From Kineococcus xinjiangensis (GTDB lineage Bacteria; Actinomycetota; Actinomycetes; Actinomycetales; Kineococcaceae): a stretch of DNA of 64,000 bases. The notes beneath the pieces were generated by a model, which was not told the DNA's origin, did not search any database, and worked only from the letters and a program-made list of their open reading frames with translations. The translations under genes and the position numbers were made by a program. The first letter of the stretch is position 1. Every line of letters starts with the position of its first letter. Positions 1 through 64,000 of this stretch are shown here, piece by piece. The stretch is taken from positions 89,988 to 153,987 of the forward strand of contig NZ_PTJD01000011.1 of assembly GCF_002934625.1 (NCBI RefSeq), given 5' to 3'.

Positions 1-276
1 ACCATCACGCCGATGATCGACCCCGTCGCCCTCGGCACCATGGCGCAGCCGCAGACCGCCGAGCCGCCGGGCATCGCCGGCTTCAAGAACATCCTGAGCT
101 GGGCGATGTGGATCGCCCTCTCCGTCTGCGTCCTGGGAATCATGGTGACCGGCGCCATGATGGCGATCGCCTCTCGCGACGGCCGCGGCGGCGAGCACGG
201 CGCCCGCCTGCTCTGGGTCCTCGTCGGCTGCGTCGTGATCGGGTCCGCCTCCGGATTCGTCAACGTCCTGGTCTGA
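1..276 (+). CDS. small two-helix membrane protein of a type IV secretion locus (DUF6112/TrbC-like), possibly 5'-partial
   Basis: The reading frame is open from the first base. The first ATG is at 13, but only 12 upstream bases are visible and they hold no ribosome site, so the true start may lie outside the window. The 87 visible residues give a short polar N-terminus, a hydrophobic segment (about residues 30-52), a basic-acidic loop and a second hydrophobic segment (about 66-86). This is the layout of the small pilin-like or DUF6112 membrane proteins that precede SCO6880-type conjugation genes in actinobacteria. The role is inferred from size, topology and the T4SS-like genes that follow on the same strand. 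Confidence 0.6.
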   Translation, partial: TITPMIDPVALGTMAQPQTAEPPGIAGFKNILSWAMWIALSVCVLGIMVTGAMMAIASRDGRGGEHGARLLWVLVGCVVIGSASGFVNVLV

Positions 277-295
277 CGGACGGGACGCAGGCAGC

Positions 296-1039
296 GTGGA
301 CGGGCAGGACGCGGTAGCCCCGGACGAGGAGAGTCCCTGGACGTCGACGGGCTTCCTCCTCGCCGCGGCGGTGGTCGCGGCCCTCGCCGTCACCGGCGTG
401 GTGATCATGGTGATGGGGTCGTGGCGCGCAGACGCAGCGGACGCCGCCGGGGTTCCCGCCCCGGTCGCCGTGGAGACCGCCGCGACCTCGCCGGCCCGCA
501 ACACGCCCGGCTGCTCGCTGCCGGCGGGGGACCCGGTCCTGCCGCACACGGCTCCGGCGGGTTCGCGCTGGGTCCCGGCCGGGGGCATGACCGTTCCGGA
601 GGCCCCGCGCACCCACGGCCCGGCCGTGGTGGCACCCTCGGGGTTCCGCTCCTGCTACGCCGCCTCCCCCACGGGCGCCCTGCACGCGGCGGTGGGGGCG
701 TGGGCCGCCACCACCGGGCCCGCGCTGCAGGACCTCGCCGCTGGAGCAGCAGAGGGCCACGGCCGCGACGCCTTGCAGCGCCGGCTCGGTGAGGGGAGCG
801 CCCCCGTCGGCCCCCCGCCCCTGACGGTCGTCGGGTTCACCTTCGGGGAGTGCGATGCGCGGGCCTGCACGGTCGACGTCGCGTTCGAGACCGCAGCCGG
901 CCAACCCGTGCACGCCCTCGTCCCCCTCGCGCGGGAGCGCGAGGACTGGCGGGTGCTCCTGCCGCCGGACGGCGACCTCGCCGGCACCCTCCGCCGCCTT
1001 CCCGACCTGGCCGGCTTCATCCCGTGGACAGGAGAGTGA
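296..1039 (+). CDS. membrane-anchored protein of the conjugation locus, function unknown
   Basis: 247 residues from a GTG start, 20 nt after the preceding gene. After about 18 polar residues there is one strong transmembrane segment (about 19-42), then an alanine/proline-rich extracytoplasmic region and a folded-looking C-terminal half containing cysteines. There is no catalytic motif. The single-anchor topology resembles periplasmic or exterior-facing accessory subunits of type IV secretion systems (VirB8-like position), but I see no sequence match to a named family. The next gene begins 5 nt later with its own ribosome site (GGAGAG at about 1030-1035), so the two look co-transcribed. Confidence 0.6.
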   Translation: MDGQDAVAPDEESPWTSTGFLLAAAVVAALAVTGVVIMVMGSWRADAADAAGVPAPVAVETAATSPARNTPGCSLPAGDPVLPHTAPAGSRWVPAGGMTVPEAPRTHGPAVVAPSGFRSCYAASPTGALHAAVGAWAATTGPALQDLAAGAAEGHGRDALQRRLGEGSAPVGPPPLTVVGFTFGECDARACTVDVAFETAAGQPVHALVPLAREREDWRVLLPPDGDLAGTLRRLPDLAGFIPWTGE

Positions 1040-1043
1040 TCCC

Positions 1044-2447
1044 GTGGCCGAACTGACCGACTGGGCGTTGGAGCTGGCCGGCATGCCGAGCATCCCGTCG
1101 TTCGGCAGCGTCATGAAGGACCTCTACGGGGCGATGCTGGAGTCCCTGGGGCAGGTCGTCGCCGCCCTGGGGACCTACTGGCTGCGCATGCCCGCCATCC
1201 CCGTCGCGGAGACGGGCACCGGGCAGTTCCACGCCACCGCCGAAGTGCAGACCCTGCGCGGCATCCTCACGCCGGTGACGGCCGCTTCGGCCGTGCTGGC
1301 GGTCATCATCGGCGGCGCCAGGATGGCCTGGCAGCGGCGGGCCGATCCCGGCATCGACCTGGTCCGGTCCCTCATGACGCTGACCCTGGTGATGGGCGCG
1401 AGCGCCGGGGTGATCCAGGTCGCGGTCATGGCCTGCGACGAGTTCGCGACGGGCGTCGTCGAGAGCGCCCTCAAGGCACCGCAGCCCGGGTCCTCGGCCT
1501 CGGCCTCGACGGCCCCCACGACCAGCCAGGTGCTGGGGGGCCGGGTGGTCGACCTGATGACGATCGGAACGGGCGCCACCACGGCGGGCGCGGTCCTGGT
1601 CGCGCTGCTGCTGGTCGTCGTCGCCGTGGTGGTCTCGCTGATCCAGGTCATGCTCATGGTGGTGCGCGACGGGCTCCTGGTCATCCTGGCCGGCATCCTG
1701 CCGCTGGCGGCGTCGTTCACGAACACCGAGATGGGCCGCGCCTGGTTCCGCAAGTGCCTGGGGTGGTTGCTCGCCTTCCTGCTCTACAAGCCCGCGGCGG
1801 CCGTCGTGTACGCGACGGCGTTCCTGCTGGCCGGCAGCAGGCCGATTCCGGCCGAGGGCGGCGAACTGCTCAAACCCGTCACCGGCCTCGTCCTCATGCT
1901 GCTCGCCCTCGTCGCCCTGCCGGCGCTGATGAAGTTCGTGGCGCCCGTCGTCGCGGCCACCGCGAGCGGGGCGACCGCGAGCGCGGCGGGGGGTGCGGCG
2001 TCACCGCTGCCGATGGGCGCCAAGGCGCTGGAGCTCAAGGACGCCTCCGGGATGCGCCAGTCCTCGCAGGGCTCCGCGGGTCCCGAGGGGAGCCGGCCGC
2101 AGGGCGGTCCGTCGCCGGCGGGCGGGGCGGGCAGGGCTCAGCCACCGGCACCGCGTCCGGCCCCGGCGGGACCCGCCGGCGGCGGCGCGGCAGCAGGCGG
2201 CGGCGCGGCGACCAGCGGCGCAGCAACAGGCGGCGGCGCAGCAACAGGCGGCGGCGGCGGCGCAGCAGGCGGCGGCGGCGGCGCAGCAGCAGGCGGCGCG
2301 GCAGGAGCGGCCGGCCCGGTCGGCATCGGCCTGCTGGTCGCCGCCGAGGCGGTCAAGGCAGTCGACAAGGGCATGAAGACGGCCGCCGCCATCGGGCGCG
2401 CGGCGGCGGAGGAGACGACGGGAGAGGGACCCAGTGGCAGTCGCTGA
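1044..2447 (+). CDS. TrbL/VirB6-like polytopic conjugal transfer protein
   Basis: 467 residues if translation starts at the GTG at 1044, which has a GGAGAG ribosome site 9 nt upstream; the open frame extends further upstream but overlaps the preceding gene. The protein has a hydrophilic N-terminus, then about six or seven hydrophobic segments between residues 85 and 315, the VirB6/TrbL pattern, and an extremely low-complexity Gly/Ala/Pro/Gln tail (about residues 320-460) encoded by GGC-GCA-rich repeats. VirB6-type proteins form the inner-membrane channel of type IV secretion systems. It overlaps the next gene by 14 nt, implying translational coupling. Confidence 0.75.
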   Translation: MAELTDWALELAGMPSIPSFGSVMKDLYGAMLESLGQVVAALGTYWLRMPAIPVAETGTGQFHATAEVQTLRGILTPVTAASAVLAVIIGGARMAWQRRADPGIDLVRSLMTLTLVMGASAGVIQVAVMACDEFATGVVESALKAPQPGSSASASTAPTTSQVLGGRVVDLMTIGTGATTAGAVLVALLLVVVAVVVSLIQVMLMVVRDGLLVILAGILPLAASFTNTEMGRAWFRKCLGWLLAFLLYKPAAAVVYATAFLLAGSRPIPAEGGELLKPVTGLVLMLLALVALPALMKFVAPVVAATASGATASAAGGAASPLPMGAKALELKDASGMRQSSQGSAGPEGSRPQGGPSPAGGAGRAQPPAPRPAPAGPAGGGAAAGGGAATSGAATGGGAATGGGGGAAGGGGGAAAGGAAGAAGPVGIGLLVAAEAVKAVDKGMKTAAAIGRAAAEETTGEGPSGSR

Positions 2448-3936
2448 GCGGCAACCCCGCACCTACGGGAACTGGCGCAAGCCGCAGTCCGCCGGGCTGG
2501 GGCAGCTCGGCACCCTCGGCACGGCCATCCTGCTGGTGGGGTTCATCGCCATGATCATGACGATCATGGCCGCCGGCATCGGGCCGGCCCTCGCCGTCGC
2601 GGCCCTCTTCGCGGCCTTCCTCGGAACCCTGGTCGTCCGCGACCGCCACGGCCGCAGCGGCCTTCAGCGCATGGGCACCGCCCTCGGCAGCAGGCACGCC
2701 CGCGCCACCGGCACGAGCCTCTACCGCTCCGGCCCGCTCGGGCGCACCCCGTGGGGGACGTTCCAGCTGCCCGGTCTCGCGGCGGCCTCGGAACTGACCG
2801 AGTGGCAGGACTCCTACGGTCGCCCCTTCGCCCTCCTGCACGTCCCCGCGACGAACCACTACACCGTCGTGCTCGCCACCGAACCCGACGGCGCCTCCCT
2901 CGTCGACGAGGAGCAGGTCGACTCCTGGGTGGCGCACTGGGGGGCGTGGCTGAACTCCCTCGGCAGCGAGCCCGGTGTCGTCTCCGCGGCCGTCACCGTG
3001 GAGACCGCCCCGGACTCCGGGGCCCGCCTGCGCCGGGAGGTCGACGGCAACCTCCACCCCGACGCCCCCGCCCTGGCCCGGGCCATGCTGCAGGAGGTCG
3101 TGACGGCCTACCCCGAGGGTTCCGCGTCCGTCCGCGCCTGGGTGAGCCTCACGTTCACCGGCACCAGCAAGTCCGGCGCCCGCCGCAAGGACGCACCCGA
3201 GATGGGCCGGGAACTGGCCTCCCGGCTGCCCGCCCTCACCCACAGCCTCCACGCCACCGGAGCGGGTGCCGCCCGCCCCGTCGGCGCCCGCGACCTCTGC
3301 GAGGTCGTGCGCACCGCCTACGACCCGGACGCGGCCAGGCTCATCGACGCGGCGCACGCCGCGGGGGAACCACCCCTGCTGGACTGGCAGAACGTGGGAC
3401 CCGGCTTCGCCGAAGCCCACCACGGCCACTACCACCACGAGAACGCCGTGTCCGTGACCTGGTCCATGACCTCCGCCCCCCGCGGCGTCGTGTACTCCTC
3501 GGTCCTCAGCCAGCTCCTGGCGCCCCACCCCGACGTCGACCGCAAGCGCGTGACCCTGCTCTACCGCCCGTTCGACCCGGCGCGCTCGGCGCGCATCGCC
3601 GAGCAGGACAAGCGCAACGCCGACTTCAAGACGACGACGTCGCAGCGCCCGTCCGCGCGCACCCTCGCCGCGGCGCGCTCGGCCGCGGCGACCGCGGAGG
3701 AGGAGGCGCGCGGGGCGAACCTCGTGAACTTCGGCCTCCTCGTCACCGCCACCGTCACCCGCCCCGACCGGCTGCCCGAGGCCGTCGCCGCGGTGGACAA
3801 CCTCTCCGCGACGGCCCGGCTGATGGTCCGCCCCGTCTACGGCTCGCAGGACAGCGCCTTCGCCGCCGCGCTGCCGCTGGGCCTCGTCCTGCCCACGCAC
3901 CTGAAGGTGCCCGCCGAGATCCGGGACTCCCTCTGA
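2434..3936 (+). CDS. SCO6880-family (PrgI-like) conjugation protein
   Basis: 500 residues from a GTG start. Two adjacent hydrophobic segments near the N-terminus (about 28-70) are followed by a long soluble domain. This architecture and its place just before the VirB4-like ATPase match the SCO6880 family, a PrgI/TcpE-like component found in actinobacterial conjugative elements and chromosomal T4SS-like loci. The family lacks enzymatic motifs and is thought to bridge the membrane channel and the ATPase. Its stop overlaps the next start (ATGA at 3935-3938). Assignment rests on remembered family layout and gene order. Confidence 0.75.
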   Translation: MAVAERQPRTYGNWRKPQSAGLGQLGTLGTAILLVGFIAMIMTIMAAGIGPALAVAALFAAFLGTLVVRDRHGRSGLQRMGTALGSRHARATGTSLYRSGPLGRTPWGTFQLPGLAAASELTEWQDSYGRPFALLHVPATNHYTVVLATEPDGASLVDEEQVDSWVAHWGAWLNSLGSEPGVVSAAVTVETAPDSGARLRREVDGNLHPDAPALARAMLQEVVTAYPEGSASVRAWVSLTFTGTSKSGARRKDAPEMGRELASRLPALTHSLHATGAGAARPVGARDLCEVVRTAYDPDAARLIDAAHAAGEPPLLDWQNVGPGFAEAHHGHYHHENAVSVTWSMTSAPRGVVYSSVLSQLLAPHPDVDRKRVTLLYRPFDPARSARIAEQDKRNADFKTTTSQRPSARTLAAARSAAATAEEEARGANLVNFGLLVTATVTRPDRLPEAVAAVDNLSATARLMVRPVYGSQDSAFAAALPLGLVLPTHLKVPAEIRDSL

Positions 3937-5450
3937 TGGCCACGCCCCGCACGAAGGCCCCCCGGGGGAAGGCCCCGTCCGCCGCACCACGTCCCGGCCC
4001 CCGGGGCTGGCCGGGACGTGGCCGCGGCAGTTCCGCCTACGTCCAGGCGCCCGACGAGTGGCGCGGCACCACCGTGCAGGTCTGCGGCCTGTGGCCCTTC
4101 GCCGCCGGGACCGGTTCCCCCATGACCGGCGTGCCGATCGGGCGGAACCTGCTGTCCGGCGCGACGCTGTGCTGCGACCCGATCTCCTGGTTCCAGCGGG
4201 CCAAGCTGATCTCCAACCCCTCCGCGTTCGTCCTCGGCAAGCCCGGCCTCGGCAAGTCCACCATCGTGCGCCGGATGGCACTCGGCCTGACCGGCTACGG
4301 GGTGCTGCCGCTGGTGCTGGGGGACCTGAAGCCGGACTACGTCGACCTCATCGAGGCCGTCGGCGGGCAGGTCATCACCCTGGGCCGCGGGCGCTCCCAC
4401 CTGAACATCCTCGACCCCGGCGAGGCCGCCGCCGCCGCGCTGCGCCTCACCGGGAGCGCGCGGCAGGGTGTGCTCGCCGACGCCCATGGGCGCCGCCACG
4501 CGATGGTGTCCTCCCTCATCACCATCATGCGCTCCGCCCCGCCCACCGACCGGGAGGAGACCATCCTCGACCGGGCGCTGCGCGTCCTCGACGACCGTCA
4601 CGACGGGGTCCCGGTGCTCGGGGACCTGCTCCGCGTCGTCCAGGAGGCACCGGAGGACCTGCGCCACGTCGCCCTCGACCGCGGGGACATGCGCCGCTAC
4701 CAGGACATCACCGAGGGGCTCGAGGCCACCCTCATCGGCCTGGCCGGCGGCGGTCGCCTCGGGGAGATCTTCTCCAAACCCACCACCGTGCCGATGCGGC
4801 GGGACCGCCCCGTCGTCTTCGACGTCTCCAGCATCGACGACTCCGAGATGGACCTGCAGGCCGCCGTCCTGCTGGCGTGCTGGTCCTACGGCTTCGGAGC
4901 CGTCAACGTCGCCCACGCCCTGGCCGACGCCGGGCTGGAACCGCGGCGGCACTACTTCGTCATCCTCGACGAACTGTGGCGGGCACTGCGCGCCGGGCGC
5001 GGGATCGTCGACCGCGTCGACGCCCTGACCCGCCTCAACCGCCAGCGCGGCGTGGGCATGGCGATGATCACCCACACCATGTCCGACCTGCTCTCCCTGC
5101 CGAGCGAGGAGGACCGGATGAAGGCGCGGGGGTTCGTCGAGCGCTCCGGCATGGTCGTCTGCGGCGGGCTGCCCGCCGCGGAGATGCCCATGCTGAACTC
5201 CGCCATCCCCTTCTCCCGCGCCGAGCAGGACCTGCTCATCGGCTGGCAGGACCCCCCGGCGTTCGACGCCGTCGCCGGCAAGGAGGCCGAGCCCCCGGGC
5301 CGCGGGAAGTTCCTCGTCAAGGTCGGCGGTCGCCCGGGCATCCCCGTGCAGGTGCAGCTCACCTCCGCCGAGCGCGGCATCAACGACACGAACAAGATGT
5401 GGCACACCGCCTCCGGTTCCGAGGTGGCGGGCGGGGAGGGCGCCGCGTGA
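3936..5450 (+). CDS. VirB4/TraC-like ATPase of the conjugation apparatus
   Basis: 504 residues beginning at the ATG that overlaps the previous stop. A basic, proline-rich N-terminal tail leads into a P-loop ATPase with Walker A GKPGLGKST at about residues 93-101 and a Walker-B-like segment FVILDELWR near residue 345. These are typical of the HerA/VirB4 superfamily, which energises assembly of type IV channels. At 504 residues it corresponds to the ATPase half of classical VirB4; the missing N-terminal part is plausibly supplied by the SCO6880-family partner upstream. It overlaps the next gene by GTGA (5447-5450). Confidence 0.85.
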   Translation: MATPRTKAPRGKAPSAAPRPGPRGWPGRGRGSSAYVQAPDEWRGTTVQVCGLWPFAAGTGSPMTGVPIGRNLLSGATLCCDPISWFQRAKLISNPSAFVLGKPGLGKSTIVRRMALGLTGYGVLPLVLGDLKPDYVDLIEAVGGQVITLGRGRSHLNILDPGEAAAAALRLTGSARQGVLADAHGRRHAMVSSLITIMRSAPPTDREETILDRALRVLDDRHDGVPVLGDLLRVVQEAPEDLRHVALDRGDMRRYQDITEGLEATLIGLAGGGRLGEIFSKPTTVPMRRDRPVVFDVSSIDDSEMDLQAAVLLACWSYGFGAVNVAHALADAGLEPRRHYFVILDELWRALRAGRGIVDRVDALTRLNRQRGVGMAMITHTMSDLLSLPSEEDRMKARGFVERSGMVVCGGLPAAEMPMLNSAIPFSRAEQDLLIGWQDPPAFDAVAGKEAEPPGRGKFLVKVGGRPGIPVQVQLTSAERGINDTNKMWHTASGSEVAGGEGAA

Positions 5451-7195
5451 GCGCCACCGGCAGGGGGGAGCGCGCAGGCCTCGAACCGCAGACGCTGCTG
5501 CTCGCCGTCGGCCTCGCCGCCGCCGTCACCGTGACCGCGGCGGTCAACGTGCCGCTGCGGCTGGCCGCGGCCCTCGCCGGCGCACCCGCCGACCTGCCCG
5601 CGAACCCCTTCGAGCTGACGCTGGCCGTGCTGACCGGACGCGTCGCCTGGCCGGCCACCGCGACGTGGCTGCTCGCTGCCTCCGCCGTGCTGCTGGCGCT
5701 GACCGCGGGCGCGGCGGTGACGGGCACCCGCCGGGCGCGGGGTTCGCGCACCCGCGTGGACCGCGCGGCGCCGCGGATGGGGCGCGGCCGCGACCTGGCG
5801 TCCCTCACCGCACGCGGCGCCGCCGGCACCGCCGCCCGCCTGGGCGTGCAGGGCTCCCCCGGCCTCCCCGTCGCCGTCACGATCCCCGGCGGGCAGGTCC
5901 TGCACTCCTCCTGGGAGGACGTCTCCGTCGACATCTGGGGCCCCCGCACGGGCAAGACCACCTGCCGGGCGATCCCCGCGATCCTCGCCGCGCCCGGCGC
6001 CGTGCTGGCCACCTCCAACAAGCGCGACATCGTCGACGCGACCCGCGATCCCCGCGCCGCCGGTGGCGAGGTCTGGGTGTTCGACCCGCAGGGCATCGCC
6101 GACGAACCGCCGCGGTGGTGGTGGAACCCCCTCAGCTACGTCACCGACGAGGTGAGGGCGTCGGTGCTCGCGGAACTGTTCGCCACCGCCTCCCGCGAAC
6201 CGGGCGCGCGCACCGACGCGTTCTTCGACCCCGCGGGGCGGGAACTGCTCGCGGGGCTCCTGCTCGCCGCCGCCCTGGACGCGCGCCCCCTGGACCAGGT
6301 GTACCTGTGGCTCACCGATCCCACCGACGACGAACCCGCGGACGTCCTCCGCCGGCACGACTTCGCACTGAGCGCCGCCGCCGTGGCCGAGGTCGTGAAC
6401 TCCCCGGAGAAGCAGCGCGCCGGCGTCTACGGCACCGCGAAGCAGTCCGTCGCGTTCCTCACCAACCGGCAGGCGCTGCGCTGGGTGGTCCCCGACGGCC
6501 CCGCCGACGGGCGCCGGCAGTTCGACCCGCACGCGTTCGTCCGCACCCGCTCGACGCTCTACAGCCTCTCCCGCGAGGGCGGCGGCTCGGCCGGCCCGCT
6601 CGTGACCGCGCTGACGGTCGCCGTCACCGAGGCCGCCGAGGACCTGGCGAAGCGCTCCCCCGGCGGGCGCCTGCCCGTGCCGATGGTGGCGGTGCTCGAC
6701 GAGGCCGCGAACGTCTGCCGCTGGCGGGACCTGCCGAACCTCTACAGCCACTACGGCTCCCGCGGCATCTGCATCATGACGATCCTGCAGTCCTGGTCGC
6801 AGGGCGTGGAGGTGTGGGGCCGCGAGGGCATGCGGAAGCTGTGGTCGGCGGCGAACGTGCGCGTCTACGGCGGCGGCGTCGCCGAGGTGGAGTTCCTCTC
6901 CGAGCTGTCCCAGCTCATCGGCGACACCGAGGTGAGCGCCGTCTCCGTCTCCCGCGGCAAGGGCGGGCGCTCGGTCAGCCGCTCGACGCGGCGGGAGCGG
7001 ATCCTCGACGTCGCCGACCTGGGCTCGCTGCCCCGTGGCCGGGCCGTCGTCATCGCCTCCGGCGCGCCCCCCACGCTGGCGCGCACCCTGCCGTGGAGCG
7101 AGGGACCGCACGCGGCGGCGGTGGCGGCCTCGATCAGCGCCCACGACCCCGCCGCCCGCCACCCCGGCGGCGCGCCGGACGGGGTGCGGCGGTGA
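5447..7195 (+). CDS. VirD4/TraG-family type IV coupling ATPase
   Basis: 582 residues from a GTG overlapping the previous stop. Two hydrophobic segments lie near the N-terminus (about 16-40 and 65-88), as in VirD4 anchors. Then come Walker A GPRTGKTT (about residue 165), the VFDPQ strand, and Walker B VAVLDEAANV (about 415), followed by the conserved LPNLYSHYGSRGI and ILQSWSQ regions of the TraG/TraM-recognition domain. Coupling proteins bring relaxase-bound DNA, or effector proteins, to the channel. No relaxase gene is visible in the window, so the substrate is unknown. It overlaps the next gene by GTGA. Confidence 0.88.
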   Translation: MSATGRGERAGLEPQTLLLAVGLAAAVTVTAAVNVPLRLAAALAGAPADLPANPFELTLAVLTGRVAWPATATWLLAASAVLLALTAGAAVTGTRRARGSRTRVDRAAPRMGRGRDLASLTARGAAGTAARLGVQGSPGLPVAVTIPGGQVLHSSWEDVSVDIWGPRTGKTTCRAIPAILAAPGAVLATSNKRDIVDATRDPRAAGGEVWVFDPQGIADEPPRWWWNPLSYVTDEVRASVLAELFATASREPGARTDAFFDPAGRELLAGLLLAAALDARPLDQVYLWLTDPTDDEPADVLRRHDFALSAAAVAEVVNSPEKQRAGVYGTAKQSVAFLTNRQALRWVVPDGPADGRRQFDPHAFVRTRSTLYSLSREGGGSAGPLVTALTVAVTEAAEDLAKRSPGGRLPVPMVAVLDEAANVCRWRDLPNLYSHYGSRGICIMTILQSWSQGVEVWGREGMRKLWSAANVRVYGGGVAEVEFLSELSQLIGDTEVSAVSVSRGKGGRSVSRSTRRERILDVADLGSLPRGRAVVIASGAPPTLARTLPWSEGPHAAAVAASISAHDPAARHPGGAPDGVRR

Positions 7196-7545
7196 CGGCG
7201 GGGATCCCGGATCCGGTCCACCCGTCGGTCGACGTGTTCGTGCGCGACCACCTCGCGGTGCTGTACCGGCGCCACCTCGACGGCCGCAACCGCACCTGGT
7301 GCCCCCAGTGGTGGAGGCACGGCGAGGCCGTCCTGCGCCTCGACGCCCTCTGGCGCAGCTGGGAGTTCCTGCGACTGGACCCGGACACGGGGATGTCGCT
7401 GTGGATGCGCGACCACCTCGACCCGCACATGGCCGTGCTCCTGGACCCCGAGGGGCCCTTCCGGGGCTGCTCACCGGACAAGGGCCACGCCGAGCGGCTG
7501 GTCGAACTGCCCGTCGAGGACCCGCCGCCGGGCATGTTCGGCTGA
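7192..7545 (+). CDS. DUF4913 domain protein
   Basis: 117 residues, GTG start overlapping the stop of the coupling ATPase. The core with WCPQWWRHGEAVLRLDALWRSWE and a following WMRDHLDPHM motif is characteristic of DUF4913, a small domain that regularly ends actinobacterial conjugation gene sets. Its function is unknown; the fixed position suggests a role in transfer or in regulation of the transfer locus. This is the last gene of the block. A large inverted repeat follows before the convergent cell-wall protein gene. Confidence 0.8.
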   Translation: MTAGIPDPVHPSVDVFVRDHLAVLYRRHLDGRNRTWCPQWWRHGEAVLRLDALWRSWEFLRLDPDTGMSLWMRDHLDPHMAVLLDPEGPFRGCSPDKGHAERLVELPVEDPPPGMFG

Positions 7546-7564
7546 AACCCGAGTCCGGGTCCCA

Positions 7565-7712
7565 GTGGTCTGGTGCAGGAGTTCGTGACCCGCCCCGGCA
7601 AGGCGGCGGCCGGGAGCCGATCGACCCCACCTGTCGACGCGGCCTCCGGCCCCTCAGCTGGATCCAGCCCGGCCTCCACCACGGCGGGTCACGAACCTTC
7701 GTGCCGGACCAC
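7565..7712. terminator. large inverted repeat between convergent genes
   Basis: Arms of 30 nt at 7565-7594 and 7683-7712 are reverse complements with a handful of mismatches and enclose 88 nt of GC-rich, partly self-complementary sequence. It fills the space between the end of the DUF4913 gene and the stop codon of the minus-strand cell-wall protein. A bidirectional terminator is the simplest reading. No U-tract is present. Confidence 0.5.
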
Positions 7713-9526
7713 TAGCTGTACTGACCCCTGAGGTCGGTGGCGGACATCTCGAGCAGGGTGCCGGGCGCCGCCGGGGTGGTGTCGCGCAGCACGAAGGTCG
7801 ACGGCATCTCGGGATCGGGCTGGTAGGAGGTGTCGGCGGTCAGCTCGTCACCGACGGACAGCATCGACTCGAAGCCCGACTCCGTGACGCGGGTGGCTTC
7901 GGAGACGGAGCCGATGTAGAGGAGGTCGTTGGCGTCGTAGTCGTAGAGGGCATCCGTGGTGACGATGGTGTCGTTCTCCTCGTCCACGACGAGGATGCCC
8001 TCGGCGTCACCCAGGTTGCCCTGCCCGGCCTCGGCCGGGAGGGTCTGCACCTTGCCGCCGACACCGAAGGCCTCGGTGGACAGGTTGTTCTCGTCGATCT
8101 CGAGGCTGGTGTCGTTGCCGGCGTCGACGAAGACGACCGGGTAGAAGGCCTCGACCGCGGTGGCGTCGGCCGTCACGGTGAAGCGCAGGGAGCCATCGGT
8201 CGCGGGTGCGATGCCACCGACGGTCGAGCCGGGGGAACCGACCTGAACACCGTTGACGACGGTGATGTCCCCGGCCACCGTGCCCGGGTCGATCAGGCCG
8301 CTGGTGCCCTGCTCGGTGAAGGTGTAGTAGCCGTTCTCGTCACCGCCGAGCTTCTCCGCGTTCACCAGGGTGATGCGGTACTCGTCGCCCGTCTCGAGGC
8401 CGGCGACGGTGTAGACGCGGGTTCCACCCCGGGCGAGCGTCTCGGTGCTGTACGGATCAACGTAGAAGCTCTCGTGCTGGAAGTGATCCCCGTCGCCCTC
8501 GGCGGCCGCGACCGCGGCGCTGACGACCGTCGGGTCGACGACGGCCACGCCGCCGAAGACGAAGCCCGGAGCGGTGAGGGTGCCGGCGTTGGCCTTGAGC
8601 CACCCGGTGGTGACCGGTCCGAGGTCCGTCCCGGGGCGCGAGAGCAGCAGCGGGGCACCGGCGGCGCCGAGGAGGGGGCCGGCGATGAGCGCGTCGGCGA
8701 GGTCGTTGGCACCCAGGTTGCCGGTGCTGATGCCGCGGGCCAGGCCGATGGCATCGCCCTTGAAGACGCCCTCGGCGATCGCCCAGTCGGCGAAGGCGGC
8801 GGCGGTGCCGAAGCGGTCCTCGCCCTCGGCGCGGGCCTCCACGCCCAGCTCCATGGCGACCCCAGCGGAGACGGCGCCCCGCCCACCCAGCGCAACGACC
8901 TCGGCGGCCTCGAAGTACCCGGCGAGTGCGGCCGTCCCGGCCGGGGCCGAGTCCGGGCGGACCAGCAGGATCGGCGAGCCCGTCGCGGCGGCGACCGTGG
9001 AGGCCGTCAGCGCGTCGGCGATGCCGGTGAGCCCGTTGGCGACGAACACGTACGGAGCGGTCGAGCTCCTCGTGCGCGCGACGGCCGCGGCGGTGCCGAA
9101 GCGGTCGTCACCACTGATGCGGGCGACGTTGTAGGGCTCCTTGAGGGCGTCCTCGACCTTCTGGCTCACGACTGCCGGGCCGCCGACGATGGTGATGTTC
9201 CGGACACCCAGCTCCTTGAGCGCATCCAGGGTGGAGTCCGGGATGGTGTCCCGCTCGGTGAGCAGGATGGGCTGGGCCAGCGAGGCCGCCGAGAGGGCGT
9301 CCACGTTGGAGAAGCCGTTGACGAGGACCACGGAGGTGGTGTCCTCGAAGGCGGCGGCGGCGAGGGCGGCCGTCTCGAAGCGGTCGTCCCCACCGATGCG
9401 GGTCTGCAGGTCGAAGCCTGCCGCCGCAGAGGCGGTGCCGGCGAAACCGGCAGAGGTCAGGCCGACGAGGGCCGCGACGCCGGCCCCGATGCCACGTCGG
9501 CGCAACCGGGAGGTTGCTGCGGTCAT
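7712..9526 (-). CDS. secreted cell-wall-binding repeat 2 family protein
   Basis: 604 residues from the ATG at 9526, chosen because GGAGGCGAAC precedes it directly. The open frame runs further upstream, but the residues before this point do not look like protein. The N-terminus is a classical signal peptide (basic start, hydrophobic core, cleavage near ASA-AAG). Three tandem cell-wall-binding type 2 repeats follow (about residues 35-125, 126-220, 221-330), each with a G-x-DRF-x-TA signature and a VxxVGG- or ALGG-type strand. The C-terminal ~260 residues form an acidic domain of unknown function rich in Asp and Thr, predicted beta. It is probably an abundant surface or S-layer-like protein attached to the wall through the repeats. 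Confidence 0.85.
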   Translation of the reverse strand: MTAATSRLRRRGIGAGVAALVGLTSAGFAGTASAAAGFDLQTRIGGDDRFETAALAAAAFEDTTSVVLVNGFSNVDALSAASLAQPILLTERDTIPDSTLDALKELGVRNITIVGGPAVVSQKVEDALKEPYNVARISGDDRFGTAAAVARTRSSTAPYVFVANGLTGIADALTASTVAAATGSPILLVRPDSAPAGTAALAGYFEAAEVVALGGRGAVSAGVAMELGVEARAEGEDRFGTAAAFADWAIAEGVFKGDAIGLARGISTGNLGANDLADALIAGPLLGAAGAPLLLSRPGTDLGPVTTGWLKANAGTLTAPGFVFGGVAVVDPTVVSAAVAAAEGDGDHFQHESFYVDPYSTETLARGGTRVYTVAGLETGDEYRITLVNAEKLGGDENGYYTFTEQGTSGLIDPGTVAGDITVVNGVQVGSPGSTVGGIAPATDGSLRFTVTADATAVEAFYPVVFVDAGNDTSLEIDENNLSTEAFGVGGKVQTLPAEAGQGNLGDAEGILVVDEENDTIVTTDALYDYDANDLLYIGSVSEATRVTESGFESMLSVGDELTADTSYQPDPEMPSTFVLRDTTPAAPGTLLEMSATDLRGQYS

Positions 9527-9651
9527 GTTCGCCTCCAAGGCAGTGAAGTGAGATCCCCCCTGAGGGGCCGGCTCTGCAGAGCCTGGTGCCGTCCGCTGCC
9601 CACCGTGGTGGACGCCCCCGGACGACGATCGAGAACCTAGTGGCCCGGGTT

Positions 9652-9699
9652 CGGGTTCGGGTTCCGGGTTCCCCTCCTGACACCCGGAACCCGAACCCG
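9652..9699. promoter_or_regulatory. perfect 17-bp hairpin in a divergent gene gap
   Basis: Arms 9652-9668 and 9683-9699 are exact reverse complements with a 14-nt loop, embedded in CGGGTT-type short repeats. The hairpin lies between the divergent starts of the cell-wall protein (9526) and the small Cys-rich ORF (9802), so it is not an ordinary terminator. It could lie in the leader of either transcript. No -10/-35 pair is clear. Confidence 0.45.
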
Positions 9700-9801
9700 C
9701 GACCCGCGACCCGGCGCCGATCCGGAGTGCGGCTCCGGGTTCCCCTCCGCGCCCCCGGCTGCGACGCTGCCTGCTGTGGACCGCGACCACGGCCCCGGGC
9801 G

Positions 9802-10071
9802 GTGACGGTGCTGGACGCACCGCCCGGCCGGGGCCCGGACGAGGTCGTCTGGCAGCGCAGCCACGGCGGCCGGCTCCTGCACGCCCTGCCGCACCCCGTG
9901 GCCGCGGGACCGCCCGCGTCCGGGCCCGCCCTGTGCGGAACCCCCGTCGCCGTCGACCTGCGCCACCGGCCCGAGGAGGAGCGGAACCGGCCCCGCTGCC
10001 GGCGCTGCGCCGCCGCGGTCGCCGCCCTGACCGGGGAACTGCCCGAGGCCGAGCCGGACATGCTGTTCTGA
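9802..10071 (+). CDS. small cysteine-containing protein, possible zinc-binding
   Basis: 89 residues from a GTG at 9802; an upstream extension would be Arg/Pro-rich shadow sequence. The N-terminal half has a short beta-like stretch (VVWQRSHGGRLLHAL). The second half holds ALCGTPV and, 20 or so residues later, PRCRRCAAAV, a CG...CxxC arrangement found in small actinobacterial zinc-binding hypothetical proteins. No function is known. It is divergent from the cell-wall protein and convergent with the SDR gene. Confidence 0.5.
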   Translation: MTVLDAPPGRGPDEVVWQRSHGGRLLHALPHPVAAGPPASGPALCGTPVAVDLRHRPEEERNRPRCRRCAAAVAALTGELPEAEPDMLF

Positions 10072-10108
10072 ACCGGCGCAGCCTGGTGGCCGGTTCGAGC
10101 GGCCCGGG

Positions 10109-10951
10109 TCAGGCGGCGTCCACGACCTCGCCGACCGGCGCCCAGGCGTCCAGCTCGTCGAGGCGGGCGGTGAGCGCCGCGCGCATCGCGGATGCGCCCG
10201 CCCGGCCGGTCGCCAGCCGCCGAGGGGGCCGGTCGGCGTCCACCGCCTCGAGGACGGCGGCGGCGACGTCCTCGGCGGAGTCGAACGCCGACGCGGGGAG
10301 CCGGCCGATCTCCTGCTGCACGTGGCGCACGGTCGGGTCGTAGTCGGCGATGGCCTCGGCGACGTCGAGGTTGGAGAGGAACGGGGTGGCCGTGAGCCCC
10401 GGTTCGACGAGCGTGACCCGGATCCCCAGCGGCGCGACCTCCTCGGCGAGCGCGTCGCTCAGCCCTTCCAGCGCGTGCTTCGTCGCCGCCAGCAGGCCGA
10501 CGCCGGGGTGGGCGCTCTGGCCGTAGCAGGAGGACCCCTGCAGGACGTGCCCGCTGCGCTGGGCGCGCAGGACCGGCAGGGTCGCCCGCAGCACGTTGAG
10601 GGCGCCGAAGAGGTTGGTGTCGAAGACGGCGCGGGCCTGCTCGTCGCTGGCCTCCTCGACCGCGCCGAACAGCCCGTACCCGGCGTTGTTGGCCACCACG
10701 TCGAGGCGGCCGAACTCCCGCAACCCGCGCTGGACCGCGGCGTCGACCTCCTCCGGGCGGCGCACGTCGACGGCCAGGGGCAGGACGTGGGGGTCGTGCT
10801 CGTCGGCGAGGCGGCGCAGCGGTTCGAGGGTGCGGGCCAGGGCCACCACGCGGTCGCCCCGCTCGGCGGCGGCCGCGGCGAGCGCGCGCCCGATGCCGGA
10901 GGAGGCGCCGGTGATCAGCCAGGTCAGGAGGGTGGTGCGGTTCGTCGTCAT
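10109..10951 (-). CDS. short-chain dehydrogenase/reductase (SDR)
   Basis: 280 residues from the ATG at 10951. The Rossmann dinucleotide motif TGASSGIG is at residues 13-20, the NNAGYG motif near residue 89, the catalytic Ser in QGSSCYG (about 138) and the catalytic helix region VGLLAATKHALEG (about 150). In classical SDRs the motif is YxxxK; here the Tyr position appears as Leu (LAATK) while Tyr occurs in SCYGQ, so the active site may be altered. It is transcribed away from a CGNR-type regulator across a gap containing an inverted repeat, a common regulator/target arrangement. The substrate is unknown. Confidence 0.8.
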   Translation of the reverse strand: MTTNRTTLLTWLITGASSGIGRALAAAAAERGDRVVALARTLEPLRRLADEHDPHVLPLAVDVRRPEEVDAAVQRGLREFGRLDVVANNAGYGLFGAVEEASDEQARAVFDTNLFGALNVLRATLPVLRAQRSGHVLQGSSCYGQSAHPGVGLLAATKHALEGLSDALAEEVAPLGIRVTLVEPGLTATPFLSNLDVAEAIADYDPTVRHVQQEIGRLPASAFDSAEDVAAAVLEAVDADRPPRRLATGRAGASAMRAALTARLDELDAWAPVGEVVDAA

Positions 10952-10963
10952 GGTGATGACCGT

Positions 10964-11021
10964 AGGGGTTACGGCAATAACAAGTCCAGCGGTTTGCCCG
11001 ATGTCGTTATTGGCTACCCCT
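10964..11021. promoter_or_regulatory. inverted-repeat operator between divergent SDR and CGNR genes
   Basis: AGGGGTTACGGCAATAAC (10964-10981) and GTTATTGGCTACCCCT (11006-11021) are near-perfect reverse complements about 24 nt apart. The segment is markedly AT-richer than its surroundings and fills most of the gap between the two start codons (10951 and 11054). It is a probable promoter region and binding site for the CGNR protein encoded to its right. Confidence 0.6.
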
Positions 11022-11053
11022 GTTAGACCGTCACCACCGCTAGGATCGGCGCC

Positions 11054-11653
11054 GTGGTGCAACCCCGATCGGACCTGCTCGCGGACTCCAGCGCCGCGGA
11101 CGTCGTGCTGCGCTTCGCCAACACCCACGCCGACGGCGCGGGCCGCGAGGAGCGCTTCGCCGACGCCGCCGGCGTCGCCCGGTGGCTCACCCAGAACGGC
11201 CGGGACGACGCGGCCGCACACGTCACGGCGGCCGACGCCGCCGCGGTGCGCGAACTGCGCGACGCCCTCGTCACCGTCCTGCTCGGGCACTCCCAGGACC
11301 CCGGCACGCCCGAGGAGGCGCTGCAGCGAGCGGAGCAGTTCCTGCGGCGCACCGCCCACCGCCACCCCCTCGTCGCCGAGGTCGACCGCTCGGGCGTGCG
11401 TCTGTCCCCCGCCGGCGACGGCGTCCCGGGCGTCCTCGCCGAGGTGCTCGCGGCGGTCGCCGCACTCGCGCTGGCCGGCGACTGGCCCCGGCTCAAGGCG
11501 TGCCGGAACGAGCCGTGCCACTTCGCCTTCTACGACCGCAGCCGCAACACCTCCGGCGCCTACTGCAGCACCGCGTGCCGGACCCGCTGCGCCATGCGCT
11601 CCTACCGCGGGCGCCAGCGCGACACGGCACCGGCGGACGTCCCCGAGGCGTAG
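11054..11653 (+). CDS. CGNR zinc-finger / ABATE-domain transcriptional regulator
   Basis: 199 residues from a GTG. An N-terminal ABATE-like helical domain (residues about 1-135, with the LRFANTHADG start) precedes a C-terminal zinc finger: ACRNEPCHFAFYDRSRN, then YCSTACRTRCAMRSYR. In most members the last part reads CGNR-x5-R-x-R; here it is CRTRCAMRSYR, so the name-giving CGNR is replaced while the four cysteines remain. Such proteins are presumed transcriptional regulators. It diverges from the SDR gene over an inverted repeat, suggesting autoregulation and control of the reductase. Confidence 0.82.
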   Translation: MVQPRSDLLADSSAADVVLRFANTHADGAGREERFADAAGVARWLTQNGRDDAAAHVTAADAAAVRELRDALVTVLLGHSQDPGTPEEALQRAEQFLRRTAHRHPLVAEVDRSGVRLSPAGDGVPGVLAEVLAAVAALALAGDWPRLKACRNEPCHFAFYDRSRNTSGAYCSTACRTRCAMRSYRGRQRDTAPADVPEA

Positions 11654-11815
11654 CCGGCCGCGTCGCGCGGGCCCACGGGAGGCCCCACCCGGACGGCACC
11701 TCCGGGTCCGCTCGGGGTCCGGTCAGGGTCCGTCCCCGATGCCGCGCCCCCTGCCGCCCGGCCACTGTGGAGGCAGCCGGTCAGCCCGACCGCCGCCACA
11801 CCGGAGGAGATCACC

Positions 11816-12067
11816 GTGAACGTCATCCACCAGAACTTCGAGCGCCAGGGACTCGTGCGGCCCCACGACGGGCGGCTCTTCGCCGGGGTGTGCGCGGGAG
11901 TGGCGCAGCGCTTCGGGATGGACCCGTGGGCGGTGCGCGCCCTCTTCGCCGTCAGCCTCGCCGTCCTCCCCGGCAGCCAGGTCATCGCCTACCCGGTCCT
12001 GTGGCTGCTGATGCCGGAGGAGCGCTCCACCTCCGTCCCCGCCGCGCCGCACCCGCCGAGCGCCTGA
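11816..12067 (+). CDS. PspC-domain membrane protein
   Basis: 83 residues from a GTG with a strong GGAGGAGA site 5 nt upstream. The family core is clear: LVRPHDGRLFAGVCAGVAQRFGMDPWAVRALFAV, a hydrophobic helix, then YPVLWLLMPEE. Single PspC domains are small stress-associated inner-membrane proteins; in PspC of the phage-shock response the domain senses envelope damage. No psp operon partner is nearby. It converges on the AI-2E-family gene. Confidence 0.88.
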   Translation: MNVIHQNFERQGLVRPHDGRLFAGVCAGVAQRFGMDPWAVRALFAVSLAVLPGSQVIAYPVLWLLMPEERSTSVPAAPHPPSA

Positions 12068-12107
12068 CGGCTCCGCCGGGTGGGGCCGGGTGGGGCCGGG
12101 ACCGGCC

Positions 12108-12194
12108 GACGGCGAGCCTGCGGGCAACGCCCGGCACGCGGCCCGGAGAGCGCGCCCCGTCGGCGCGTCGCCGGCAGCCCGCAGGCTCGCCGTC
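12108..12194. terminator. large-loop perfect inverted repeat at a convergent junction
   Basis: 17-nt arms at 12108-12124 and 12178-12194 are perfect reverse complements around 53 nt of GC-rich sequence that can itself fold. The right arm touches the stop codon of the minus-strand permease and the left arm follows the PspC gene. Likely a bidirectional terminator, organised like the one at 7565-7712. Confidence 0.5.
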
Positions 12195-13542
12195 AGCGCG
12201 CGTCCGGCAGCGGTGGCGGGTGCTCCCCCGGCGGCGCCAACGCCATCCGCGCGTGGCTGGTCTCTTTGATGTAGCGGTAGACCGTCGCCACCACGGCCGC
12301 CACCGGCACCGCCAGGAACGCCCCGGCGATCCCCAGCAGCGTGCCGCCCGCCGTCACCGCCAGGATCACCACCGCCGGGTGCAGGGAGACGATCTTGCCG
12401 ACGAGGTAGGGCTGGAAGACGTTGCTCTCCAGCTGCTGCACGATCAGCACGAGCGCGATCACCACCAGCATCCGCACCCAGCCGTGGGAGACGAGCGCCA
12501 CCAGCGCCGCCAGCGAGCCCGTGAGGATCGCCCCGATGAACGGCAGGAACCCGCCGAAGAAGACGAGGACCGCCAGCGGCAGCGCGAAGGGGATGTCCAG
12601 CACCGCCAGCCCCACCCCGATGAGGACGGCGTCGATGAACGCCACCAGCGCCTGGGAGCGGATGTAGCCGCCCAGCACGCCCCACGTCCGGCCCAGCAGC
12701 TCCGGCAGGTGCGCGCCCGCCCGGGTGCCCACCTGATCCGACAGCCACGGCCCGAACTTCGGCCCGTCCTTGAGGAACAGGAAGCACAGCACCAGCGCCA
12801 GGACCGCCGTGACGATGCCGCTGCCGACGCTGGACAGCCCGCCCAGCACGCCCAGGGCGACGTCCTGCACCACCGACTGCATCCGCGCCACCAGCACGTC
12901 CACCTGCCGGGAGAACTGCTCGGTGTCGACCGTGAACGGCACCCGGAACGGCAGGCTCTCCAGGAAGTCCTCCGGCGAGCGGTTCACGAACTGCTGGATC
13001 GTGCGCAGACCGCCGCTGACCTGGCCCGCCAGCTCCTGCACCTGCCCCGTGATGCGCGGCACGATGATCGCGACCAACCCGCCCAGCAGGCCCAGCATCC
13101 CGAGCATCGCCAGCGCCGCCGCGAGGGCGTCGGGCATCACCGTGCGCATCTGCCGCACCGGCGGCCACAGGATCGTCGCCAGCAGGACGGCAAGCACCGT
13201 GGGCAGGACCACCGTCCAGAGCTGGAGGACCACCCACGCCAGCAGCGCCACCCCCGCGGTGATCGCCAGCAGGCGCAGGCTCCACGTCGCCAGCCGCGTC
13301 ACGGCCCGGTCGAGCAGCCCCCGGCCCTCCGGCGTCCAGAGGCCCGGCACGACCACGGCCAGGGGGGCGCGCCCCGGGACGGCCGCCGGGGAGGCGCCGG
13401 CGGGTCCGGGCACCGGCGCGACACCCGGACCCGCGACACCCGGCTCTGCGACGGCCGGGTCCGCCGCGGCCCCGGGGAGGGACCCGGCCTCCACGGCCGC
13501 CACCGGCTGCCGCTGCCCGGCCTTGCGCTGCCGCCTCCGCAT
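12193..13542 (-). CDS. AI-2E family transporter (YdiK/PerM-like permease)
   Basis: 449 residues from the ATG at 13542, preceded by GGGGAGCGGATC. A Pro/Ala-rich cytoplasmic tail of about 75 residues leads into the family's arrangement of roughly eight transmembrane segments: two closely spaced pairs, a long central amphipathic region (about 180-240, QVQELAGQVSGG) and a C-terminal cluster with FGGFLPFIGAILTG and IVQQLESNVFQPYLVGK, which are hallmark segments. The family includes TqsA and Na+/H+ antiporters, so the substrate cannot be assigned. Confidence 0.88.
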   Translation of the reverse strand: MRRRQRKAGQRQPVAAVEAGSLPGAAADPAVAEPGVAGPGVAPVPGPAGASPAAVPGRAPLAVVVPGLWTPEGRGLLDRAVTRLATWSLRLLAITAGVALLAWVVLQLWTVVLPTVLAVLLATILWPPVRQMRTVMPDALAAALAMLGMLGLLGGLVAIIVPRITGQVQELAGQVSGGLRTIQQFVNRSPEDFLESLPFRVPFTVDTEQFSRQVDVLVARMQSVVQDVALGVLGGLSSVGSGIVTAVLALVLCFLFLKDGPKFGPWLSDQVGTRAGAHLPELLGRTWGVLGGYIRSQALVAFIDAVLIGVGLAVLDIPFALPLAVLVFFGGFLPFIGAILTGSLAALVALVSHGWVRMLVVIALVLIVQQLESNVFQPYLVGKIVSLHPAVVILAVTAGGTLLGIAGAFLAVPVAAVVATVYRYIKETSHARMALAPPGEHPPPLPDAR

Positions 13543-13620
13543 GATCCGCTCCCCGTGCTCCGTGTCCCGTGCTCCGTGGCCCGCGCCGGGCTGTCCGCCC
13601 GCCCGCCGATCGTCGCAGGA

Positions 13621-13676
13621 GGCGACGACCGGCGAGGGGGCGACCGGTGAGGGGGCGACCGGTGAGGGGGCGACTT
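13621..13676. repeat. 15-bp tandem repeat
   Basis: About three and a half copies of a 15-bp unit (GGGGGCGACCGGTGA, with one diverged copy) lie upstream of the divergent AI-2E and PAP2 genes. The unit length is a multiple of three, but no supported gene covers it. Confidence 0.7.
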
Positions 13677-13764
13677 CGGCACCACCGTGGAGCGCCTGCG
13701 CAGATCTTGCGGGCGGAACCGCGCTCGACGAGACCGCGGGCCGCTTCCGGGTGAGCATGGGGCG

Positions 13765-14637
13765 GTGCTCGCCGAGACCCCGATGCGCGCAGCAGCGCCC
13801 ACCGGCCCCCGCACCGCCGCGGGACTGGCCGCCGCCGCCACCGCCCTCCTCGCCTCGCTGGCCGTCCTGTACGCCGTGTGCGTGCTCACGCCGGTGGGGC
13901 AGCGCCACGAGGACGCCGTGCACAGCGCCGCCGGTGCGGGCGCGGAGGGCACCTGGCCCACCGGCGAGGTGCTGACCCTCCTCGGGCTGCTCTCCCCCGC
14001 CCACCTGCTCGCCGGCCTCGCGCTCGTCGCCGTCCCCGCCCTGCTGCGGCGGCGCCCGCTGCGGGCGGGGGTCGCCGCCGGGGTCGTGCTCGTCGCCGTC
14101 GCGCTCACGGAGCTGCTGAAGCTCGTGGTGCTGCCCCGCCCCGGCCTGGCGCCGGGCACGGGTGCCGCCCTGCACAACAGCCTGCCCAGCGGGCACGCCA
14201 GCGCGGCGGTGGCGCTCGTGCTGGCGCTGCTGCTCGTGGTCCCGGCCCGGTGGCGCCTCCCCGTCGGGGTGGTGGGCGGTGCGGCGGCGGCGGCCGTGGC
14301 GGGCGCCGTCGTCGACGCGGGGTGGCACCGCGTCAGCGACGTCCTGGCGTCGGTGCTGCTGGCGACGGCCGTCTGGTGCGCCGGCGGTGCCGTGCTGGCC
14401 CGGGCGGAGCGGTGGCCCCGGGCTCCGGAGGCGCGTGCGGTCGCGGCGGTGGCCGCCGTCCCGTCGCTGGCGTGCGCGGCGGCGCTGGTCGTCGTGTACG
14501 CCCTGCCGGTCGCGTCGCCGGCCACCGCGGCGATCGCGGCCCCCGCGGCGGCGGCCCTGGTCAGCGTGGTGACGGCCGCGGCACTGCGGGACGGCGACGC
14601 CCCCGGCAGCGGTGCGGCCCGGGGCGCGGCAGGATGA
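13765..14637 (+). CDS. PAP2-family membrane phosphatase
   Basis: 290 residues from the GTG at 13765 (an ATG at 13783 is an equally plausible start). Multi-pass membrane protein with the three acid-phosphatase motifs: KLVVLPRP, NSLPSGHAS and GWHRVSD; the catalytic His residues are in PSGH and in GWHRVSD. PAP2 enzymes dephosphorylate lipid phosphates such as phosphatidic acid or undecaprenyl pyrophosphate on the outer membrane face. A further hydrophobic tail of two or three segments follows the catalytic domain. The stop overlaps the next start (ATGA), so it is coupled to the proteasome-activator gene. Confidence 0.85.
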   Translation: MLAETPMRAAAPTGPRTAAGLAAAATALLASLAVLYAVCVLTPVGQRHEDAVHSAAGAGAEGTWPTGEVLTLLGLLSPAHLLAGLALVAVPALLRRRPLRAGVAAGVVLVAVALTELLKLVVLPRPGLAPGTGAALHNSLPSGHASAAVALVLALLLVVPARWRLPVGVVGGAAAAAVAGAVVDAGWHRVSDVLASVLLATAVWCAGGAVLARAERWPRAPEARAVAAVAAVPSLACAAALVVVYALPVASPATAAIAAPAAAALVSVVTAAALRDGDAPGSGAARGAAG

Positions 14638-15236
14638 CCGGCGTGTCCGACGAAGCGCAGCAGACCCCCGACGCCGTCCAGCCCGCCGCTGTCGAGCCGC
14701 GCCCCGGGGCCGGCGACGACGACCAGCGCGTCGTGGTCGTCACCCCGCAGGGCATCGGCATCTCCGAGGCCCCCGGCGAGGGCGGGGCCGGGCCGGCGGA
14801 GATGGTGCCCTCCCCCACGAAGGTCATGCGGATCGGCAGCATGGTCAAGCAGTTGCTGGAGGAGGTGCGGGCGGCGCCCCTGGACGAGGCCGGCCGCGCC
14901 CGCCTCGCGCAGATCCACGAGCAGTCGCTGCGGGAGCTGGAGGAGGGGCTGGCCCCCGACCTCGTGGAGGAGCTGCAGCGCATCGCCCTGCCCTTCGGGG
15001 AGGACACCCCGACGGAGAGCGAGCTGCGCGTGGCGCAGGCCCAGCTCGTCGGCTGGCTGGAGGGGCTGTTCCACGGCATCCAGACCGCGGTGTTCGCGCA
15101 GCAGATGGCCGCGCAGGCCCAGCTGGCGGAGATGCGGCGGATGCTGCCGGGCGCGCAGGGCGGGCCCCAGCAGCCGGGGGTCCCGCTCGAGGCGATGCCG
15201 CGCAAGCAGCAGGGCGGCACCGGCCAGTACCTGTGA
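14634..15236 (+). CDS. bpa: bacterial proteasome activator Bpa/PafE (DUF2587)
   Basis: 200 residues from the ATG overlapping the PAP2 stop (a GTG nine nt downstream is an alternative). An acidic disordered N-terminus (about 1-50) precedes the helical core SPTKVMRIGSMVKQLLEEVR...LEEGLAPDLVEELQRIALPF...AQLVGWLEGLFHGIQTAVFAQQMAAQ, and the chain ends in GQYL, the C-terminal motif by which this ATP-independent ring activator docks on the 20S proteasome. In mycobacteria it promotes degradation of unfolded proteins and the heat-shock repressor HspR. The organism therefore very probably encodes a 20S proteasome elsewhere. Confidence 0.93.
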   Translation: MTGVSDEAQQTPDAVQPAAVEPRPGAGDDDQRVVVVTPQGIGISEAPGEGGAGPAEMVPSPTKVMRIGSMVKQLLEEVRAAPLDEAGRARLAQIHEQSLRELEEGLAPDLVEELQRIALPFGEDTPTESELRVAQAQLVGWLEGLFHGIQTAVFAQQMAAQAQLAEMRRMLPGAQGGPQQPGVPLEAMPRKQQGGTGQYL

Positions 15237-15258
15237 CCGGGCAGCCGGGGCGGCCGGC

Positions 15259-15690
15259 GTGACGCCGCTGCGCTGGGCGTTCTGGCGCAGGCCGCCCGAC
15301 CCGCTCGGGGAGGGCGTGTGGGCCCGCGCCGCGCACACGGTGGACCGGGCGGTGCGCCGCTACGAGCAGATGGTGGACGGGTGCCCGGCCGGGCCGGTGC
15401 GCGCGGAGCTGGAGGTGTTCCTGCCGCGCATGGACGCGGTGGCGCGGCGCGCGCACGCGGTGTGCGTGCGGGCACAGGCGCAGGCCCCCTCGACGCAGCT
15501 CACCGTGCCGGGCGGCGCGCACGGGGAGCTGCACCGCCGGCTGACACGGACCGCGACGGCGTGTGCGCAGGCCGCGGAGGCCGCGGCGATGGCGCGGGTG
15601 GGGGCGGACGACGGGACCGCGGCCGTCGAGGAGCGGGTGGCGGCGGTGGGCCGGGCCGTGGAGCGGGCGGAGCAGCTCGTCGGGGACTGA
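15259..15690 (+). CDS. helical hypothetical protein downstream of bpa
   Basis: 143 residues from a GTG, 22 nt after bpa on the same strand. It begins LRWAFWRRP and continues as an amphipathic, alanine-rich, mostly helical chain (AVRRYEQMVDG, FLPRMDAVARRAH, TRTATACAQAAEAAAMA). There is no signal peptide, membrane segment or enzymatic motif. Its position suggests co-transcription with bpa; no function can be assigned. Confidence 0.65.
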   Translation: MTPLRWAFWRRPPDPLGEGVWARAAHTVDRAVRRYEQMVDGCPAGPVRAELEVFLPRMDAVARRAHAVCVRAQAQAPSTQLTVPGGAHGELHRRLTRTATACAQAAEAAAMARVGADDGTAAVEERVAAVGRAVERAEQLVGD

Positions 15691-15710
15691 GCGGGCGGAG
15701 CGCGGTCGTC

Positions 15711-15835
15711 GGGGACGTTCGGCTGCGCGACACCGGCGCGTCGCCCGCGCAACGTCCCCGCCACGGCTGGCTCGCGCTGTGGCGGGGACGTTCGGCTGCG
15801 CGACACCGGCGCGTCGCCCGCGCAACGTCCCCGCC
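15711..15835. repeat. two identical 52-bp hairpin units in direct repeat
   Basis: The 52-nt segment at 15711-15762 recurs without change at 15784-15835. Each unit begins GGGGACGTT and ends AACGTCCCCGCC, so each folds as an imperfect hairpin. They occupy most of the 313-nt space between the helical hypothetical gene and the protease gene (15691-16003); the rest of that space holds no supported gene. Confidence 0.85.
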
Positions 15836-16003
15836 GCACCGGTGCCCGCCCGGCCCGGCTGAGCCGAACGGGTGACGAGAGGGTGACGCACCGTGTGGCG
15901 TGTGTCACGTGACGTGTGTCAGTGCGGGGTGCCAGGGTGTGTCCATCGGCGACGCCGGCACGACGGGTGCGGCGCGGCGCGAGGACGACCACGGGGGGAC
16001 CGC

Positions 16004-16996
16004 ATGCACATCGACTCGGCCCGCGAGCTGAAGCAGCGGCTGCGGGAGGACCTGCCCGGTGAGGCCGTCGCGCAGACCGCACCGCGGGCCGGGACCGCAG
16101 CGGTGGGCATCAGCGTCCTGGGCCACCGGCCCGACGGCGAGCTCCGCTACGGGGTGGCCGTCCGCTACGCCGGCCCGCGCGGGGAGGCGCTGCTGCACCG
16201 CGCCCGCGAGCTCGCCGGCACCACCGCCGGCCCGGAGGTGGACGTGCGCCACGTCGGCGCGGTGCGGGCCCTCACCGCGCCCGCCGAGGGGTGGACGTGG
16301 ACCGCCGCGGCCATGCGGCGGCGGGTGCGGCCGCTGCACCCCGGTCTGTCCATCGCCCACCGCGACGTGACGGCCGGCACCCTCGGGGCGTTCGTCACCG
16401 TCGCCGGCTCCGACGGGGTGTTCGCCCTCTCGAACAACCACGTGATCGCCGACTCCGACCGGGCCGCGCTGCGCGACGCGGTGTTCCAGCCGGGCCCCGC
16501 GGACGCCGGCGGTGAGGTCGACCGGATCGGGGTGCTCGCCCGGGCGGTGCCGCTGATCAACGGCGGAGGGGTCGACGCGGCCGTCGCCCTGCTGGAGGGC
16601 GTCGACGGGGCGGACGACGACGCGATCGACCCGACCTACCCGGTGGGCCGCCTCAGCGGCTGGTGCGACCCCGTCGACGAGGTCGAGGTGGAGAAGGTCG
16701 GCCGCACCACGGGTCGCACCCAGGGGCGCATCACCGCCATCGAGCTCGACGACATCGCCGTGGAGTACCCCGTCGGGCTGGTCAGCTTCGACGGCCAGAT
16801 CGAGGTCACCGGGTCCAGCGGCGCGTTCTCCGCAGGCGGCGACTCCGGCTCGCTGGTCTACCGCCCGGACACCCGCCAAGCCGTCGGGCTGCTCTTCGCG
16901 GGCAGCGAGACGGGCGGGGAGAACGGGGAGGGCCTGACCTTCTGCAACCCGATCGGCCTTGTGCTGGAGTCCCTGGGTGCCACACTGGTGATGTGA
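16004..16996 (+). CDS. intracellular trypsin-like serine protease
   Basis: 330 residues from the ATG at 16004. There is no signal peptide. An N-terminal alpha/beta domain (about residues 30-92, with VGISVLGHRPDGELRYGVAV and EVDVRHVGAVRA) precedes a chymotrypsin-fold domain with a recognisable triad: His146 in SNNHVIAD, Asp191 in GGVDAAVAL and Ser281 in GGDSGSLV. The KVGRTTGRTQGRI strand is shared with bacterial and plant S1-like proteases that lack export signals. It overlaps the next gene by 4 nt. The N-terminal domain resembles that next small protein, so the two probably act together. The substrate is unknown. Confidence 0.78.
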   Translation: MHIDSARELKQRLREDLPGEAVAQTAPRAGTAAVGISVLGHRPDGELRYGVAVRYAGPRGEALLHRARELAGTTAGPEVDVRHVGAVRALTAPAEGWTWTAAAMRRRVRPLHPGLSIAHRDVTAGTLGAFVTVAGSDGVFALSNNHVIADSDRAALRDAVFQPGPADAGGEVDRIGVLARAVPLINGGGVDAAVALLEGVDGADDDAIDPTYPVGRLSGWCDPVDEVEVEKVGRTTGRTQGRITAIELDDIAVEYPVGLVSFDGQIEVTGSSGAFSAGGDSGSLVYRPDTRQAVGLLFAGSETGGENGEGLTFCNPIGLVLESLGATLVM

Positions 16997-17235
16997 GTCC
17001 TTCCCCAGACGACCGCTTCGGCATGTCCGCAGCCCGGGCCGCGAAAGCTCACGTCCGCCAGATGCTCGCCGGTGACGACCGCGTCAACGGCATCGGCATC
17101 ACCCGCGCCGAGGACAGCTACGCGGTCAAGGTGAACGTGGTGTCATCGCACGACCTGCCGGAGGTGCCCGACGTCGTCGACGGGGTGCCCGTGAAGGTCG
17201 CGGTGGTGGGGCACATCAGCGCCCGCGCAAGCTGA
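16993..17235 (+). CDS. small free-standing domain partner of the trypsin-like protease
   Basis: 80 residues from a GTG overlapping the protease stop (GTGA). The helix SAARAAKAHVRQMLAGDDRV is followed by NGIGITRAEDSYAVKVNVVS, a short loop, and DGVPVKVAVVGHISAR. This matches, segment for segment, the N-terminal domain of the adjacent protease and the VxGxGI...GVPVxVxxxGxI domain often fused in front of bacterial trypsin-like proteases. It may be a chaperone, inhibitor or substrate-recruiting subunit; that role is inference. Its last 20 nt overlap the convergent HAD gene. Confidence 0.65.
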   Translation: MSPSPDDRFGMSAARAAKAHVRQMLAGDDRVNGIGITRAEDSYAVKVNVVSSHDLPEVPDVVDGVPVKVAVVGHISARAS

Positions 17236-18091
17236 GCAGCCGCTCCACCACCTGCGCCACGCCGTCCTCGGCGCAGTCGGGCGCCACGTCGTCGGCAGCG
17301 GCGAGCGCATCGGGATGGCCGTCCGCCATCGCATAGCCCCGCCCTGCCCAGCTCAGCATCTCCAGGTCGTTGGGCATGTCCCCGAACGCGACCACCCCCG
17401 CGGGCTCCACCCCCAGCTCCCGCGCCACCTGCGCCAGCGTCGACGCCTTGCTCACCCCCGAGGCCATGATCTCCACGAGGGAGGCCGCGGCGTTGGAGTG
17501 CGTCGCGTCGGCCACCTCCCCCAGCACCGCCCGCGCCCGCCGCAGCATCTCGTCGCTGCTGGTGCCGGGGCACTTGGCGAGGACCTTGACCACCGGCGGG
17601 CAGTCCGCCAGCAGCTCCGGAAGCTGCGCCACCTGCGTCTCCGCGCCGGTGTCGAAGGTCGTCCGGTACCCGGGCTCCCGGCGGAAGCCGCGCAGGGTCT
17701 CCAGCGCCAGGGTGACCCCCGGCAGCGCCGGGCGCAGCCGCTCCGCCAGCTCCAGCACCGCCTCCGGGGCCAGCGCGTGGGTCCGCAGCACCGCCCGGGC
17801 GTCGAGGTCGTAGACCACGGCCCCGTTCGCGCACACCGCCTGCCCGGTCAGGCCGGCCTCCTCGGCCACGGGCAGCACCCAGCGCGGGGGCCGGCCGGTG
17901 ACGAAGACGACACGGATCCCTGCCTGCCGGCACGCGCGGAACGCCCGCAGGGTGCGCGCGGAGACCCCGGTGTGGTGGGGGACGATCGTGCCGTCGATGT
18001 CGGTGGCGACCATCCGCAGCGCCCCGGCCAGCAGCCGCTCGGCCTCGGCGGCGGGCAGCGACCCGGCAGGCCCGGCGGCGGGCAGGGTCAC
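17216..18091 (-). CDS. Cof-type HAD hydrolase (second of a tandem pair)
   Basis: 291 residues from a GTG at 18091, which overlaps the stop of the upstream HAD gene by 4 nt. Motif I is ATDIDGTIV (about 29-37), motif II VFVTGR, motif III with a Lys in SGVSKAS, motif IV GDMPNDLEM. The C2-type cap between motifs II and III places it with Cof/YbiV sugar- and cofactor-phosphate phosphatases. The substrate cannot be read from sequence. The two tandem paralogues share about the same layout and probably arose by duplication. Confidence 0.88.
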   Translation of the reverse strand: MTLPAAGPAGSLPAAEAERLLAGALRMVATDIDGTIVPHHTGVSARTLRAFRACRQAGIRVVFVTGRPPRWVLPVAEEAGLTGQAVCANGAVVYDLDARAVLRTHALAPEAVLELAERLRPALPGVTLALETLRGFRREPGYRTTFDTGAETQVAQLPELLADCPPVVKVLAKCPGTSSDEMLRRARAVLGEVADATHSNAAASLVEIMASGVSKASTLAQVARELGVEPAGVVAFGDMPNDLEMLSWAGRGYAMADGHPDALAAADDVAPDCAEDGVAQVVERLLSLRGR

Positions 18092-18903
18092 GACGGCGTC
18101 CCCGCCGCGGCGAGCAGCCGTTCCAGCACGTCGGCCAGGCCGTCGTCGACGACGTCGCCGCACACCTCGTCCGCCGCGGCGTGCACCTCCGCGGGGCCGT
18201 TGCCCATCGCGACGCTGCGCGCAGCCCACTGCAGCATCTCGATGTCGTTGCGGCCGTCGCCCGCCGCCAGCGTCTCCGCAGGGTCCACGTGCAGCCAGGA
18301 GCGCACCGCGTCCAGGGCACTGGCCTTGGTGACCCCCTCGGGAGCCAGGTCGAGCCAGGCCGTCCAGCCGACCGAGTAGGCGGCGCCGTGCAGGCCGACG
18401 CGCTGCACCAGCTCGACGAACTCCTGGGGGGTGTGCTCCGGGCTGCGCACGACGACGCGCATGGCGGGCTCGGCGAACAGCTCGTCGAACGGCACGATCT
18501 GGATGTCGCCGGTCAGCTCGCCGTCCGGGAAGGGCGCGGTGAGCTTGTAGCCGCGGCCGAGGACCTCCACGGCGTAGAGGGCGTTCGGCAGGTGCTCGTG
18601 CAGCAGCTCCACCGCCGGGGTGGGGTCGAACGTGCGCAGCGACACCACCTCGTAGCCCTTCTCCTGACCGGGGTCGAGGCGGACGGTCACGGACCCGTTG
18701 CTGCACACGGCGTAGCCGCGGGCGAGGCCGAGGCGGTCCAGCACCGGCAGGGCCCCGTGCAGGGAGCGGCCCGTGGCGATGACGACGTGCGTCCCGGTCC
18801 TGGCCAGCGCCTGCACGGCGTCCCGCACCCGGTCGGAGAGGCGCTCGTCGTGGTCGAGGATGGTGCCGTCGATGTCGAGGGCGACGAGGCGCGGGAGGGT
18901 CAC
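18088..18903 (-). CDS. Cof-type HAD hydrolase (first of a tandem pair)
   Basis: 271 residues from a GTG at 18903. Motif I ALDIDGTIL, motif II IATGR, motif III lysine in EGVTKASAL, and motif IV GDGRNDIEM are all intact, with a C2B cap between. It is a phosphatase of the Cof subfamily, with unknown substrate. It is coupled to the following paralogue by a 4-nt overlap. The divergent gap to the right carries dyad element 1. Confidence 0.9.
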   Translation of the reverse strand: MTLPRLVALDIDGTILDHDERLSDRVRDAVQALARTGTHVVIATGRSLHGALPVLDRLGLARGYAVCSNGSVTVRLDPGQEKGYEVVSLRTFDPTPAVELLHEHLPNALYAVEVLGRGYKLTAPFPDGELTGDIQIVPFDELFAEPAMRVVVRSPEHTPQEFVELVQRVGLHGAAYSVGWTAWLDLAPEGVTKASALDAVRSWLHVDPAETLAAGDGRNDIEMLQWAARSVAMGNGPAEVHAAADEVCGDVVDDGLADVLERLLAAAGTPS

Positions 18904-18984
18904 CGTCCGACCCTAACGAGGTGCTCGTCGACCTTCTCGCCGACGCCTCTCCGCCCTCCTCTCCGACCTCCTCCCCCACCTCCT

Positions 18985-19050
18985 CCCCCGGAAAGGACCC
19001 TTTCCGGGGTCAGGGGCCTCGTTCCGGCCCCGGAAAGGGTCCTTTCCGCG
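18985..19050. repeat. dyad element 1 (paired 16-bp cores)
   Basis: Cores GGAAAGGACCCTTTCC (18990-19005) and GGAAAGGGTCCTTTCC (19032-19047) face each other 42 bp apart. Perfect arms extend 21 nt (18989-19009 and 19028-19048). It is the only copy in a divergent gap (between a HAD gene and the AbiEi-like gene). Confidence 0.9.
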
Positions 19051-19172
19051 GGAAGGGCCGGAGCGGGAACGGGCGGGCCGGGACGCCGTCCACAGCCCGG
19101 CCGGGAGCTGCGCAGTGCACAGCGCCCCGCACGCGGCCCACCGCGGGGCCCTGCAGCGGGCAGCGTGCGGGC

Positions 19173-20045
19173 GTGCGCACCCCGCTCCCCGCAGACCTCC
19201 CCCGCGTGTTCCGCGGAGCCGACGCCGTCGCCCACGGTGCCCTCACCGAGGAGCAGCTGCGCGGGCCCGCGGTCCAGCGCGTCCTCCGCGGCGTGTACGC
19301 CCGCTCCGGCACCGCCCTCACCCACGACGTGCGGTGCGAGGCGACCGGGCTGCTGCTGCCTCCCGGCGCCCTCGTCACCGGCCGGTCCGCGGCCACCGTG
19401 CGGGGAGTGCCACTGGCCCGCCGGCAGGACCCGGTCGAGGTCCTCGTCCCGGAGCAGCCCCTGCGGCGCCTGCCCTCCGGGGTGCTGGTCCGCCGCTGCC
19501 GCTCGCTGCCCGCGGGCGAGCCGTGGGGGAGCACCGCCCTGGCACCCCCGCTGCGGATGGCCTTCGACCTGACGGCGCGGCACCCGCTGCCGGCGGCGGT
19601 GGGGCACCTGGACGCGGTGGTGCGCGCCGGGCTGGTGGACCTCGACGCCCTGCACGCCTGGCTGGTGGGGGCCCGTGGCCCGGGGGTGCGCGCCGCCCGG
19701 CACGCGGCGCAGCTCTGCGACCCGCGGGCGGAGTCGCCGCCCGAGTCGGCGGTGCGCGTGCACTGCGTCGAGGCGGGGCTGGCCGTGACGCCGCAGGTCG
19801 TGGTCCGCGACCGCGGGTGCTTCGTGGCGCGGGTGGACCTGGCGGTCGACGGCACGCAGGTGGCCGTGCAGTACGACGGGCAGTGGCACGCGTTGCGCGA
19901 GCAGCTCGAGGCGGACCGCCGGCAGTTGCGGGAGCTGCGCGAGGCCGGGTGGGAGGTCGTCCACGTCACGGTGGCGCTGCGGCGCGAGCCCGACACCCTC
20001 GTCGCCGCCGTCCACGCGGCCATCGCCCGGCAGGTGCGGCGCTGA
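19173..20045 (+). CDS. AbiEi-antitoxin-like N-terminus fused to a DUF559/Vsr-like nuclease domain
   Basis: 290 residues from the GTG at 19173, where the conserved sequence begins. The N-terminal half (FRGADAVAHGALTEEQLRG...VQRVLRGVYAR, then ALVTGRSAATVRGVPL) is the winged-helix and following domain seen in AbiEi-type antitoxin relatives. The C-terminal part has PESAVRVHCVEAGL, ARVDLAVDGTQVAVQYDG and a final EVVHVT strand, the Vsr/DUF559 PD-(D/E)xK pattern. Such fusions are frequent in actinobacteria and usually unassigned. No AbiEii toxin is adjacent. The gene is bracketed by dyad elements 1 and 2, about 1.07 kb apart. Confidence 0.75.
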   Translation: MRTPLPADLPRVFRGADAVAHGALTEEQLRGPAVQRVLRGVYARSGTALTHDVRCEATGLLLPPGALVTGRSAATVRGVPLARRQDPVEVLVPEQPLRRLPSGVLVRRCRSLPAGEPWGSTALAPPLRMAFDLTARHPLPAAVGHLDAVVRAGLVDLDALHAWLVGARGPGVRAARHAAQLCDPRAESPPESAVRVHCVEAGLAVTPQVVVRDRGCFVARVDLAVDGTQVAVQYDGQWHALREQLEADRRQLRELREAGWEVVHVTVALRREPDTLVAAVHAAIARQVRR

Positions 20046-20054
20046 GCCCACCTC

Positions 20055-20120
20055 CCCCGGAAAGGACCCTTTCCGGGGTCGGGAGCACCTCCGCGACCCC
20101 GGAAAGGGTCCTTTCCGGGG
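20055..20120. repeat. dyad element 2 (paired 16-bp cores)
   Basis: Cores at 20059-20074 and 20101-20116, 42 bp apart. Arms are perfectly complementary over 27 nt (20055-20081 and 20094-20120) with a 12-nt loop. It begins 10 nt after the stop codon of the AbiEi-like gene. Confidence 0.92.
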
Positions 20121-20166
20121 GAAGGGCGGGGGCGGGCGGGGAAGGGCGGGGGCGGGGCGCGCAGGG

Positions 20167-20207
20167 TTGACAGCGGGTGCGCCGCTCTGGTCATGTTTGC
20201 GTTAACA
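20167..20207 (+). promoter_or_regulatory. promoter with LacI-type operator upstream of the GH43 gene
   Basis: TTGACA at 20167-20172 is followed about 18 nt later by a weak -10 (around 20191-20197). Overlapping it is TGTTTGCGTTAACA (20194-20207), which matches the 14-bp CG-centred palindrome bound by LacI/GalR-family regulators except at two positions. A sugar-responsive repressor is plausible for a secreted glycosidase; no LacI gene lies in the window. Confidence 0.55.
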
Positions 20208-20310
20208 TCCCGGGTCGCGGTGGCCCCGGCGGGCACTGGTGCGCGCCCTCGACACGGCCGCGCGAGCCGGGAGGTCCCACCGTCGTGACCTCACCCCTGG
20301 AGAGTCGCCC

Positions 20311-22593
20311 ATGCCCTCCCACCCCAGCCCCGCCGCACCCGCGCGCCGGGCGCCGGCCCTGCTCCGCAGGGGCACCTGCGGAGCCACCCTCGCGGCGCTC
20401 GCACTGACGCTGCTCGCAGCGCCCGGCCCCGCAGCCGCCGCACCGGAGGCGCCCGACGACGGCCTCGTCGTGGAGTACGAGCTCGACGAGACCGGGGGCA
20501 CCACCGTCGCCGACACCTCCGGCAACGGCCGCCACGGCACCGTCAGCGGCGACGCCACCTGGCTGGGCGGGGACGGGCTGGCCCTCGGCGGCGTCAACGG
20601 CCACGTCCGGCTGCCGAACGACGTCCTGCGCGGGCTGAGCGACATCACCGTCTCCACCGAGGTGCGGATCGACCGCGACCAGCCGGGCCCGTACTTCATC
20701 TGGGGCCTGGGCAACACGACCGACTGGTACGGCGACGGCTACCTGTTCACGACCGGGAACTCGTACCGCACGTCCATCGCCACGGGGAACTGGTCCACGG
20801 AGCAGACCGTCAGCGCCGGGCGGGACCTGGCGCGCGAGACCTGGAAGACGCTGACCTACACCCTCAGCGACGGCACGGCCGTGCTCTACGAGGACGGCGT
20901 GGAGGTCGGGCGGCAGAGCGGCATCACCATCACCCCCGGCATGATCGGCGGCGGGCGCACCACGGCGAACTACCTCGGGCGGTCGAACTACACCCCGGAC
21001 AAGCACCTCAAGGGCCAGGTCCGCGACTTCCGCATCTACGACCGGGCGCTGTCCTCGGACGAGGTGCGCCGCCTCGGGCCGCTCAGCGACGAGGAGCGCG
21101 TCGCGGGCGACCTCGCGGCACTCGACCTGGGGAACACCTCCGCCGTCACCGGGAACCTCGGCCTGCCCGCGACGGGCGCGAACGGCACCCGGCTGACGTG
21201 GGCGTCCAGCGACCCGGCGGTGGTCTCCACCACCGGGGCGGTGACCCGCCCGCGCCACGGCGCCGGCGACGCCACCGTCACCCTCACCGTCACCTCCACC
21301 ATCGGCACGACCTCCTCGAGCAGGAGCTTCACCGTGCGGGTCCTGCAGAACATCAGCGACGAGCAGAAGGTCCGCGAGGCCGCGGCCGACCTCGTGGTGT
21401 GGGACGCCGCGGCGGTGCGCGGGAACCTCACCCTGCCCACGACGGGCCTGCACGGCACGAGCATCCGGTGGGAGTCCGGCGACCCCGGCGTCGTCACCAC
21501 CACCGGCGAGGTGCGGCGCCCCGCCGCCGGCCGGGAGCGGGTGCGGCTGAACCTGCACGCCTTCGTCAGCCTCGGCAAGACGAAGGTGAAGCGCACGTTC
21601 CGCGTCACGGTCCTGCCCCTGCCGAAGCAGGAGCCGATGGAGGGCTACGCGTTCGCCTACTTCGCGGGTGAGGGCTACGCCGACGGGGAGCAGGTGTACT
21701 TCGCCGCCAGCCGCGGCAACGACGCGCTGCACTGGGACGAGCTCAACGGCGGCGAGCCGGTCCTGCGGTCGACGTTCGGCGACCAGGGGGTGCGCGACCC
21801 GTTCATCATCCGCTCCCCCGAGGGCGACAAGTTCTACCTCATCGCCACCGACCTGAAGATCCACGGCAACGGCAACTGGGACGCCGCCCAGCGCACCGGC
21901 TCCAAGCACATCGAGGTCTGGGAGTCGACCGACCTCGTGAACTGGTCCGAGCAGCGCCACGTGCGGGTGGCGCCGGACACGGCGGGCAACACGTGGGCAC
22001 CGGAGGCGTACTACGACGACCGGATCGGCGCGTACGTGGTGTTCTGGGCGTCGAAGCTGTACGCCGCGGACGACCCGAACCACACCGGCAACACCCACAA
22101 CCGCATGGTGTACGTGACGACCCGGGACTTCCGGACGTTCTCCGAGCCGAAGGTCTGGATCGACCCCGGGTACTCGGTCATCGACTCCACCGTCATCAAG
22201 CACGGCGACACCTACCACCGCATCACCAAGGACGAGCGCAGCGCCGCACCGGACGCCCCGTGCGGCAAGTTCCTGGTGCAGGAGAAGTCGACCGACCTGC
22301 TCGACACGTCGTGGGACTTCGTCTCGGAGTGCATCGGCAAGTCCGTGCCGGGCAACCCGGGCGTCCGTCAGGGTGAGGGCCCGACGGTGTTCAAGTCGAA
22401 CACCGAGGACAAGTGGTACCTGTTCATCGACGAGTTCGGCGGCCGGGGCTACGTGCCCTTCGAGACGACCGACCTCGACTCCGGGACGTGGACGCTCGCG
22501 AGCGACTACCAGCTCCCCAGCAGGCCCCGCCACGGCACCGTCGTGCCCGTGACGAAGGCCGAGCTCGAGCGGCTGCGCGCCGCCCTGGGCTGA
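20311..22593 (+). CDS. secreted LamG-containing glycoside hydrolase family 43 protein
   Basis: 760 residues from the ATG at 20311 (GGAGAG site upstream). A signal peptide ends near AAA-APEA. A LamG/concanavalin-like domain (about 48-245) contains VEYELDE-type and FRIYDRALSSDEV ends. Two Ig-like modules follow (about 255-350 and 352-445), each with a WxSxDPxVVxTTGxV signature. The C-terminal catalytic propeller (about 455-760) has RDPFIIRSPEGDKFYLIATDL, WAPEAYYD and GEGPTVFKS, typical of GH43 arabinan or xylan-debranching enzymes. It likely degrades plant-type arabinose-containing polysaccharides outside the cell. Confidence 0.87.
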   Translation: MPSHPSPAAPARRAPALLRRGTCGATLAALALTLLAAPGPAAAAPEAPDDGLVVEYELDETGGTTVADTSGNGRHGTVSGDATWLGGDGLALGGVNGHVRLPNDVLRGLSDITVSTEVRIDRDQPGPYFIWGLGNTTDWYGDGYLFTTGNSYRTSIATGNWSTEQTVSAGRDLARETWKTLTYTLSDGTAVLYEDGVEVGRQSGITITPGMIGGGRTTANYLGRSNYTPDKHLKGQVRDFRIYDRALSSDEVRRLGPLSDEERVAGDLAALDLGNTSAVTGNLGLPATGANGTRLTWASSDPAVVSTTGAVTRPRHGAGDATVTLTVTSTIGTTSSSRSFTVRVLQNISDEQKVREAAADLVVWDAAAVRGNLTLPTTGLHGTSIRWESGDPGVVTTTGEVRRPAAGRERVRLNLHAFVSLGKTKVKRTFRVTVLPLPKQEPMEGYAFAYFAGEGYADGEQVYFAASRGNDALHWDELNGGEPVLRSTFGDQGVRDPFIIRSPEGDKFYLIATDLKIHGNGNWDAAQRTGSKHIEVWESTDLVNWSEQRHVRVAPDTAGNTWAPEAYYDDRIGAYVVFWASKLYAADDPNHTGNTHNRMVYVTTRDFRTFSEPKVWIDPGYSVIDSTVIKHGDTYHRITKDERSAAPDAPCGKFLVQEKSTDLLDTSWDFVSECIGKSVPGNPGVRQGEGPTVFKSNTEDKWYLFIDEFGGRGYVPFETTDLDSGTWTLASDYQLPSRPRHGTVVPVTKAELERLRAALG

Positions 22594-22608
22594 CCCCGCC
22601 CGCACAGC

Positions 22609-22646
22609 ACGGGGGCCGTGCCGCGATCGCGCGGCACGGCCCCCGT
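22609..22646. terminator. bidirectional hairpin terminator between GH43 and serS
   Basis: A perfect 17-bp stem (22609-22625 and 22630-22646) with the loop ATCG, between convergent genes. GC-only stem without a clear T-tract. Confidence 0.75.
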
Positions 22647-22652
22647 CGCGTC

Positions 22653-22708
22653 CGGCGTCAGGACACCGGCGTCAGGACACCAGCGTCAGGACACCGGAGT
22701 CAGGACGT
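22653..22708. repeat. 14-bp tandem repeat running into the 3' end of serS
   Basis: Four copies of CGGCGTCAGGACAC, the third and fourth with one and two changes. The array covers the serS stop codon (22686-22688) and its last few codons, so the synthetase C-terminus (LTPVS) is encoded by repeat sequence. Confidence 0.85.
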
Positions 22709-23966
22709 CCAGCCCCAGGAACGGGCGCAGCGCCTCCGGAACCCGGACGGAACCGTCGGGGAGCTGGTGGTTCTCCAGGATCGCCACCAGCCAGCGCGTC
22801 GTCGCGAGCGTGCCGTTCAGGGTGGCGACCGGCCGCGTCCCGGCGGCGTCCTCGCCGGGGACCCGCTCCCGCACGTTCAGCCGCCGCGCCTGGAACGTCG
22901 TGCAGTTCGACGTCGACGACAGCTCCCGGTACGCCCCCTGCGACGGGATCCACGCCTCGCAGTCGTACTTGCGGGCGGCCGAGGACCCCAGGTCGCCCGC
23001 CGCGGTGTCGATGACCCGGTAGGGCACCTCCACCGCCGCGAGCATCTCCTCCTCCCACGCCAGCAGCCGCGCGTGCTCCTCGGCGGCGTCCTCGACGCGG
23101 CAGAAGGAGAACATCTCCACCTTGTGGAACTGGTGGACGCGGATGATGCCGCGGGTGTCCTTGCCGTGGGAGCCGGCCTCGCGCCGGTAGCAGGCCGACC
23201 AGCCGGCGTAGCGGCGCGGACCGGCGGACAGGTCGACGATCTCGTCGGCGTGGTAGCCGGCGAGCGCGACCTCCGAGGTGCCGGTCAGGTAGAGGTCGTC
23301 GGCCTCCAGCCGGTAGATCTCGCTGGCGTGGGCGCCGAGGAAGCCGGTGCCGGCCATGACCTCCGGCTTCACGAGCGTCGGCGTGATCATGGGGGTGAAG
23401 CCGGCTGCGACGGCCTTGGAGACGGCCAGGTTCAGCATCGCCAGCTCCAGGCGGGCGCCGACGCCGGTGAGGAAGTAGAAGCGGGAGCCGGAGACCTTCG
23501 CGCCGCGGGCGGTGTCGATCGCCGCGAGCGCCTCGCCGAGCTCCAGGTGGTCGCGCCAGCGCTCGAGCCCCTCGGGCAGCTCGGGCACCCGCCCGACGTG
23601 GCGCAGCACCACGTAGTCGTCCTCCCCGCCGGCGGGGACGCCCTCCTCGACGACGTTGGGGATGCGGCGCAGCAGCTCCTCGAACTCCACCGCCGCCGCG
23701 TCGGAGGCGGCCTGCGCGGCCTTGACGCGCTCGGCGAGCTCCTTGACCGCGGCCAGCAGGGCCTGCTTCTCGTCCCCCTTCGCCTTCGCGACGTCCTTGC
23801 CGCGGCTCTTCTGCTCGGCACGCAGCCGCTCGAACTCGGCGATGGTCTCGCGACGGCGCACGTCGGCGGCGAGCACCGCGTCGACGACTCCCTCGTCCTC
23901 ACCGCGGGCGCGCTGGCTGGCGCGGACCGCGTCCGGGTTGTCCCTCAGCAGGCGCAGGTCGATCAC
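22686..23966 (-). CDS. serS: seryl-tRNA synthetase
   Basis: 426 residues, the normal family length, from a GTG. The N-terminal tRNA-binding coiled-coil arm (about 28-105) is clear. The class II catalytic core carries motif 1 around [23 protein letters not shown], motif 2 [26 protein letters not shown] and motif 3 [18 protein letters not shown]. It charges tRNA-Ser (and tRNA-Sec where present) in the cytoplasm. The extreme C-terminus overlaps a 14-bp tandem repeat. Confidence 0.97.
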
Positions 23967-23975
23967 CCGACGACC

Positions 23976-25472
23976 CTACCGAGTCACCGCCTCGCGGTCG
24001 GGGCTCGAGGAGGGCACCGCGGCGACGACGGTGCACGCCCGCCCGGCGTGCTTGGCGGCGTACAGGGCCTCGTCGGCGCGCCGCATCGCGTCCGCCGGCT
24101 CCTCACCGTCCGCCAGGACCGTGACGCCGATGGAGCAGGTCTGCCCCCGCGGAACCGCCTCGTGCACCGCGGACAGGTGCACCGCGGCCCGCTCGGCGTC
24201 GAGTCCGGGCAGCAGCACCGCGAACTCCTCCCCGCCCCAGCGCGCCAGGGTCACACCCCGTCCCAGCGCCGCCGTCCACGCGACGGCGGCCTCGCGCAGC
24301 AGGTCGTCGCCCGCGTCGTGGCCGAAGCTGTCGTTGAACCGCTTGAAGTGGTCCAGGTCCAGCAGCGCCACCGCCAGCGGGGTGCCGTCCACCCGCGCGG
24401 CGGCGCTCGCCCGGGCCACGTGGAAGTCCCAGGTGCGGCGGTTCGCCAGCCCGGTGAGGGCGTCCGTGCGGGCCTGCACCGCCAGCTGCGCCGCCTGCTG
24501 CCGCAGCTGGCCCAGCAGGTCGTTCGTCCGCAGCGACACGAGCAGCACGAGGACGAGCGCCGCGCAGCCGAGGAGGACCGGGTGGGCCCGGTGGCCGAGC
24601 AGGCCCAGCGCGGCGCTGAGCCCGGAGGGCAGGGCGGCGGCCAGCGCCAGCACGAGCAGTCGCCGCGTCGTCAGGCCCGTCGGCCGCTCCGCCGTCGGCG
24701 GGGCGGGCAGCCGCACGGCCGAGGAGCAGCAGATCGCGACGCTGATGAGGCCCCGGGAGAGCAGCCAGCCGGTGGCGGCCCACGTCGAGGGCCCCCCGCT
24801 GCCGGCGAGGCGCTCGAGGTAGGAGGCGACGTCGGCGACGACGAGCACGCCGAGGCCCGCCAGCAGCAGGTGCGCGGCCGGGGCCCGGTGCCCGGGCAGG
24901 AGCACCGTGCGCGCCAGCACGTACACGATCCCGATGTCGGCGAGGGGGTAGAGCCCGGCGACGATGCGGTCCTGCAGCGGCATGTCGCTGTCCGCGAGGA
25001 GGGGGGCGACGAAGAAGGTCCCGAGCACCGCGGCGCAGCTGAGCGTGACGATGGCCGCGTCGAGGAGCGCCGCGCGACCACTGCGCCCCGTGGGCTGGCG
25101 CACCAGTGCCAGCACCCCGGCCAGGAGGACGGCGTAGCCGCTGAGGAAGAGGATCTCCGGGACCAGCCGGTGCCCGACGTCGACGCCCGTGAACGCCACG
25201 ATGAACGCGACCTCCGCGGTGAGGAACAGCCCCTGCGACGCGGCGAGCAGCGCCCACGGGCGGCGCCGGTCCCTCGGCAGCCGGCGCACCCCCACGACGG
25301 CGACGACGGCCATGAGCGTCGCCACGGCCAGGTAGAGGAGGACGGCCGGCGCCACTCCCCCGAACCCGCGCACCACCGCGTAGAGCGGGACGGGCAGCAG
25401 GCAGAGCGCCGCGGCGAGCCACGGCAGGGCGGGGCCGCGGCGCCGCCCAGGCGTGGTGCCCTCATCGACCAT
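23976..25472 (-). CDS. membrane diguanylate cyclase (GGDEF)
   Basis: 498 residues. About nine hydrophobic segments (residues 17-310) form an N-terminal membrane sensor of no named type. A GGDEF domain follows (about 330-485) with DALTGLANRR, the DLDHFKRFND metal/substrate region, and the active-site loop GGEEF. No RxxD inhibitory site is found five residues before GGEEF, unlike the second GGDEF protein in the window. It should make cyclic di-GMP in response to an unknown membrane signal. It lies only 9 nt upstream of serS on the same strand. Confidence 0.9.
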   Translation of the reverse strand: MVDEGTTPGRRRGPALPWLAAALCLLPVPLYAVVRGFGGVAPAVLLYLAVATLMAVVAVVGVRRLPRDRRRPWALLAASQGLFLTAEVAFIVAFTGVDVGHRLVPEILFLSGYAVLLAGVLALVRQPTGRSGRAALLDAAIVTLSCAAVLGTFFVAPLLADSDMPLQDRIVAGLYPLADIGIVYVLARTVLLPGHRAPAAHLLLAGLGVLVVADVASYLERLAGSGGPSTWAATGWLLSRGLISVAICCSSAVRLPAPPTAERPTGLTTRRLLVLALAAALPSGLSAALGLLGHRAHPVLLGCAALVLVLLVSLRTNDLLGQLRQQAAQLAVQARTDALTGLANRRTWDFHVARASAAARVDGTPLAVALLDLDHFKRFNDSFGHDAGDDLLREAAVAWTAALGRGVTLARWGGEEFAVLLPGLDAERAAVHLSAVHEAVPRGQTCSIGVTVLADGEEPADAMRRADEALYAAKHAGRACTVVAAVPSSSPDREAVTR

Positions 25473-25617
25473 GCCGTCGCATCGACCGCCGCGTCAGCCT
25501 GGTTGAGCGCGGGGCGCGGTGCGGGGGCGGACACCACCGCATCGGCGCAGCGCGGGCGGGCCACCGGCGGTGACCGCCGGTCGGGCGGGACCCCCCGCCG
25601 CCGGTACCGTCGTCGTC

Positions 25618-26709
25618 GTGAGCGGAGACCCGGGGACCCTTCTGCTGCTCGGGTTCCTCGTCCTGCTCGTGGTGATCGTCGTGGTGGCGGTCGCGGACAT
25701 GCGCCCCCGCACGCCCCGGACCCCGCCCCGGCCCGAGCCGATCTCGCCGCTGCCGTCCACGGGCAGGCGCCCGCAGGCCGCCGTGGTCGTCAACCCCACG
25801 AAGTTCCCGGGCGGCCTCGACACCCTGCACGCCGAGGTGGAGGCCACGTTCCTGTCCCGCGGCTGGTCCCCGCCGCTGTGGATGGAGACCACCGCCGAGG
25901 ACACCGGCCGGGGCCAGACGCGCACCGCCCTGGACGCGGGGGTGGACGTCGTGCTGGCCTGCGGCGGCGACGGCACCGTCCGCGCGGTGGGTGGGGCCCT
26001 GGCCGGGACGGGGGTGCCGCTGGGCCTGCTGCCCGCCGGGACCGGCAACCTCCTCGCCCGCAACCTCGACGTGCCCGTCGCCGACCTCGGCAGGGCGCTG
26101 GACGTCACCTTCACCGGCTCCGACCACGCGATCGACGTCGGGCGCATGCTCATCGACCGCTCCGGCCGCGACCGCGCGCCCGAGGAGCACGCCTTCCTGG
26201 TGATGGCCGGCATGGGCTTCGACGCGGCGGTGATGATCGGGGTGGAGGAGGTGCTCAAGGCCCGCATCGGCCCGGCTGCCTACGTGCTGTCCGGCCTCCA
26301 GGCGCTGCGGGGCCCGCAGACGAAGGTCCGCATCCAGGTGGACGACCGGAAGCCGATGACCCGGCGCATGCGGGCCGTGATCGTCGGCAACTGCGGACGG
26401 CTGGTGGGTGGGGTCGCGCTCATGCCGGCGGCGCGGGTGGACGACGGCTGGCTCGACGCGGTCGTGCTGTCCCCGCGAGGGATCGTGTCCTGGGCGGCGG
26501 TGACGTGGCAGGTGGTGACAGCCGCCCGCCGCGGCCACCCGCGGGTCGAGCACCTGCGCTGCCGGCGCCTGCAGGTGGTGAGCGCCTCCCCGACGGAGGT
26601 GCAGCTGGACGGCGACCCCCTCGGCGGTGCGCGGAGGCTCGTGGTGGAGGTCGATCCGGGCGCCCTGCTGGTGCGGGTCCCCGCGGCGCCCACCGGCGTC
26701 CGGCCCTGA
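25618..26709 (+). CDS. diacylglycerol kinase-family lipid kinase
   Basis: 363 residues from a GTG at 25618. A single N-terminal transmembrane segment (about 8-26) is followed by the DAGK catalytic domain: VVVNPTKF, the nucleotide-binding CGGDGTVRAV, GLLPAGTGNLLARNL, and a C-terminal beta domain ending LDGDPLGG. Enzymes of this family phosphorylate diacylglycerol, sphingoid bases or mannosylated lipids; the presence of a membrane anchor suggests a membrane lipid substrate. It converges with pheA, only 8 nt away. Confidence 0.88.
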   Translation: MSGDPGTLLLLGFLVLLVVIVVVAVADMRPRTPRTPPRPEPISPLPSTGRRPQAAVVVNPTKFPGGLDTLHAEVEATFLSRGWSPPLWMETTAEDTGRGQTRTALDAGVDVVLACGGDGTVRAVGGALAGTGVPLGLLPAGTGNLLARNLDVPVADLGRALDVTFTGSDHAIDVGRMLIDRSGRDRAPEEHAFLVMAGMGFDAAVMIGVEEVLKARIGPAAYVLSGLQALRGPQTKVRIQVDDRKPMTRRMRAVIVGNCGRLVGGVALMPAARVDDGWLDAVVLSPRGIVSWAAVTWQVVTAARRGHPRVEHLRCRRLQVVSASPTEVQLDGDPLGGARRLVVEVDPGALLVRVPAAPTGVRP

Positions 26710-26717
26710 CCCGCCGG

Positions 26718-27710
26718 CTAGACCGACCGGCCGGCGCGCACCCGCTGCAGCCACGACTCGGCCGCGGCGAACGCCTCCTCCCCCGGTCCGCTGCCCGTCA
26801 CGGCCGGGCTGCCGGCCTGCGGGTAGCTGCCGAGGAAGCGCACCCGCTCGCAGATGCGGTGCAGGCCCATGAGCGCCTCACCCACGCGGGACTCGGCGAC
26901 GTGCCCCTCGCAGTCGATGGAGAAGCTGTAGCGGCCGAGGGCGTCGCCGGTGGGGCGGGACTCGATGCGGGAGAGGTTGATGCCGCGGGTGACGAACTGC
27001 TCCAGCACCTCGATGAGGGCACCGGGGTGGTCGGCGCGCAGGAACGCCACGAGCGACGTCTTGTCGGCGCCCGTCGGCGCAGGGATGACCGGGCGCTCCC
27101 CCGGCGCGGCGGGGCGGGCCAGGAGCACGAAGCGGGTCTCGGCGCCGCGGGTGTCGCCGATGTCCTCGGCGAGGACCTCCAGGCCGAACCGCGCCGCCGC
27201 GAGGGGGGCGCAGACGGCCGCGTCGTAGCCGGCGGCCTCGGCGTCCACCGGCTCCGCGAGGCCCGCGGCGGCGGCGGCCGTGGACAGCGACGGCAGGTAG
27301 CGCGCCCCCTGCAGGTTGCGGTCCAGCCAGCGGCGCACCTGGGCGTGGGCGTGGGAGTGGGTGCTGACGGTCCGCACGTCCGCCAGCGCGGTGCCGGGGC
27401 GGGCCGCCAGGACGAAGGTGACGGGGATGACGACCTCCCCGACGACCAGCAGGGGATCGCCCGCGGCCAGGCCGTCCAGGGTGGCGGAGACCCCGCCCTC
27501 CACGGAGTTCTCGATGGGGACGACCCCGATGTCGGCCAGCCCCGAGCGGACGGCCGCGATGGTGGCGTCCACGCTCGGGTAGGGGTCGGCGGGCGCTCCG
27601 GCGGGGGCGACGGTGCGCAGCGCGGCCTCGGTGAACGTGCCGGTGGGGCCGAAGAACGCGTAGCGGGGCGGCTGGTCCGGGGAGGCGGGCGGGGACGCGT
27701 CGGTCGGCAC
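26718..27710 (-). CDS. pheA: prephenate dehydratase
   Basis: 330 residues from a GTG. The prephenate dehydratase domain (about 15-195) has FFGPTGTFTEAA, VPIENSVEGGV and the catalytic TRF (ETRFVLLAR). A C-terminal ACT domain (about 215-290) has KTSLVAFLRADHPGAL and GINLSRIESRPT, the phenylalanine-binding motifs for feedback inhibition. It converts prephenate to phenylpyruvate in phenylalanine synthesis. Monofunctional, as usual in actinobacteria (no chorismate mutase part). Confidence 0.95.
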   Translation of the reverse strand: MPTDASPPASPDQPPRYAFFGPTGTFTEAALRTVAPAGAPADPYPSVDATIAAVRSGLADIGVVPIENSVEGGVSATLDGLAAGDPLLVVGEVVIPVTFVLAARPGTALADVRTVSTHSHAHAQVRRWLDRNLQGARYLPSLSTAAAAAGLAEPVDAEAAGYDAAVCAPLAAARFGLEVLAEDIGDTRGAETRFVLLARPAAPGERPVIPAPTGADKTSLVAFLRADHPGALIEVLEQFVTRGINLSRIESRPTGDALGRYSFSIDCEGHVAESRVGEALMGLHRICERVRFLGSYPQAGSPAVTGSGPGEEAFAAAESWLQRVRAGRSV

Positions 27711-27802
27711 GGGGGACGAGGCTAGCCGGACCTCCCGGCGGTGCCCGCAGGTTCGCGCCGCACCGGTCCCGGCCCCGGCGACGGAGCGGGGATCATGGAG
27801 CC

Positions 27803-29110
27803 ATGGCAGCGCACCCCCACGGCCACACCCACGACCCGGCCGCGCTGCGGTCCGTCCGCGCCCCCCGGGGCGTGCGGTGGCTCCTCGGGGTGCTGGTCGT
27901 GCTGCTCCTCGCGGCGGCCCTGGCGGGGGTGGCGTCGACGTGGCCCACCGGCGCCCGCCCCGGCGCCGCCCCCACCGCCACCACCTTCGTGGGCGAGGAG
28001 GTCGTCCACGGCCGTGTCGAGGGGGTCCGGCAGGACCGCTGCCCCGGCACGTCGGAGGACCGGCTGCCCGACGGTGAGATCCCCGCCGTCGTCGACTGCC
28101 CCCATGCCGCGGTGCGCCTGAACGACGGCCCCGGGGCCGGCTCGACGGTGGAGGTGCCCGTGCCGGCCCTGATCGCCCGGGGCGGCCTCGAGCGGGGCGA
28201 CGCCGTGACGCTGAGCCTGTTCCCCGCCACCGCCGGGCAACCGGCCGTCTACGCCTGGAACGACTTCGACCGCCGCTTCCCCCTGGCCCTGGCCGTGGGC
28301 CTGTTCGCCGTGCTCACGGTCGCCGTCGCGGGCCGCCGGGGGGTCGCCGCCCTCGTCGGCCTCGGTGTCGGGGGCGCCGCCGTCCTCGGCTACGTCGTGC
28401 CGTCGCTGCTGGAGGGGAACTCCCCCGTCGTGGTGGCCCTCAGCGCCTCCGTCGCGGTCATGGGCGTCGTCCTCTACACCACCCACGGCGTCTCCACCCG
28501 CACGACGGCCGCCTACCTCGGCACCGTCGCGGGGCTGGGCGCCACCGCCCTGCTGGCGCACGCCGCCGTCGACGCGACGCAGCTGCGCGGGCTGGACGAC
28601 GAGGACTCCTACACCGTCTCCCTCCTCGCCGGCGGCGTGGACCTGCGGGGCTTCGTCCTGGCCGGGGTGGTCATCGCGGCGCTCGGCAGCCTCAACGACG
28701 TCACCATCACCCAGGCGTCGGCGGTGTGGGAGGTCCGCGCCCACGACCCCGCCGCCCGCTTCGCCACGCTGCTGCGCAGCGGGATGCGGGTCGGCCGCGA
28801 CCACCTGGCGTCCACCGTCTACACCGTCGCGTTCGCCTACGCGGGCGCGGCGCTGCCCACCCTGCTGCTCATCGAGCTCTACGAGCGCCCCCTGGGACAG
28901 GTCCTCACCTCGGGCGCGGTCGCGGAGGAGGTGGTGCGCACCGTCGTGGCGGGCGCCGCCCTGGCCCTGGCGGTGCCGTTCACGACGGCGCTGGCCGCGG
29001 CCGCGATCGGGGCCGGGACGCGTGTGGAGGGCACGCGGGTGGAGGGCACGCGGGTGGACGGGGCCGCGGCGGGCCCCGGCGAGGCCCCCGGCGCCGAGGG
29101 CCTGTCCTAG
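27803..29110 (+). CDS. YibE/F-family membrane protein
   Basis: 435 residues. A His-containing N-terminus (HPHGHTHD) precedes a first transmembrane segment, an extracytoplasmic beta-like domain of about 100 residues, and a C-terminal multi-pass region with LGSLNDVTITQASAV and TVAFAYAGAALPTLLL, the signatures of the YibE/F family. The function is unknown. The C-terminus contains a short in-frame tandem repeat (GTRVEG, GTRVEG, GTRVDG) encoded by 18-bp repeats. Confidence 0.88.
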   Translation: MAAHPHGHTHDPAALRSVRAPRGVRWLLGVLVVLLLAAALAGVASTWPTGARPGAAPTATTFVGEEVVHGRVEGVRQDRCPGTSEDRLPDGEIPAVVDCPHAAVRLNDGPGAGSTVEVPVPALIARGGLERGDAVTLSLFPATAGQPAVYAWNDFDRRFPLALAVGLFAVLTVAVAGRRGVAALVGLGVGGAAVLGYVVPSLLEGNSPVVVALSASVAVMGVVLYTTHGVSTRTTAAYLGTVAGLGATALLAHAAVDATQLRGLDDEDSYTVSLLAGGVDLRGFVLAGVVIAALGSLNDVTITQASAVWEVRAHDPAARFATLLRSGMRVGRDHLASTVYTVAFAYAGAALPTLLLIELYERPLGQVLTSGAVAEEVVRTVVAGAALALAVPFTTALAAAAIGAGTRVEGTRVEGTRVDGAAAGPGEAPGAEGLS

Positions 29111-29143
29111 GGTCGCCCGCATGACCGGCGCAGGTGCCCACCC

Positions 29144-30322
29144 GTGACAGCCGCCCCACCACCCGGCTGGCCGCTGCCGGTCGCGGTGCTGGACGCCGAC
29201 GCCCTGGAGCACAACGTCGAGCGGATGGCGCGCTGGTGCCGCGACCACGGCGTCCTCCTGGCCCCGCACGGGAAGACGACGATGGCCCCGGCGCTGTTCC
29301 GCCGCCAGCTCGCGGCGGGGGCCTGGGGGCTCACCACGGCGAGCGTGGCGCAGGCGCGGACGGCCCGGGCGGCCGGGGCCCGGAGGGTGCTGGTGGCCAA
29401 CCTCGTCGTCGACCCCGGCGACATCGCCTGGGCGGGCGCGCAGGTCGACGCCGACCCAGAGGTCGTGGTGCTCGTGTACGCGGACAGCACAGCGGCGGTG
29501 CGGCGGCTGGAGGAGGTGCTGCGGGCCCGCGGGCAGCAGCGCCCGCTGCCGGTGCTGGTGGAGGTCGGCTACACCGGGGGCCGCACCGGGTGCCGCGACG
29601 TGGCGTCCGCCGTGGCGGTGGCGCGGCTGGTGCGGGACAGCCCCCTGCTGCGGCTCGCGGGCGTCAGCGGCTACGAGGGGCTCATCGCCCGCCCCGACCC
29701 GGCCGCGGAGGAGGTTGCGGTGCGGGAGTTCCTCGGCACGGTGCGGCAGGCGGCGCGGGCCCTGCACGCCGCGGGGCTGTTCGAGGCGGCCGGACCGGAC
29801 GGCGTCCTCGTCAGCGCGGGTGGCAGCTCGTGGTTCGACCTCGTGGTGGACGTCCTCGGCGCCGAGCCCGTCCCCGGCGCCCGCACGGTGCTGCGCAGCG
29901 GCTGCTCCCTCACCCACGACGCCGGCACGTACCGGCGGAGCTCCCCCCTCGACGGGCGCGGGACCGGCGACGACGCGCTGCGGCAGGCCCTGCACGTGTG
30001 GGCGCACGTGCTGTCGCGCCCGGAGCCGGGCCTGGCAGTGGCGGGCTTCGGCAAGCGGCACACGGGCACCGACCGGGGGCTGCCGGTTGCGCAGCTGGTG
30101 CTCGACGCCACCGGCGCGGCGCGGGACGTGGAGGGTGCCGTCACCGTCACCGCGGTCCACGACCAGCACGCGGTGCTGCGGGTCGCGCCGGAGGACCCCC
30201 TGGCGGTGGGGGACCTGCTGCGGGTGGGGGTCGACCACCCGTGCACGACGTTCGACCGGTGGCGGCGGCTGCCGGTGGTGCGTCAGGGCCGGGTGGTCGA
30301 GGTGGTGGAGACGGAGTTCTGA
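29144..30322 (+). CDS. D-serine dehydratase-like / amino-acid aldolase PLP enzyme
   Basis: 392 residues from a GTG. A fold-type III alanine-racemase-like barrel begins with VAVLDADALEHN. The PLP lysine is in APHGKTTM (about residue 44), and the C-terminal D-serine-dehydratase domain ends with VGVDHPCTTFD, the His-Cys zinc site of eukaryotic-type D-serine dehydratases and D-threonine aldolases. It could deaminate D-serine or cleave D-threonine-like hydroxy amino acids. It lies 33 nt after the YibE/F gene, perhaps in one transcript. Confidence 0.85.
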   Translation: MTAAPPPGWPLPVAVLDADALEHNVERMARWCRDHGVLLAPHGKTTMAPALFRRQLAAGAWGLTTASVAQARTARAAGARRVLVANLVVDPGDIAWAGAQVDADPEVVVLVYADSTAAVRRLEEVLRARGQQRPLPVLVEVGYTGGRTGCRDVASAVAVARLVRDSPLLRLAGVSGYEGLIARPDPAAEEVAVREFLGTVRQAARALHAAGLFEAAGPDGVLVSAGGSSWFDLVVDVLGAEPVPGARTVLRSGCSLTHDAGTYRRSSPLDGRGTGDDALRQALHVWAHVLSRPEPGLAVAGFGKRHTGTDRGLPVAQLVLDATGAARDVEGAVTVTAVHDQHAVLRVAPEDPLAVGDLLRVGVDHPCTTFDRWRRLPVVRQGRVVEVVETEF

Positions 30323-30356
30323 GCCCCTCCCACCCGCAGGGCCTCACTGCAGGGCC

Positions 30357-31823
30357 TCACTGCAGGGCGGACGTCAGCCGTGCCAGGTTCTCCAGCAGCC
30401 GGTGCCGGTGGGAGCGCTGCATCCACTCCTTGAGGAACAGCTCCGTGCTGCGCTCGCGGTAGCCGCCGCTGATGCGGCGCAGGTCCGCGGCGAAGTCCTT
30501 GCCGCAGACCATCACCGAGACCTCCAGGTCGAGGATGAACGAGCGGATGTCCATGTTGCTGGAGCCCACGACCGACACGACGTCGTCGATGATCATGTGC
30601 TTGTCGTGGAGGACGTAGGGCGCGGGGTAGCGGAAGATGCGCACCCCGGCGCGCAGCAGCGTCTCGTAGTAGGAGCGCTGGGCGTAGTGCACGAGGAGCT
30701 GGTCGCCGATCTCGGAGACGAAGAGCTCCACGGACAGCCCCCGCTGGGCGGCGGTGGTGATGGCGAACAGCATCGACTCGTCGGGCACGAAGTACGGGCT
30801 GACGATGGAGATCCGCTCCTGCGCGCTGTACAGGAGGGTGTTGAAGAGGCGGAGGTTGTTCTCCCCCTCGAAGCCCGGCCCACTGGGCACGACCTGGCAC
30901 TCCAGGGTGGCCACGCCCGCGGGCAGGGTGACCGGCTCGATCTCCTGCTCCAGCAGCTCGTCGGTCTCGCTGTACCAGTCGGTGAGGAAGAGGGCGTCGA
31001 CGCCGGAGACGACGGGCCCCTCCATCCGCACCATGAGGTCCTGCCACTGCAGGCCGCGACGGCGGTTGCCGCGGTGGTTGTAGCTGCGGTCCACCATGTT
31101 CTGCGAGCCCACCCACGCCACCTCCGCGTCGACGACGAGGAGCTTGCGGTGGTTGCGCAGGTCGGGGCGCTGGTAGCGGCCCCGGTGCAGCTGCACCGGC
31201 AGCATGGGGTGCCAGATCACGCCGATCTCGGTGAGGTGGCGGATGGTGCGGCGGTAGCCGGGCATGCGCAGGGACCCGATGTGGTCGAACAGGACCCGCA
31301 CCACCACGCCGCGGCGCACGGCGTCGGCGAGGGCCTCGAAGAACGGCTCCGTGGTGGCGTCGCGGGCGAGGATGTAGAACTCGGCGTGGACGTAGTGCCG
31401 GGCCCGGCGGACCTCGTCGGCCATCGCGCGGATCGCGGTCTCGTAGTCGTCGACGACCTCCGCCCGGTTGCCGCCGACGAGCGGCATGGCGCCGAGGTTG
31501 CGGTTGAGCTGCACGACGCCGGGCAGCCACGGGGGCCACGGGTGGTCCTCGGCGACGAGGTCCATGCCGCGGGTGGCGTCGAGGATGAGCCGGTTGATCT
31601 CGCGCTGCTTGGTGCGCCGGCCGCTGGGCAGCTTGGGGTCGCCGATGAACAGGAAGAGCAGGGCCCCCAGGTAGGGGATGAAGAAGACCGCGAGCAGCCA
31701 CGCCATGGCGGAGGAGGGGCGCCGGTTGACGGGCACCACGGCCACGGCGATGCACCGGATGACGATGTCGATCGTCAGGAGCACGCCGGGCAGGAGCAGG
31801 GTGAGCACCCAGTCGTCCGCCAC
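30357..31823 (-). CDS. cls: cardiolipin synthase
   Basis: 488 residues from the GTG at 31823, chosen because GGAGAG lies 7 nt upstream; a GTG six nt earlier is possible. Two N-terminal transmembrane helices (about 5-60) precede two phospholipase-D domains with HKD motifs: NHRKLLVVD with WVGSQN, and HDKHMIIDD with VVGSSNMD. It condenses phosphatidylglycerol molecules into cardiolipin at the membrane. The length and layout match ClsA-type enzymes. Confidence 0.93.
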   Translation of the reverse strand: MADDWVLTLLLPGVLLTIDIVIRCIAVAVVPVNRRPSSAMAWLLAVFFIPYLGALLFLFIGDPKLPSGRRTKQREINRLILDATRGMDLVAEDHPWPPWLPGVVQLNRNLGAMPLVGGNRAEVVDDYETAIRAMADEVRRARHYVHAEFYILARDATTEPFFEALADAVRRGVVVRVLFDHIGSLRMPGYRRTIRHLTEIGVIWHPMLPVQLHRGRYQRPDLRNHRKLLVVDAEVAWVGSQNMVDRSYNHRGNRRRGLQWQDLMVRMEGPVVSGVDALFLTDWYSETDELLEQEIEPVTLPAGVATLECQVVPSGPGFEGENNLRLFNTLLYSAQERISIVSPYFVPDESMLFAITTAAQRGLSVELFVSEIGDQLLVHYAQRSYYETLLRAGVRIFRYPAPYVLHDKHMIIDDVVSVVGSSNMDIRSFILDLEVSVMVCGKDFAADLRRISGGYRERSTELFLKEWMQRSHRHRLLENLARLTSALQ

Positions 31824-32164
31824 GTCCACGCTCTCCGTCCGCTGCCGTCCTCTCGTCCCTGGACCGGGCTGCCCCGCCCGGTCGGTCGACGGCCCCGCTC
31901 CCGCGCCCACCGGGGGTGGCTGCGGGGTCGTGCCGGGCGTCGCACCCCCGATCCTCGCCGCAGGCCCGCCCGTGCGCACAGCCGGGGGGCGCAGGACCAC
32001 CGCATCGGCTCAGCGCCGGCCCCCGGCACCGCCCCGCGCGGGCTGCCCGTGCAGACCTTCGTGCAGACCCTCCAACGGAAAGGACCCTTTCCGTTGTCGA
32101 GATGACGTCTCGACAACGGAAAGGGTCCTTTCCGCGCGGTGTGCGGTGTCCGGGGAGCGCGGGC
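31824..32164. other. intergenic stretch upstream of cls with no supported gene
   Basis: 341 nt between cls and the WhiB-like gene, both on the minus strand. Apart from dyad element 3 near its right end it holds GC-rich sequence with only short shadow frames. It should include the cls promoter, but no convincing -35/-10 pair is visible. Confidence 0.6.
32076..32134. repeat. dyad element 3 (paired 16-bp cores)
   Basis: Cores at 32077-32092 and 32118-32133, 41 bp apart. The arms are perfectly complementary for 27 nt on each side of a 5-nt loop (32103-32107), but outside the cores the arm sequence (GTTGTCGAGA) differs from the other elements, indicating compensatory change. It lies about 30 nt beyond the stop codon of the WhiB gene (minus strand). 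Confidence 0.93.
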
Positions 32165-32473
32165 TCAGCCGGCGCGGCGGGTCAGACGCTCCTCGCGGCG
32201 GCGCTGCGACCACATGCGCTCGCGGTCCTCCTCCGTCAGTCCGCCCCACACCCCGTAGGGCTCGCGGTACTTCATGACGTGCTCGCGGCAGGCGTCGAGC
32301 ACGGGGCAGCGGTTGCACACGGCGACGGCTTCGGCGTCGCGCCGCTGGCGGGCTGCTCCGCGCTCCAGCTCCGGGTGGAAGAAGACCTCGGGGTCAGCGG
32401 CACGGCAGGCTCCGCGGAGTTGCCACTCCCACTGGTCGCTGGTGGGACGGAGCTGTCGGGACAGATCAGGCAC
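32165..32473 (-). CDS. whiB3: WhiB3/WhiD-type iron-sulfur transcription factor
   Basis: 102 residues from a GTG with AAGGGGGG upstream. The order matches WhiB3/WhiD: DQWEWQLRGACR, FFHPELERGAARQRRD, four cluster cysteines (one in GAC, then CNRCPVLDAC), EPYGVWGGLTEEDRE as the G[V/I]WGG turn, and a basic C-terminus. These proteins bind a 4Fe-4S cluster and the primary sigma factor, and govern redox response and sporulation-type differentiation. The upstream 72 nt (32474-32545) are AT-richer and probably hold its promoter. Confidence 0.9.
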   Translation of the reverse strand: MPDLSRQLRPTSDQWEWQLRGACRAADPEVFFHPELERGAARQRRDAEAVAVCNRCPVLDACREHVMKYREPYGVWGGLTEEDRERMWSQRRREERLTRRAG

Positions 32474-32545
32474 GGGTTATCCCCCCTTGAGGTCGGCGTC
32501 AGGCCTCTTACTCCCCCACCCTCCCGTAAGTTAAACGCAAAGTCA

Positions 32546-33838
32546 CTAGCTAGGCGCAATCAGTGACGATTTGGTTGACCCCTGGATCGCCGTGTGCTCG
32601 CGCCGCACCAGCCGGTGCAGCGCCCACAGCGCCGCCACCGTCCACAGCAGGTCCCCGTTCTGCACCAGCCGCGCCAGCACCCGCGGCACCTCCGGCTGCG
32701 CCACGAGGTTGGCCCCCCACCACGGCCAGGGGCACCACAGCAGCACCGCGCCCACCCCCGCCACGACCAGGCGCCGCCGCGACCACCCCGCACCCGCCAG
32801 CGCCCCCAGCGCCACCACGCCCCAGTGCACGTGGTGCAGCCACGACACCGGCGACAGCAGCACCGCCACCAGCCCGCACGCCGCGACCTCACCGACCCGG
32901 CTGCCCTCCCGGTGCATCCGCCGGGCCACCCCGAACCCCAGCACCGCCGCCACGGCCACCAGCGCCAGCCACAGCACCTGCGTCGCCACCGGCGACAGGT
33001 ACAGCCGCAGCACCATGCCGCGCAGCGACTGGTTGGAGGACCCGGCGTTGGGCCCGAGGCGGTCCGACGACAGCAGCGCGTCCGTCCAGAACGCCAGCGA
33101 CGCCTCCGGCGCCAGCAGGAACGTGGCCGCGGTGACCCCGGCCGCCGCCACCACCGCGTTGCGCAGCTCCCGCCACTGCCTCGTCACCGCGAAGTGGATC
33201 AGGAACACCCCCGGCGTCAGCTTGATCGCCACTGCGAGGCCGACGAGGACGCCGCGCGGCCAGCGGAAGCGGCCGACGTGCCCGCGCGCCAGGTCCAGCA
33301 GGCACAGCGCGATGAGGACGGCGTTCACCTGCCCGAAGCGGATCCCCTCCCCGACGGGCGAGAACCACACCGCGACCGCGCACACCGCGCCCTGCGCCAG
33401 CGCCGCGCGCTCCCCCGCGCGCGCCAGCAGCGGCCGGAACGCGATCCCCACGGTGATCCACAGCAGGGCGAGCTGGAAGGCGGTCCACACCCAGCCCAGG
33501 ACCCCGAACGGCACCAGGGCCAGCGGGATCGCCAGCACCGCCGAGAACGTCGGGTACGTGAACGGCAGGAGCTGCGGCACCTCCGTCTCGTAGGAGTAGA
33601 CGGGACGGCCGACGAGCAGGCTGCGCCCCGCCTCCCGGTACACCTGCAGGTCCACCTGCCACTGGTCCTGCGGGTGGTCGACGAGGTAGCGGTGCACCAC
33701 CGGCGCGGCCGCGAGCAGGAACAGCAGCAGCCCGGCCCAGAACCAGCGCCCCCGCACCCCGTCCCCCGTCCCCCCGGTCCCGGGCACCCGCGCCGCCGGG
33801 GCCCGCACCTGGCTGCTGGAGTCGTCCGCACCGATCAC
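32546..33838 (-). CDS. GT87-family polyprenol-phosphate-sugar mannosyltransferase-like protein
   Basis: 430 residues from the GTG at 33838, which has GGGGAGAA 7 nt upstream; the open frame starts 39 nt earlier. A multi-pass integral membrane protein (about ten helices) with DLQVYREAGRSLLVG in the first extracytoplasmic loop, containing the Asp expected in GT-C enzymes, then PFTYPTFSAV, GQVNAVLIAL and VSWLHHVHW. The layout is that of DUF2029/GT87 alpha-mannosyltransferases such as PimE that build PIM or lipomannan. The acceptor is unknown. Confidence 0.85.
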   Translation of the reverse strand: MIGADDSSSQVRAPAARVPGTGGTGDGVRGRWFWAGLLLFLLAAAPVVHRYLVDHPQDQWQVDLQVYREAGRSLLVGRPVYSYETEVPQLLPFTYPTFSAVLAIPLALVPFGVLGWVWTAFQLALLWITVGIAFRPLLARAGERAALAQGAVCAVAVWFSPVGEGIRFGQVNAVLIALCLLDLARGHVGRFRWPRGVLVGLAVAIKLTPGVFLIHFAVTRQWRELRNAVVAAAGVTAATFLLAPEASLAFWTDALLSSDRLGPNAGSSNQSLRGMVLRLYLSPVATQVLWLALVAVAAVLGFGVARRMHREGSRVGEVAACGLVAVLLSPVSWLHHVHWGVVALGALAGAGWSRRRLVVAGVGAVLLWCPWPWWGANLVAQPEVPRVLARLVQNGDLLWTVAALWALHRLVRREHTAIQGSTKSSLIAPS

Positions 33839-33929
33839 CGGGGGATTCTCCCCGAGACCCCGACGCGCCCTCCCCACCGCGTCCCCGCGCCGCGCAGGTC
33901 CTCCCCGCGGCGCCGCCTAGCCTTGCCGG

Positions 33930-36176
33930 GTGCTCCAGCGACCGCTCGCGCTGCTCGCGACCCTGCTCGCCGCCGCGCTCGCCCTCCTCGCCGGCGCCGC
34001 CCCGGCCGCGGGCGCCGCTCCGGCCGGCCCCGGCGGGCGGCCCGTCGTCCTCGTCGGCTTCGCGGGCGTGCGCTGGGCCGACGTGGACGCCGAGCGCACC
34101 CCCGCCCTGCACGGCCCCGTCCCCGACGGCGCCATCGGCACGGTCGCCGTCCGCAGCGTCTTCACCGCCGCCTGCCCCGCCGACGGCTGGCTCGGCCTGT
34201 CCGCGGGCCGGCGCGCCACCGACTTCGCCGGCACCTCCGCCGAGCACGTGCGCGCCCCCTGCGCGCAGGTGGCCCCGGCGGTGGACGGGCGACAACCGGA
34301 CCTGCAGCGCTACCGGGAGATCGCCGCGGCGGGCACCTTCAGCGCGCAGCCGGGCCTGCTGGGCGAGGTGCTGCGGACGGCGGGGGTGCGCGCGGCCGCC
34401 GTCGGCCCGGGGGCGGCGCTGGCCCTCGCCGACACCTCCGGCCGCTCCCCCGTCGCCGGACCCGCGGACGCCTCCACCCCGGAGGCGCTCGCCGAGGCCA
34501 CCCGCGCAGCGCTGGCCCAGGGCGCGGAACTGGTGGTGGTCGACGCCGGGGTGGTGCGCGACCCCGGCGACCTGCCCTGGGACGAACCCGCACCGGCCGC
34601 CACCCTGGCGGAGCAGGTGGCCGCCGTCGACGCCCGGGTGGCCGCGGTCCTCGCCGCGGTCGGCGAGGAGGCACCGGAGGCGAGCGTGGTCCTCGCCTCC
34701 CTCGCCGACGCCGGCCGCACGCCGCACCTGCAGTTCGCCGCCGCCACCGGCCCCGCCCCGCGCGGGGAGTACGCCGAGGCCCTCCTCGGCAGCCGCTCCA
34801 CGCGGCAGGACGGCATCGTGCAGACCACCGACCTCGCGCCCACGCTGCTCGCCCTGACCCTCGGCCCGCGCTACCCGCAGGTGGCGCCGGAGCTGACGGG
34901 GGCCCTCGTCGGGGCGCCCGTGAACCCCCAGCCGGGCTCCCCGGAGACCGCCGCCGCCCGGCTGCGCAAGGTCCTGGACCTGGACCAGGCCGCGCAGGCG
35001 GTGCAGCCGCTGGTGCCGCGCTTCTTCACCGGGCTGGTCACCGCCCAGATCGTGCTCTACGTCGCGGCGACCCTCGCCGTGCGGCGGCGCTGGGGCGGGC
35101 GCGTGGGCCGCAGCCGGGTGCTGGCGTGGATGCGGCGCACGGCCGTCGTCTGCGGGTGCGTCCCCGCGGCGACGTTCCTGGCCAACCTCGTGCCCTGGTG
35201 GCGGGCCGGGGACGACACCGCCTCGCACCTGCTCGCGGTCTCGGCGGCGGTGGCGCTGTTCGTCGCCGCCCTGGCAGCCCTGGCGCTGCTGGGCCCGTGG
35301 CGGCGCAGCCCGCTCGGCCCGCTGGCGGCGGTGGGCGCCGCCACGGCGCTCGTGCTGGCGGTGGACGTGGCGACGGGCACCCGCCTGACCACCTCCAGCC
35401 TCATCGGCCTGCAGCCGGTGGTGGCCGGGCGCTTCTACGGCCTGGGCAACACCCAGTTCGCCCTCTTCGCCACCGGCTCGCTGCTGCTGACGACGGCGCT
35501 GGCCGACCGGCTGCTGCGCTCGGGGCGCCGCCGGGCTGCCGTCGCGACCGTCGCCGTGATGGGGGTGGTCACCACCTTCGTCGACGGCGTCGTGGGCAGC
35601 GACTTCGGCGGGCCGCCGGCGATCGTGCCCGCGTTCACGCTGCTGGCGCTGCTCATCGCCGGCGTCCGGCTGTCGGTGCTGCGGGTGCTGGCCATCGGCG
35701 TCGCCACGGTCGGCGTCCTGGCCGCCCTGTCGGTCGGGGACTGGCTGCGCCCCACCGAGGAGCGCACCCACCTGGGCCGGTTCGTGCAGACGGTCCTCGA
35801 CGGGGGCGCCTGGCAGGTCGTGGAGCGCAAGGCCCTGCAGAACCTCAACATCCTCGTCGGCTCCGAGCTGACGCTGCTGCTGCCGTTCGCGGCGGCGTTC
35901 GTGGCGTTCGTGCTGATGCGGCCCTCGGCGCTGGGGGTGCGGGCGCTGCAGTCCGCCTACGACCGGCACCCCGCGCTGCGGCCGGGGTGCGTGGCGCTGC
36001 TCGTGCTGTTCGCGATCGGCTTCGCCGTCAACGACTCCGGCACCACCGTGCCCGCGGTGGGGGCGATGCTGGCGCTGCCGCTGCTCATCGCCGTCGGCGT
36101 GCGGACCCTGGAGCTGGAGGAGCCGGCGGCGGCCTCGACCCCGGGGCCCACCCCCGCGGCGGGGGCCCGGGGCTGA
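33930..36176 (+). CDS. large polytopic membrane protein with alkaline-phosphatase-like exterior domain, function unknown
   Basis: 748 residues from a GTG. A signal-like N-terminus is followed by a ~330-residue exterior domain that looks like a degenerate phosphatase-superfamily fold (VVLVGFAGVRWADVD, ELVVVDAG, RQDGIVQTTDLAPTLLALTLG, the last typical of alkaline-phosphatase-like metal sites). From about residue 370 there are eight or nine transmembrane segments with the strongly conserved-looking GRFYGLGNTQFALFATGS and VGSDFGGPPAIVPAF. It diverges from the GT87 gene, so a cell-envelope role is likely. I do not recognise a named function. Confidence 0.75.
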   Translation: MLQRPLALLATLLAAALALLAGAAPAAGAAPAGPGGRPVVLVGFAGVRWADVDAERTPALHGPVPDGAIGTVAVRSVFTAACPADGWLGLSAGRRATDFAGTSAEHVRAPCAQVAPAVDGRQPDLQRYREIAAAGTFSAQPGLLGEVLRTAGVRAAAVGPGAALALADTSGRSPVAGPADASTPEALAEATRAALAQGAELVVVDAGVVRDPGDLPWDEPAPAATLAEQVAAVDARVAAVLAAVGEEAPEASVVLASLADAGRTPHLQFAAATGPAPRGEYAEALLGSRSTRQDGIVQTTDLAPTLLALTLGPRYPQVAPELTGALVGAPVNPQPGSPETAAARLRKVLDLDQAAQAVQPLVPRFFTGLVTAQIVLYVAATLAVRRRWGGRVGRSRVLAWMRRTAVVCGCVPAATFLANLVPWWRAGDDTASHLLAVSAAVALFVAALAALALLGPWRRSPLGPLAAVGAATALVLAVDVATGTRLTTSSLIGLQPVVAGRFYGLGNTQFALFATGSLLLTTALADRLLRSGRRRAAVATVAVMGVVTTFVDGVVGSDFGGPPAIVPAFTLLALLIAGVRLSVLRVLAIGVATVGVLAALSVGDWLRPTEERTHLGRFVQTVLDGGAWQVVERKALQNLNILVGSELTLLLPFAAAFVAFVLMRPSALGVRALQSAYDRHPALRPGCVALLVLFAIGFAVNDSGTTVPAVGAMLALPLLIAVGVRTLELEEPAAASTPGPTPAAGARG

Positions 36177-36303
36177 CGCGGGGCGCTACGGAGGGACGCG
36201 CCGTGCGCCGAACGGGGCACAGCGCCGCCCAACGCCAGCTCGGGTGGTGCACGCAGTGCGACCCTCGCCACGGCAGCCCGTCCGAACCACCCCAGGAGAC
36301 TCC

Positions 36304-36585
36304 GTGATCCCCTTCGTCATCGCTCCGCTCGGCCACGTCCTGGCCTCCGCCGCCGTCTCCGCCGGGCTGGTGAAGGCGATGGACGACGGCCGGGGCCCCG
36401 CCGCCCTGCGCCGGGTCGCGGTCAGCGCGACGAAGGCGGGCATCCGGGCCGCCCGGGCCGCCGAGTCGGGTGTGGAGCGCACCCGTCTCGTCGCCGGCGA
36501 CGTGGTGGCCCAGGCCTACGGCGAGATGGGTGAGCAGGTCCCGGTGCGCGACACCGACGGCGACGCGGCGGACCAGCAGCGCTGA
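36304..36585 (+). CDS. DUF1490 (PacL-like) small membrane protein
   Basis: 93 residues from a GTG with AGGAGA 4 nt upstream. An N-terminal hydrophobic helix (about 2-24) and the helical core ALRRVAVSATKAGIRAARAAE...RTRLVAGDVVAQAYGEMGEQVP line up with mycobacterial DUF1490 proteins (Rv3269/PacL1), chaperone-like partners of metal P-type ATPases such as CtpC. PacL1 ends in a His/Asp metal motif; here the tail is DTDGDAADQQR without His. The next gene starts with a CtpC-like N-terminal domain, supporting the assignment. Confidence 0.75.
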   Translation: MIPFVIAPLGHVLASAAVSAGLVKAMDDGRGPAALRRVAVSATKAGIRAARAAESGVERTRLVAGDVVAQAYGEMGEQVPVRDTDGDAADQQR

Positions 36586-36638
36586 CCGTTCCGCCCCTGT
36601 TCCGCACCGCCCGTTCCGTCCCGTCCCGGAGGCCCGTC

Positions 36639-37400
36639 GTGACCGAGACCCCCGCACCCCCGCGCCCCACGGGGGTCCGCACCGTCGCAGACGCCGGCGG
36701 GCGGGCGCGGTTCGAGGTGCCCTGGATGCGGCGTTCGGCCGTGCGCGCCGCCGCCACCGAGGAGGCCCTCGGCGCGGTGGCGGGGGTCCGCACCGCCCGG
36801 GCGCACCCGCTGACCGGCGGTGTCGTCGTCCACTACGACCCGGCCGTCACCGACGTCGCCACGCTGGCCGTGGTCCTCGAGCGGGCGGCGGCCGGTGCGG
36901 AGGCCGGCACGGAGGCGCCGCGGACCGAGCACCCGGCGGACGGCGAGGTCGACGCCCCGGAGCAGCCGGTCGGGGCGGTGGCCGCGGGTGCGCAGGTGGC
37001 GGGCGCCGTCGCGCTGCGGGACCGGGCGGCCTTCGAGCTGGCGCGCGCGACCGCCCTCCCCCGCTCGGAGCTGGCGGCGCTGGACGTGTCGGACGTGCAC
37101 TGCGACGACACCGGGCTGCTCGTGCTGGTGCGGCGTCCCGGCAGCCCCGTGGAGGTCCGCGTGCTGCGCACCGAGCCCGGCGGCGATGCGGCGGTGGATG
37201 CCGTGGAGGCGTGGTGGGAGCGGCGGGCGGCGGCCGGCTCCGGGCTGGGTCCCCTGTTCCCCGCGCTGACCGCGGCGGGGCGGCTGCGCGCGCCGGAGCA
37301 GGGTGGTTCGCGCCTGTCCGCCACCGCGCTGCGCCGGATCGTGGTGTCGGTGGCCGCACGGCTGGGGGCGAAAGCTCCCGCGGAGCAGCCCCGGGGGTGA
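36639..37400 (+). CDS. hybrid of CtpC-like N-terminal (HMA-type) domain and degenerate tyrosine-recombinase-like region
   Basis: 253 residues from a GTG. Residues about 15-88 (ADAGGRARFEVPWMRRSAVRAAATEEAL...TGGVVVHYDPAVTDVATL) resemble the N-terminus of the mycobacterial metal ATPase CtpC; no CxxC metal motif is present. After a Glu/Ala linker, residues about 125-245 (LRDRAAFELARATALPRSELAALDVSDV...AWWERR...LFPALTAAGR...LSATALRRIVVSVAARLG) follow the first half of a XerC/D-type recombinase catalytic domain. The usual catalytic Arg position appears as Pro, and the HxLRH and Tyr parts are absent. No P-ATPase body remains. It lies 53 nt after the DUF1490 gene. Function unknown. Confidence 0.6.
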   Translation: MTETPAPPRPTGVRTVADAGGRARFEVPWMRRSAVRAAATEEALGAVAGVRTARAHPLTGGVVVHYDPAVTDVATLAVVLERAAAGAEAGTEAPRTEHPADGEVDAPEQPVGAVAAGAQVAGAVALRDRAAFELARATALPRSELAALDVSDVHCDDTGLLVLVRRPGSPVEVRVLRTEPGGDAAVDAVEAWWERRAAAGSGLGPLFPALTAAGRLRAPEQGGSRLSATALRRIVVSVAARLGAKAPAEQPRG

Positions 37401-37409
37401 CCCCGGAAC

Positions 37410-38606
37410 TCACCTCCGCGGCGGGGGTCCGGGTGTGAGTCGGGTGGGGCCGGCCTCCTGCGGGCGGGGCCTGTCCTCCGGGTGGGCGCGCACGGCGAGG
37501 ACGGCGACGTCGTCCTCGGGATCCTCACCCAGCACGGCGCCGAGGACCCCGTCGAGGAGCTGCGCCAGGGGCTGCCCGGCCCGGGCCGCGAGCTCGCGGG
37601 CGAGGAGCGCGACACCCGCCTCCAGGGTCGCGTCACGGCGCTCCACGAGGCCGTCGGTGTAGAGCAGCAGCGTCGATCCGGGTGGCAGCTCGCACGTGCC
37701 GTCCTCCCGCACGGCGTCCGGGTCCACCCCCAGCATCAGGTCGGGCTCGCCGTCGAGGACCTCCACGCGCCCGTCGGCGTGCAGCAGCAGCGGGGGCGGG
37801 TGCCCGGCGTTGGACCAGCGCAGGCGCCGCAGCCCCCGCGCGCGGTCCTCGGCGGTCTGCTCGACGCGGGCGACGACGGCCGTGGCCAGCACGTCGAGGC
37901 CGAGGACCTGGACGGAGCGCTCGAGGCGGCACAGGAGCGCCGAGGGGGGTTCGGGGCGGTCGACGGCGTAGGCGCGCAGCATGGCCCGCACCTGCCCCAT
38001 GTCGGCCGCGGCGCCCACGTCGTGGCCCATGACGTCGCCGATGACGAGCGTGGTGCCGCTGTCGGCGACGACGGCGTCGTACCAGTCGCCGCCCACCTGG
38101 TCGCCGGAGCTGGCGGGCAGGTAGCGGCAGGCCAGCTCCAGGTGGTCCGGCTGGGGCAGCTCGGTGAGCATCGCCGCCTGCAGGGTGCGCGCGGCCTCGC
38201 GGCGGTCCTGCAGCTGCGCTGCGTGGCGGATGCGCACGTGCGCCACCCAGACGGCGAGCACCGCGCCGAGGGCGACGACGGAGACGCGGGTGGCGGCGGG
38301 CAGGGTGTGGACGTCGTCGACGGCGACGAGCAGCCACGCCACCGCCACCGCGAGGACGCCGACGCCGAGGGTCTGCCGGCGGGTGCCTCCCGCCCCGGTC
38401 AGTGCCGGGGCGAGCGCGAGGGTGCCGGCGATGTTCGTGGCGGAGGGGGGCTCGTCGTCGACCACGGACACGGCCACGACGTCCACCACCGCGAGCAGCG
38501 CGACGACGGAGGCCCCGAGCAGGGGCCAGAGGGAGCCGCCGCTGCCGGTGCCCGGGCGACGGGACGCGCGTGCGCGCCTCCGGCCGGGTCGTCCTGGCGT
38601 GGTCAT
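37410..38606 (-). CDS. membrane PP2C-type (SpoIIE) serine phosphatase
   Basis: 398 residues from the ATG at 38606. Four or five hydrophobic segments (about 22-130) are followed by a short linker and a SpoIIE catalytic domain (about 165-380) with SSGDQVGGDWYDA, GDVMGHDVGAAADM, NAGHPPPLLL, LLYTDGLVERR and EDDVAVLAVR, which carry the metal-binding aspartates. Such RsbU/SpoIIE-like phosphatases dephosphorylate anti-anti-sigma factors to activate stress sigma factors. No STAS or RsbW gene is nearby. It diverges from znuA. Confidence 0.9.
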   Translation of the reverse strand: MTTPGRPGRRRARASRRPGTGSGGSLWPLLGASVVALLAVVDVVAVSVVDDEPPSATNIAGTLALAPALTGAGGTRRQTLGVGVLAVAVAWLLVAVDDVHTLPAATRVSVVALGAVLAVWVAHVRIRHAAQLQDRREAARTLQAAMLTELPQPDHLELACRYLPASSGDQVGGDWYDAVVADSGTTLVIGDVMGHDVGAAADMGQVRAMLRAYAVDRPEPPSALLCRLERSVQVLGLDVLATAVVARVEQTAEDRARGLRRLRWSNAGHPPPLLLHADGRVEVLDGEPDLMLGVDPDAVREDGTCELPPGSTLLLYTDGLVERRDATLEAGVALLARELAARAGQPLAQLLDGVLGAVLGEDPEDDVAVLAVRAHPEDRPRPQEAGPTRLTPGPPPRR

Positions 38607-38756
38607 GGCGCACTTCCGTCGGCGAGGCGGGGAGGGCACCTCGGTCCGGACCCTCCGTTCCGTGATCTGGACTCTAAGTGACGGGCGGCTCGCGGGTCGC
38701 CGATCCCGGCAGGACGCCGGGGCGGGGCATCTCGGATGACCGGCCACGCCCTATGC

Positions 38757-38775
38757 TGTTGGTAATCGTTCCCTG
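38757..38775 (+). promoter_or_regulatory. possible Zur-type operator upstream of znuA
   Basis: TGTTGGTAATCGTTCCCTG contains the imperfect palindrome GGTAATCGTTCC, 17 nt before the start codon of znuA, just after TATGCT (38752-38757), a reasonable -10. Zinc importers are usually repressed by Zur at such sites. The match is judged by eye against the general A/T-core palindrome form of Zur boxes. Confidence 0.4.
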
Positions 38776-38791
38776 TAGTGAGGATGCGCCG

Positions 38792-39847
38792 ATGACCTCC
38801 CCCGCCCCCCGTCGTCGCCGCGCCGCCGCGGCGACGGCGCTCACCACCGCCCTGGTGCTCGGTGCGAGCGCGTGCGGCGGCGCGGGGAGCGACCCCGCCA
38901 CCGCAGCCGGCGAGGGTCCCGCGGAGGACTCGACGCTGTCGGTGGTGGCCTCCACCGACGTCTACGGCGACATCGCGAGGGCCATCGCGGGCGAGCGCGC
39001 CGAGGTCGTCTCGATCATCGACGACCCGGCCCAGGACCCGCACTCCTACGAGGCGAGCACCCGCGACCAGCTCGCGGTCAAGCGCGCCGACGTCGTCATC
39101 GCCAACGGCGGCGGCTACGACCCCTACATGGACGCCATGCTCGACGCCGTCGGGCGCGACGGCAGGACGGTCATCACGGCCGTCGACCTCTTCGACGGCG
39201 GCGAGCACGCCGGGGGCGAGCACGCCGCCGAGGGCCACGCCGGGGGCGAGCACGCCGGGGACGAGCACGCCGAGGAGACCGCCGACGCCGCGGCGGAGGA
39301 CGAGCACGGCCACGGACACGGCGGCGTCAACGAGCACGTCTGGTACGACCTCGACACCGCCCAGCACGTCGCCGAGGAGCTCGTCGGGGCCCTCTCCGCA
39401 GCCTCCCCCGAGGACGCCGCGACCTTCGAGGCCAACGGCGAGGCCTTCGCCGAGCGCATCGCCGGGCTGCTGGCCCGCCAGGAGGAGCTGCGCGCCACCA
39501 CGCAGGGCAAGGGCGTCGCCGTGACCGAGCCCCTGCCCGTCCACATGCTCGCGGCCCTCGACATGGTCGACCGCACCCCCGCGGAGTTCAGCGAGTCCAT
39601 GGAGGAGGGCAGCGACGTCTCCCCCGCCGTCCTCCAGGAGACCCTGACCGTGCTCGGGTCCGGACAGGTGGCCGTCCTCGTGTACAACGAGCAGACGTCC
39701 GGCGCGCAGACCGAGCAGGTGGAGGAGGCGGCCCGCGAAGCCGGCGTGCCCGTCGTCCCGGTCACCGAGACGCTCCCCGACGGCAAGGACTACGCGACGT
39801 GGATGAGCGACACCCTGACCGCCCTCGAGGAGGCGCTGACGCCGTGA
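38792..39847 (+). CDS. znuA: zinc ABC transporter substrate-binding lipoprotein
   Basis: 351 residues from an ATG with GAGGATG upstream. Lipoprotein signal with lipobox LGASACGG. The mature domain has VVASTDVYGDIARAI, the metal-ligand region DPAQDPHSYEAS, and a long His/Asp/Glu-rich loop (about residues 135-180; HAGGEHAAEGHAGGEH and DEHGHGHGGVNEHVWYD) typical of zinc-specific members. It collects Zn2+ (possibly Mn2+) outside the membrane for the ABC importer encoded next. Confidence 0.92.
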   Translation: MTSPAPRRRRAAAATALTTALVLGASACGGAGSDPATAAGEGPAEDSTLSVVASTDVYGDIARAIAGERAEVVSIIDDPAQDPHSYEASTRDQLAVKRADVVIANGGGYDPYMDAMLDAVGRDGRTVITAVDLFDGGEHAGGEHAAEGHAGGEHAGDEHAEETADAAAEDEHGHGHGGVNEHVWYDLDTAQHVAEELVGALSAASPEDAATFEANGEAFAERIAGLLARQEELRATTQGKGVAVTEPLPVHMLAALDMVDRTPAEFSESMEEGSDVSPAVLQETLTVLGSGQVAVLVYNEQTSGAQTEQVEEAAREAGVPVVPVTETLPDGKDYATWMSDTLTALEEALTP

Positions 39848-40731
39848 GGGCGGACCCGCTGAGCGCCGCTCCCGCGGGCGCCACCACCGCCGCGCCCGCG
39901 CCCGCGCCGGGCCCACCCGGCCCCAGCGCCCTCAGCCTGCGCGGCGCCACCCTGCGCTACGGCTCCCGCGCCGTGTGGAGCGACCTGGACCTGGACGTGG
40001 CACCGGGGGAGTTCCTCGCCGTCCTCGGCGCCAACGGCTCCGGCAAGACCAGCCTCCTGCGCGTCCTCCTCGGCCAGCAGGCCCTCGCCACCGGCAGCGC
40101 CACCATCGCCGGACGCCCCGTGCGCCGCGGTGGCCGGGGGATCGGCTACGTCCCGCAGCAGAAGGGGCTCGACCCCACCACCCCCCTGCGGGCCCGCGAC
40201 TTCGTCCGCCTCGGCATCGACGGCCACCGGTGGGGTCCCTGGCTGCCCAGCCGCTCCGCCACCCTGCGCGTCGACGCCGCCCTCGCCGCCGTCGGCGCCA
40301 CCGGCTACGCCCGCACCCCCGTCGGCACGCTCTCCGGCGGGGAGCAGCAGCGCCTGCGCATCGCCCAGGCGCTCATCACCGACCCCGCCGTCCTGCTGTG
40401 CGACGAGCCGCTGCTGTCGCTGGACCTGCACCACCAGCAGTCCGTCAGCGCCCTCATCGACCGCCGGCGCCGGGAGAGCGGGGCGGCGGTGCTGTTCGTC
40501 ACCCACGACATCAACCCCGTCCTCCCCTACGTGGACCGGGTGCTCTACCTCGCCGCCGGCCGCTTCCGCGTCGGCCCGCCCGAGGAGGTCATGACCAGCG
40601 CGGTGCTGTCGGAGCTGTACGGCTCCCCCGTGGAGGTCGTGCACTCCGGCGGCCGGCTCATCGTCGTGGGCGGCGCCGCCCCCTCGGAGCACCCGCACTG
40701 CGGCGCCCACGACGAGGGACGGGTCGCGTGA
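39844..40731 (+). CDS. znuC: zinc ABC transporter ATP-binding protein
   Basis: 295 residues from a GTG overlapping znuA by 4 nt. After an Ala/Pro-rich extension of about 30 residues the ATPase has Walker A GANGSGKTS, Q-loop VPQQKGL, signature LSGGEQQRLRIAQAL, Walker B VLLCDEPLLSLD and switch His in FVTHDIN. The C-terminus carries His/Cys (SEHPHCGAHDEG), which might bind metal. It powers Zn2+ uptake with znuB. Confidence 0.93.
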   Translation: MRADPLSAAPAGATTAAPAPAPGPPGPSALSLRGATLRYGSRAVWSDLDLDVAPGEFLAVLGANGSGKTSLLRVLLGQQALATGSATIAGRPVRRGGRGIGYVPQQKGLDPTTPLRARDFVRLGIDGHRWGPWLPSRSATLRVDAALAAVGATGYARTPVGTLSGGEQQRLRIAQALITDPAVLLCDEPLLSLDLHHQQSVSALIDRRRRESGAAVLFVTHDINPVLPYVDRVLYLAAGRFRVGPPEEVMTSAVLSELYGSPVEVVHSGGRLIVVGGAAPSEHPHCGAHDEGRVA

Positions 40732-41621
40732 TCCGGCTGGCCGTGGACTCCCCCGGCGGGATCCTCCGCTCGATCGTGGACTTCTCCGACTACGGCGAGC
40801 TGCTGCCGCTGGTGCAGAACTCCCTGCTCGCGGGGGCGCTGCTCGGCCTGGTCGGCGGGCTCGTCGGCGTGATCGTCCTGGCGCGGGACCTGCCCTTCGC
40901 GGTGCACGGCATCAGCGAGCTGTCGTTCGCGGGTGCGGCGGCGGCGCTGCTGCTGGGCGCCGACGTGGTGCTCGGCTCGGTGGTCGGCTCGATCGTCGCC
41001 GCGGTGCTGCTGGGGGTGATGGGCGTGCGCGCCCGGGACCGCAACTCGGCCATCGGCGTCCTCATGCCGTTCGGCCTCGGCCTCGGCGTGCTGTTCCTCG
41101 CCCTCTACCCGGGGCGCTCGGCGAACAAGTTCGGCCTGCTCACGGGGCAGGTGGTGGCGGTGGACGACCCGCAGCTGCACTGGCTGGCGGGCATCTCCGT
41201 GGTGGTGGTGCTGGCCCTGGCGGTGGCCTGGCGGCCGCTGCTGTTCGCCAGCCTCGACCCGGAGGTGGCGGCGGCGCGCGGGGTGCCGGTGCGGGCCCTG
41301 GCCCCGGCGTTCATGGTGGTGCTGGGCCTGGCCGTGGCGATGTCGGTGCAGGTGGTCGGCGCGCTGCTGGTGCTGGCGCTGCTGGTGACCCCGGCGGCGG
41401 CGGCGGTGCGGGTGAGCGCCTCCCCCGTGCTGGTGCCCGTGCTGAGCGTGGCGTTCGCGCTGACGGCGATGCTGGGCGGCATCCTGCTCGCCCTGGGGTC
41501 GCGGGTGCCGATCAGCCCGTACGTGACGACGGTGTCCTTCCTCATCTACCTGGTGTGCCGGCTGGTGGGTGCCCGGCGCCTGCGCAGGGCGCGCCGCACT
41601 CCCGCCCTCCAGCCCGCCTGA
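40728..41621 (+). CDS. znuB: zinc ABC transporter permease
   Basis: 297 residues from the GTG overlapping znuC by 4 nt; the open frame is longer upstream but that part is the shadow of znuC. Eight or nine transmembrane helices of the ABC-3 permease family with LLGLVGGLVGVIVLARDLPF, HGISELSFAGAAAAL, and FASLDPEVAAARGVPVRAL, the coupling loop that contacts the ATPase. It completes the ZnuABC importer. Confidence 0.93.
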   Translation: MIRLAVDSPGGILRSIVDFSDYGELLPLVQNSLLAGALLGLVGGLVGVIVLARDLPFAVHGISELSFAGAAAALLLGADVVLGSVVGSIVAAVLLGVMGVRARDRNSAIGVLMPFGLGLGVLFLALYPGRSANKFGLLTGQVVAVDDPQLHWLAGISVVVVLALAVAWRPLLFASLDPEVAAARGVPVRALAPAFMVVLGLAVAMSVQVVGALLVLALLVTPAAAAVRVSASPVLVPVLSVAFALTAMLGGILLALGSRVPISPYVTTVSFLIYLVCRLVGARRLRRARRTPALQPA

Positions 41622-41644
41622 CGGGCGCCGCCCCCGCTCGTCGC

Positions 41645-41660
41645 GGAAAGGACCCTTTCC
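41645..41660. repeat. dyad element 4 (single 16-bp core)
   Basis: One core GGAAAGGACCCTTTCC, 24 nt after the znuB stop. The expected second core about 42 bp to the right is missing; that position is occupied by a short tandem repeat. Confidence 0.8.
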
Positions 41661-41725
41661 GTGGTCCGGGCTGGTCCGGGCTGGTCCGGGGTTGGTCTCG
41701 GGCTGGTCCGGGCTGGTCCGGGGGC
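41661..41725. repeat. 10-bp tandem repeat
   Basis: About six imperfect copies of GGGCTGGTCC directly after the single dyad core and before the MSMEG_6728-family gene. Confidence 0.75.
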
Positions 41726-41756
41726 GGGCGGGCCCGGCCCCGGGCAGGGTGGCGGG

Positions 41757-42659
41757 GTGCAGACGTTCCTCCCCTACCCGGACTTCGCCCGCAGCGCCGC
41801 CGTGCTGGATGCGCCGCGGCTGGGCAAGCAGCGGGTGGAGACGCTGCAGGTGCTGCGGGCCCTGGAGCTGCCCGACTACGGCTGGGCCAACCACCCGGCG
41901 GTGCGCATGTGGCGGGGCTGCACGCCGGCGCTGGTGAGCTACGGCCTGGCGTGCGTGGAGGCGTGGTCGCGCGCCGGGCACGCCGACTCCACCCGGCGGC
42001 TGATCGCGGAGTTCGCCCCCGAGGTGGTGGGCCGGGAGCAGCGGGAGCTGGCCGACGAGGGGCTGATGCCGGTGTGGCTGGGCGACGAGCGGGTCCACGC
42101 CAGCCACCGCTCGAAGCTGCTGCAGAAGGCCCCGGAGCTCTACCGGCCGCTGTTCGGGCAGGACGAGCCCGACGACCTGGACTACTTCTGGCCCGAGCCG
42201 GGGCCGCCGCCCCGGGTCGGCGAGCGCGGCGGGCGGCCGGTGTGGGTGGTCCGGCCGGACGGGCCCGCGGACCTCGCGGCGTTCCTCACCGAGGGCGTGG
42301 TGGGGTTGGGGGCCGGCTCCGGCATCGACTGCGACGCCTCCGGCCTCGACGACGACGGGCTGCGGGCACTGCTGCGGGAGCGCGCCCCGGGGCGGCGGCC
42401 GGGCAAGGAGCTGCGCCAGCTCGCCGGCTTCGTGCGGGAGCTCACGCCCGGCGACGAGGTGGCCGTCCCGATCGAGGGCGAGCGCGCCCTGCTCCTCGGC
42501 GAGGTCGTCGGCGCCTACCGCTTCGCCGACCCCCGCACGGGACCCCCGCCGCACCGGCGGGCGGTGCGCTGGCTGGGCCGGGCGGAGCGCTCCGACGTCG
42601 TCCCGCCGGCCGCCCTGCAGGATCCCCGCTCGCTCTTCGTCGTGCTCGTGGACCTCTGA
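41757..42659 (+). CDS. MSMEG_6728-family (pyrimidine-dimer-glycosylase-like) domain fused to a second DNA-related domain
   Basis: 300 residues from the GTG at 41757, where the conserved start QTFLPYPDFARSAAVLD appears; the upstream frame is tandem repeat. Residues 1-145 (LGKQRVETLQVLRAL, YGWANHPAVRMWRG, HASHRSKLLQKAPELY) match the MSMEG_6728 family, related by annotation to T4 endonuclease V-type enzymes. Residues about 160-300 form a separate domain (VWVVRPDGPADLAAFLTEGVVGLG...GDEVAVPIEGERALLLGEVVGAYRF...HRRAVRWL), reminiscent of the PUA/EVE-like or Mrr-N-type modules that read modified bases. A repair or restriction role is inferred. Confidence 0.72.
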   Translation: MQTFLPYPDFARSAAVLDAPRLGKQRVETLQVLRALELPDYGWANHPAVRMWRGCTPALVSYGLACVEAWSRAGHADSTRRLIAEFAPEVVGREQRELADEGLMPVWLGDERVHASHRSKLLQKAPELYRPLFGQDEPDDLDYFWPEPGPPPRVGERGGRPVWVVRPDGPADLAAFLTEGVVGLGAGSGIDCDASGLDDDGLRALLRERAPGRRPGKELRQLAGFVRELTPGDEVAVPIEGERALLLGEVVGAYRFADPRTGPPPHRRAVRWLGRAERSDVVPPAALQDPRSLFVVLVDL

Positions 42660-42720
42660 GCCGAACGAGTGAGGAGGTCACGAAGAGCGTCCGCTCCAGC
42701 ACCTCGCGCACGGGGTAGCG

Positions 42721-42903
42721 CTGTGCTAGCGTCCAGTTGGCTGCAGCTAGCGCAGCTCCTCGATCGTTTCGTACGCCCGCGGAGTGTGTTGCGGGCGTCA
42801 TCTGCACTCGGTATACGGCCGGGAGCAGAGTGGCGAACCCACTCAGCCCGGAGCCGCAGAAGGCGCGGCTCTGAATACCGACCGGCAAGACATGGAGAAA
42901 CGC
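42721..42903 (+). promoter_or_regulatory. promoter and structured leader of the cold-shock gene
   Basis: About 180 nt of non-coding sequence precede the cold-shock gene. The segment contains direct GCTAGCG repeats (about 42725 and 42746), a 7-bp hairpin at 42774-42797 and another 7-bp hairpin at 42851-42871 (GAGCCGC/GCGGCTC). Long structured 5' leaders are typical of csp mRNAs, whose translation depends on temperature. The exact promoter is not clear. Confidence 0.5.
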
Positions 42904-43107
42904 ATGGCTCAGGGCACCGTCAAGTGGTTCAACGCCGAAAAGGGCTTCGGCTTCATCGAGCAGGACGGCGGAGGCCCCGACGTCTTCGTCCACTACTCCG
43001 CCATCACCGGCAACGGCTACCGCTCCCTCGAGGAGAACCAGCGCGTCGAGTTCGAGGTGACGCAGGGTCAGAAGGGCCCGCAGGCCGACCAGGTGCGCGC
43101 GATCTGA
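42904..43107 (+). CDS. cspA: CspA-family cold-shock protein
   Basis: 67 residues from the ATG with GGAGAAA 4 nt upstream. It carries RNP1 KGFGFIEQ and RNP2-like DVFVHYSAI, the nucleic-acid-binding motifs of a single cold-shock domain, and the initial [11 protein letters not shown] signature. It acts as an RNA chaperone. It is the sole gene of its transcript: a long leader precedes it and a strong terminator follows. Confidence 0.97.
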
Positions 43108-43122
43108 CGATCCGCTTCCACG

Positions 43123-43156
43123 CAGAGGGCCCCGTCCACCAGGACGGGGCCCTCTG
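43123..43156 (+). terminator. terminator of the cold-shock gene
   Basis: Perfect 15-bp stem (43123-43137 with 43142-43156) and a 4-nt loop, 16 nt after the stop codon. GC-rich with no long T-tract. Confidence 0.85.
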
Positions 43157-43185
43157 TCATTCCCGGCCCCCTCCCCCGGACCCCT

Positions 43186-43251
43186 CCCCGGAAAGGACCC
43201 TTTCCGGGGTCGAACCGGCAGGCCGCACCCCGGAAAGGGTCCTTTCCGGGG
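43186..43251. repeat. dyad element 5 (paired 16-bp cores)
   Basis: Cores at 43190-43205 and 43232-43247, 42 bp apart, with perfect 25-nt arms (43186-43210 and 43227-43251). It ends 18 nt before the stop codon of the minus-strand FetB-like gene and follows the csp terminator. Confidence 0.92.
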
Positions 43252-43268
43252 AGGAGGTCGCGGGGCGC

Positions 43269-44018
43269 TCAGCCGGCGGGGTCGGGGCGCACCACGAGCC
43301 GCCGCGCCAGCAGCCGGGTCACCACCACCGCCGCGACGGTCTCCGCCGCCAGCAGCCCGACGAGGACGAGCAGCTGCACCCGCGCCGCCTCCAGGGGGCT
43401 CGCCCCGGCCAGCAGGAGGCCCACGAACGCCCCCGGCAGGACGACGAGGCCCACGTTGCGGGTCTGGTCCAGCGCCGGCACGACCGAGCGCGCGGCGGCC
43501 GTGCGGGCGAGCTCCGCCGTGGCCTGCCGAGGCCCCGCACCGAGGGCGTACCAGCCCTCCACGACGTCCCACTGCTGACGGGCATCGTCGAGCAGCCGCC
43601 GCCCCGCCAGCGTCGTGGCCGTCATGGCACCCCCGACGAGCTGCGCGGTGAACGGCACGACCTGCCGGGCCTCCCACTCCAGCGCCCGGCACGCCAGGAC
43701 CACCGCCGCGGCGGAACCGGCGCCGGCGCCGATCGCGGCGGCCGTGGCCGGCCAGGTGCGGCCCGCCCCGGCCAGCCGGCGGGCTGAGGTCGCGGCGGCC
43801 ACGCCCAGCCCCACCAGCAGGTACACCGGCGCGAGCACCGGCGTCGCCAGCACCACGCCGAGCACCACCCCGACCGCGAGGACCTGCACGACGGCCCGGG
43901 CGACCGCCACGACGACCGCCCGCTCCTGCCCCAGCCGGCCCGCGCGCCCGACGCCGACCGCGAGGGCGCCCAGCAGGACGAGGGCGAGCGCCAAGGAGGC
44001 GACCTGCCCACCGCTCAC
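43269..44018 (-). CDS. FetB/UPF0014-family ABC permease
   Basis: 249 residues from a GTG. Seven or so transmembrane helices with RAVVQVLAVGVVLGVV, QLVGGAMTATTLAGRRLLDD and LDQTRNVGLVVLPGAFVGLLLAG, the hallmark segment of the UPF0014 family whose E. coli member FetB exports iron. The ATPase partner FetA is not adjacent; the nearby ABC exporter pair is of a different type. It lies 13 nt downstream of that pair's permease and may be co-transcribed with it. Confidence 0.85.
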   Translation of the reverse strand: MSGGQVASLALALVLLGALAVGVGRAGRLGQERAVVVAVARAVVQVLAVGVVLGVVLATPVLAPVYLLVGLGVAAATSARRLAGAGRTWPATAAAIGAGAGSAAAVVLACRALEWEARQVVPFTAQLVGGAMTATTLAGRRLLDDARQQWDVVEGWYALGAGPRQATAELARTAAARSVVPALDQTRNVGLVVLPGAFVGLLLAGASPLEAARVQLLVLVGLLAAETVAAVVVTRLLARRLVVRPDPAG

Positions 44019-44031
44019 GCCCGCGGCACCG

Positions 44032-45612
44032 TCAGGAGCGGCTGGCCGTCGCGAGCAGCTCCGGCCCGCGCCGGTCGACGAGCCGCCCGCCGAAGCGGAC
44101 GCCGAGGACGATCCACACGGGGCCCAGCACCAGCGCCGCGGCGAGGGCGATCCACCCCAGCCAGGGCGCGCCCGTCACCGCGAGGACGCCCGGCACGAGG
44201 GAGGGCAGCGCCAGCAGGCCGACGGCGGTGCTCGTGGCGAGCTGCGCCAGGACGGTCGCCGTGCCCGCACCGCGGGGGGTGCTGAACGGGTTCCCGCCGG
44301 GCGGCGGCACCGGGTAGGGCACGAGGGCGCTGGCGAGGCTGGAGACGCCGAGGCCGGCGCAGTACACCGCCGCGCTGATCCCCAGCACGGCGGGCAGCAG
44401 GTCCCAGCGCCCGGAGACGGCGACCCCGCCGACGGTCATGAGGAGGACGAACGCCGTCTGCCACGGCGCGGCGGCGAGGACGCGCCCCAGCCGGTCGTCG
44501 CGCCCGCGCACCCCGGCGGCGAGGTGGGTCCAGAACGCGGAGTGGTCGAAGGCGAGGTCGTTGTGCAGGCTCCAGCCCAGCAGGAACGCCACCGAGGGCC
44601 CCGCCCACAGCAGGAAGGGCCCCGCGGCGCCGCCGTTGCCGACCGCGAGGGCCACGAGCACGGCGGGCGCGACGAGGACGGAGAGCCCCGCCATGGCGTA
44701 GCGGGGGTCGCGGCGCCAGTAGGCGAGGCAGCGGCCGGCGACGGCGGTGGCGGGCGTGGCGGGGAGGCGCTCCAGCACCCGGCCCAGCCCGGAGGTGTCG
44801 TGGGTGCCGCTGCGCTGGGCGCTGACGGCCGGGCGAGCCTCGGAGCGGGTCAGCGCCGCCGCCCAGCCGGCGAGCACCAGGCCCAGGGTGAGCGCGGCCA
44901 GGGCGGTGCGCAGCAGGGCGCTGCCCCACGCCCCGGCGGCGGCGTCCGCCGGTGCCGCCCACGCGAAGCCGAGCGGGGTCCAGCCCACGACCTCCGCGGC
45001 GGCGCGCAGGGCGGCGACGATCTCCTCCCAGCGCATGCCGGCGACGTTGAGGGCGGGCCCGAGGCCGATCAGGGCGACGCCGACGACGAGGACGGCGACG
45101 TCGCGGGCGCGTCGGGTGCGCAGCAGCGCGGCGGCCGCCGTCGTGGTGGCACGGGAGGCGGCGACCGCCGTGAGGGTGGCGAGCAGCGCGCACGGCACGG
45201 CGAGCAGGGCCGCGGGCAGCGAGTGCGACCACGTCACGACGGTGAGGAGGGCGAGGACGAGGGTGACGACCCCCGGCACCCCGACGACCCCGGCGAGGAG
45301 GAGGCCCGTCATGAGGGGGCGGCGGCGGATGCTGAAGGTGGCGAAGCGGGCGGGGTCGAGGGTCTCGTCCACCCCGAAGGCGACGAGGGGGACGACGGCC
45401 CAGCCGAGGACGAGGAGGCTGCCGAGGCCGGTGACGGTGGGCGCGGCGACGTCGTGCGGCGCCCAGCGCAGGGCCACGAGGCCGGCGCCGGCGAGGCCGA
45501 CGACCCACAGCCCCCACAGCCCGGCGAGGACGAGCGCGACGATCTCCCAGGGGCTGCGGCGCAGGCCGTTGCGCAGCAGGGTCAGCTTGAGGCGGAGGAG
45601 GTGTGCAACCAC
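44032..45612 (-). CDS. ABC exporter permease, multi-pass
   Basis: 526 residues from the GTG at 45612; the longer upstream frame is the shadow of the ATPase gene. About twelve hydrophobic segments with charged loops; the first reads HLLRLKLTLLRNGLRRSPWEIVALVLAGLWGL, as in actinobacterial ABC-2-like transporters. There is no recognisable substrate domain. It overlaps the end of the ATP-binding-protein gene by 31 nt, so the two are translationally coupled and should form one exporter. Confidence 0.82.
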   Translation of the reverse strand: MVAHLLRLKLTLLRNGLRRSPWEIVALVLAGLWGLWVVGLAGAGLVALRWAPHDVAAPTVTGLGSLLVLGWAVVPLVAFGVDETLDPARFATFSIRRRPLMTGLLLAGVVGVPGVVTLVLALLTVVTWSHSLPAALLAVPCALLATLTAVAASRATTTAAAALLRTRRARDVAVLVVGVALIGLGPALNVAGMRWEEIVAALRAAAEVVGWTPLGFAWAAPADAAAGAWGSALLRTALAALTLGLVLAGWAAALTRSEARPAVSAQRSGTHDTSGLGRVLERLPATPATAVAGRCLAYWRRDPRYAMAGLSVLVAPAVLVALAVGNGGAAGPFLLWAGPSVAFLLGWSLHNDLAFDHSAFWTHLAAGVRGRDDRLGRVLAAAPWQTAFVLLMTVGGVAVSGRWDLLPAVLGISAAVYCAGLGVSSLASALVPYPVPPPGGNPFSTPRGAGTATVLAQLATSTAVGLLALPSLVPGVLAVTGAPWLGWIALAAALVLGPVWIVLGVRFGGRLVDRRGPELLATASRS

Positions 45613-46394
45613 TCGAGGCTCCCTGGGACGACGGACCGGCCCCCGACGAGGTCGACGAAGCGCTGCTCCAGCGTGCTGCCGGTGCGGACCTCGTCCAGGG
45701 TGCCGGCGGCGAGGACTCGGCCGGCGCTGACCACGGCGACGTGGTCGCAGAGCCGCTCGACGAGCTCCATGACGTGGCTGGAGAGCACGACGGTGCCGCC
45801 GCCGGCGACGAAGCCGGTGAGGATCTCGCGGATCGTCGTGCCGCTGATGGGGTCGACGGCCTCGAAGGGCTCGTCGAGCACCAGGAGCCTGGGGGCGTGG
45901 ACGAGGGCGCAGGCCAGCGCCACCTTCTTCGTCATGCCGGCGGAGTAGTCGACGACGAGGGTGCGCGCGGCGTCGGCGAGGCCGAGGGCGTCGAGCAGTT
46001 CGGCGCTGCGCTCCTCCGCGACGGCGCGGTCCATGCCGCGCAGCAGCCCGGCGTAGCGGACGAGCTCGGCGCCGGTGAGGCGGTCGAAGAGGCGGACGCC
46101 GTCGGGGAGGACGCCGAGGCGGCGCTTGCCCTCGACGGGGTCGGCCCACAGGTCGTGGCCGAGGACGAGGGCGCGCCCGGCGTCGGGGCGCAGCAGGCCG
46201 GTGGCCATCGAGAGGGTGGTGGTCTTGCCGGCGCCGTTCGGGCCGACGATGCCGTAGAAGGAGCCGCGGGGGACGTCGAGGTCGAGGGCGTCGACGGCGA
46301 CCTTGGCCCCGAACCGCTTCGCGAGCCCCCGCAGGGAGAGTGCCGGACCCTCGCCGGGCCCGCCGGGGGCGTCACCGGCCACGTGCGCTTCCAT
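45582..46394 (-). CDS. ABC exporter ATP-binding protein
   Basis: 270 residues from the ATG at 46394 (another ATG at 46430 is in frame). Walker A GPNGAGKTTT, signature region VDYSAGMTKKVALACAL (LSGGQ is altered to YSAGM, as in several ABC-2 exporters), Walker B LLVLDEPFEAVD, and switch His SSHVMELVE. The C-terminal part (GTLDEVRTGSTLEQRFVDLVGG) is typical of multidrug/antibiotic exporter ATPases. It is paired with the large permease just downstream. Confidence 0.9.
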   Translation of the reverse strand: MEAHVAGDAPGGPGEGPALSLRGLAKRFGAKVAVDALDLDVPRGSFYGIVGPNGAGKTTTLSMATGLLRPDAGRALVLGHDLWADPVEGKRRLGVLPDGVRLFDRLTGAELVRYAGLLRGMDRAVAEERSAELLDALGLADAARTLVVDYSAGMTKKVALACALVHAPRLLVLDEPFEAVDPISGTTIREILTGFVAGGGTVVLSSHVMELVERLCDHVAVVSAGRVLAAGTLDEVRTGSTLEQRFVDLVGGRSVVPGSLEWLHTSSASS

Positions 46395-46562
46395 GCGATC
46401 GAGGCTAGCGACGGGGATCGGGACGCCCATCCGACGATCGGACCACCTGCCCTCCTGCCACCGTCGGGGGTGCAGGCGCTGCGCCGTCCAGGGGTGCGGG
46501 CGCTGCGCCGTCCAGGGGAGCGTGCTCACACGACGGCGGGCACGGGACGCCGGTGGCCGAGC

Positions 46563-47687
46563 ATGGGAGGGGTGCAGCTCCCCGGGCCACCCCCACCTCC
46601 GCTCCTGCCTCCGCCGCGTCCGCGCAGTCGTCGGCGCACGCTCCTGCCCTGGTTCCCGCAGGGCCCGGTGGCGGCGAACCGCCGCGGCCCCGCAGTGGCG
46701 GGCCTGCTGGTGCTGTTCGCGGCGGGGTGGGGCGTCGGCACGATCGACGCGGTGCTGGGGCTCGCGAGCCCGGTCGAGGACTCCGGCGACTGGGTCGAGG
46801 ACTCCGGCGACGAGGTCGAGGAGTCCGGCGACGAGATCGAGGGCTCCGGCGGCTGGGTCGAGGCCGGCGACTGGCTCTGGGCGCTGGAGTCCATCACCTG
46901 GCAGGTGACCGCGGCGGCCCTGCTGGTGTGGGCGGCGGTGATGTTCGCCGGCACGCACGGGGTCGGGCGCAGGCAGCTCGGGCTGTCGCTGCCCCGCACG
47001 CGCGAGAACTGGCGGGCGGAGGCGGGGGTCTTCGGCGCGGACGTCCTCGTGAGCGTCGCGGCCTTCCGGGTGATGGATCTCGTGGACGGGCTGCTGGGCG
47101 TGCCGCCCTACGGCTCCGACGGGTACGAGCCCGTCGCCCCCGAGATCGCCGACGGCCTGGTCGCCTCGGCGCTGGCGGGGCCCACGGAGGAGGTGGTCCT
47201 GCTCGCCGTGACGGTGTCGGTGCTGCGACGGGCGGGGTTCTCCTGGTGCGCCGTGGTGCTGTTCGCGGTGGCCCTGCGCCTGTCCTTCCACCTCTACTAC
47301 GGGGTGGGCACGGCGGCGCTGGTGATCTGGGCGGCGGGGATGGTGGTGGTCTACGCCCGCACCGGCCGCATCCTCGGGGTGGTGGTGTCGCACGCGCTGT
47401 GGAACGTCACCCGGGACGTCGACCACCTGACGGGGCTGCCGGTGCCGGTGCTGTTCTGGTCCCTCCAGGTGGCGGCGCTGGTCTTCCTGGTCCTCGCCTG
47501 GCGGGCGGGGGTCTTCACGGGCCGCCCCGAGCGCCACCTCCCGCCGCCGCCGGGTGCTGCCGGGCGCCCGGCCGCGGGCGCCCTCGTGCCGCAGCCGGCC
47601 GGACGGGTGGACGCCGCACCTCCGGCCGGTGGATCCGCGCCCGCGGACGTGGCCCCGGCCGGCGACTGCACTCGCCCCGGGCGCTGA
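46563..47687 (+). CDS. CPBP-family intramembrane protease with an acidic repeat insert
   Basis: 374 residues from the ATG at 46563. A Pro/Arg-rich cytoplasmic start, then seven or eight membrane helices. The CPBP/Rce1 motifs are GPTEEVVLLA (the EE pair), FHLYYGVGTAALVIW and VVSHALWNVTRD. Between the first two helices there is an acidic tandem insert of about 35 residues (VEDSGDW, VEDSGDE, VEESGDE, VEAGDW). These proteases act on membrane or prenylated substrates and include bacteriocin-immunity proteins. The tail is Pro/Ala-rich. Confidence 0.85.
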   Translation: MGGVQLPGPPPPPLLPPPRPRSRRRTLLPWFPQGPVAANRRGPAVAGLLVLFAAGWGVGTIDAVLGLASPVEDSGDWVEDSGDEVEESGDEIEGSGGWVEAGDWLWALESITWQVTAAALLVWAAVMFAGTHGVGRRQLGLSLPRTRENWRAEAGVFGADVLVSVAAFRVMDLVDGLLGVPPYGSDGYEPVAPEIADGLVASALAGPTEEVVLLAVTVSVLRRAGFSWCAVVLFAVALRLSFHLYYGVGTAALVIWAAGMVVVYARTGRILGVVVSHALWNVTRDVDHLTGLPVPVLFWSLQVAALVFLVLAWRAGVFTGRPERHLPPPPGAAGRPAAGALVPQPAGRVDAAPPAGGSAPADVAPAGDCTRPGR

Positions 47688-47705
47688 CCGACCTACGATG
47701 GCCGC

Positions 47706-48797
47706 ATGGCAGCGGTCTCCCTGGGCCTTCCCCGTGTTCGCGGGCGCGCCCCGACCGCTGCCCCGGCGCCGCCGCCGGGCGACGGGCGGCTGCGGGACCG
47801 CTTCGGGCGGACCGCCGTGGACCTTCGGGTCTCGCTGACGGACCGCTGCAACCTGCGCTGCGGCTACTGCATGCCGCCCGAGGGCCTGGACTGGATGGCG
47901 CGGGAGGAGCTCCTCGCCGACGAGGAGGTCGTGCGGCTGGTCACCGTGGCGGTGCGCGACCTCGGGGTGGAGGAGGTGCGCTTCACCGGGGGCGAGCCGC
48001 TGCTGCGGCGGGGGCTGGCCGCGATCGTGGCCGCGACGTCCGGGCTGCGCACCCCGGGCGGCGTTCCGGTGCGCACGTCGCTGACCACGAACGGCATCGG
48101 CCTGGCGCGCCTGGCCGCGGGGTTCGCGCAGGTGGGCCTGGACCGGGTCAACGTCTCCCTGGACACCCTCGACCGCGACAGGTTCACCGCCATCACCCAC
48201 CGGGACCGGCTGGCCGACGTGCTGGCGGGGCTGCGCGCCGCGCAGGAGGCCGGCCTGGCGCCGGTGAAGGTGAACTCGGTGCTGCTGCGGGGGGTGAACG
48301 ACGACGAGGCGCCCGCGCTGCTGCGCTGGGCCCTGCGCGAGGGCTACTCCCTGCGCTTCATCGAGCAGATGCCGCTGGACCCGCAGGGCGCCTGGGACCG
48401 CGACGAGATGGTCACGGCCGCGGAGATCGTGGAGCGGCTGGGGGCGCACTTCGCGCTGCAGCCGGTGCCGGCGTCGGTGCGGGGTTCGGCCCCGGCGGAG
48501 ACGTGGCTGGTGGACGACGGCGCCGGGCTCAGCGGGACGGTCGGGGTGATCGCCTCGGTGACGCGCCCGTTCTGCGGCGACTGCGACCGGACCCGCCTGA
48601 CCGCCGACGGGCAGGTGCGGACCTGCCTGTTCTCGACGTCGGAGACGGACCTGCGCGGACTGCTGCGTGCGGGCGCCTCCGACGCGGAGCTGGCGGGGGC
48701 GTGGCGTGCGGCGATGTGGCAGAAGAAGGCGGGGCACGACATCGACGACCCGTCGTTCCTGCACCCCGACAGGCCGATGTCCGCGATCGGAGGCTGA
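47706..48797 (+). CDS. moaA: GTP 3',8-cyclase MoaA
   Basis: 363 residues. Radical-SAM cluster TDRCNLRCGYCMPPEG, GGEPLLRR and the second 4Fe-4S site FCGDCDRTRLTADGQVRTCLF are all present; it ends in MSAIGG, the catalytic GG tail. It converts GTP to 3',8-cyclo-7,8-dihydro-GTP, the first step of molybdopterin synthesis. It is directly followed by moaD without a gap. The other moa genes are not in the window. Confidence 0.96.
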   Translation: MAAVSLGLPRVRGRAPTAAPAPPPGDGRLRDRFGRTAVDLRVSLTDRCNLRCGYCMPPEGLDWMAREELLADEEVVRLVTVAVRDLGVEEVRFTGGEPLLRRGLAAIVAATSGLRTPGGVPVRTSLTTNGIGLARLAAGFAQVGLDRVNVSLDTLDRDRFTAITHRDRLADVLAGLRAAQEAGLAPVKVNSVLLRGVNDDEAPALLRWALREGYSLRFIEQMPLDPQGAWDRDEMVTAAEIVERLGAHFALQPVPASVRGSAPAETWLVDDGAGLSGTVGVIASVTRPFCGDCDRTRLTADGQVRTCLFSTSETDLRGLLRAGASDAELAGAWRAAMWQKKAGHDIDDPSFLHPDRPMSAIGG

Positions 48798-49046
48798 GTG
48801 AGCGTCCTGGTGCGCTACTACGCGGGTGCGGCCGAGGCCGCCGGCGTGGACGAGGAACGGGTCGAGCTGGGATCGGGGCGGCCGCTCGCGGAGCTGCTGG
48901 ACCTGCTGACTCAGCGGCACGGGCAGCGCCTGGGGACCGTGCTGCCGGCGTGCTCGTTCCTGCTGGACGCCACCTCCGCCGGCCGCGAGGCCCCGGTGGG
49001 CGCGGACGCGACGGTCGACGTCCTGCCCCCCTTCGCGGGCGGCTGA
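48798..49046 (+). CDS. moaD: MoaD/ThiS-family sulfur carrier
   Basis: 82 residues from a GTG immediately after the moaA stop. Ubiquitin-like fold with VLVRYYAGAAEAAGV at the start and VDVLPPFAGG at the end; the terminal Gly-Gly is the adenylation/thiocarboxylation site. With moaA as neighbour it is assigned as the small subunit of molybdopterin synthase rather than ThiS. Confidence 0.93.
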   Translation: MSVLVRYYAGAAEAAGVDEERVELGSGRPLAELLDLLTQRHGQRLGTVLPACSFLLDATSAGREAPVGADATVDVLPPFAGG

Positions 49047-49067
49047 GGCCCGGCCGGCACCGCAGGG

Positions 49068-49415
49068 TCAGCCGGGCGTGGCGGCGTCGAACTCGGCCAC
49101 GAGCCGCCGGGGTGCGGTGCTGCGCCAGGCGTCGACGACCAGTTCCCGCAGCGCCTCCGGGTCGGCGGCGTCCAGTCGCGCGGACACCCAGCCGAACCTG
49201 CCGACGTGGGAGGCCGGGGAGAACACCTCCGGCTCGGAGGCGAGGAGCGCAGCCTGCTCCTCCCGGGACGCCTTGATGCTGGCCTGCGTCCCGTCGTCGG
49301 CGAGGATGACGTAGATCTTCCCCCGCACGCGGAACGTCGCCTGCCCCCACGTCTCGCGCTCCTCCGCCTCCGGCAGCGCGAGCGCGGTGTTCCTCAGTTC
49401 GTCCCCGGTGACCAC
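49068..49415 (-). CDS. MmcQ/YjbR-family protein
   Basis: 115 residues. The family's CyaY-like fold is seen in LALPEAEERETWGQATFRVRGKIYVIL, then SIKAS, a GRFGWVSARLD strand and a final helix ending in TAPRRLVAEF. These small proteins are annotated as DNA-binding on structural grounds; no physiological role is established. It converges on moaD. Confidence 0.88.
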   Translation of the reverse strand: MVTGDELRNTALALPEAEERETWGQATFRVRGKIYVILADDGTQASIKASREEQAALLASEPEVFSPASHVGRFGWVSARLDAADPEALRELVVDAWRSTAPRRLVAEFDAATPG

Positions 49416-49464
49416 GGGACGATCCTGGCGCGTGACCGCCCGGCGGCGGAACCCCCGGTGGGCG

Positions 49465-49689
49465 TCAGGCCGCGCCGGCCCACTCCAGGACGAGCAGCGC
49501 GACGAGGGCGAGCCCGGGCACGGCGCCGACGACGGAGAGGCTGCTCAGCTCGACGGCCTGGCGGATGCCGCTGCTGCGGGCGGGCCGCTGCGCGGGCTGC
49601 CGTGCGGGCCGGACGGTGCCGTGGTTGCTGCGCGGGTCGGCGGTCACCGCCAGCAGGGGGTGGCGCGCGAGGGTGTGGGCCGTCGTCAT
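49465..49689 (-). CDS. small membrane protein, hypothetical
   Basis: 74 residues from the ATG at 49689. A polar, basic first half (TAHTLARHPLL...RPARQPAQRPARSS) is followed by a single hydrophobic segment at the C-terminus (VVGAVPGLALVALLVLEWA). No family is recognised. Its short upstream region contains the 11-bp inverted repeat at 49701-49745. Confidence 0.5.
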   Translation of the reverse strand: MTTAHTLARHPLLAVTADPRSNHGTVRPARQPAQRPARSSGIRQAVELSSLSVVGAVPGLALVALLVLEWAGAA

Positions 49690-49700
49690 GTCTCCAGCGT

Positions 49701-49745
49701 GCACGCAGAGTCAGTAGTGGAGAACCCTCTGCGCACTCTGCGTGC
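49701..49745. promoter_or_regulatory. 11-bp perfect inverted repeat upstream of a small membrane gene
   Basis: GCACGCAGAGT (49701-49711) and ACTCTGCGTGC (49735-49745), 23 nt apart, just before the ATG at 49689 on the minus strand. Could be a leader hairpin or a regulator site. The rest of the 314-nt gap 49690-50003 holds no supported gene apart from the hairpin at 49922-49961. Confidence 0.45.
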
Positions 49746-49921
49746 GACAGGTGGGTGAGACGTCACCCGGACGGCGCATCCCGGGTGCTCCGGGCGGCAC
49801 GCAGCGCTGCCGACGGGGAGTTCCAGGGCGTGCGGCGGCACGGTCGGTGAGCGCCGCCGCCGGTGCACCGCCGTCCGGGTGCTCCTGCAGCGGCGGGCAG
49901 CGGCGCGGAGGCCGCAGCACA

Positions 49922-49961
49922 CCCAGGGGGGCAGGACCGGTTCCGGTCCTGCCCCCCTGGG
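49922..49961 (-). terminator. strong terminator of the coiled-coil gene
   Basis: Perfect 19-bp complementarity (49922-49940 with 49943-49961) around two unpaired T residues, 43 nt beyond the stop codon of the minus-strand coiled-coil gene. Confidence 0.8.
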
Positions 49962-50003
49962 GTCCGCGACGTGGTGCCCGGGTGGTGTTCCCGTGGCGCC
50001 GGG

Positions 50004-52334
50004 TCAGACGCCGCAGGTGACCGCGACGGCGATGCTGGGGTCGATGGCCTGGATCTGGCCCTGCACGGCGGTGAGCTTGTCCTGCAGCGCCTTCACGGTC
50101 GCGCGCTGCGCCTCGACCGCGGTCCTGCTGGCCTTCTTCTGCGCCTGCAGGGTGGCGAGGACGAGCTTGGCGTCGGTGACCTGCTTGTCCAGCGCGGTCA
50201 GCTCGCCCTGGAGAGCGGTCAGCCGGGCCTCGGTGGCACTGATCTCGGCGTTGATGCCGTCGAGCTGCACCAGCAGGGGCGCGACCCGGTCCTGCAGCGC
50301 GAGGACCTGGTTCTCCGTGGTGGCGATCCGGCCGTTGAGGTCGCCGAGCTGGGCGACCAGCCCGTCGACGTCGGCGGTGAGGGCGGTGACCTGGCGCTGC
50401 TGGGTGGCGACGGCGCTCTCGGCGTCCGTCACGGCGCCCGCCAGGCCGGGCAGCGCGGTCTCCAGGGTCCGGATCTCCGCCTGCTGAGCCTCGACGTCGG
50501 CGGTCGCGTCGGCGAGCGCGGCGGTGGCGTCGGCCGCCACCTGGCGCAGGCCGGGGAGGGTGGCCGCACGGTCGGCGATGGCCTGCTGGGCGTCGTCGAC
50601 GTTCGATGTGAGCATCGGCAGTTCGGCCTCCAGGGCCCGGAGGGCGGTGACCTGGGCGGCGACGAGCTCCTGCGCGTCGGCGGCGGCCGTCTGCAGCGCC
50701 GGGAGGGCGGCCTGCAGGTCGGCGAGCTCGGCCTGCTTGGCGGTGAGGGCGGCGCGGGCGTCGGTGGCGGTGGCGCGGAGGGCGGGGAGCGCGGCCTCCA
50801 GGGTCCGGATCTCGACCTGCTTGGCCTCGACGGCGGCGACGGTGGCGCTGAGGGTGGTCTGCAGCGCCCCGGCCTGCGCCTGCAGGTCCGCGCTGGTGGC
50901 ATTGGCGGTCGTGAGCTGGGCGTTGAGGCTGTCGATCTGCGCCTGCAGGGTCGTCAGGTCGCCCTGGAGGCCGGAGATCTGGCTGCTCTTGTCGGCGATC
51001 CTGGCGTCGATCCCGGCGAACTCGGCCTTGTACGCGGTGAGCAGCGCCTCGCGGGCCTTCTTCTCCTCCTTGGTGCCGCCCTTCTCCTTCTCGAGACGGG
51101 CGATCTCGCTCTCCAGGAACGTCTTGCGTCCGCGGAGGGCGGCGAGTTCGTCCTGGGCCGTCGCCAGCTCGACCTGCTTGGCGGCGAGCGCGGCCGTGGC
51201 GTCGGCGAGCTGCTCCTCCAGGCCGGCGACGACGGCGGCCGCGTCGGCGACGGCCCGCTCGTTCGCGGCGACGGCGGCGGCGGCCTCGTCGGCGGCGGTG
51301 ACCAGCGTGGCGAGCTCGGTCTGCGCGGTGGCGAGCGCCTTCTCGTGCGCGGTGACGGCGGCGTCGGCCCGGTAGGCGGCGTGGTTCAGGGTGAACCGCT
51401 CGCGCTCCGCGGCGGCGATCGCCGACTTCTGCGCGGCGACGGCGGCGGTGGCCTCGTCGGCGGCGGCCTGCAGGGTGGCCAGCTCGGTGCGGGCGCCGTC
51501 GATCTCGGCGAGCTGGGCGTCGAGCTCGGCCTGGGCGGTGTCGCCTGCCGCGGTCAGGACCTGGAGGTGGGCCTCGGCGTCGGCGACGGCCTGGACGGCG
51601 GCGGCCAGCGCGGCGGCGGCCTCGTCGGCGACGGCCTGGAGGGCCGGCAGGTCGGCCTGGGCGGAGGCGAGGGCGGCGACCTGGACGGCGAGGGCGTCGG
51701 CGGCGGCGGTGGCGAGCCCCTGCAGGCGGGTCAGCTCGGCGTCGGCGGCGGCGAGCTGCTCCCGCACGGCGGCGAGCTGCCCGGCGGCCAGGGCGGCGTC
51801 GGCGCGCAGGGCGTCGGCGTCGGCCTGGAGGGCGTCGCGCTCCGCGGTCAGCGAGGCGAGCTCGGCGTCGGTCGCCTGCTTGCGGGTGGCGAGGTCGGCG
51901 AGGGCGCTCTCCGCGTCCACGACGGCCTGGGTGGTGGTGGCCTCCAGGGCGAGGAGGCGGGCCAGCTCGGAGTCCGCGGTGACGATGTCGGCGTCGATCT
52001 GGACGGCCTCGGCCTCGAGGGAGGCGAGGACCTCCTCGGCGCCCGCGATCTGGCCGGTGAGGTCCGTGGCGGTGGCCTGCAGGGCGGCGCGCTCGGCCTG
52101 CAGCGTGGCGATGGCGGCGGCGTTGCGCTTGGCGGCGGCCTTCAGGAGGCCCTCCTGCACGGTGCCGCGGTGGGCCATCTGGTTGGCGACGCCCTTGCAG
52201 ATGCCGGCGGTGGTGGAGGTGGTGGCAGCGGAGGCGCTGCTGCTGCCGGCGACCAGCACGCCCGCGAAGGCGACGGGGACCACGAGGACCCCGACGAGGC
52301 GGCGGGCGGAGGTGGAACGGGCAGCGATGCGCAT
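50004..52334 (-). CDS. giant secreted coiled-coil protein
   Basis: 776 residues from the ATG at 52334. A signal peptide (about 1-37, cleavage near ASA-ATT) is followed by about 700 residues of almost uninterrupted Ala/Leu/Glu/Gln heptads with repeated phrases such as TLEAALPALRA, TLETALPGLAG and ALEAELPML. A short Lys/Glu-rich segment (ARLEKEKGGTKEEKKAREAL) marks the middle. Only two cysteines are apparent in the mature chain: one near its start (GICKG) and one three residues from the end (VTCGV). No enzymatic, membrane or sorting motif is visible. It may be an extended cell-envelope spacer or fibre; the role is unknown. Confidence 0.85.
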   Translation of the reverse strand: MRIAARSTSARRLVGVLVVPVAFAGVLVAGSSSASAATTSTTAGICKGVANQMAHRGTVQEGLLKAAAKRNAAAIATLQAERAALQATATDLTGQIAGAEEVLASLEAEAVQIDADIVTADSELARLLALEATTTQAVVDAESALADLATRKQATDAELASLTAERDALQADADALRADAALAAGQLAAVREQLAAADAELTRLQGLATAAADALAVQVAALASAQADLPALQAVADEAAAALAAAVQAVADAEAHLQVLTAAGDTAQAELDAQLAEIDGARTELATLQAAADEATAAVAAQKSAIAAAERERFTLNHAAYRADAAVTAHEKALATAQTELATLVTAADEAAAAVAANERAVADAAAVVAGLEEQLADATAALAAKQVELATAQDELAALRGRKTFLESEIARLEKEKGGTKEEKKAREALLTAYKAEFAGIDARIADKSSQISGLQGDLTTLQAQIDSLNAQLTTANATSADLQAQAGALQTTLSATVAAVEAKQVEIRTLEAALPALRATATDARAALTAKQAELADLQAALPALQTAAADAQELVAAQVTALRALEAELPMLTSNVDDAQQAIADRAATLPGLRQVAADATAALADATADVEAQQAEIRTLETALPGLAGAVTDAESAVATQQRQVTALTADVDGLVAQLGDLNGRIATTENQVLALQDRVAPLLVQLDGINAEISATEARLTALQGELTALDKQVTDAKLVLATLQAQKKASRTAVEAQRATVKALQDKLTAVQGQIQAIDPSIAVAVTCGV

Positions 52335-52540
52335 GCAGGACTCCGGAGGAGAGGTGGGTGCGGCGGGGATCCCCGTCTCCTCCAGAGTTCAACGGCTCCC
52401 GCCCGCCCCGAACGCCTCCTCCTCCGAACGGCCCTCCGCGGCGCTCCCCGGCCACTCCAACGCCGGAATGGTGGTCACCTGTTCAGCGCAGAGTTGGCGT
52501 TCAGCTGCGCAGCGTCACCGCAACGGGGGTGGCGGGACCG

Positions 52541-53833
52541 TCACCGCACCCCGCCGAGGATCCACTCCTCCAACTGCTGCACCTCGTGCGGTTCGAGCTG
52601 CATCTGCGCGTTCGCGCACAGCTCCTTGAGGTTCTCCAGCCACGTCGCGGCGAGGTCGGACGCGGACATCCCCGGCCGCGGGCGGGTCCCCGCGTAGACC
52701 ATGCCCTGCACCACCGAGGACACCACCGCACGCCGGATCGGCTGCTCCCGCAGGTGCGCCCGGTCCCGGACCCGCTTGAACGTCCCCGCGTCGAACCCGT
52801 TCTCCGCCACGTCCGCGGCGAGCTCCTCGAACAGGACGGCGTACTGCGCGCTGGAGAGGGCGGGGGCGTTCGTGACCAGGCACACCTGCGCCGGCAGGGG
52901 CGCGAGGTCGCCGCGCGCCAGTTCCGCCGCACCCGCCGGGACGTCGGCCTCGGTGTGGCGGGTCGGGTCGAACACGTACCCGGGCTGCGGCTGCGGCACG
53001 TAGCGCAGCTCGGGCAGGTACGTGGAGAGGAACACCGCGAACTTGCCCGCCCCCGCCCAGCCCCGCTCCGACAGGGTGGGGTCCACCGACAGCGCGGCCT
53101 GCGCGGCCGCCGCGGTCACCAGGGGCCGCGGCGCCGCGCGCACCGCGGCGCGGACGGCCTCCAGCAGCCGCTCGTCGGGGGTTGCGGGCCGGCGCACCGC
53201 GGTCGGCTCGGCCACCGGACCGGCGGCCTCCCGCCGCGCCCCCGCGGGTTCGGCCGCCCCGGCCCTCGCCGGCGGCCGGTCGCCGTCCGAGCGGGTGGTC
53301 AGCACGACGGCCGCCAGCTCGTCGGGGGAGATCACGCTGTCGCACACCGACCGGTAGGCCGCCGCCGCCGGACCCGCGGTCACGATGGCGGTGAGCCGGT
53401 CGTGCGCGCGCAGCCGCATCATCACGGGCGTGAAGTCGGCGTCGGCGGAGGCGACGACGAACTCGTCGTAGGCGCTGCGGTGCTCCAGCGCGTCGAGGAT
53501 GTCGAGGACCATGTGGATGTCGGCGCTGTTCTTCTGCCGCTGCGTCAGCGGGGGGCAGTCGACCACCTTGAACCCGTTGCGGGTGAAGAAGGGCCGGAAC
53601 CTGCCGAACGCGACCGGGTTGAGGTAGCAGATCCGGACGAGGAAGCGGCGCTCGAACGGGCCGGAGGTGTCGGCTCCCGAGGACAGCCACCGCACCCACC
53701 GGTCGGGGTCGGTCGCGAAGGCCTCGGCGGCGCGGCGGTCGGTGTCGGCCAGCCCGGAGTAGATGTTGTCGAAGTCCACGAACAGGGCGCTGCGCCGCAC
53801 CCTGCCCGGAGCGTCCTCGGCAGTCACACCCAT
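52541..53833 (-). CDS. NYN-domain ribonuclease-like protein with C-terminal OST-HTH/LOTUS-like domain
   Basis: 430 residues from the ATG at 53833 (GGGAGG just upstream; a GTG 6 nt later is possible). The NYN domain (about 12-170) has ALFVDFDNIY, KNSADIHMVLDIL and FVVASADADFTPVM, the Asp residues of a PIN-like RNase. After an Ala/Pro-rich linker come a winged OST-HTH/LOTUS-like region (ERLLEAVRAAVRAAPRPLVTAAAAQAAL...GAGKFAVFL) and a helical tail. LabA/DUF88-type proteins cleave RNA; the target is unknown. Confidence 0.85.
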   Translation of the reverse strand: MGVTAEDAPGRVRRSALFVDFDNIYSGLADTDRRAAEAFATDPDRWVRWLSSGADTSGPFERRFLVRICYLNPVAFGRFRPFFTRNGFKVVDCPPLTQRQKNSADIHMVLDILDALEHRSAYDEFVVASADADFTPVMMRLRAHDRLTAIVTAGPAAAAYRSVCDSVISPDELAAVVLTTRSDGDRPPARAGAAEPAGARREAAGPVAEPTAVRRPATPDERLLEAVRAAVRAAPRPLVTAAAAQAALSVDPTLSERGWAGAGKFAVFLSTYLPELRYVPQPQPGYVFDPTRHTEADVPAGAAELARGDLAPLPAQVCLVTNAPALSSAQYAVLFEELAADVAENGFDAGTFKRVRDRAHLREQPIRRAVVSSVVQGMVYAGTRPRPGMSASDLAATWLENLKELCANAQMQLEPHEVQQLEEWILGGVR

Positions 53834-53979
53834 CGCCTCCCGCGTCCCCGAGGGGGCCCGGCCGGGCCCGCCTCCACCGCGTCCCAACCTACGACCTGCC
53901 GCCCCGGGGGTCCGCGGCGGCCGAGGCTGCGGCGCCGGCAGGCCCTCACCGCCGCATCCGCGGTCCTATGCTGGCTCTC

Positions 53980-54387
53980 GTGCCGCAGTACCGGATCCGC
54001 GAGGCCGCCGCCCTGCTCGGCGTCAGCGACGACACGGTGCGCCGCTGGGTCGACACCGGCGCCCTGCCGGCCGTGCGCGACGGCGCCGGGCGGATGAGCC
54101 TCGACGGCGCCGCGCTCGCGGAGTTCGCCCGTGCCGCAGCCGCACCGCCCGTGCCCGACCCCTCGGGGGTCCAGCGCTCGGCGCGCAACCGGTTCGTGGG
54201 TCTGGTGACGCGCGTCGTGGCCGACGGGGTGATGGCGCAGGTGGAGCTGCAGTGCGGCCCGCACACCGTGGTCTCCCTCATGAGCAGCGAGGCGGTGCGG
54301 GAACTGGGCCTGGAACCCGGGACGCTGGGGGTGGCGGTCGTGAAGGCCACCACGGTCATCGTGGAGACGCCGGCGGGGGCGTCGTGA
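53980..54387 (+). CDS. molybdate-responsive HTH-TOBE regulator/binding protein
   Basis: 135 residues from the GTG at 53980 (an ATG at 53968 would add four residues, but it lies within TATGCT, a good -10). An excisionase/MerR-like helix-turn-helix ([35 protein letters not shown]) is joined to a TOBE/Mop domain ([27 protein letters not shown]...[15 protein letters not shown]), which binds molybdate. It overlaps modA by GTGA and probably senses molybdate to control the operon. Confidence 0.88.
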
Positions 54388-55160
54388 GGCGTGCGCCCGC
54401 GCTGGCCGTCGCCGCCGTCGTCGCCGCGGCGCTGCCGGGGTGCGGCGGCGATCCGGGCCCCGGCGGCTCCCCCTCCGCACCGACGACCGCGGAGCTCACG
54501 GTGCTGGCCGCAGCCTCCCTGCGGCCGGTCTTCGAGGAGCTGGGACGGCGTTTCGAGGCCACCCACCCCGGCACGGCCGTCGAGTTCACCTTCGCCGGCT
54601 CCACCGACCTGGTGGGGCAGTTGCGCGAGGGCGCACCGGCCGACGTCCTCGCCACCGCCGACACCACCGCCATGGACGCCGCCGCGCAGGAGGGGCTCCT
54701 GGCGGATGCGCCCGCGCCGTTCGCGACGAACACCCTGCAGATCGTGACGCCGCCGGAGAACCCTGCGCGGGTGTCGTCGTTCGCCGACCTCGCCCGCCCC
54801 GGGGTCGCCGTGGTGGTCTGCGCACCGCAGGTGCCGTGCGGCCGCGCCACCGCACGGGCGGAACTCACCGCCGGGGTGGACGTCTCCCCCGTCAGCGAGG
54901 AGACGTCGGTGACCGGCGTGCTGGGCAAGGTGACCGCCGGCGAGGCCGACGCGGGCATCGTCTACGTCACCGACGCCCGCGCGGCGGGCGGCGCGGTGCG
55001 CACCGTGCCGTTCCCGGAGGCCGCCGGCATCGTCAGCACCTACCCCGTCGCCGTCACCGCGGGTTCCGAGCACCCGGTGGAGGCGGCCGGGTTCGCGGAG
55101 TTCCTGCGCGGCGCGGAGGCCGGGCGGGTGCTGGCCGGCGCGGGGTTCGGGGCGCCCTGA
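54384..55160 (+). CDS. modA: molybdate ABC transporter substrate-binding lipoprotein
   Basis: 258 residues from a GTG overlapping the regulator stop. Lipobox LPGCGG. The mature protein starts with [18 protein letters not shown] and has [24 protein letters not shown], the oxyanion-binding serines of ModA, and a C-terminal AGFAEFLRG. It binds molybdate (or tungstate) outside the membrane. Confidence 0.93.
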
Positions 55161-56032
55161 CCGGCGGGGCCGGCGCGTCGCGGCGCGCGCGGGAGCGGGG
55201 CGGCCCGGCGGAGGGGAACGGGCTGCCCCGCTGGATCCTCCTGCCCGCCGCGGCGGGAGCGCTGCTGGTGCTGCTGCCGCTGCTGGCGCTCGCGCTGGAG
55301 GTGGAGTGGGCCCGCTTCCCGGAGCTGGTGACGTCGCCGTCCGCCACCGCCGCGCTGCTGCTGAGCCTGCGCACCGCCGCCGCCAGCACCGTCGCCTGCG
55401 CGCTCCTCGGGGTTCCGATGGCGCTGGTGCTGGCGCGGGTCCGGGGGCGGGCGCTGCGGCTGGTGCGGGCGCTGGTGCTGCTGCCGCTGGTGCTGCCACC
55501 GGTGGTGGGGGGCATCGCCCTGCTCGCCGCGTTCGGGCGCCAGGGGCTGCTCGGGCAGCACCTGGAGCTGCTGGGGGTGCGGATCGCGTTCTCCACCGCG
55601 GCCGTCGTGCTGGCCCAGACGTTCGTGGCGCTGCCGTTCCTCGTGGTGAGCGTGGAGGGGGCGCTGCGCACCGCGGGCCGCCGCTACGCCGACGTCGCGG
55701 CGACGCTGGGCGCGGGGCCGTCGACGGTGCTGCGGCGGGTGACGCTGCCGGGCGTCGCCCCGGGCCTGGCGGCGGGTGCGGTGCTCTCGTTCGCGCGGGC
55801 GCTCGGGGAGTTCGGGGCGACGCTGACGTTCGCGGGCAGCCGCGAGGGCGTCACCCGCACGCTGCCGTCGGAGATCTACCTGGTGCGGGAGACGGACCCG
55901 GGGGCGGCGGTGGCGCTGTCGTTCCTGCTGGTGCTGGTGGCGCTGGCCGTGGTGGCGGGCGTGCACGGCCGGGTTCCGGGACGCAGCGGCGGCAGCACCG
56001 GCACCGCCGGGCGGGGGCGGGTGGGCCCGTGA
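55157..56032 (+). CDS. modB: molybdate ABC transporter permease, apparently starting at CTG
   Basis: 291 residues if translation starts at the CTG overlapping the modA stop (CTGA), mimicking the GTGA overlaps elsewhere in the operon. There is no ATG, GTG or TTG between there and the first membrane helix ([22 protein letters not shown]), and upstream the frame is the shadow of modA. The rest is a normal ModB: five or six helices, with the EAA-like coupling loop [33 protein letters not shown] and [13 protein letters not shown]. Confidence 0.88.
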
Positions 56033-57090
56033 GCGGCCTGCAGGTGCGCGCCGAGGTGCCCGCGCGCGGTGTCGAGCTGGACCTGTCGGTGGCCCCCGGC
56101 GAGGTGGTGGCGGTGCTCGGGCCGAACGGGGCGGGCAAGTCCACGCTGTTGGCGCTGGTGGCGGGGCTGCTGCGCCCGGCACGCGGCCGCGTCGTGCTGG
56201 ACGGGACGGTGCTGGTGGACACCGCTGCGGGGGTGTGGGTGCCCGCGCACCGGCGGGGGGCGGCGCTGCTGGCGCAGGAGCCGCTGCTCTTCCCCCACCT
56301 CAGCGCCGCGGGCAACGTGGCGTTCGGGCCGCGGGCGCGCGGTGCCGGGCGGCGGGCGGCCCGGGTGGAGGCGCAGCGGTGGCTGGCCGCCGTGGGTGCG
56401 GTCGACCTCGCCGCGCGCCGGCCCGGGGAGCTGTCGGGAGGGCAGGCGCAGCGGGTGGCGCTGGCCCGGGCGCTGGCCGCACGGCCTCAGCTGCTGCTGC
56501 TGGACGAGCCGCTGGCCGCGCTGGACGTGGGCGCCGCGGCGGCGCTGCGCGGGTTGCTGCGGCGGGTGCTGCGGGAGGGCCGCCCGGCGCTGCTGGTGAC
56601 CCACGACCCGCTGGACGCGCTGGCGCTGGCGGACCGGGCGCTGGTGCTGGAGGCGGGCCGCGTCGTGGAGGACGGGCCGGCGCGCGAGGTGCTGACCAGC
56701 CCGCGCACGGAGTTCGCGGCGCGGCTGGCGGGGCTGTGCCTGGTGCGCGGCCGGGCGGTGGCGGGGGGCCTGGAGCTGCCGGACGGGACGGTGCTGGGCG
56801 GGGTGCTGGAGCCGGGTTGCCGTCCCGGGGAGGAGGCCGTCGCGGTGTTCGGCCCGGGCGCCGTGGCGGTGCGCCCCGGCGGCTGCGCCCTCCCCGGCGG
56901 CACCGTCGTGGTGGCGGAGGTGGTGGAGCTGGAGCCGCGCGGCGAGGTGGTCCGGGTGCGCGGGCGGGGGGCGGTGGAGGTGGCCGCCGACGTCCCCACC
57001 GCCGACGCCGCCGACCTCGACCTCGTGCCGGGGACGAGGGTCGGCTTCGCGGTGGACGCGGCGGCGGTGCGGGTGCGGCCGGCGCGCTGA
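56029..57090 (+). CDS. modC: molybdate ABC transporter ATP-binding protein
   Basis: 353 residues from a GTG overlapping modB by 4 nt. Walker [11 protein letters not shown]-loop [10 protein letters not shown], signature [15 protein letters not shown], Walker [12 protein letters not shown], switch TTHD-like [16 protein letters not shown]-terminal TOBE-type regulatory domain (about 255-350) follows. It powers molybdate uptake and completes the modABC importer. Confidence 0.94.
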
Positions 57091-57133
57091 CGGCCGGGGC
57101 GCCCGCGGCGGTGCGGGTGTGGGGACCTGCCGG

Positions 57134-58195
57134 TCAGGCCGCGGGGGCGGGGGGCCGGCCGACCTGGTCCCGGCCGCCGCGCTTGGCGACGTAGAGAGCC
57201 GCGTCGGCGCTGGCGTACAGCTCCTGGGCGCCGGTGGCGTCGTGGGGGACGTGGGCGACGCCCGCGCTGATGGAGAGCCGCACCGCGACACCGCCCGGCA
57301 GGAGCAGGGGCGTCTCGCGCACGGCGGTGACGATCTGCTCGGCGCGCCGGGCGGCGACGTCGGGGTCGCAGCCGGGCATCAGGACCGCGAGCTCGTCCCC
57401 GCCCATCCGGGCCACGACGTCCTGCTCGCGGCAGCGGGCGCCGAGGATCCCGGCGACGTGCGCCAGGGCGGCGTCGCCCGCGAGGTGGCCGTGGGTGTCG
57501 TTGATGCTCTTGAACCGGTCGAGGTCGATGATGACGAGCGCCGTGCCGGTGCGGGCACCGGCCCCGGTGAGGGCGCAGCGGGTCGCGTCGTCCAGCACCC
57601 GCCGGGTGACGAGACCGGTGAGCGGGTCGACCGACGCCTGCTGCCGCAGCCGGGCGACGAGCCGGTCCTGCAGCATGCTGCCCCTGGCGAGCAGCCCGCC
57701 GGTGAGCAGCAGCACGGTCGACATGTACGCGAGCTCGTTGAGCGCCTGCTGCTGGGGCAGCAGGGACAGCACCACGACGGCCTCCCCGACGACCGCGGCG
57801 GCGGTGACGAGCGCGGCCCCGCCGACGCGGAGCTGGGTGGCGGCCCAGAGGACTGGCAGGCAGAAGAAGACCTGCCCGGTGATCGTCGCGTCGGAGGTGG
57901 CGAGGTCCAGCAGGACGGTCGCCACGACGCCGAGGACGGGGGCCAGCACGGTCAGCGCGACGGTCCGGGCGGGGGGCAGCACGACGAGCGCCACGGAGAA
58001 CGCGGTGAGCACGACGGCGGCCACGACGTCGGCGGTGTGCAGCCCGCCGCGTGCGAGCACGGCGGTGGCCACGGAGATGACGGTGGTCGCCACGAGGACG
58101 ACGGCGGCCCAGACCCGGGCGGAGCGCGGGTGGCGGGGGCCGAGGGAGTGCAGCAGGGCAGCCCACCGGGACGCGGGTCGCGGCGGGGTCTGCAC
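57134..58195 (-). CDS. membrane diguanylate cyclase with inhibitory site
   Basis: About 353 residues from the GTG at 58195; the start is uncertain because GGAGG abuts it directly. Five or six hydrophobic segments precede a GGDEF domain (about 190-350): DPLTGLVTRR, DLDRFKSINDTHGH, and the active loop MGGDELAVL. The RxxD inhibitory site (REQD) lies exactly five residues before the GGDE loop, so product inhibition by cyclic di-GMP is likely. It converges with modC and its divergent neighbour is the SigE-family gene. Confidence 0.85.
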   Translation of the reverse strand: MQTPPRPASRWAALLHSLGPRHPRSARVWAAVVLVATTVISVATAVLARGGLHTADVVAAVVLTAFSVALVVLPPARTVALTVLAPVLGVVATVLLDLATSDATITGQVFFCLPVLWAATQLRVGGAALVTAAAVVGEAVVVLSLLPQQQALNELAYMSTVLLLTGGLLARGSMLQDRLVARLRQQASVDPLTGLVTRRVLDDATRCALTGAGARTGTALVIIDLDRFKSINDTHGHLAGDAALAHVAGILGARCREQDVVARMGGDELAVLMPGCDPDVAARRAEQIVTAVRETPLLLPGGVAVRLSISAGVAHVPHDATGAQELYASADAALYVAKRGGRDQVGRPPAPAA

Positions 58196-58384
58196 CCTCC
58201 GTGCATCGGCACGGGCGGGGCGGGTCTCAAGGGAATGGCGCGCTTCTGCTCCCCGCGGGCCAGCGCCCGGGGCCTGCCTGCGGGTCGTGGCGGGAGATGT
58301 GGCACAGCTCACACCATTGTTCGGGGAGGGTGACGTCTTCAGCCACCCCGTGCGGCGTCGTGTGGATGTGAGACGAGGAGCCCG

Positions 58385-58912
58385 GTGAGCGGGGACGCAG
58401 ACTTCGATGCCTGGGCGGTCACCGCGACGCCACGGCTGCTGCGCACAGCCAGGCTGCTGGCCGCCGACACCCATGCCGGGGAGGACCTCCTCCAGGACGT
58501 CATGGAACGCGTCTTCGTGAAGTGGGCGCGCATCGACGACCCTTCCGGGTACGCCCACCGCGCCCTGGTCCACGCCGCGACCTCGCGCTGGCGGTCCAGG
58601 TCGCGGCGCCGGGAGGTCACCTGGGACGCCGTCGGGGAACCGGCGGCCCCCGGCTCCAGCGGCTCCACCAGTACGGTCGACGACCGCGACGAGGCACTGG
58701 CCATCCTGCGCCGGCTGCCCGCACGCCAGCGCGCCGTCCTCGTCCTGCGCTACCTGGAGGACCTCCCCGAGCAGGAGGTCGCCGACCTGCTCGGGATCGG
58801 CCTGAGCACGGTGAAGAGCCACAGCGCCCGCGCCCTGACCGCTCTGCGCGCGAGCCGGTCCACCAGCTCCACCCACAGCACCCCGCTGCCCTGGAAGGAC
58901 GGTGCCCGATGA
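58385..58912 (+). CDS. SigE-family ECF-type sigma factor
   Basis: 175 residues from a GTG with GAGGAG upstream. Region 2 (FDAWAVTATPRLLRTARLLAADTHAGEDLLQDVMERVFVKWARI) and region 4 (LAILRRLPARQRAVLVLRYLEDLPEQEVADLLGIGLSTVKSHSARAL) are those of the SigE/YlaC-like subgroup of actinobacteria. It overlaps the next gene by 4 nt, the usual sigma/anti-sigma coupling. Confidence 0.92.
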   Translation: MSGDADFDAWAVTATPRLLRTARLLAADTHAGEDLLQDVMERVFVKWARIDDPSGYAHRALVHAATSRWRSRSRRREVTWDAVGEPAAPGSSGSTSTVDDRDEALAILRRLPARQRAVLVLRYLEDLPEQEVADLLGIGLSTVKSHSARALTALRASRSTSSTHSTPLPWKDGAR

Positions 58913-59619
58913 GCCCGCTCACCCCCGAGGACCTCGAAGGCGGAGCTCAGCAGCTGCTGCTGCGCGCCGGGGCGAGTGCGCCCGGGGACACGGCCACCGT
59001 CGCGGCGCTCATCGGTCGCGTCCACCACCGCGGGCGCATCCGGCGCCGCCGTCGCCGCCTAGTCCGGAGCGCAGTAGGTGTGGGGGCCACTGCGGCTGTG
59101 GTGCTGGTGGCTCTGGCGCTGCCCGGCTCGGACGACACCCGCTCGCTGGAACCCGCCGGCCCCTCCACCACGGCCACGTCCCCGGACGACTTCACCGCCG
59201 GGGGGTGGACGCTGCCGCGCGAGACGCACCTACCGGACGGGCTCAAGGACTGGCGCGGGCAGATCCGCGAGTCGATGCGGCGCTACCCCGATGCCTTCGT
59301 CGTGCCCGAGCGGCTGCCCTCGGACATCTTCGAGATGCACGTCGCCGTCCACGGCGAGCAGCCCCTCATCGGTGTCGACACCGATGGTCCCGGCGTCTTC
59401 ATCTGCGTCGCGGACCTCGCCACCTGCCAGCAGGGCTTCACCGACTGGCCGGTCGTCCGCAGCGGCGAAGTCGACTCCCGCTCCTTCCACGTCCTCGTCA
59501 GCCCACCGGGCAAGCCCGACGAGACCGGCCTGACGACCTCGGAGCGGGAGTTCTGGGCAACCGTGCCCTTCACCGCCGGCACCCCGGACTGGATGGCAGC
59601 CACCGACATCCGACCATGA
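58909..59619 (+). CDS. membrane-anchored partner of the sigma factor, anti-sigma-like
   Basis: 236 residues from an ATG overlapping the sigma-factor stop. A short cytoplasmic N-terminus with RVHHRGRIRRRRRRLVRS is followed by a single transmembrane helix (about 52-72) and an exterior domain of about 160 residues with one Cys pair (ICVADLATCQ). The topology suits a regulator of the co-encoded sigma factor, although no zinc-binding anti-sigma motif is present. Function inferred from position. Confidence 0.75.
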   Translation: MSPLTPEDLEGGAQQLLLRAGASAPGDTATVAALIGRVHHRGRIRRRRRRLVRSAVGVGATAAVVLVALALPGSDDTRSLEPAGPSTTATSPDDFTAGGWTLPRETHLPDGLKDWRGQIRESMRRYPDAFVVPERLPSDIFEMHVAVHGEQPLIGVDTDGPGVFICVADLATCQQGFTDWPVVRSGEVDSRSFHVLVSPPGKPDETGLTTSEREFWATVPFTAGTPDWMAATDIRP

Positions 59620-59633
59620 CGCGGTCAGACCAT

Positions 59634-59676
59634 TGAACCTTCCGGTTCAGCGTTCTGTCCTGAACCGGAAGGTTCA
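59634..59676 (+). promoter_or_regulatory. tandem ArsR-type operators
   Basis: TGAACCTTCCGGTTCA (59634-59649) and TGAACCGGAAGGTTCA (59661-59676) are each 6-4-6 palindromes and are also exact reverse complements of one another, together forming a perfect 17-bp inverted repeat with a 9-nt gap. TGAAC-type half-sites are typical of ArsR/SmtB family operators. They sit directly before the decayed ArsR-type gene. Confidence 0.65.
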
Positions 59677-59683
59677 GCAGGAG

Positions 59684-59944
59684 GTGCTCGATCGGGTGTT
59701 CTCATGCCTGGCGGATCCCGTCCGGCGAGGGGTGCTGGTGCGCCTGGGCGAAGGGGGCGCCACCGTCGGCGAGCTCGCCGAGTCCAAGGGCACCGCCTGT
59801 CCGGCTGCTGGCGGCACGTTCCACTTCACCTCGGCGAGCGGGCCGCCGGCGGGGGCCCGGGTCTACCGAAGGGCTTCCACGGTGTCGGTCAGAGCAGCGC
59901 GTCGTAGGCGGCCGTCAGGGGGCCGCCGGCGTTGCCGGTGTTGA
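59684..59944 (+). pseudogene. truncated ArsR-family regulator
   Basis: From GTG 59684 the frame reads LDRVFSCLADPVRRGVLVRLGEGGATVGELAES, a clear start of an ArsR winged helix (helices 1 and 2), then loses similarity just where the recognition helix should follow and ends in Arg-rich sequence. A full ArsR protein would continue about 60 more recognisable residues. I see no continuation in the other frames, so the 3' part has been deleted or replaced. Its operator is intact. Confidence 0.6.
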
Positions 59945-60269
59945 CGACCCCCGTCGGCTCGATGAGCACCGCATGGACCTCGCCCTCCGCGATCGGGCAG
60001 TGCTCCACCCCGCGGGGGACGACGAACATCTGGCCGGGACGGAGGACCACGTCCCCGTCCCTCAGCTGGATCGTCAAGGTGCCGTGCACCACGAGGAACA
60101 GCTCATCGGTCTCCTCGTGCGCGTGCCAGACGAACTCGCCCTGGACCTTCACGACTTTGATCTCGTAGTCGTTGAGGCGAGCCACCACCTTCGGCGACCA
60201 ATGCTCCGAGAAGAGCGACAGCTTGCCGGCGATGTCGACGACCTCATGATCCATAACTGCAGTCTGCAT
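59889..60269 (-). CDS. cupin-domain protein
   Basis: 126 residues from the ATG at 60269 (an ATG at 60254 is an alternative). Cupin motif 1 is WHAHEETDELFLVVHG and motif 2 PRGVEHCPIAEG, supplying His/Glu metal ligands; the fold resembles mannose-6-phosphate isomerase-like small cupins that start KLSLFSEHWSPKVV. The ligand is unknown. It overlaps the tail of the decayed ArsR frame on the opposite strand. Confidence 0.85.
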   Translation of the reverse strand: MQTAVMDHEVVDIAGKLSLFSEHWSPKVVARLNDYEIKVVKVQGEFVWHAHEETDELFLVVHGTLTIQLRDGDVVLRPGQMFVVPRGVEHCPIAEGEVHAVLIEPTGVVNTGNAGGPLTAAYDALL

Positions 60270-60393
60270 CCTCCGGACGCGGCGAGCCCAGCCCCTTCGA
60301 GCGCAACGCACTGACGCGCCGCGCTGCTGACGCGATCAGGGCCGGTGCGGGCCGTCCGTACCGCTCCTCGTGGTCGTGCGGGATCGTGGGGCG

Positions 60394-60753
60394 ATGAGCG
60401 GGTGCGCGGAGGTGGCCTGGACGCGATGGCTGCATCTGACGTCCGATCCGATGGCACTCGCGGTGGCACCCGGGGCGGTGACCGTGGCCGAACGGCACAC
60501 GCGCCTGGTCAGCCGCGACACGGGTACCGGGCAGGAGGTGTGGAGCACGCAGGGCCTGGAACTGCGCCGGCACGTGAGCGTCTGCGGGGATGTCGCGGTG
60601 CTGGAGGGCTGGCGTGGATACCACCCGATGCTGCTTCAGGTGCGCACCGGCGCAGAAGTCGGCCGGTGGTCGCTGCCCGAGCCGGTGCGCCACCCTCGAC
60701 GCCGGCTGCGCCTTCTCGCTCAGCGACGAAGACCTATCGGCGGTAGCCGCTAG
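60394..60753 (+). CDS. short propeller-like hypothetical protein, possibly truncated
   Basis: 119 residues from an ATG. Alternating beta-like segments (MALAVAPGAVTVAERHTRLVSRDTGTGQEVWST, HVSVCGDVAVLEGW, LLQVRTGAEVGRWSLP) resemble blades of PQQ-type beta-propellers, but only two blades are present and the C-terminus turns into Arg-rich sequence, suggesting a frameshifted remnant. Function unknown. Confidence 0.4.
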   Translation: MSGCAEVAWTRWLHLTSDPMALAVAPGAVTVAERHTRLVSRDTGTGQEVWSTQGLELRRHVSVCGDVAVLEGWRGYHPMLLQVRTGAEVGRWSLPEPVRHPRRRLRLLAQRRRPIGGSR

Positions 60754-60762
60754 GTTCCCCGG

Positions 60763-61077
60763 ATGACGTGGCGGCACCTCAGCAGGCGTACACGCCTCCT
60801 GATGATCCCTCTCGTGGTGGTCAGCGTGCTGATGGTGGCCAAGGGGGTGACCGGCTTGGTCGACCCCACCCGGCCACCGAACATGATCACCGGGGTGGCG
60901 CTCCCCCTGCTCCACGCCGCTCTGATCACGGCGTGGCTCGTCAGCCTCCTGCTCGACCGGCTGCTCCTGCCGACCGCGGAGGGGCCGGCTCTCCCCCCGT
61001 GCCAGCGGCACGTCGACGTGCGCGTCGCTCCGGACGAGCGGCCGGAAGCGGCGAAGGTCTCGCACCGGCCCCGCTGA
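60763..61077 (+). CDS. two-helix membrane protein, hypothetical
   Basis: 104 residues. Two hydrophobic segments (about 12-31 and 43-66) separated by a short loop (DPTRPPN), followed by a polar tail. No family recognised. It starts 9 nt after the preceding ORF. Confidence 0.5.
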   Translation: MTWRHLSRRTRLLMIPLVVVSVLMVAKGVTGLVDPTRPPNMITGVALPLLHAALITAWLVSLLLDRLLLPTAEGPALPPCQRHVDVRVAPDERPEAAKVSHRPR

Positions 61078-61110
61078 TCTCCGGCAGCTGCTGACTGCCA
61101 CGATGCCCCG

Positions 61111-61719
61111 ATGAGCGAGCAGGTGCCGGTGTGCGATGTCCAAGCCCTCCAGGAGGCGACCGAGGCCGTCGCGGCCGTGCTCCACGACGTGCGCGAGGCG
61201 GACTGGAGCCGTGGAGCCGGTGACGTGTCCTGGTCCTGCCGCGACGTCGTCGTCCACATCACCGACTGCCTCATCTCCTACGCCGCGCAGCTGGCGACCG
61301 GGGCTGAGAACGACTTCGTGCCCCTGACGGCCGGCATCGACCAGGGGGCGGACAACGCCGCTGCAGTGCGGGCCCTGCAGGCTGCCGCTGCGCTGCTGGC
61401 CGCGACCGTGCGCACCGCCCCGGATGGAGCCGCCGGCTGGCACCCCTGCGGGATGGCCGACGCCGAAGCGACAGCCGCCATGGGCGTCGTGGAACTGCTG
61501 GTCCACACCCACGACGTCTGCTCCGGCCTCGGCGTCGACTGGCGCGGCCCCGCAGGCCCTCCCACCGCGGCTCTCCGACGGATCTTCCCCGACGTCACCG
61601 ACGTGCTCGAAGACCACGAGCCGTGGGAAGCGCTGCTGTGGGCCACCGGACGAGCTGAACTCGCGGATCGGGCACGACGCACGGACTGGCAGTGGCACAA
61701 CCAGCGACCCGTCGACTGA
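61111..61719 (+). CDS. DinB/maleylpyruvate-isomerase-N-type metalloprotein
   Basis: 202 residues. A four-helix DinB-like fold with a first helix containing EATEAVAAVLHDVREADWSRG and putative metal ligands in VVVHITDCL and ELLVHTHDVC (His in each). The family includes mycothiol-dependent isomerases and hydrolases of actinobacteria. The substrate is unknown. Confidence 0.78.
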   Translation: MSEQVPVCDVQALQEATEAVAAVLHDVREADWSRGAGDVSWSCRDVVVHITDCLISYAAQLATGAENDFVPLTAGIDQGADNAAAVRALQAAAALLAATVRTAPDGAAGWHPCGMADAEATAAMGVVELLVHTHDVCSGLGVDWRGPAGPPTAALRRIFPDVTDVLEDHEPWEALLWATGRAELADRARRTDWQWHNQRPVD

Positions 61720-61800
61720 CGGGTCGAACTCAACCGCCCGGGCTGACCGCTGGCTCCTGCGGCGTCCCGGGCGAGGCGACGTCCCAGCACGTCGATGGCG

Positions 61801-62034
61801 TCAGGAGGACCGGGGCGACGGCGGACTTCCTCGCCCGCGCAGCGCCTGGTGCACGGCAGCGGTCGCCGCGCTCAGGACGGCCGTGCCGACCAGCACCACG
61901 GCAGCGAGGGTCAAGACGCCGACGACGCCGAGGGGGTCGCTGGTCGGCAGCGGCCATGCGGCCACCAGCAGGAACGGTGCAGCGACCAGCGGGATGGCGA
62001 GCCCCGGGCCCAGGCTCGACGTGCCGACCACCAC
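61801..62034 (-). CDS. two-helix membrane protein, hypothetical
   Basis: 77 residues with two hydrophobic segments (about 11-28 and 36-64) and a polar basic tail. No family recognised. Size, hydrophobicity and convergent position make it a plausible small gene, with weak support. Confidence 0.4.
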   Translation of the reverse strand: MVVGTSSLGPGLAIPLVAAPFLLVAAWPLPTSDPLGVVGVLTLAAVVLVGTAVLSAATAAVHQALRGRGSPPSPRSS

Positions 62035-62260
62035 ACACGCCGCGGGCGCGCGTCCGGCCGGCTCACACCGCTCCTGCCATCGACCAGATCACCTCGACAG
62101 GATCCCAACCGGACCCGGCACGCCACGACGCCCTCGAACCGGAGCCGGCAGCCGAGGGGACGTCCGCGATCGCCACCGGGCAGGCGCGATCACGACCGCC
62201 CGAGCCCGCATCAGAGAGCAAGTGCCCTCGGCCGTTCGTCGACTGCGGTAGGAAGAGGCC

Positions 62261-62725
62261 ATGGAGCACTCCGAGGGAGCACGGCCGGCAGAGGCGATCC
62301 AGGACCGGCGACCTCCCCGGTGGTTCATCGACCGCGTGGCCAACCCCGTCGTGCGGCGCCTGGCCCCCAGCCGTCTCGGGCGGCGCCTGCCGGTGGCGGT
62401 GCTCACGTTCACCGGCCGACGCAGCGGACGCCGCTTCGACGTACCGGTCGCCGTGCACCAGGTCGACGACCAGCGGGTCGTCTTCGCGGCCGGAGCGTGG
62501 CGGGTGAACTTCCGCGGCGGCGCGGACGCGCAACTGCTCGCCGAAGGGCGCAGCACCCCGGTGCACGTGACGCTCCTCGAAGACCCCGCCGACGTGGGCG
62601 CCGTCTTCCGGGCCGCCTTCGACACCGGCATCACTCCCGAGAAGATCGCCTTGCGCATCCCCTCAGGCAGCCAGCCCACGGACGAGGAGCTCGCCGCGCA
62701 CCGCAGGATCCTCGTGCTGCGCTAG
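62261..62725 (+). CDS. deazaflavin-dependent (F420) nitroreductase-family protein
   Basis: 154 residues. The split-barrel family pattern is seen in VLTFTGRRSGRRFDVPVAVHQVDDQRVVFAAG and WRVNFRGGADAQLL, as in Ddn/DUF385 proteins that bind cofactor F420. The stop codon TAG lies at the very edge of the IS630-type terminal repeat, so the insertion may have fixed the C-terminus. Confidence 0.82.
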   Translation: MEHSEGARPAEAIQDRRPPRWFIDRVANPVVRRLAPSRLGRRLPVAVLTFTGRRSGRRFDVPVAVHQVDDQRVVFAAGAWRVNFRGGADAQLLAEGRSTPVHVTLLEDPADVGAVFRAAFDTGITPEKIALRIPSGSQPTDEELAAHRRILVLR

Positions 62726-63672
62726 TTGTTCGGTGCGAAAGTTCGTGATCAGGCGGCTGACTGCCACGTGAAGTGGACGGGGTGGTGTTCGCGGTTGCGT
62801 TGCTCGGCCCAGGTCTGGACGTGGACGTCGCAGTCGGCGGGGTTCTCGAACCAGCCGTGCTTGAGGACTTGGCGGGTGAGGATCCCGAAGACCGACTCGA
62901 TGGGGTTGACCCAGGAGGCGTGAGCCGGGGGTGCATGACGGTGATTCCGGGATGCTCGTCCAACCAGGTGCGGGTGTGGCGGCTGGTGTGGGCCGGGCCG
63001 TTGTCCACAATCAGCGTGAAGGCCTCGCCGCAGGTGTCGATGAGGCGGGCAAGGACATCGGTGAAGGCGGTAGAGTCCATCCGTCCAGCGGTGGGGATCA
63101 TGGTGACGTTGCCGGTGGCGGCTTCTTGGACTCCGTACCAGGAGATCGTGCCCCGGCGGGGGTGCGCACGGAGTAGGCGGTCTTCTCGTCCAGACTCAGC
63201 ACCGGGCGTGGATCCTGTGCGGCGGCAGAGATGGCCTTTTGCACCGCAGCGACGCGGACGTCGAAGTCGGAGTCGTGGCGGCGGTGTAGCCAGCCCACGA
63301 CGCGGTGCACCTTCGAGCCCAGTGCGCCCAGGGTGGGGGTGACCCAGGAGGCGGTGACACCCCAGTTCAGCCGCCCCATCGCCTCGGCCAGCAGGGCATG
63401 GGTCCACAGCGGACGCGGGCGTGGCGGTTCCAGCGTGATCCCAGCCAGCAGGTCGCTCACCGCGTCGTCGTCGTCGTAGAGGCGCGGCCGGCCTGAGCGG
63501 GCCGCATCGAGCAGCCCCTCCGTCCCCGCTTCGGCCACACACGTGACCCACTTTCCCACCGTGGCGCGGCTGATGCGGTGCTCGGCGGCCACCGGCGATG
63601 CCGCGCCCATGATCAACAACCTTGGTGCGACACGTGAAGATCCGGTGATCACGAACTTCCACGCCGAACCAC
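62725..63672 (-). mobile_element. IS630-family insertion sequence
   Basis: About 0.95 kb bounded by imperfect terminal inverted repeats: 62724-62753 and 63644-63673 agree at about 25 of 30 positions, including the perfect core AAGTTCGTGATCA. The IS630 family duplicates TA on insertion; TA is present at the left edge (62723-62724) but not obviously at the right, so the exact right end is uncertain. It encodes one transposase split over three frames. Confidence 0.78.
62749..63652 (-). pseudogene. IS630-type transposase in three frames
   Basis: The N-terminal part (from GTG 63652) has an HTH (HRISRATVGKWV) and GTEGLLDAARSGRPRLYDD. The first catalytic Asp is in LSLDEKTAY, the second in IVDNGPAHTS, the Glu in NPIESVFG, so the DDE triad survives. 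The frame changes by -1 at 63158-63162 and again at 62927-62931, both runs of five G; with six G each, one 301-residue frame would result. Either decay, sequencing error, or programmed slippage. Confidence 0.75.
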
Positions 63673-63673
63673 T

Positions 63674-64000
63674 CGCCTGCTTTCAGGACGAAGTCGACAT
63701 GACGATGTCGGCGCTGCGGCCCTGCACCTGCGAGACCTCCGGCCAGAGCTTGGAGAAACCGCGAATCGGCGCGGCATACCTCACGCCCGTTGTCTGCCTG
63801 AACCCTTCTGCATCGCCGTCGCATCACCCATGTGCCACCGCAGAGCCGCCAGCGCCATGGAGGCGGTTCACGTTGAGCCGTTGTCGGTAGCGCCCTGAGC
63901 GACGGCCGGAGGCTGAGCATCGCAAGCGTTCCGGACTCGCGGGTGGGTGTCTCGTCCTGACCTGCGTCGTCGCGGTCGACATGGGTGGGTGTCGCCGGCA
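63674..64000. other. window end without a supported gene
   Basis: 327 nt to the right of the insertion sequence. Minus-strand frames contain a short stretch reading YAAPIRGFSKLWPEVSQVQG that ends in a stop at about 63695 and could be the C-terminal remnant of a gene cut off by the insertion, but I cannot name it. No promoter, RNA or repeat recognised. Confidence 0.4.

Follow-up and report, generated by a model that had tools for sequence, protein, structure and literature searches.

The window, a stretch of 64,000 nucleotides from contig C11 of Kineococcus xinjiangensis, carries five copies of a repeat built from 16-bp cores. The leftmost copy (18990..19047) is an inverted AC/GT doublet in the divergent gap between a HAD hydrolase gene (18088-18903, minus strand) and an MTES_1575-like gene (19173-20045, plus strand; its Pfam match is under the cut-off). 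A further inverted doublet (20059..20116) begins 13 nt after the stop codon of the latter gene. The inverted doublet at 32077..32133, which has a perfect 10-bp complementary inner arm, lies downstream of a WhiB-like ORF (32165-32302, minus strand), 31 nt from its stop codon. A single core (41645..41660, plus strand) follows an ABC-3 permease gene (40728-41621, plus strand), 23 nt downstream of its stop codon; no partner with up to six mismatches was found 36-47 bp away on either side. To its right lies a G-rich tandem array with a unit of about TGGTCCGGGC (41661..41720, plus strand, the end being approximate). The rightmost inverted doublet (43190..43247) is flanked by a CspA-like gene (42904-43107, plus strand) and a UPF0014 gene (43269-44018, minus strand), 21 nt from the stop of the latter. 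A terminator-like hairpin is predicted 3' of the CspA-like gene (43122..43157, plus strand), and hairpins of the same kind occur in the corresponding gap of nine relatives without the doublet. The initial annotation had described paired cores with a fixed spacing of 41-42 bp in this region. All nine cores were located at the coordinates it gives (18 matches with three mismatches allowed, against a shuffle mean of 0.17), the spacings of the four doublets being 42, 42, 41 and 42 bp. Its placement of four of the five copies near stop codons was borne out by our own gene calls (13-31 nt past the stop), the 18990 copy being the one in a divergent gap.

The exact core occurs 61 times in the host genome, and a control pattern not at all. 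The genome contains at least 36 loci, and 36 were read; 2 of the 72 cores with at most one mismatch fall outside them. These loci hold about 71 cores, dispersed through the genome and not arrayed, as doublets or triplets at 32 loci and as lone cores at four, and all four lone cores, a small number, are exact. The repeat unit, CMCGGAAAGGACCCTTTCCGKGGT, is about 22-24 bp long and has a near-palindromic core, the asymmetric AC/GT centre of which is retained in 70 of 71 cases. Twenty-four of the 35 pairs face each other (AC/GT or AC/GC), 10 are in the same direction and one is GT/AC. The core-to-core pitch is 42 bp in 31 pairs, 41 bp in three and 40 bp in one; the 42-bp value applies to 22 of the 24 inverted and nine of the 10 same-direction pairs. 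Allowing three mismatches, 31 host pairs are found at 42 bp against one for a backward control. The genome-wide search returned neither random spacing nor random location, nor are the pairs confined to the window. The middle of the spacer is weakly conserved, with an identity of 0.39 versus 0.99 for the cores (mid-16 positions: 0.391, against 0.335 with shuffled letters and 0.986 for the AC cores). Three same-direction pairs resemble local tandem duplications yet retain the 42-bp pitch, which copying of a fixed element would not predict.

All 36 loci lie outside gene calls. Convergent gaps, which hold 14 of them, are commoner than the 12% expected from the gaps of C11 (p = 2.6e-5), and divergent gaps, with three, are rarer than the expected 43% (p = 1e-5); 17 of the 19 co-directional loci are closer to the stop. 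The clustering of loci is driven by contig C11 (154 kb), which carries 11 of the 36 (p = 1.6e-8) and, with the window set aside, 6 of 31 in its other 90 kb (p = 2.9e-5). In the sister genome G004, used as a proxy and read for 800 kb on either side of dnaA, 36 of the 51 matched C11 genes are found to one side of dnaA, at distances of 286-479 kb. No functional theme was seen among 20 neighbouring genes at 20 of the 25 loci outside C11, which are not always the owners of the nearest stop, and 10 window proteins: the families are mixed, and five of the 20 genes have no Pfam match.

The left flank of the element is C-rich and the right flank G-rich, independent of gene orientation. This skew is present at 36 of 36 loci when the conserved core-adjacent bases are included and, with 5 nt omitted, at 33 on the left and 35 on the right. 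Tandem repeats accompany the copies at 28 of 36 loci when the flanks are taken separately and at 29 when they are joined. Target-site duplications are not a general feature: direct repeats of at least 12 bp shared by the two flanks are present at 2 of 36 loci and in 2 of 1260 cross-locus pairs; one locus (L067) has a direct repeat of 21 bp. The CspA/UPF0014 gap measures 161 bp in the host and is 69-94 bp longer than in the nine relatives in which it could be read throughout (67-92 bp); each of the relatives has the terminator-like hairpin, the host such a hairpin plus the element. Similarly, the gap at position 120016 of contig C10 is 288 bp long versus at most 134 bp in the compared genomes.

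With up to three mismatches allowed, none of 38 relatives carries the 42-bp doublet; it was also found neither in GTDB genome contigs with 24-28 bp between the cores nor in viral contigs with 20-32 bp between them; a phage origin was rejected because no viral contig carries it. The single-core pattern has one match in GTDB genome contigs, just 5' of a tRNA-like sequence in a Phycisphaerae MAG, which is taken as chance. A plasmid origin was rejected as well: the nine plasmid records obtained with an E threshold of 1 all show one and the same 22-bp match, within a multicopper oxidase gene, which is unrelated. No comparable family was detected in 400 kb of G004, where no near-palindrome occurs more than 4 times versus 20 in C11. 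A known RNA family was rejected, the window having no Rfam match at gathering score. The 16-base core strings were not found in literature text, one paper on a human gene containing a 12-base part, and the titles and opening abstract lines of the best-ranked papers on palindromic repeats in Kineococcus, on REPs of actinobacteria and on miniature repeats describe no such element. The best reading of this distribution is that the doublet family is lineage-restricted.

As single-stranded DNA or RNA, the doublet is predicted to fold back into a long stem. The predicted folds of the four window doublets have z values of -6.6 to -12.1, and those of same-direction doublets are weaker (z -1.7 at L085). 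Per base, only one of the 36 elements is more stable than every one of 81 control gene ends. The initial annotation had proposed that the arms differ from copy to copy but remain complementary inside each copy, and had taken this covariation as a sign of selection for structure or for a dimer-binding site. This was not generally confirmed. Ungapped complementarity of the inner arms within a copy equals the cross-copy control (z -0.5), the gapped value is slightly over it (z 2.6), and beyond the conserved GGGGTC/GACCCC ends nothing exceeds the control (z -0.1). Long perfect arms at one core do occur in a minority: runs of at least 8 bp beside the second core are present in 6 of 35 pairs versus 5 of 1190 cross-copy combinations, the 32077 copy being the sole one of 35 with an inner run of 10 bp. 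Two-sided changes affect 6 of 24 long-range pairs in 22 aligned copies, where shuffling gives 4.0 and 5 of 500 shuffles attain the observed count; none was found in the local core stems. As evidence for an RNA structure, the covariation is weak.

We consider the element to be a lineage-restricted REPIN-like doublet, which likely spread as non-autonomous, hairpin-forming mobile DNA via a putative enzyme; the probability of this reading is put at slightly under one half (about 0.46). The extra DNA in the CspA/UPF0014 gap would have arrived by insertion, and the cores would stay conserved because a protein reads them. Copies would persist where they are least harmful, in the stretch that separates a stop codon from the following gene. 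Slippage at the hairpin may have produced the G-rich tandem arrays, which are polar and lie on both sides. Like the REPINs of Pseudomonas and other bacteria, the element consists of short palindromic repeats, mostly in inverted doublets, has a spacer of diverse sequence and a predicted hairpin, and is extragenic. It differs in its few copies, near-invariant core, undecayed single cores and preference for one pitch, and in having neither a detectable RAYT nor a GTAG-type tag. To our knowledge, the known REPINs depend on RAYT transposases. A search with PF01797 (Y1_Tnp) gave no match in the host, where five candidates were scored, and was positive in 5 of 14 control genomes; a RAYT-driven REPIN was rejected for this reason. 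When 22 copies were compared position by position, across 40 bp on each side, their composition showed no REP end-tag (GTAG/CGTC). Because neither was found, the element is REPIN-like in anatomy and not a member of a known REP/RAYT family. The earlier suggestion of a REP-like element survives in the anatomy (palindromic unit, asymmetric centre, doublets, diverse spacer) and in the extragenic location past stops, but not in the RAYT transposase that was to accompany it. The REP and BIME sequences of Escherichia coli are extragenic palindromic units too. The host element shares with them the alternating or tandem order of units, reported for BIMEs in part of PMC2817692, but has another sequence, a weakly conserved spacer and no doublet seen in relatives. 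The end-tag belongs to the definition of REPs (PMC3733652, PMC2817692), which are situated mostly downstream of genes, between unidirectional and convergent ones (PMC3733652). Besides the missing RAYT and tag, several observations speak against our reading. Target-site duplications are not general, the tandem-like same-direction pairs keep their pitch, and the predicted folds are weaker in same-direction doublets and rarely exceptional per base. The number of cores is also lower than the usual REP copy number, given as more than 100 in the relevant passage of PMC2817692, and the single cores are exact, unlike REPIN singlets, which an excerpt of PMC3116915 describes as decaying remnants.

The insertions might instead be whole genes, the copies being attC-like recombination sites of a gene-cassette system; we regard this as very improbable. 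Two C11 genes, 39237-39617 and the window gene 19173-20045, are each flanked by elements on both sides, and in the 1.6 Mb of G004 that were read their best matches stand a long way from the matches of the adjacent genes. When both genes are matched and proteins under 80 aa are left aside, none of 6 element gaps in C11 has conserved neighbours, versus 23 of 37 others (p = 0.006), or 1 of 7 if CspA/UPF0014 is included. The difference shrinks, however, in gaps of at least 60 bp (0/6 vs 11/20, p = 0.024) and across all C11 gaps (0/11 vs 23/106, p = 0.12); neighbours are conserved at 2 of the 25 loci outside C11, and the dispersed copies form no arrays. The integron integrase model TIGR02249 found nothing over its cut-off in the host, nor in any of 14 controls, and an integron was rejected on this ground; nine tyrosine-recombinase matches in the host are weak and under the cut-off. 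Bidirectional transcription terminators or mRNA 3'-end stabilisers acting as RNA hairpins would suit the location past stops, the very stable predicted fold of inverted doublets, the C-rich flank that precedes the hairpin from either reading direction and the two-sided changes in the long stem. They are nevertheless improbable. At CspA/UPF0014 and at C10:120016 a terminator-like hairpin exists besides the element, the first 10 nt to the right of the cores have a T fraction of 0.06 over 36 loci, unlike an intrinsic terminator, in which a T-run follows a GC-rich hairpin, and both observations weaken the original proposal of species-specific terminators. Arm covariation is weak, and at ++ loci the right flank, faced by no neighbouring gene end, is skewed like that of convergent loci. 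With the element masked, other hairpins of at least 8 bp occur at 1 of 43 gene ends versus 8.1% of masked controls, which is too weak to show substitution.

The constancy of the pitch in inverted and same-direction pairs alike would be expected of paired sites for a putative sequence-specific DNA-binding protein, one dimer per core, which would organise the chromosome or, at the ends of genes, block polymerases, by analogy with SlmA or Noc. The nucleoid or gyrase binding sites suggested in the initial annotation would likewise be protein sites. Two dimers would then occupy one helical face, 42 bp being about four turns. Near-invariant cores, local core stems devoid of two-sided change, the weakly conserved spacer, the clustering in C11 and the one-sided position of its matched genes relative to dnaA also favour such sites. 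Yet a symmetric dimer would not need the AC/GT asymmetry, the flank skew and outward tandem arrays are left unexplained, and the origin-side placement rests on the proxy gene order; we judge this reading rather unlikely. Chromosomal parS was rejected, since the core sequences differ and four separate parS-like sites (at most two mismatches to TGTTTCACGTGAAACA, which we take to represent the chromosomal parS consensus) lie 3-5 kb from dnaA on contig C9. SlmA and Noc sites, palindromic and underrepresented in terminus regions according to part of PMC4726725, resemble the element as dispersed palindromes placed unevenly along the chromosome, but the latter comes as doublets spaced by whole helical turns, in extragenic positions that mostly follow stop codons. 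Possible, though doubtful, is a REPIN-like population maintained by a non-RAYT enzyme, or an origin-side, two-dimer chromosome-organising site with a four-turn pitch, in which hairpins or bound protein would cause replication slippage and so the outward G-rich arrays on both sides.

None of the other genomes searched contained the doublet. If a high-GC bacterium in which no RAYT was found has a REPIN-shaped family with one main pitch and a near-driftless core, this would suggest either a different mover or selection acting on paired sites for a protein.

The element is built on a 16-bp near-palindromic core with an asymmetric AC or GT centre. All the core positions claimed for the window in the initial annotation are present as stated, far above chance. 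A search of the host genome (4.62 Mb in 42 contigs) yields 61 exact cores, against none for a backwards-read control pattern, and 72 cores when one mismatch is allowed and the centre is left free (control, 2). Seventy of these 72, with one further core carrying two mismatches, make up at least 36 loci, the set to which the counts on loci, pairs and flanks refer. The set contains 35 core pairs and four single cores; the pitch is 42 bp in 31 pairs, 41 bp in three and 40 bp in one, and 70 of the 71 cores have an AC or GT centre. By the centres of first and second core, the 42-bp pairs comprise 21 AC/GT, 1 AC/GC, 5 GT/GT and 4 AC/AC; none is GT/AC, the sole pair of that kind standing at 41 bp. With up to three mismatches, the 42-bp doublet occurs 31 times in the host (backward control, 1) and in none of 38 relatives, 11 of them from the same family, and a 12-base portion of the core is found 62 times in the host and in none of the 11 family members. 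Neither a genome_contigs scan for doublets with 24-28 bp between cores, in which the host's own record was possibly not included, nor the viral contigs gave a doublet match.

In 22 inverted copies the conserved stretch begins some three bases to the left of the first core, ends with the T at position 21 and recurs in mirror; spacer positions 22-37 hold 0.06-0.78 bits each. Mid-spacer identity is 0.391, slightly higher than that of shuffled spacers (0.335, s.d. 0.005); AC cores reach 0.986. All 36 loci, whichever of the four neighbour arrangements they stand in, have a C-rich left and a G-rich right flank. This skew persists without the 5 nt beside the core (left 33/36, right 35/36), dies away across about 70 bp, and is absent from gene ends without an element (39 of 79 positive). 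Of the 72 flanks, 32 carry G-quadruplex-type motifs on the outward strand and none carries them on the inward strand; tandem repeats, scored in each flank separately, are present at 28 of 36 element loci versus 52 of 122 other gaps.

In our own codon-based gene calls every locus lies outside genes. The neighbouring genes are convergent at 14 loci, co-directional at 19 and divergent at 3, and random 58-bp placement in the gaps of C11, the contig in which the window occupies 89988-153987, would give 12% convergent and 43% divergent. At 17 of the 19 co-directional loci the element lies closer to the stop, and over the 33 loci that have a neighbouring stop the nearest one is a median of 34 nt away. 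Median convergent gaps are 161 bp with the element versus 47 bp for the gaps of C11 without it; co-directional gaps are about 200 versus 38-59 bp and divergent gaps 269 versus 218 bp, which is expected in part because the element takes up 58 bp. The neighbour genes scanned share no common theme. Elsewhere in the window, 50004-52334 encodes a 776-aa protein with Pfam matches to coiled-coil families, one above its cut-off twice and most below. The window also has a WhiB-like ORF, in keeping with an actinobacterial host. Of the 36 loci, 11 are on C11, which makes up 3.3% of the genome (p = 1.6e-8). The window was chosen for its copies; with it left out, the rest of C11 (2.0%) has 6 of 31 loci (p = 2.9e-5). 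The dnaA gene is located on C9. The sister genome G004 was read for 800 kb in each direction from dnaA; 36 of the 51 C11 genes with a match there fall on a single side of dnaA, at a distance of 286-479 kb. No good match in that stretch was obtained for the loci on C1, C4 and C6, for one of the two on C8, or for L074 (C3) and L086 (C10). A bias of the loci towards the origin is suggestive only, because the unmatched loci may be distant or merely not conserved.

The gap between CspA and UPF0014 measures 67-92 bp and holds a terminator-like hairpin in the nine relatives where it is fully readable, one of which has a second hairpin; it is 129 bp and partly masked in a tenth, and one of the 11 relatives compared has no UPF0014 match. 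The host gap of 161 bp consists of a terminator-like hairpin and the doublet. The 288-bp gap at C10:120016 holds the element and a hairpin resembling that of G004, where the gap is at most 134 bp. The element is therefore added DNA at these two places, and we infer that it came by insertion and not by build-up in place. At C2:320829, the G004 gap holds a short open frame instead. Spacer and adjoining flank are 0.73-0.81 identical at three same-direction loci (other pairs, 0.19-0.60), as though a local 42-bp duplication had produced the second core there. Locus L067 (3061-3180) has a perfect 21-bp direct repeat, the longest of its kind among the 36 loci, with copies near the element's left end and flush with its right end. 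An MTES_1575-like gene (window 19173-20045; restriction-endonuclease-like, below the Pfam cut-off) is flanked by two elements, and within the part of G004 read its best match lies far from those of its neighbours, as though the gene had moved. A small gene of 126 aa, glyoxalase-like by eye (L060 601-1115; C11:39193-39707), also stands between two elements, and its G004 location is away from its neighbours' matches.

The predicted folds of the four window doublets are strong (z -6.6 to -12.1), and z values of -3.8 and -1.7 were obtained for the same-direction doublets folded. Per base, only 1 of 36 elements has a folding energy below that of the stablest among 81 control gene ends. Covariation of the arms had been proposed as a sign of selection for an RNA or DNA structure or a dimer site. 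For the outer and first-core arms, complementarity within a copy does not exceed the cross-copy level. The inner arms slightly exceed that level with gaps (z 2.6), with no excess past the conserved ends; the second-core arms exceed it with gaps (z 3.0) and, past 4 nt, do so ungapped (z 2.3) and not with gaps (0.2). The second-core excess stems from a small number of copies whose arms are long and perfect (at least 8 bp in 6 of 35 versus 5 of 1190 cross-copy). Two-sided changes affect 6 of 24 pairs of the long stem versus 4.0 when shuffled, and none in the local core stems. Sequence-specific reading of the core fits these complementarity and two-sided-change numbers better than RNA covariation does. 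One element, L066 (3100-3157), has T-A changed to C-G at positions 12 and 47, which pair over long range, with a base altered in each core, the sole two-sided change within cores among the 22 aligned copies. Another, L089 (3081-3177), is predicted to form a pair of adjoining hairpins, one centred on each core, and not a single long one.

The reading adopted, with a probability of about 0.46, is that the element is REPIN-like and likely mobile, a hairpin doublet with a putative mover. Its main rival, in which the doublet is the paired site of a putative DNA-binding protein, is rather unlikely as the explanation. The mobile doublet and the paired protein site are compatible and not exclusive, because a mover or a bound protein alike would have to read the core.
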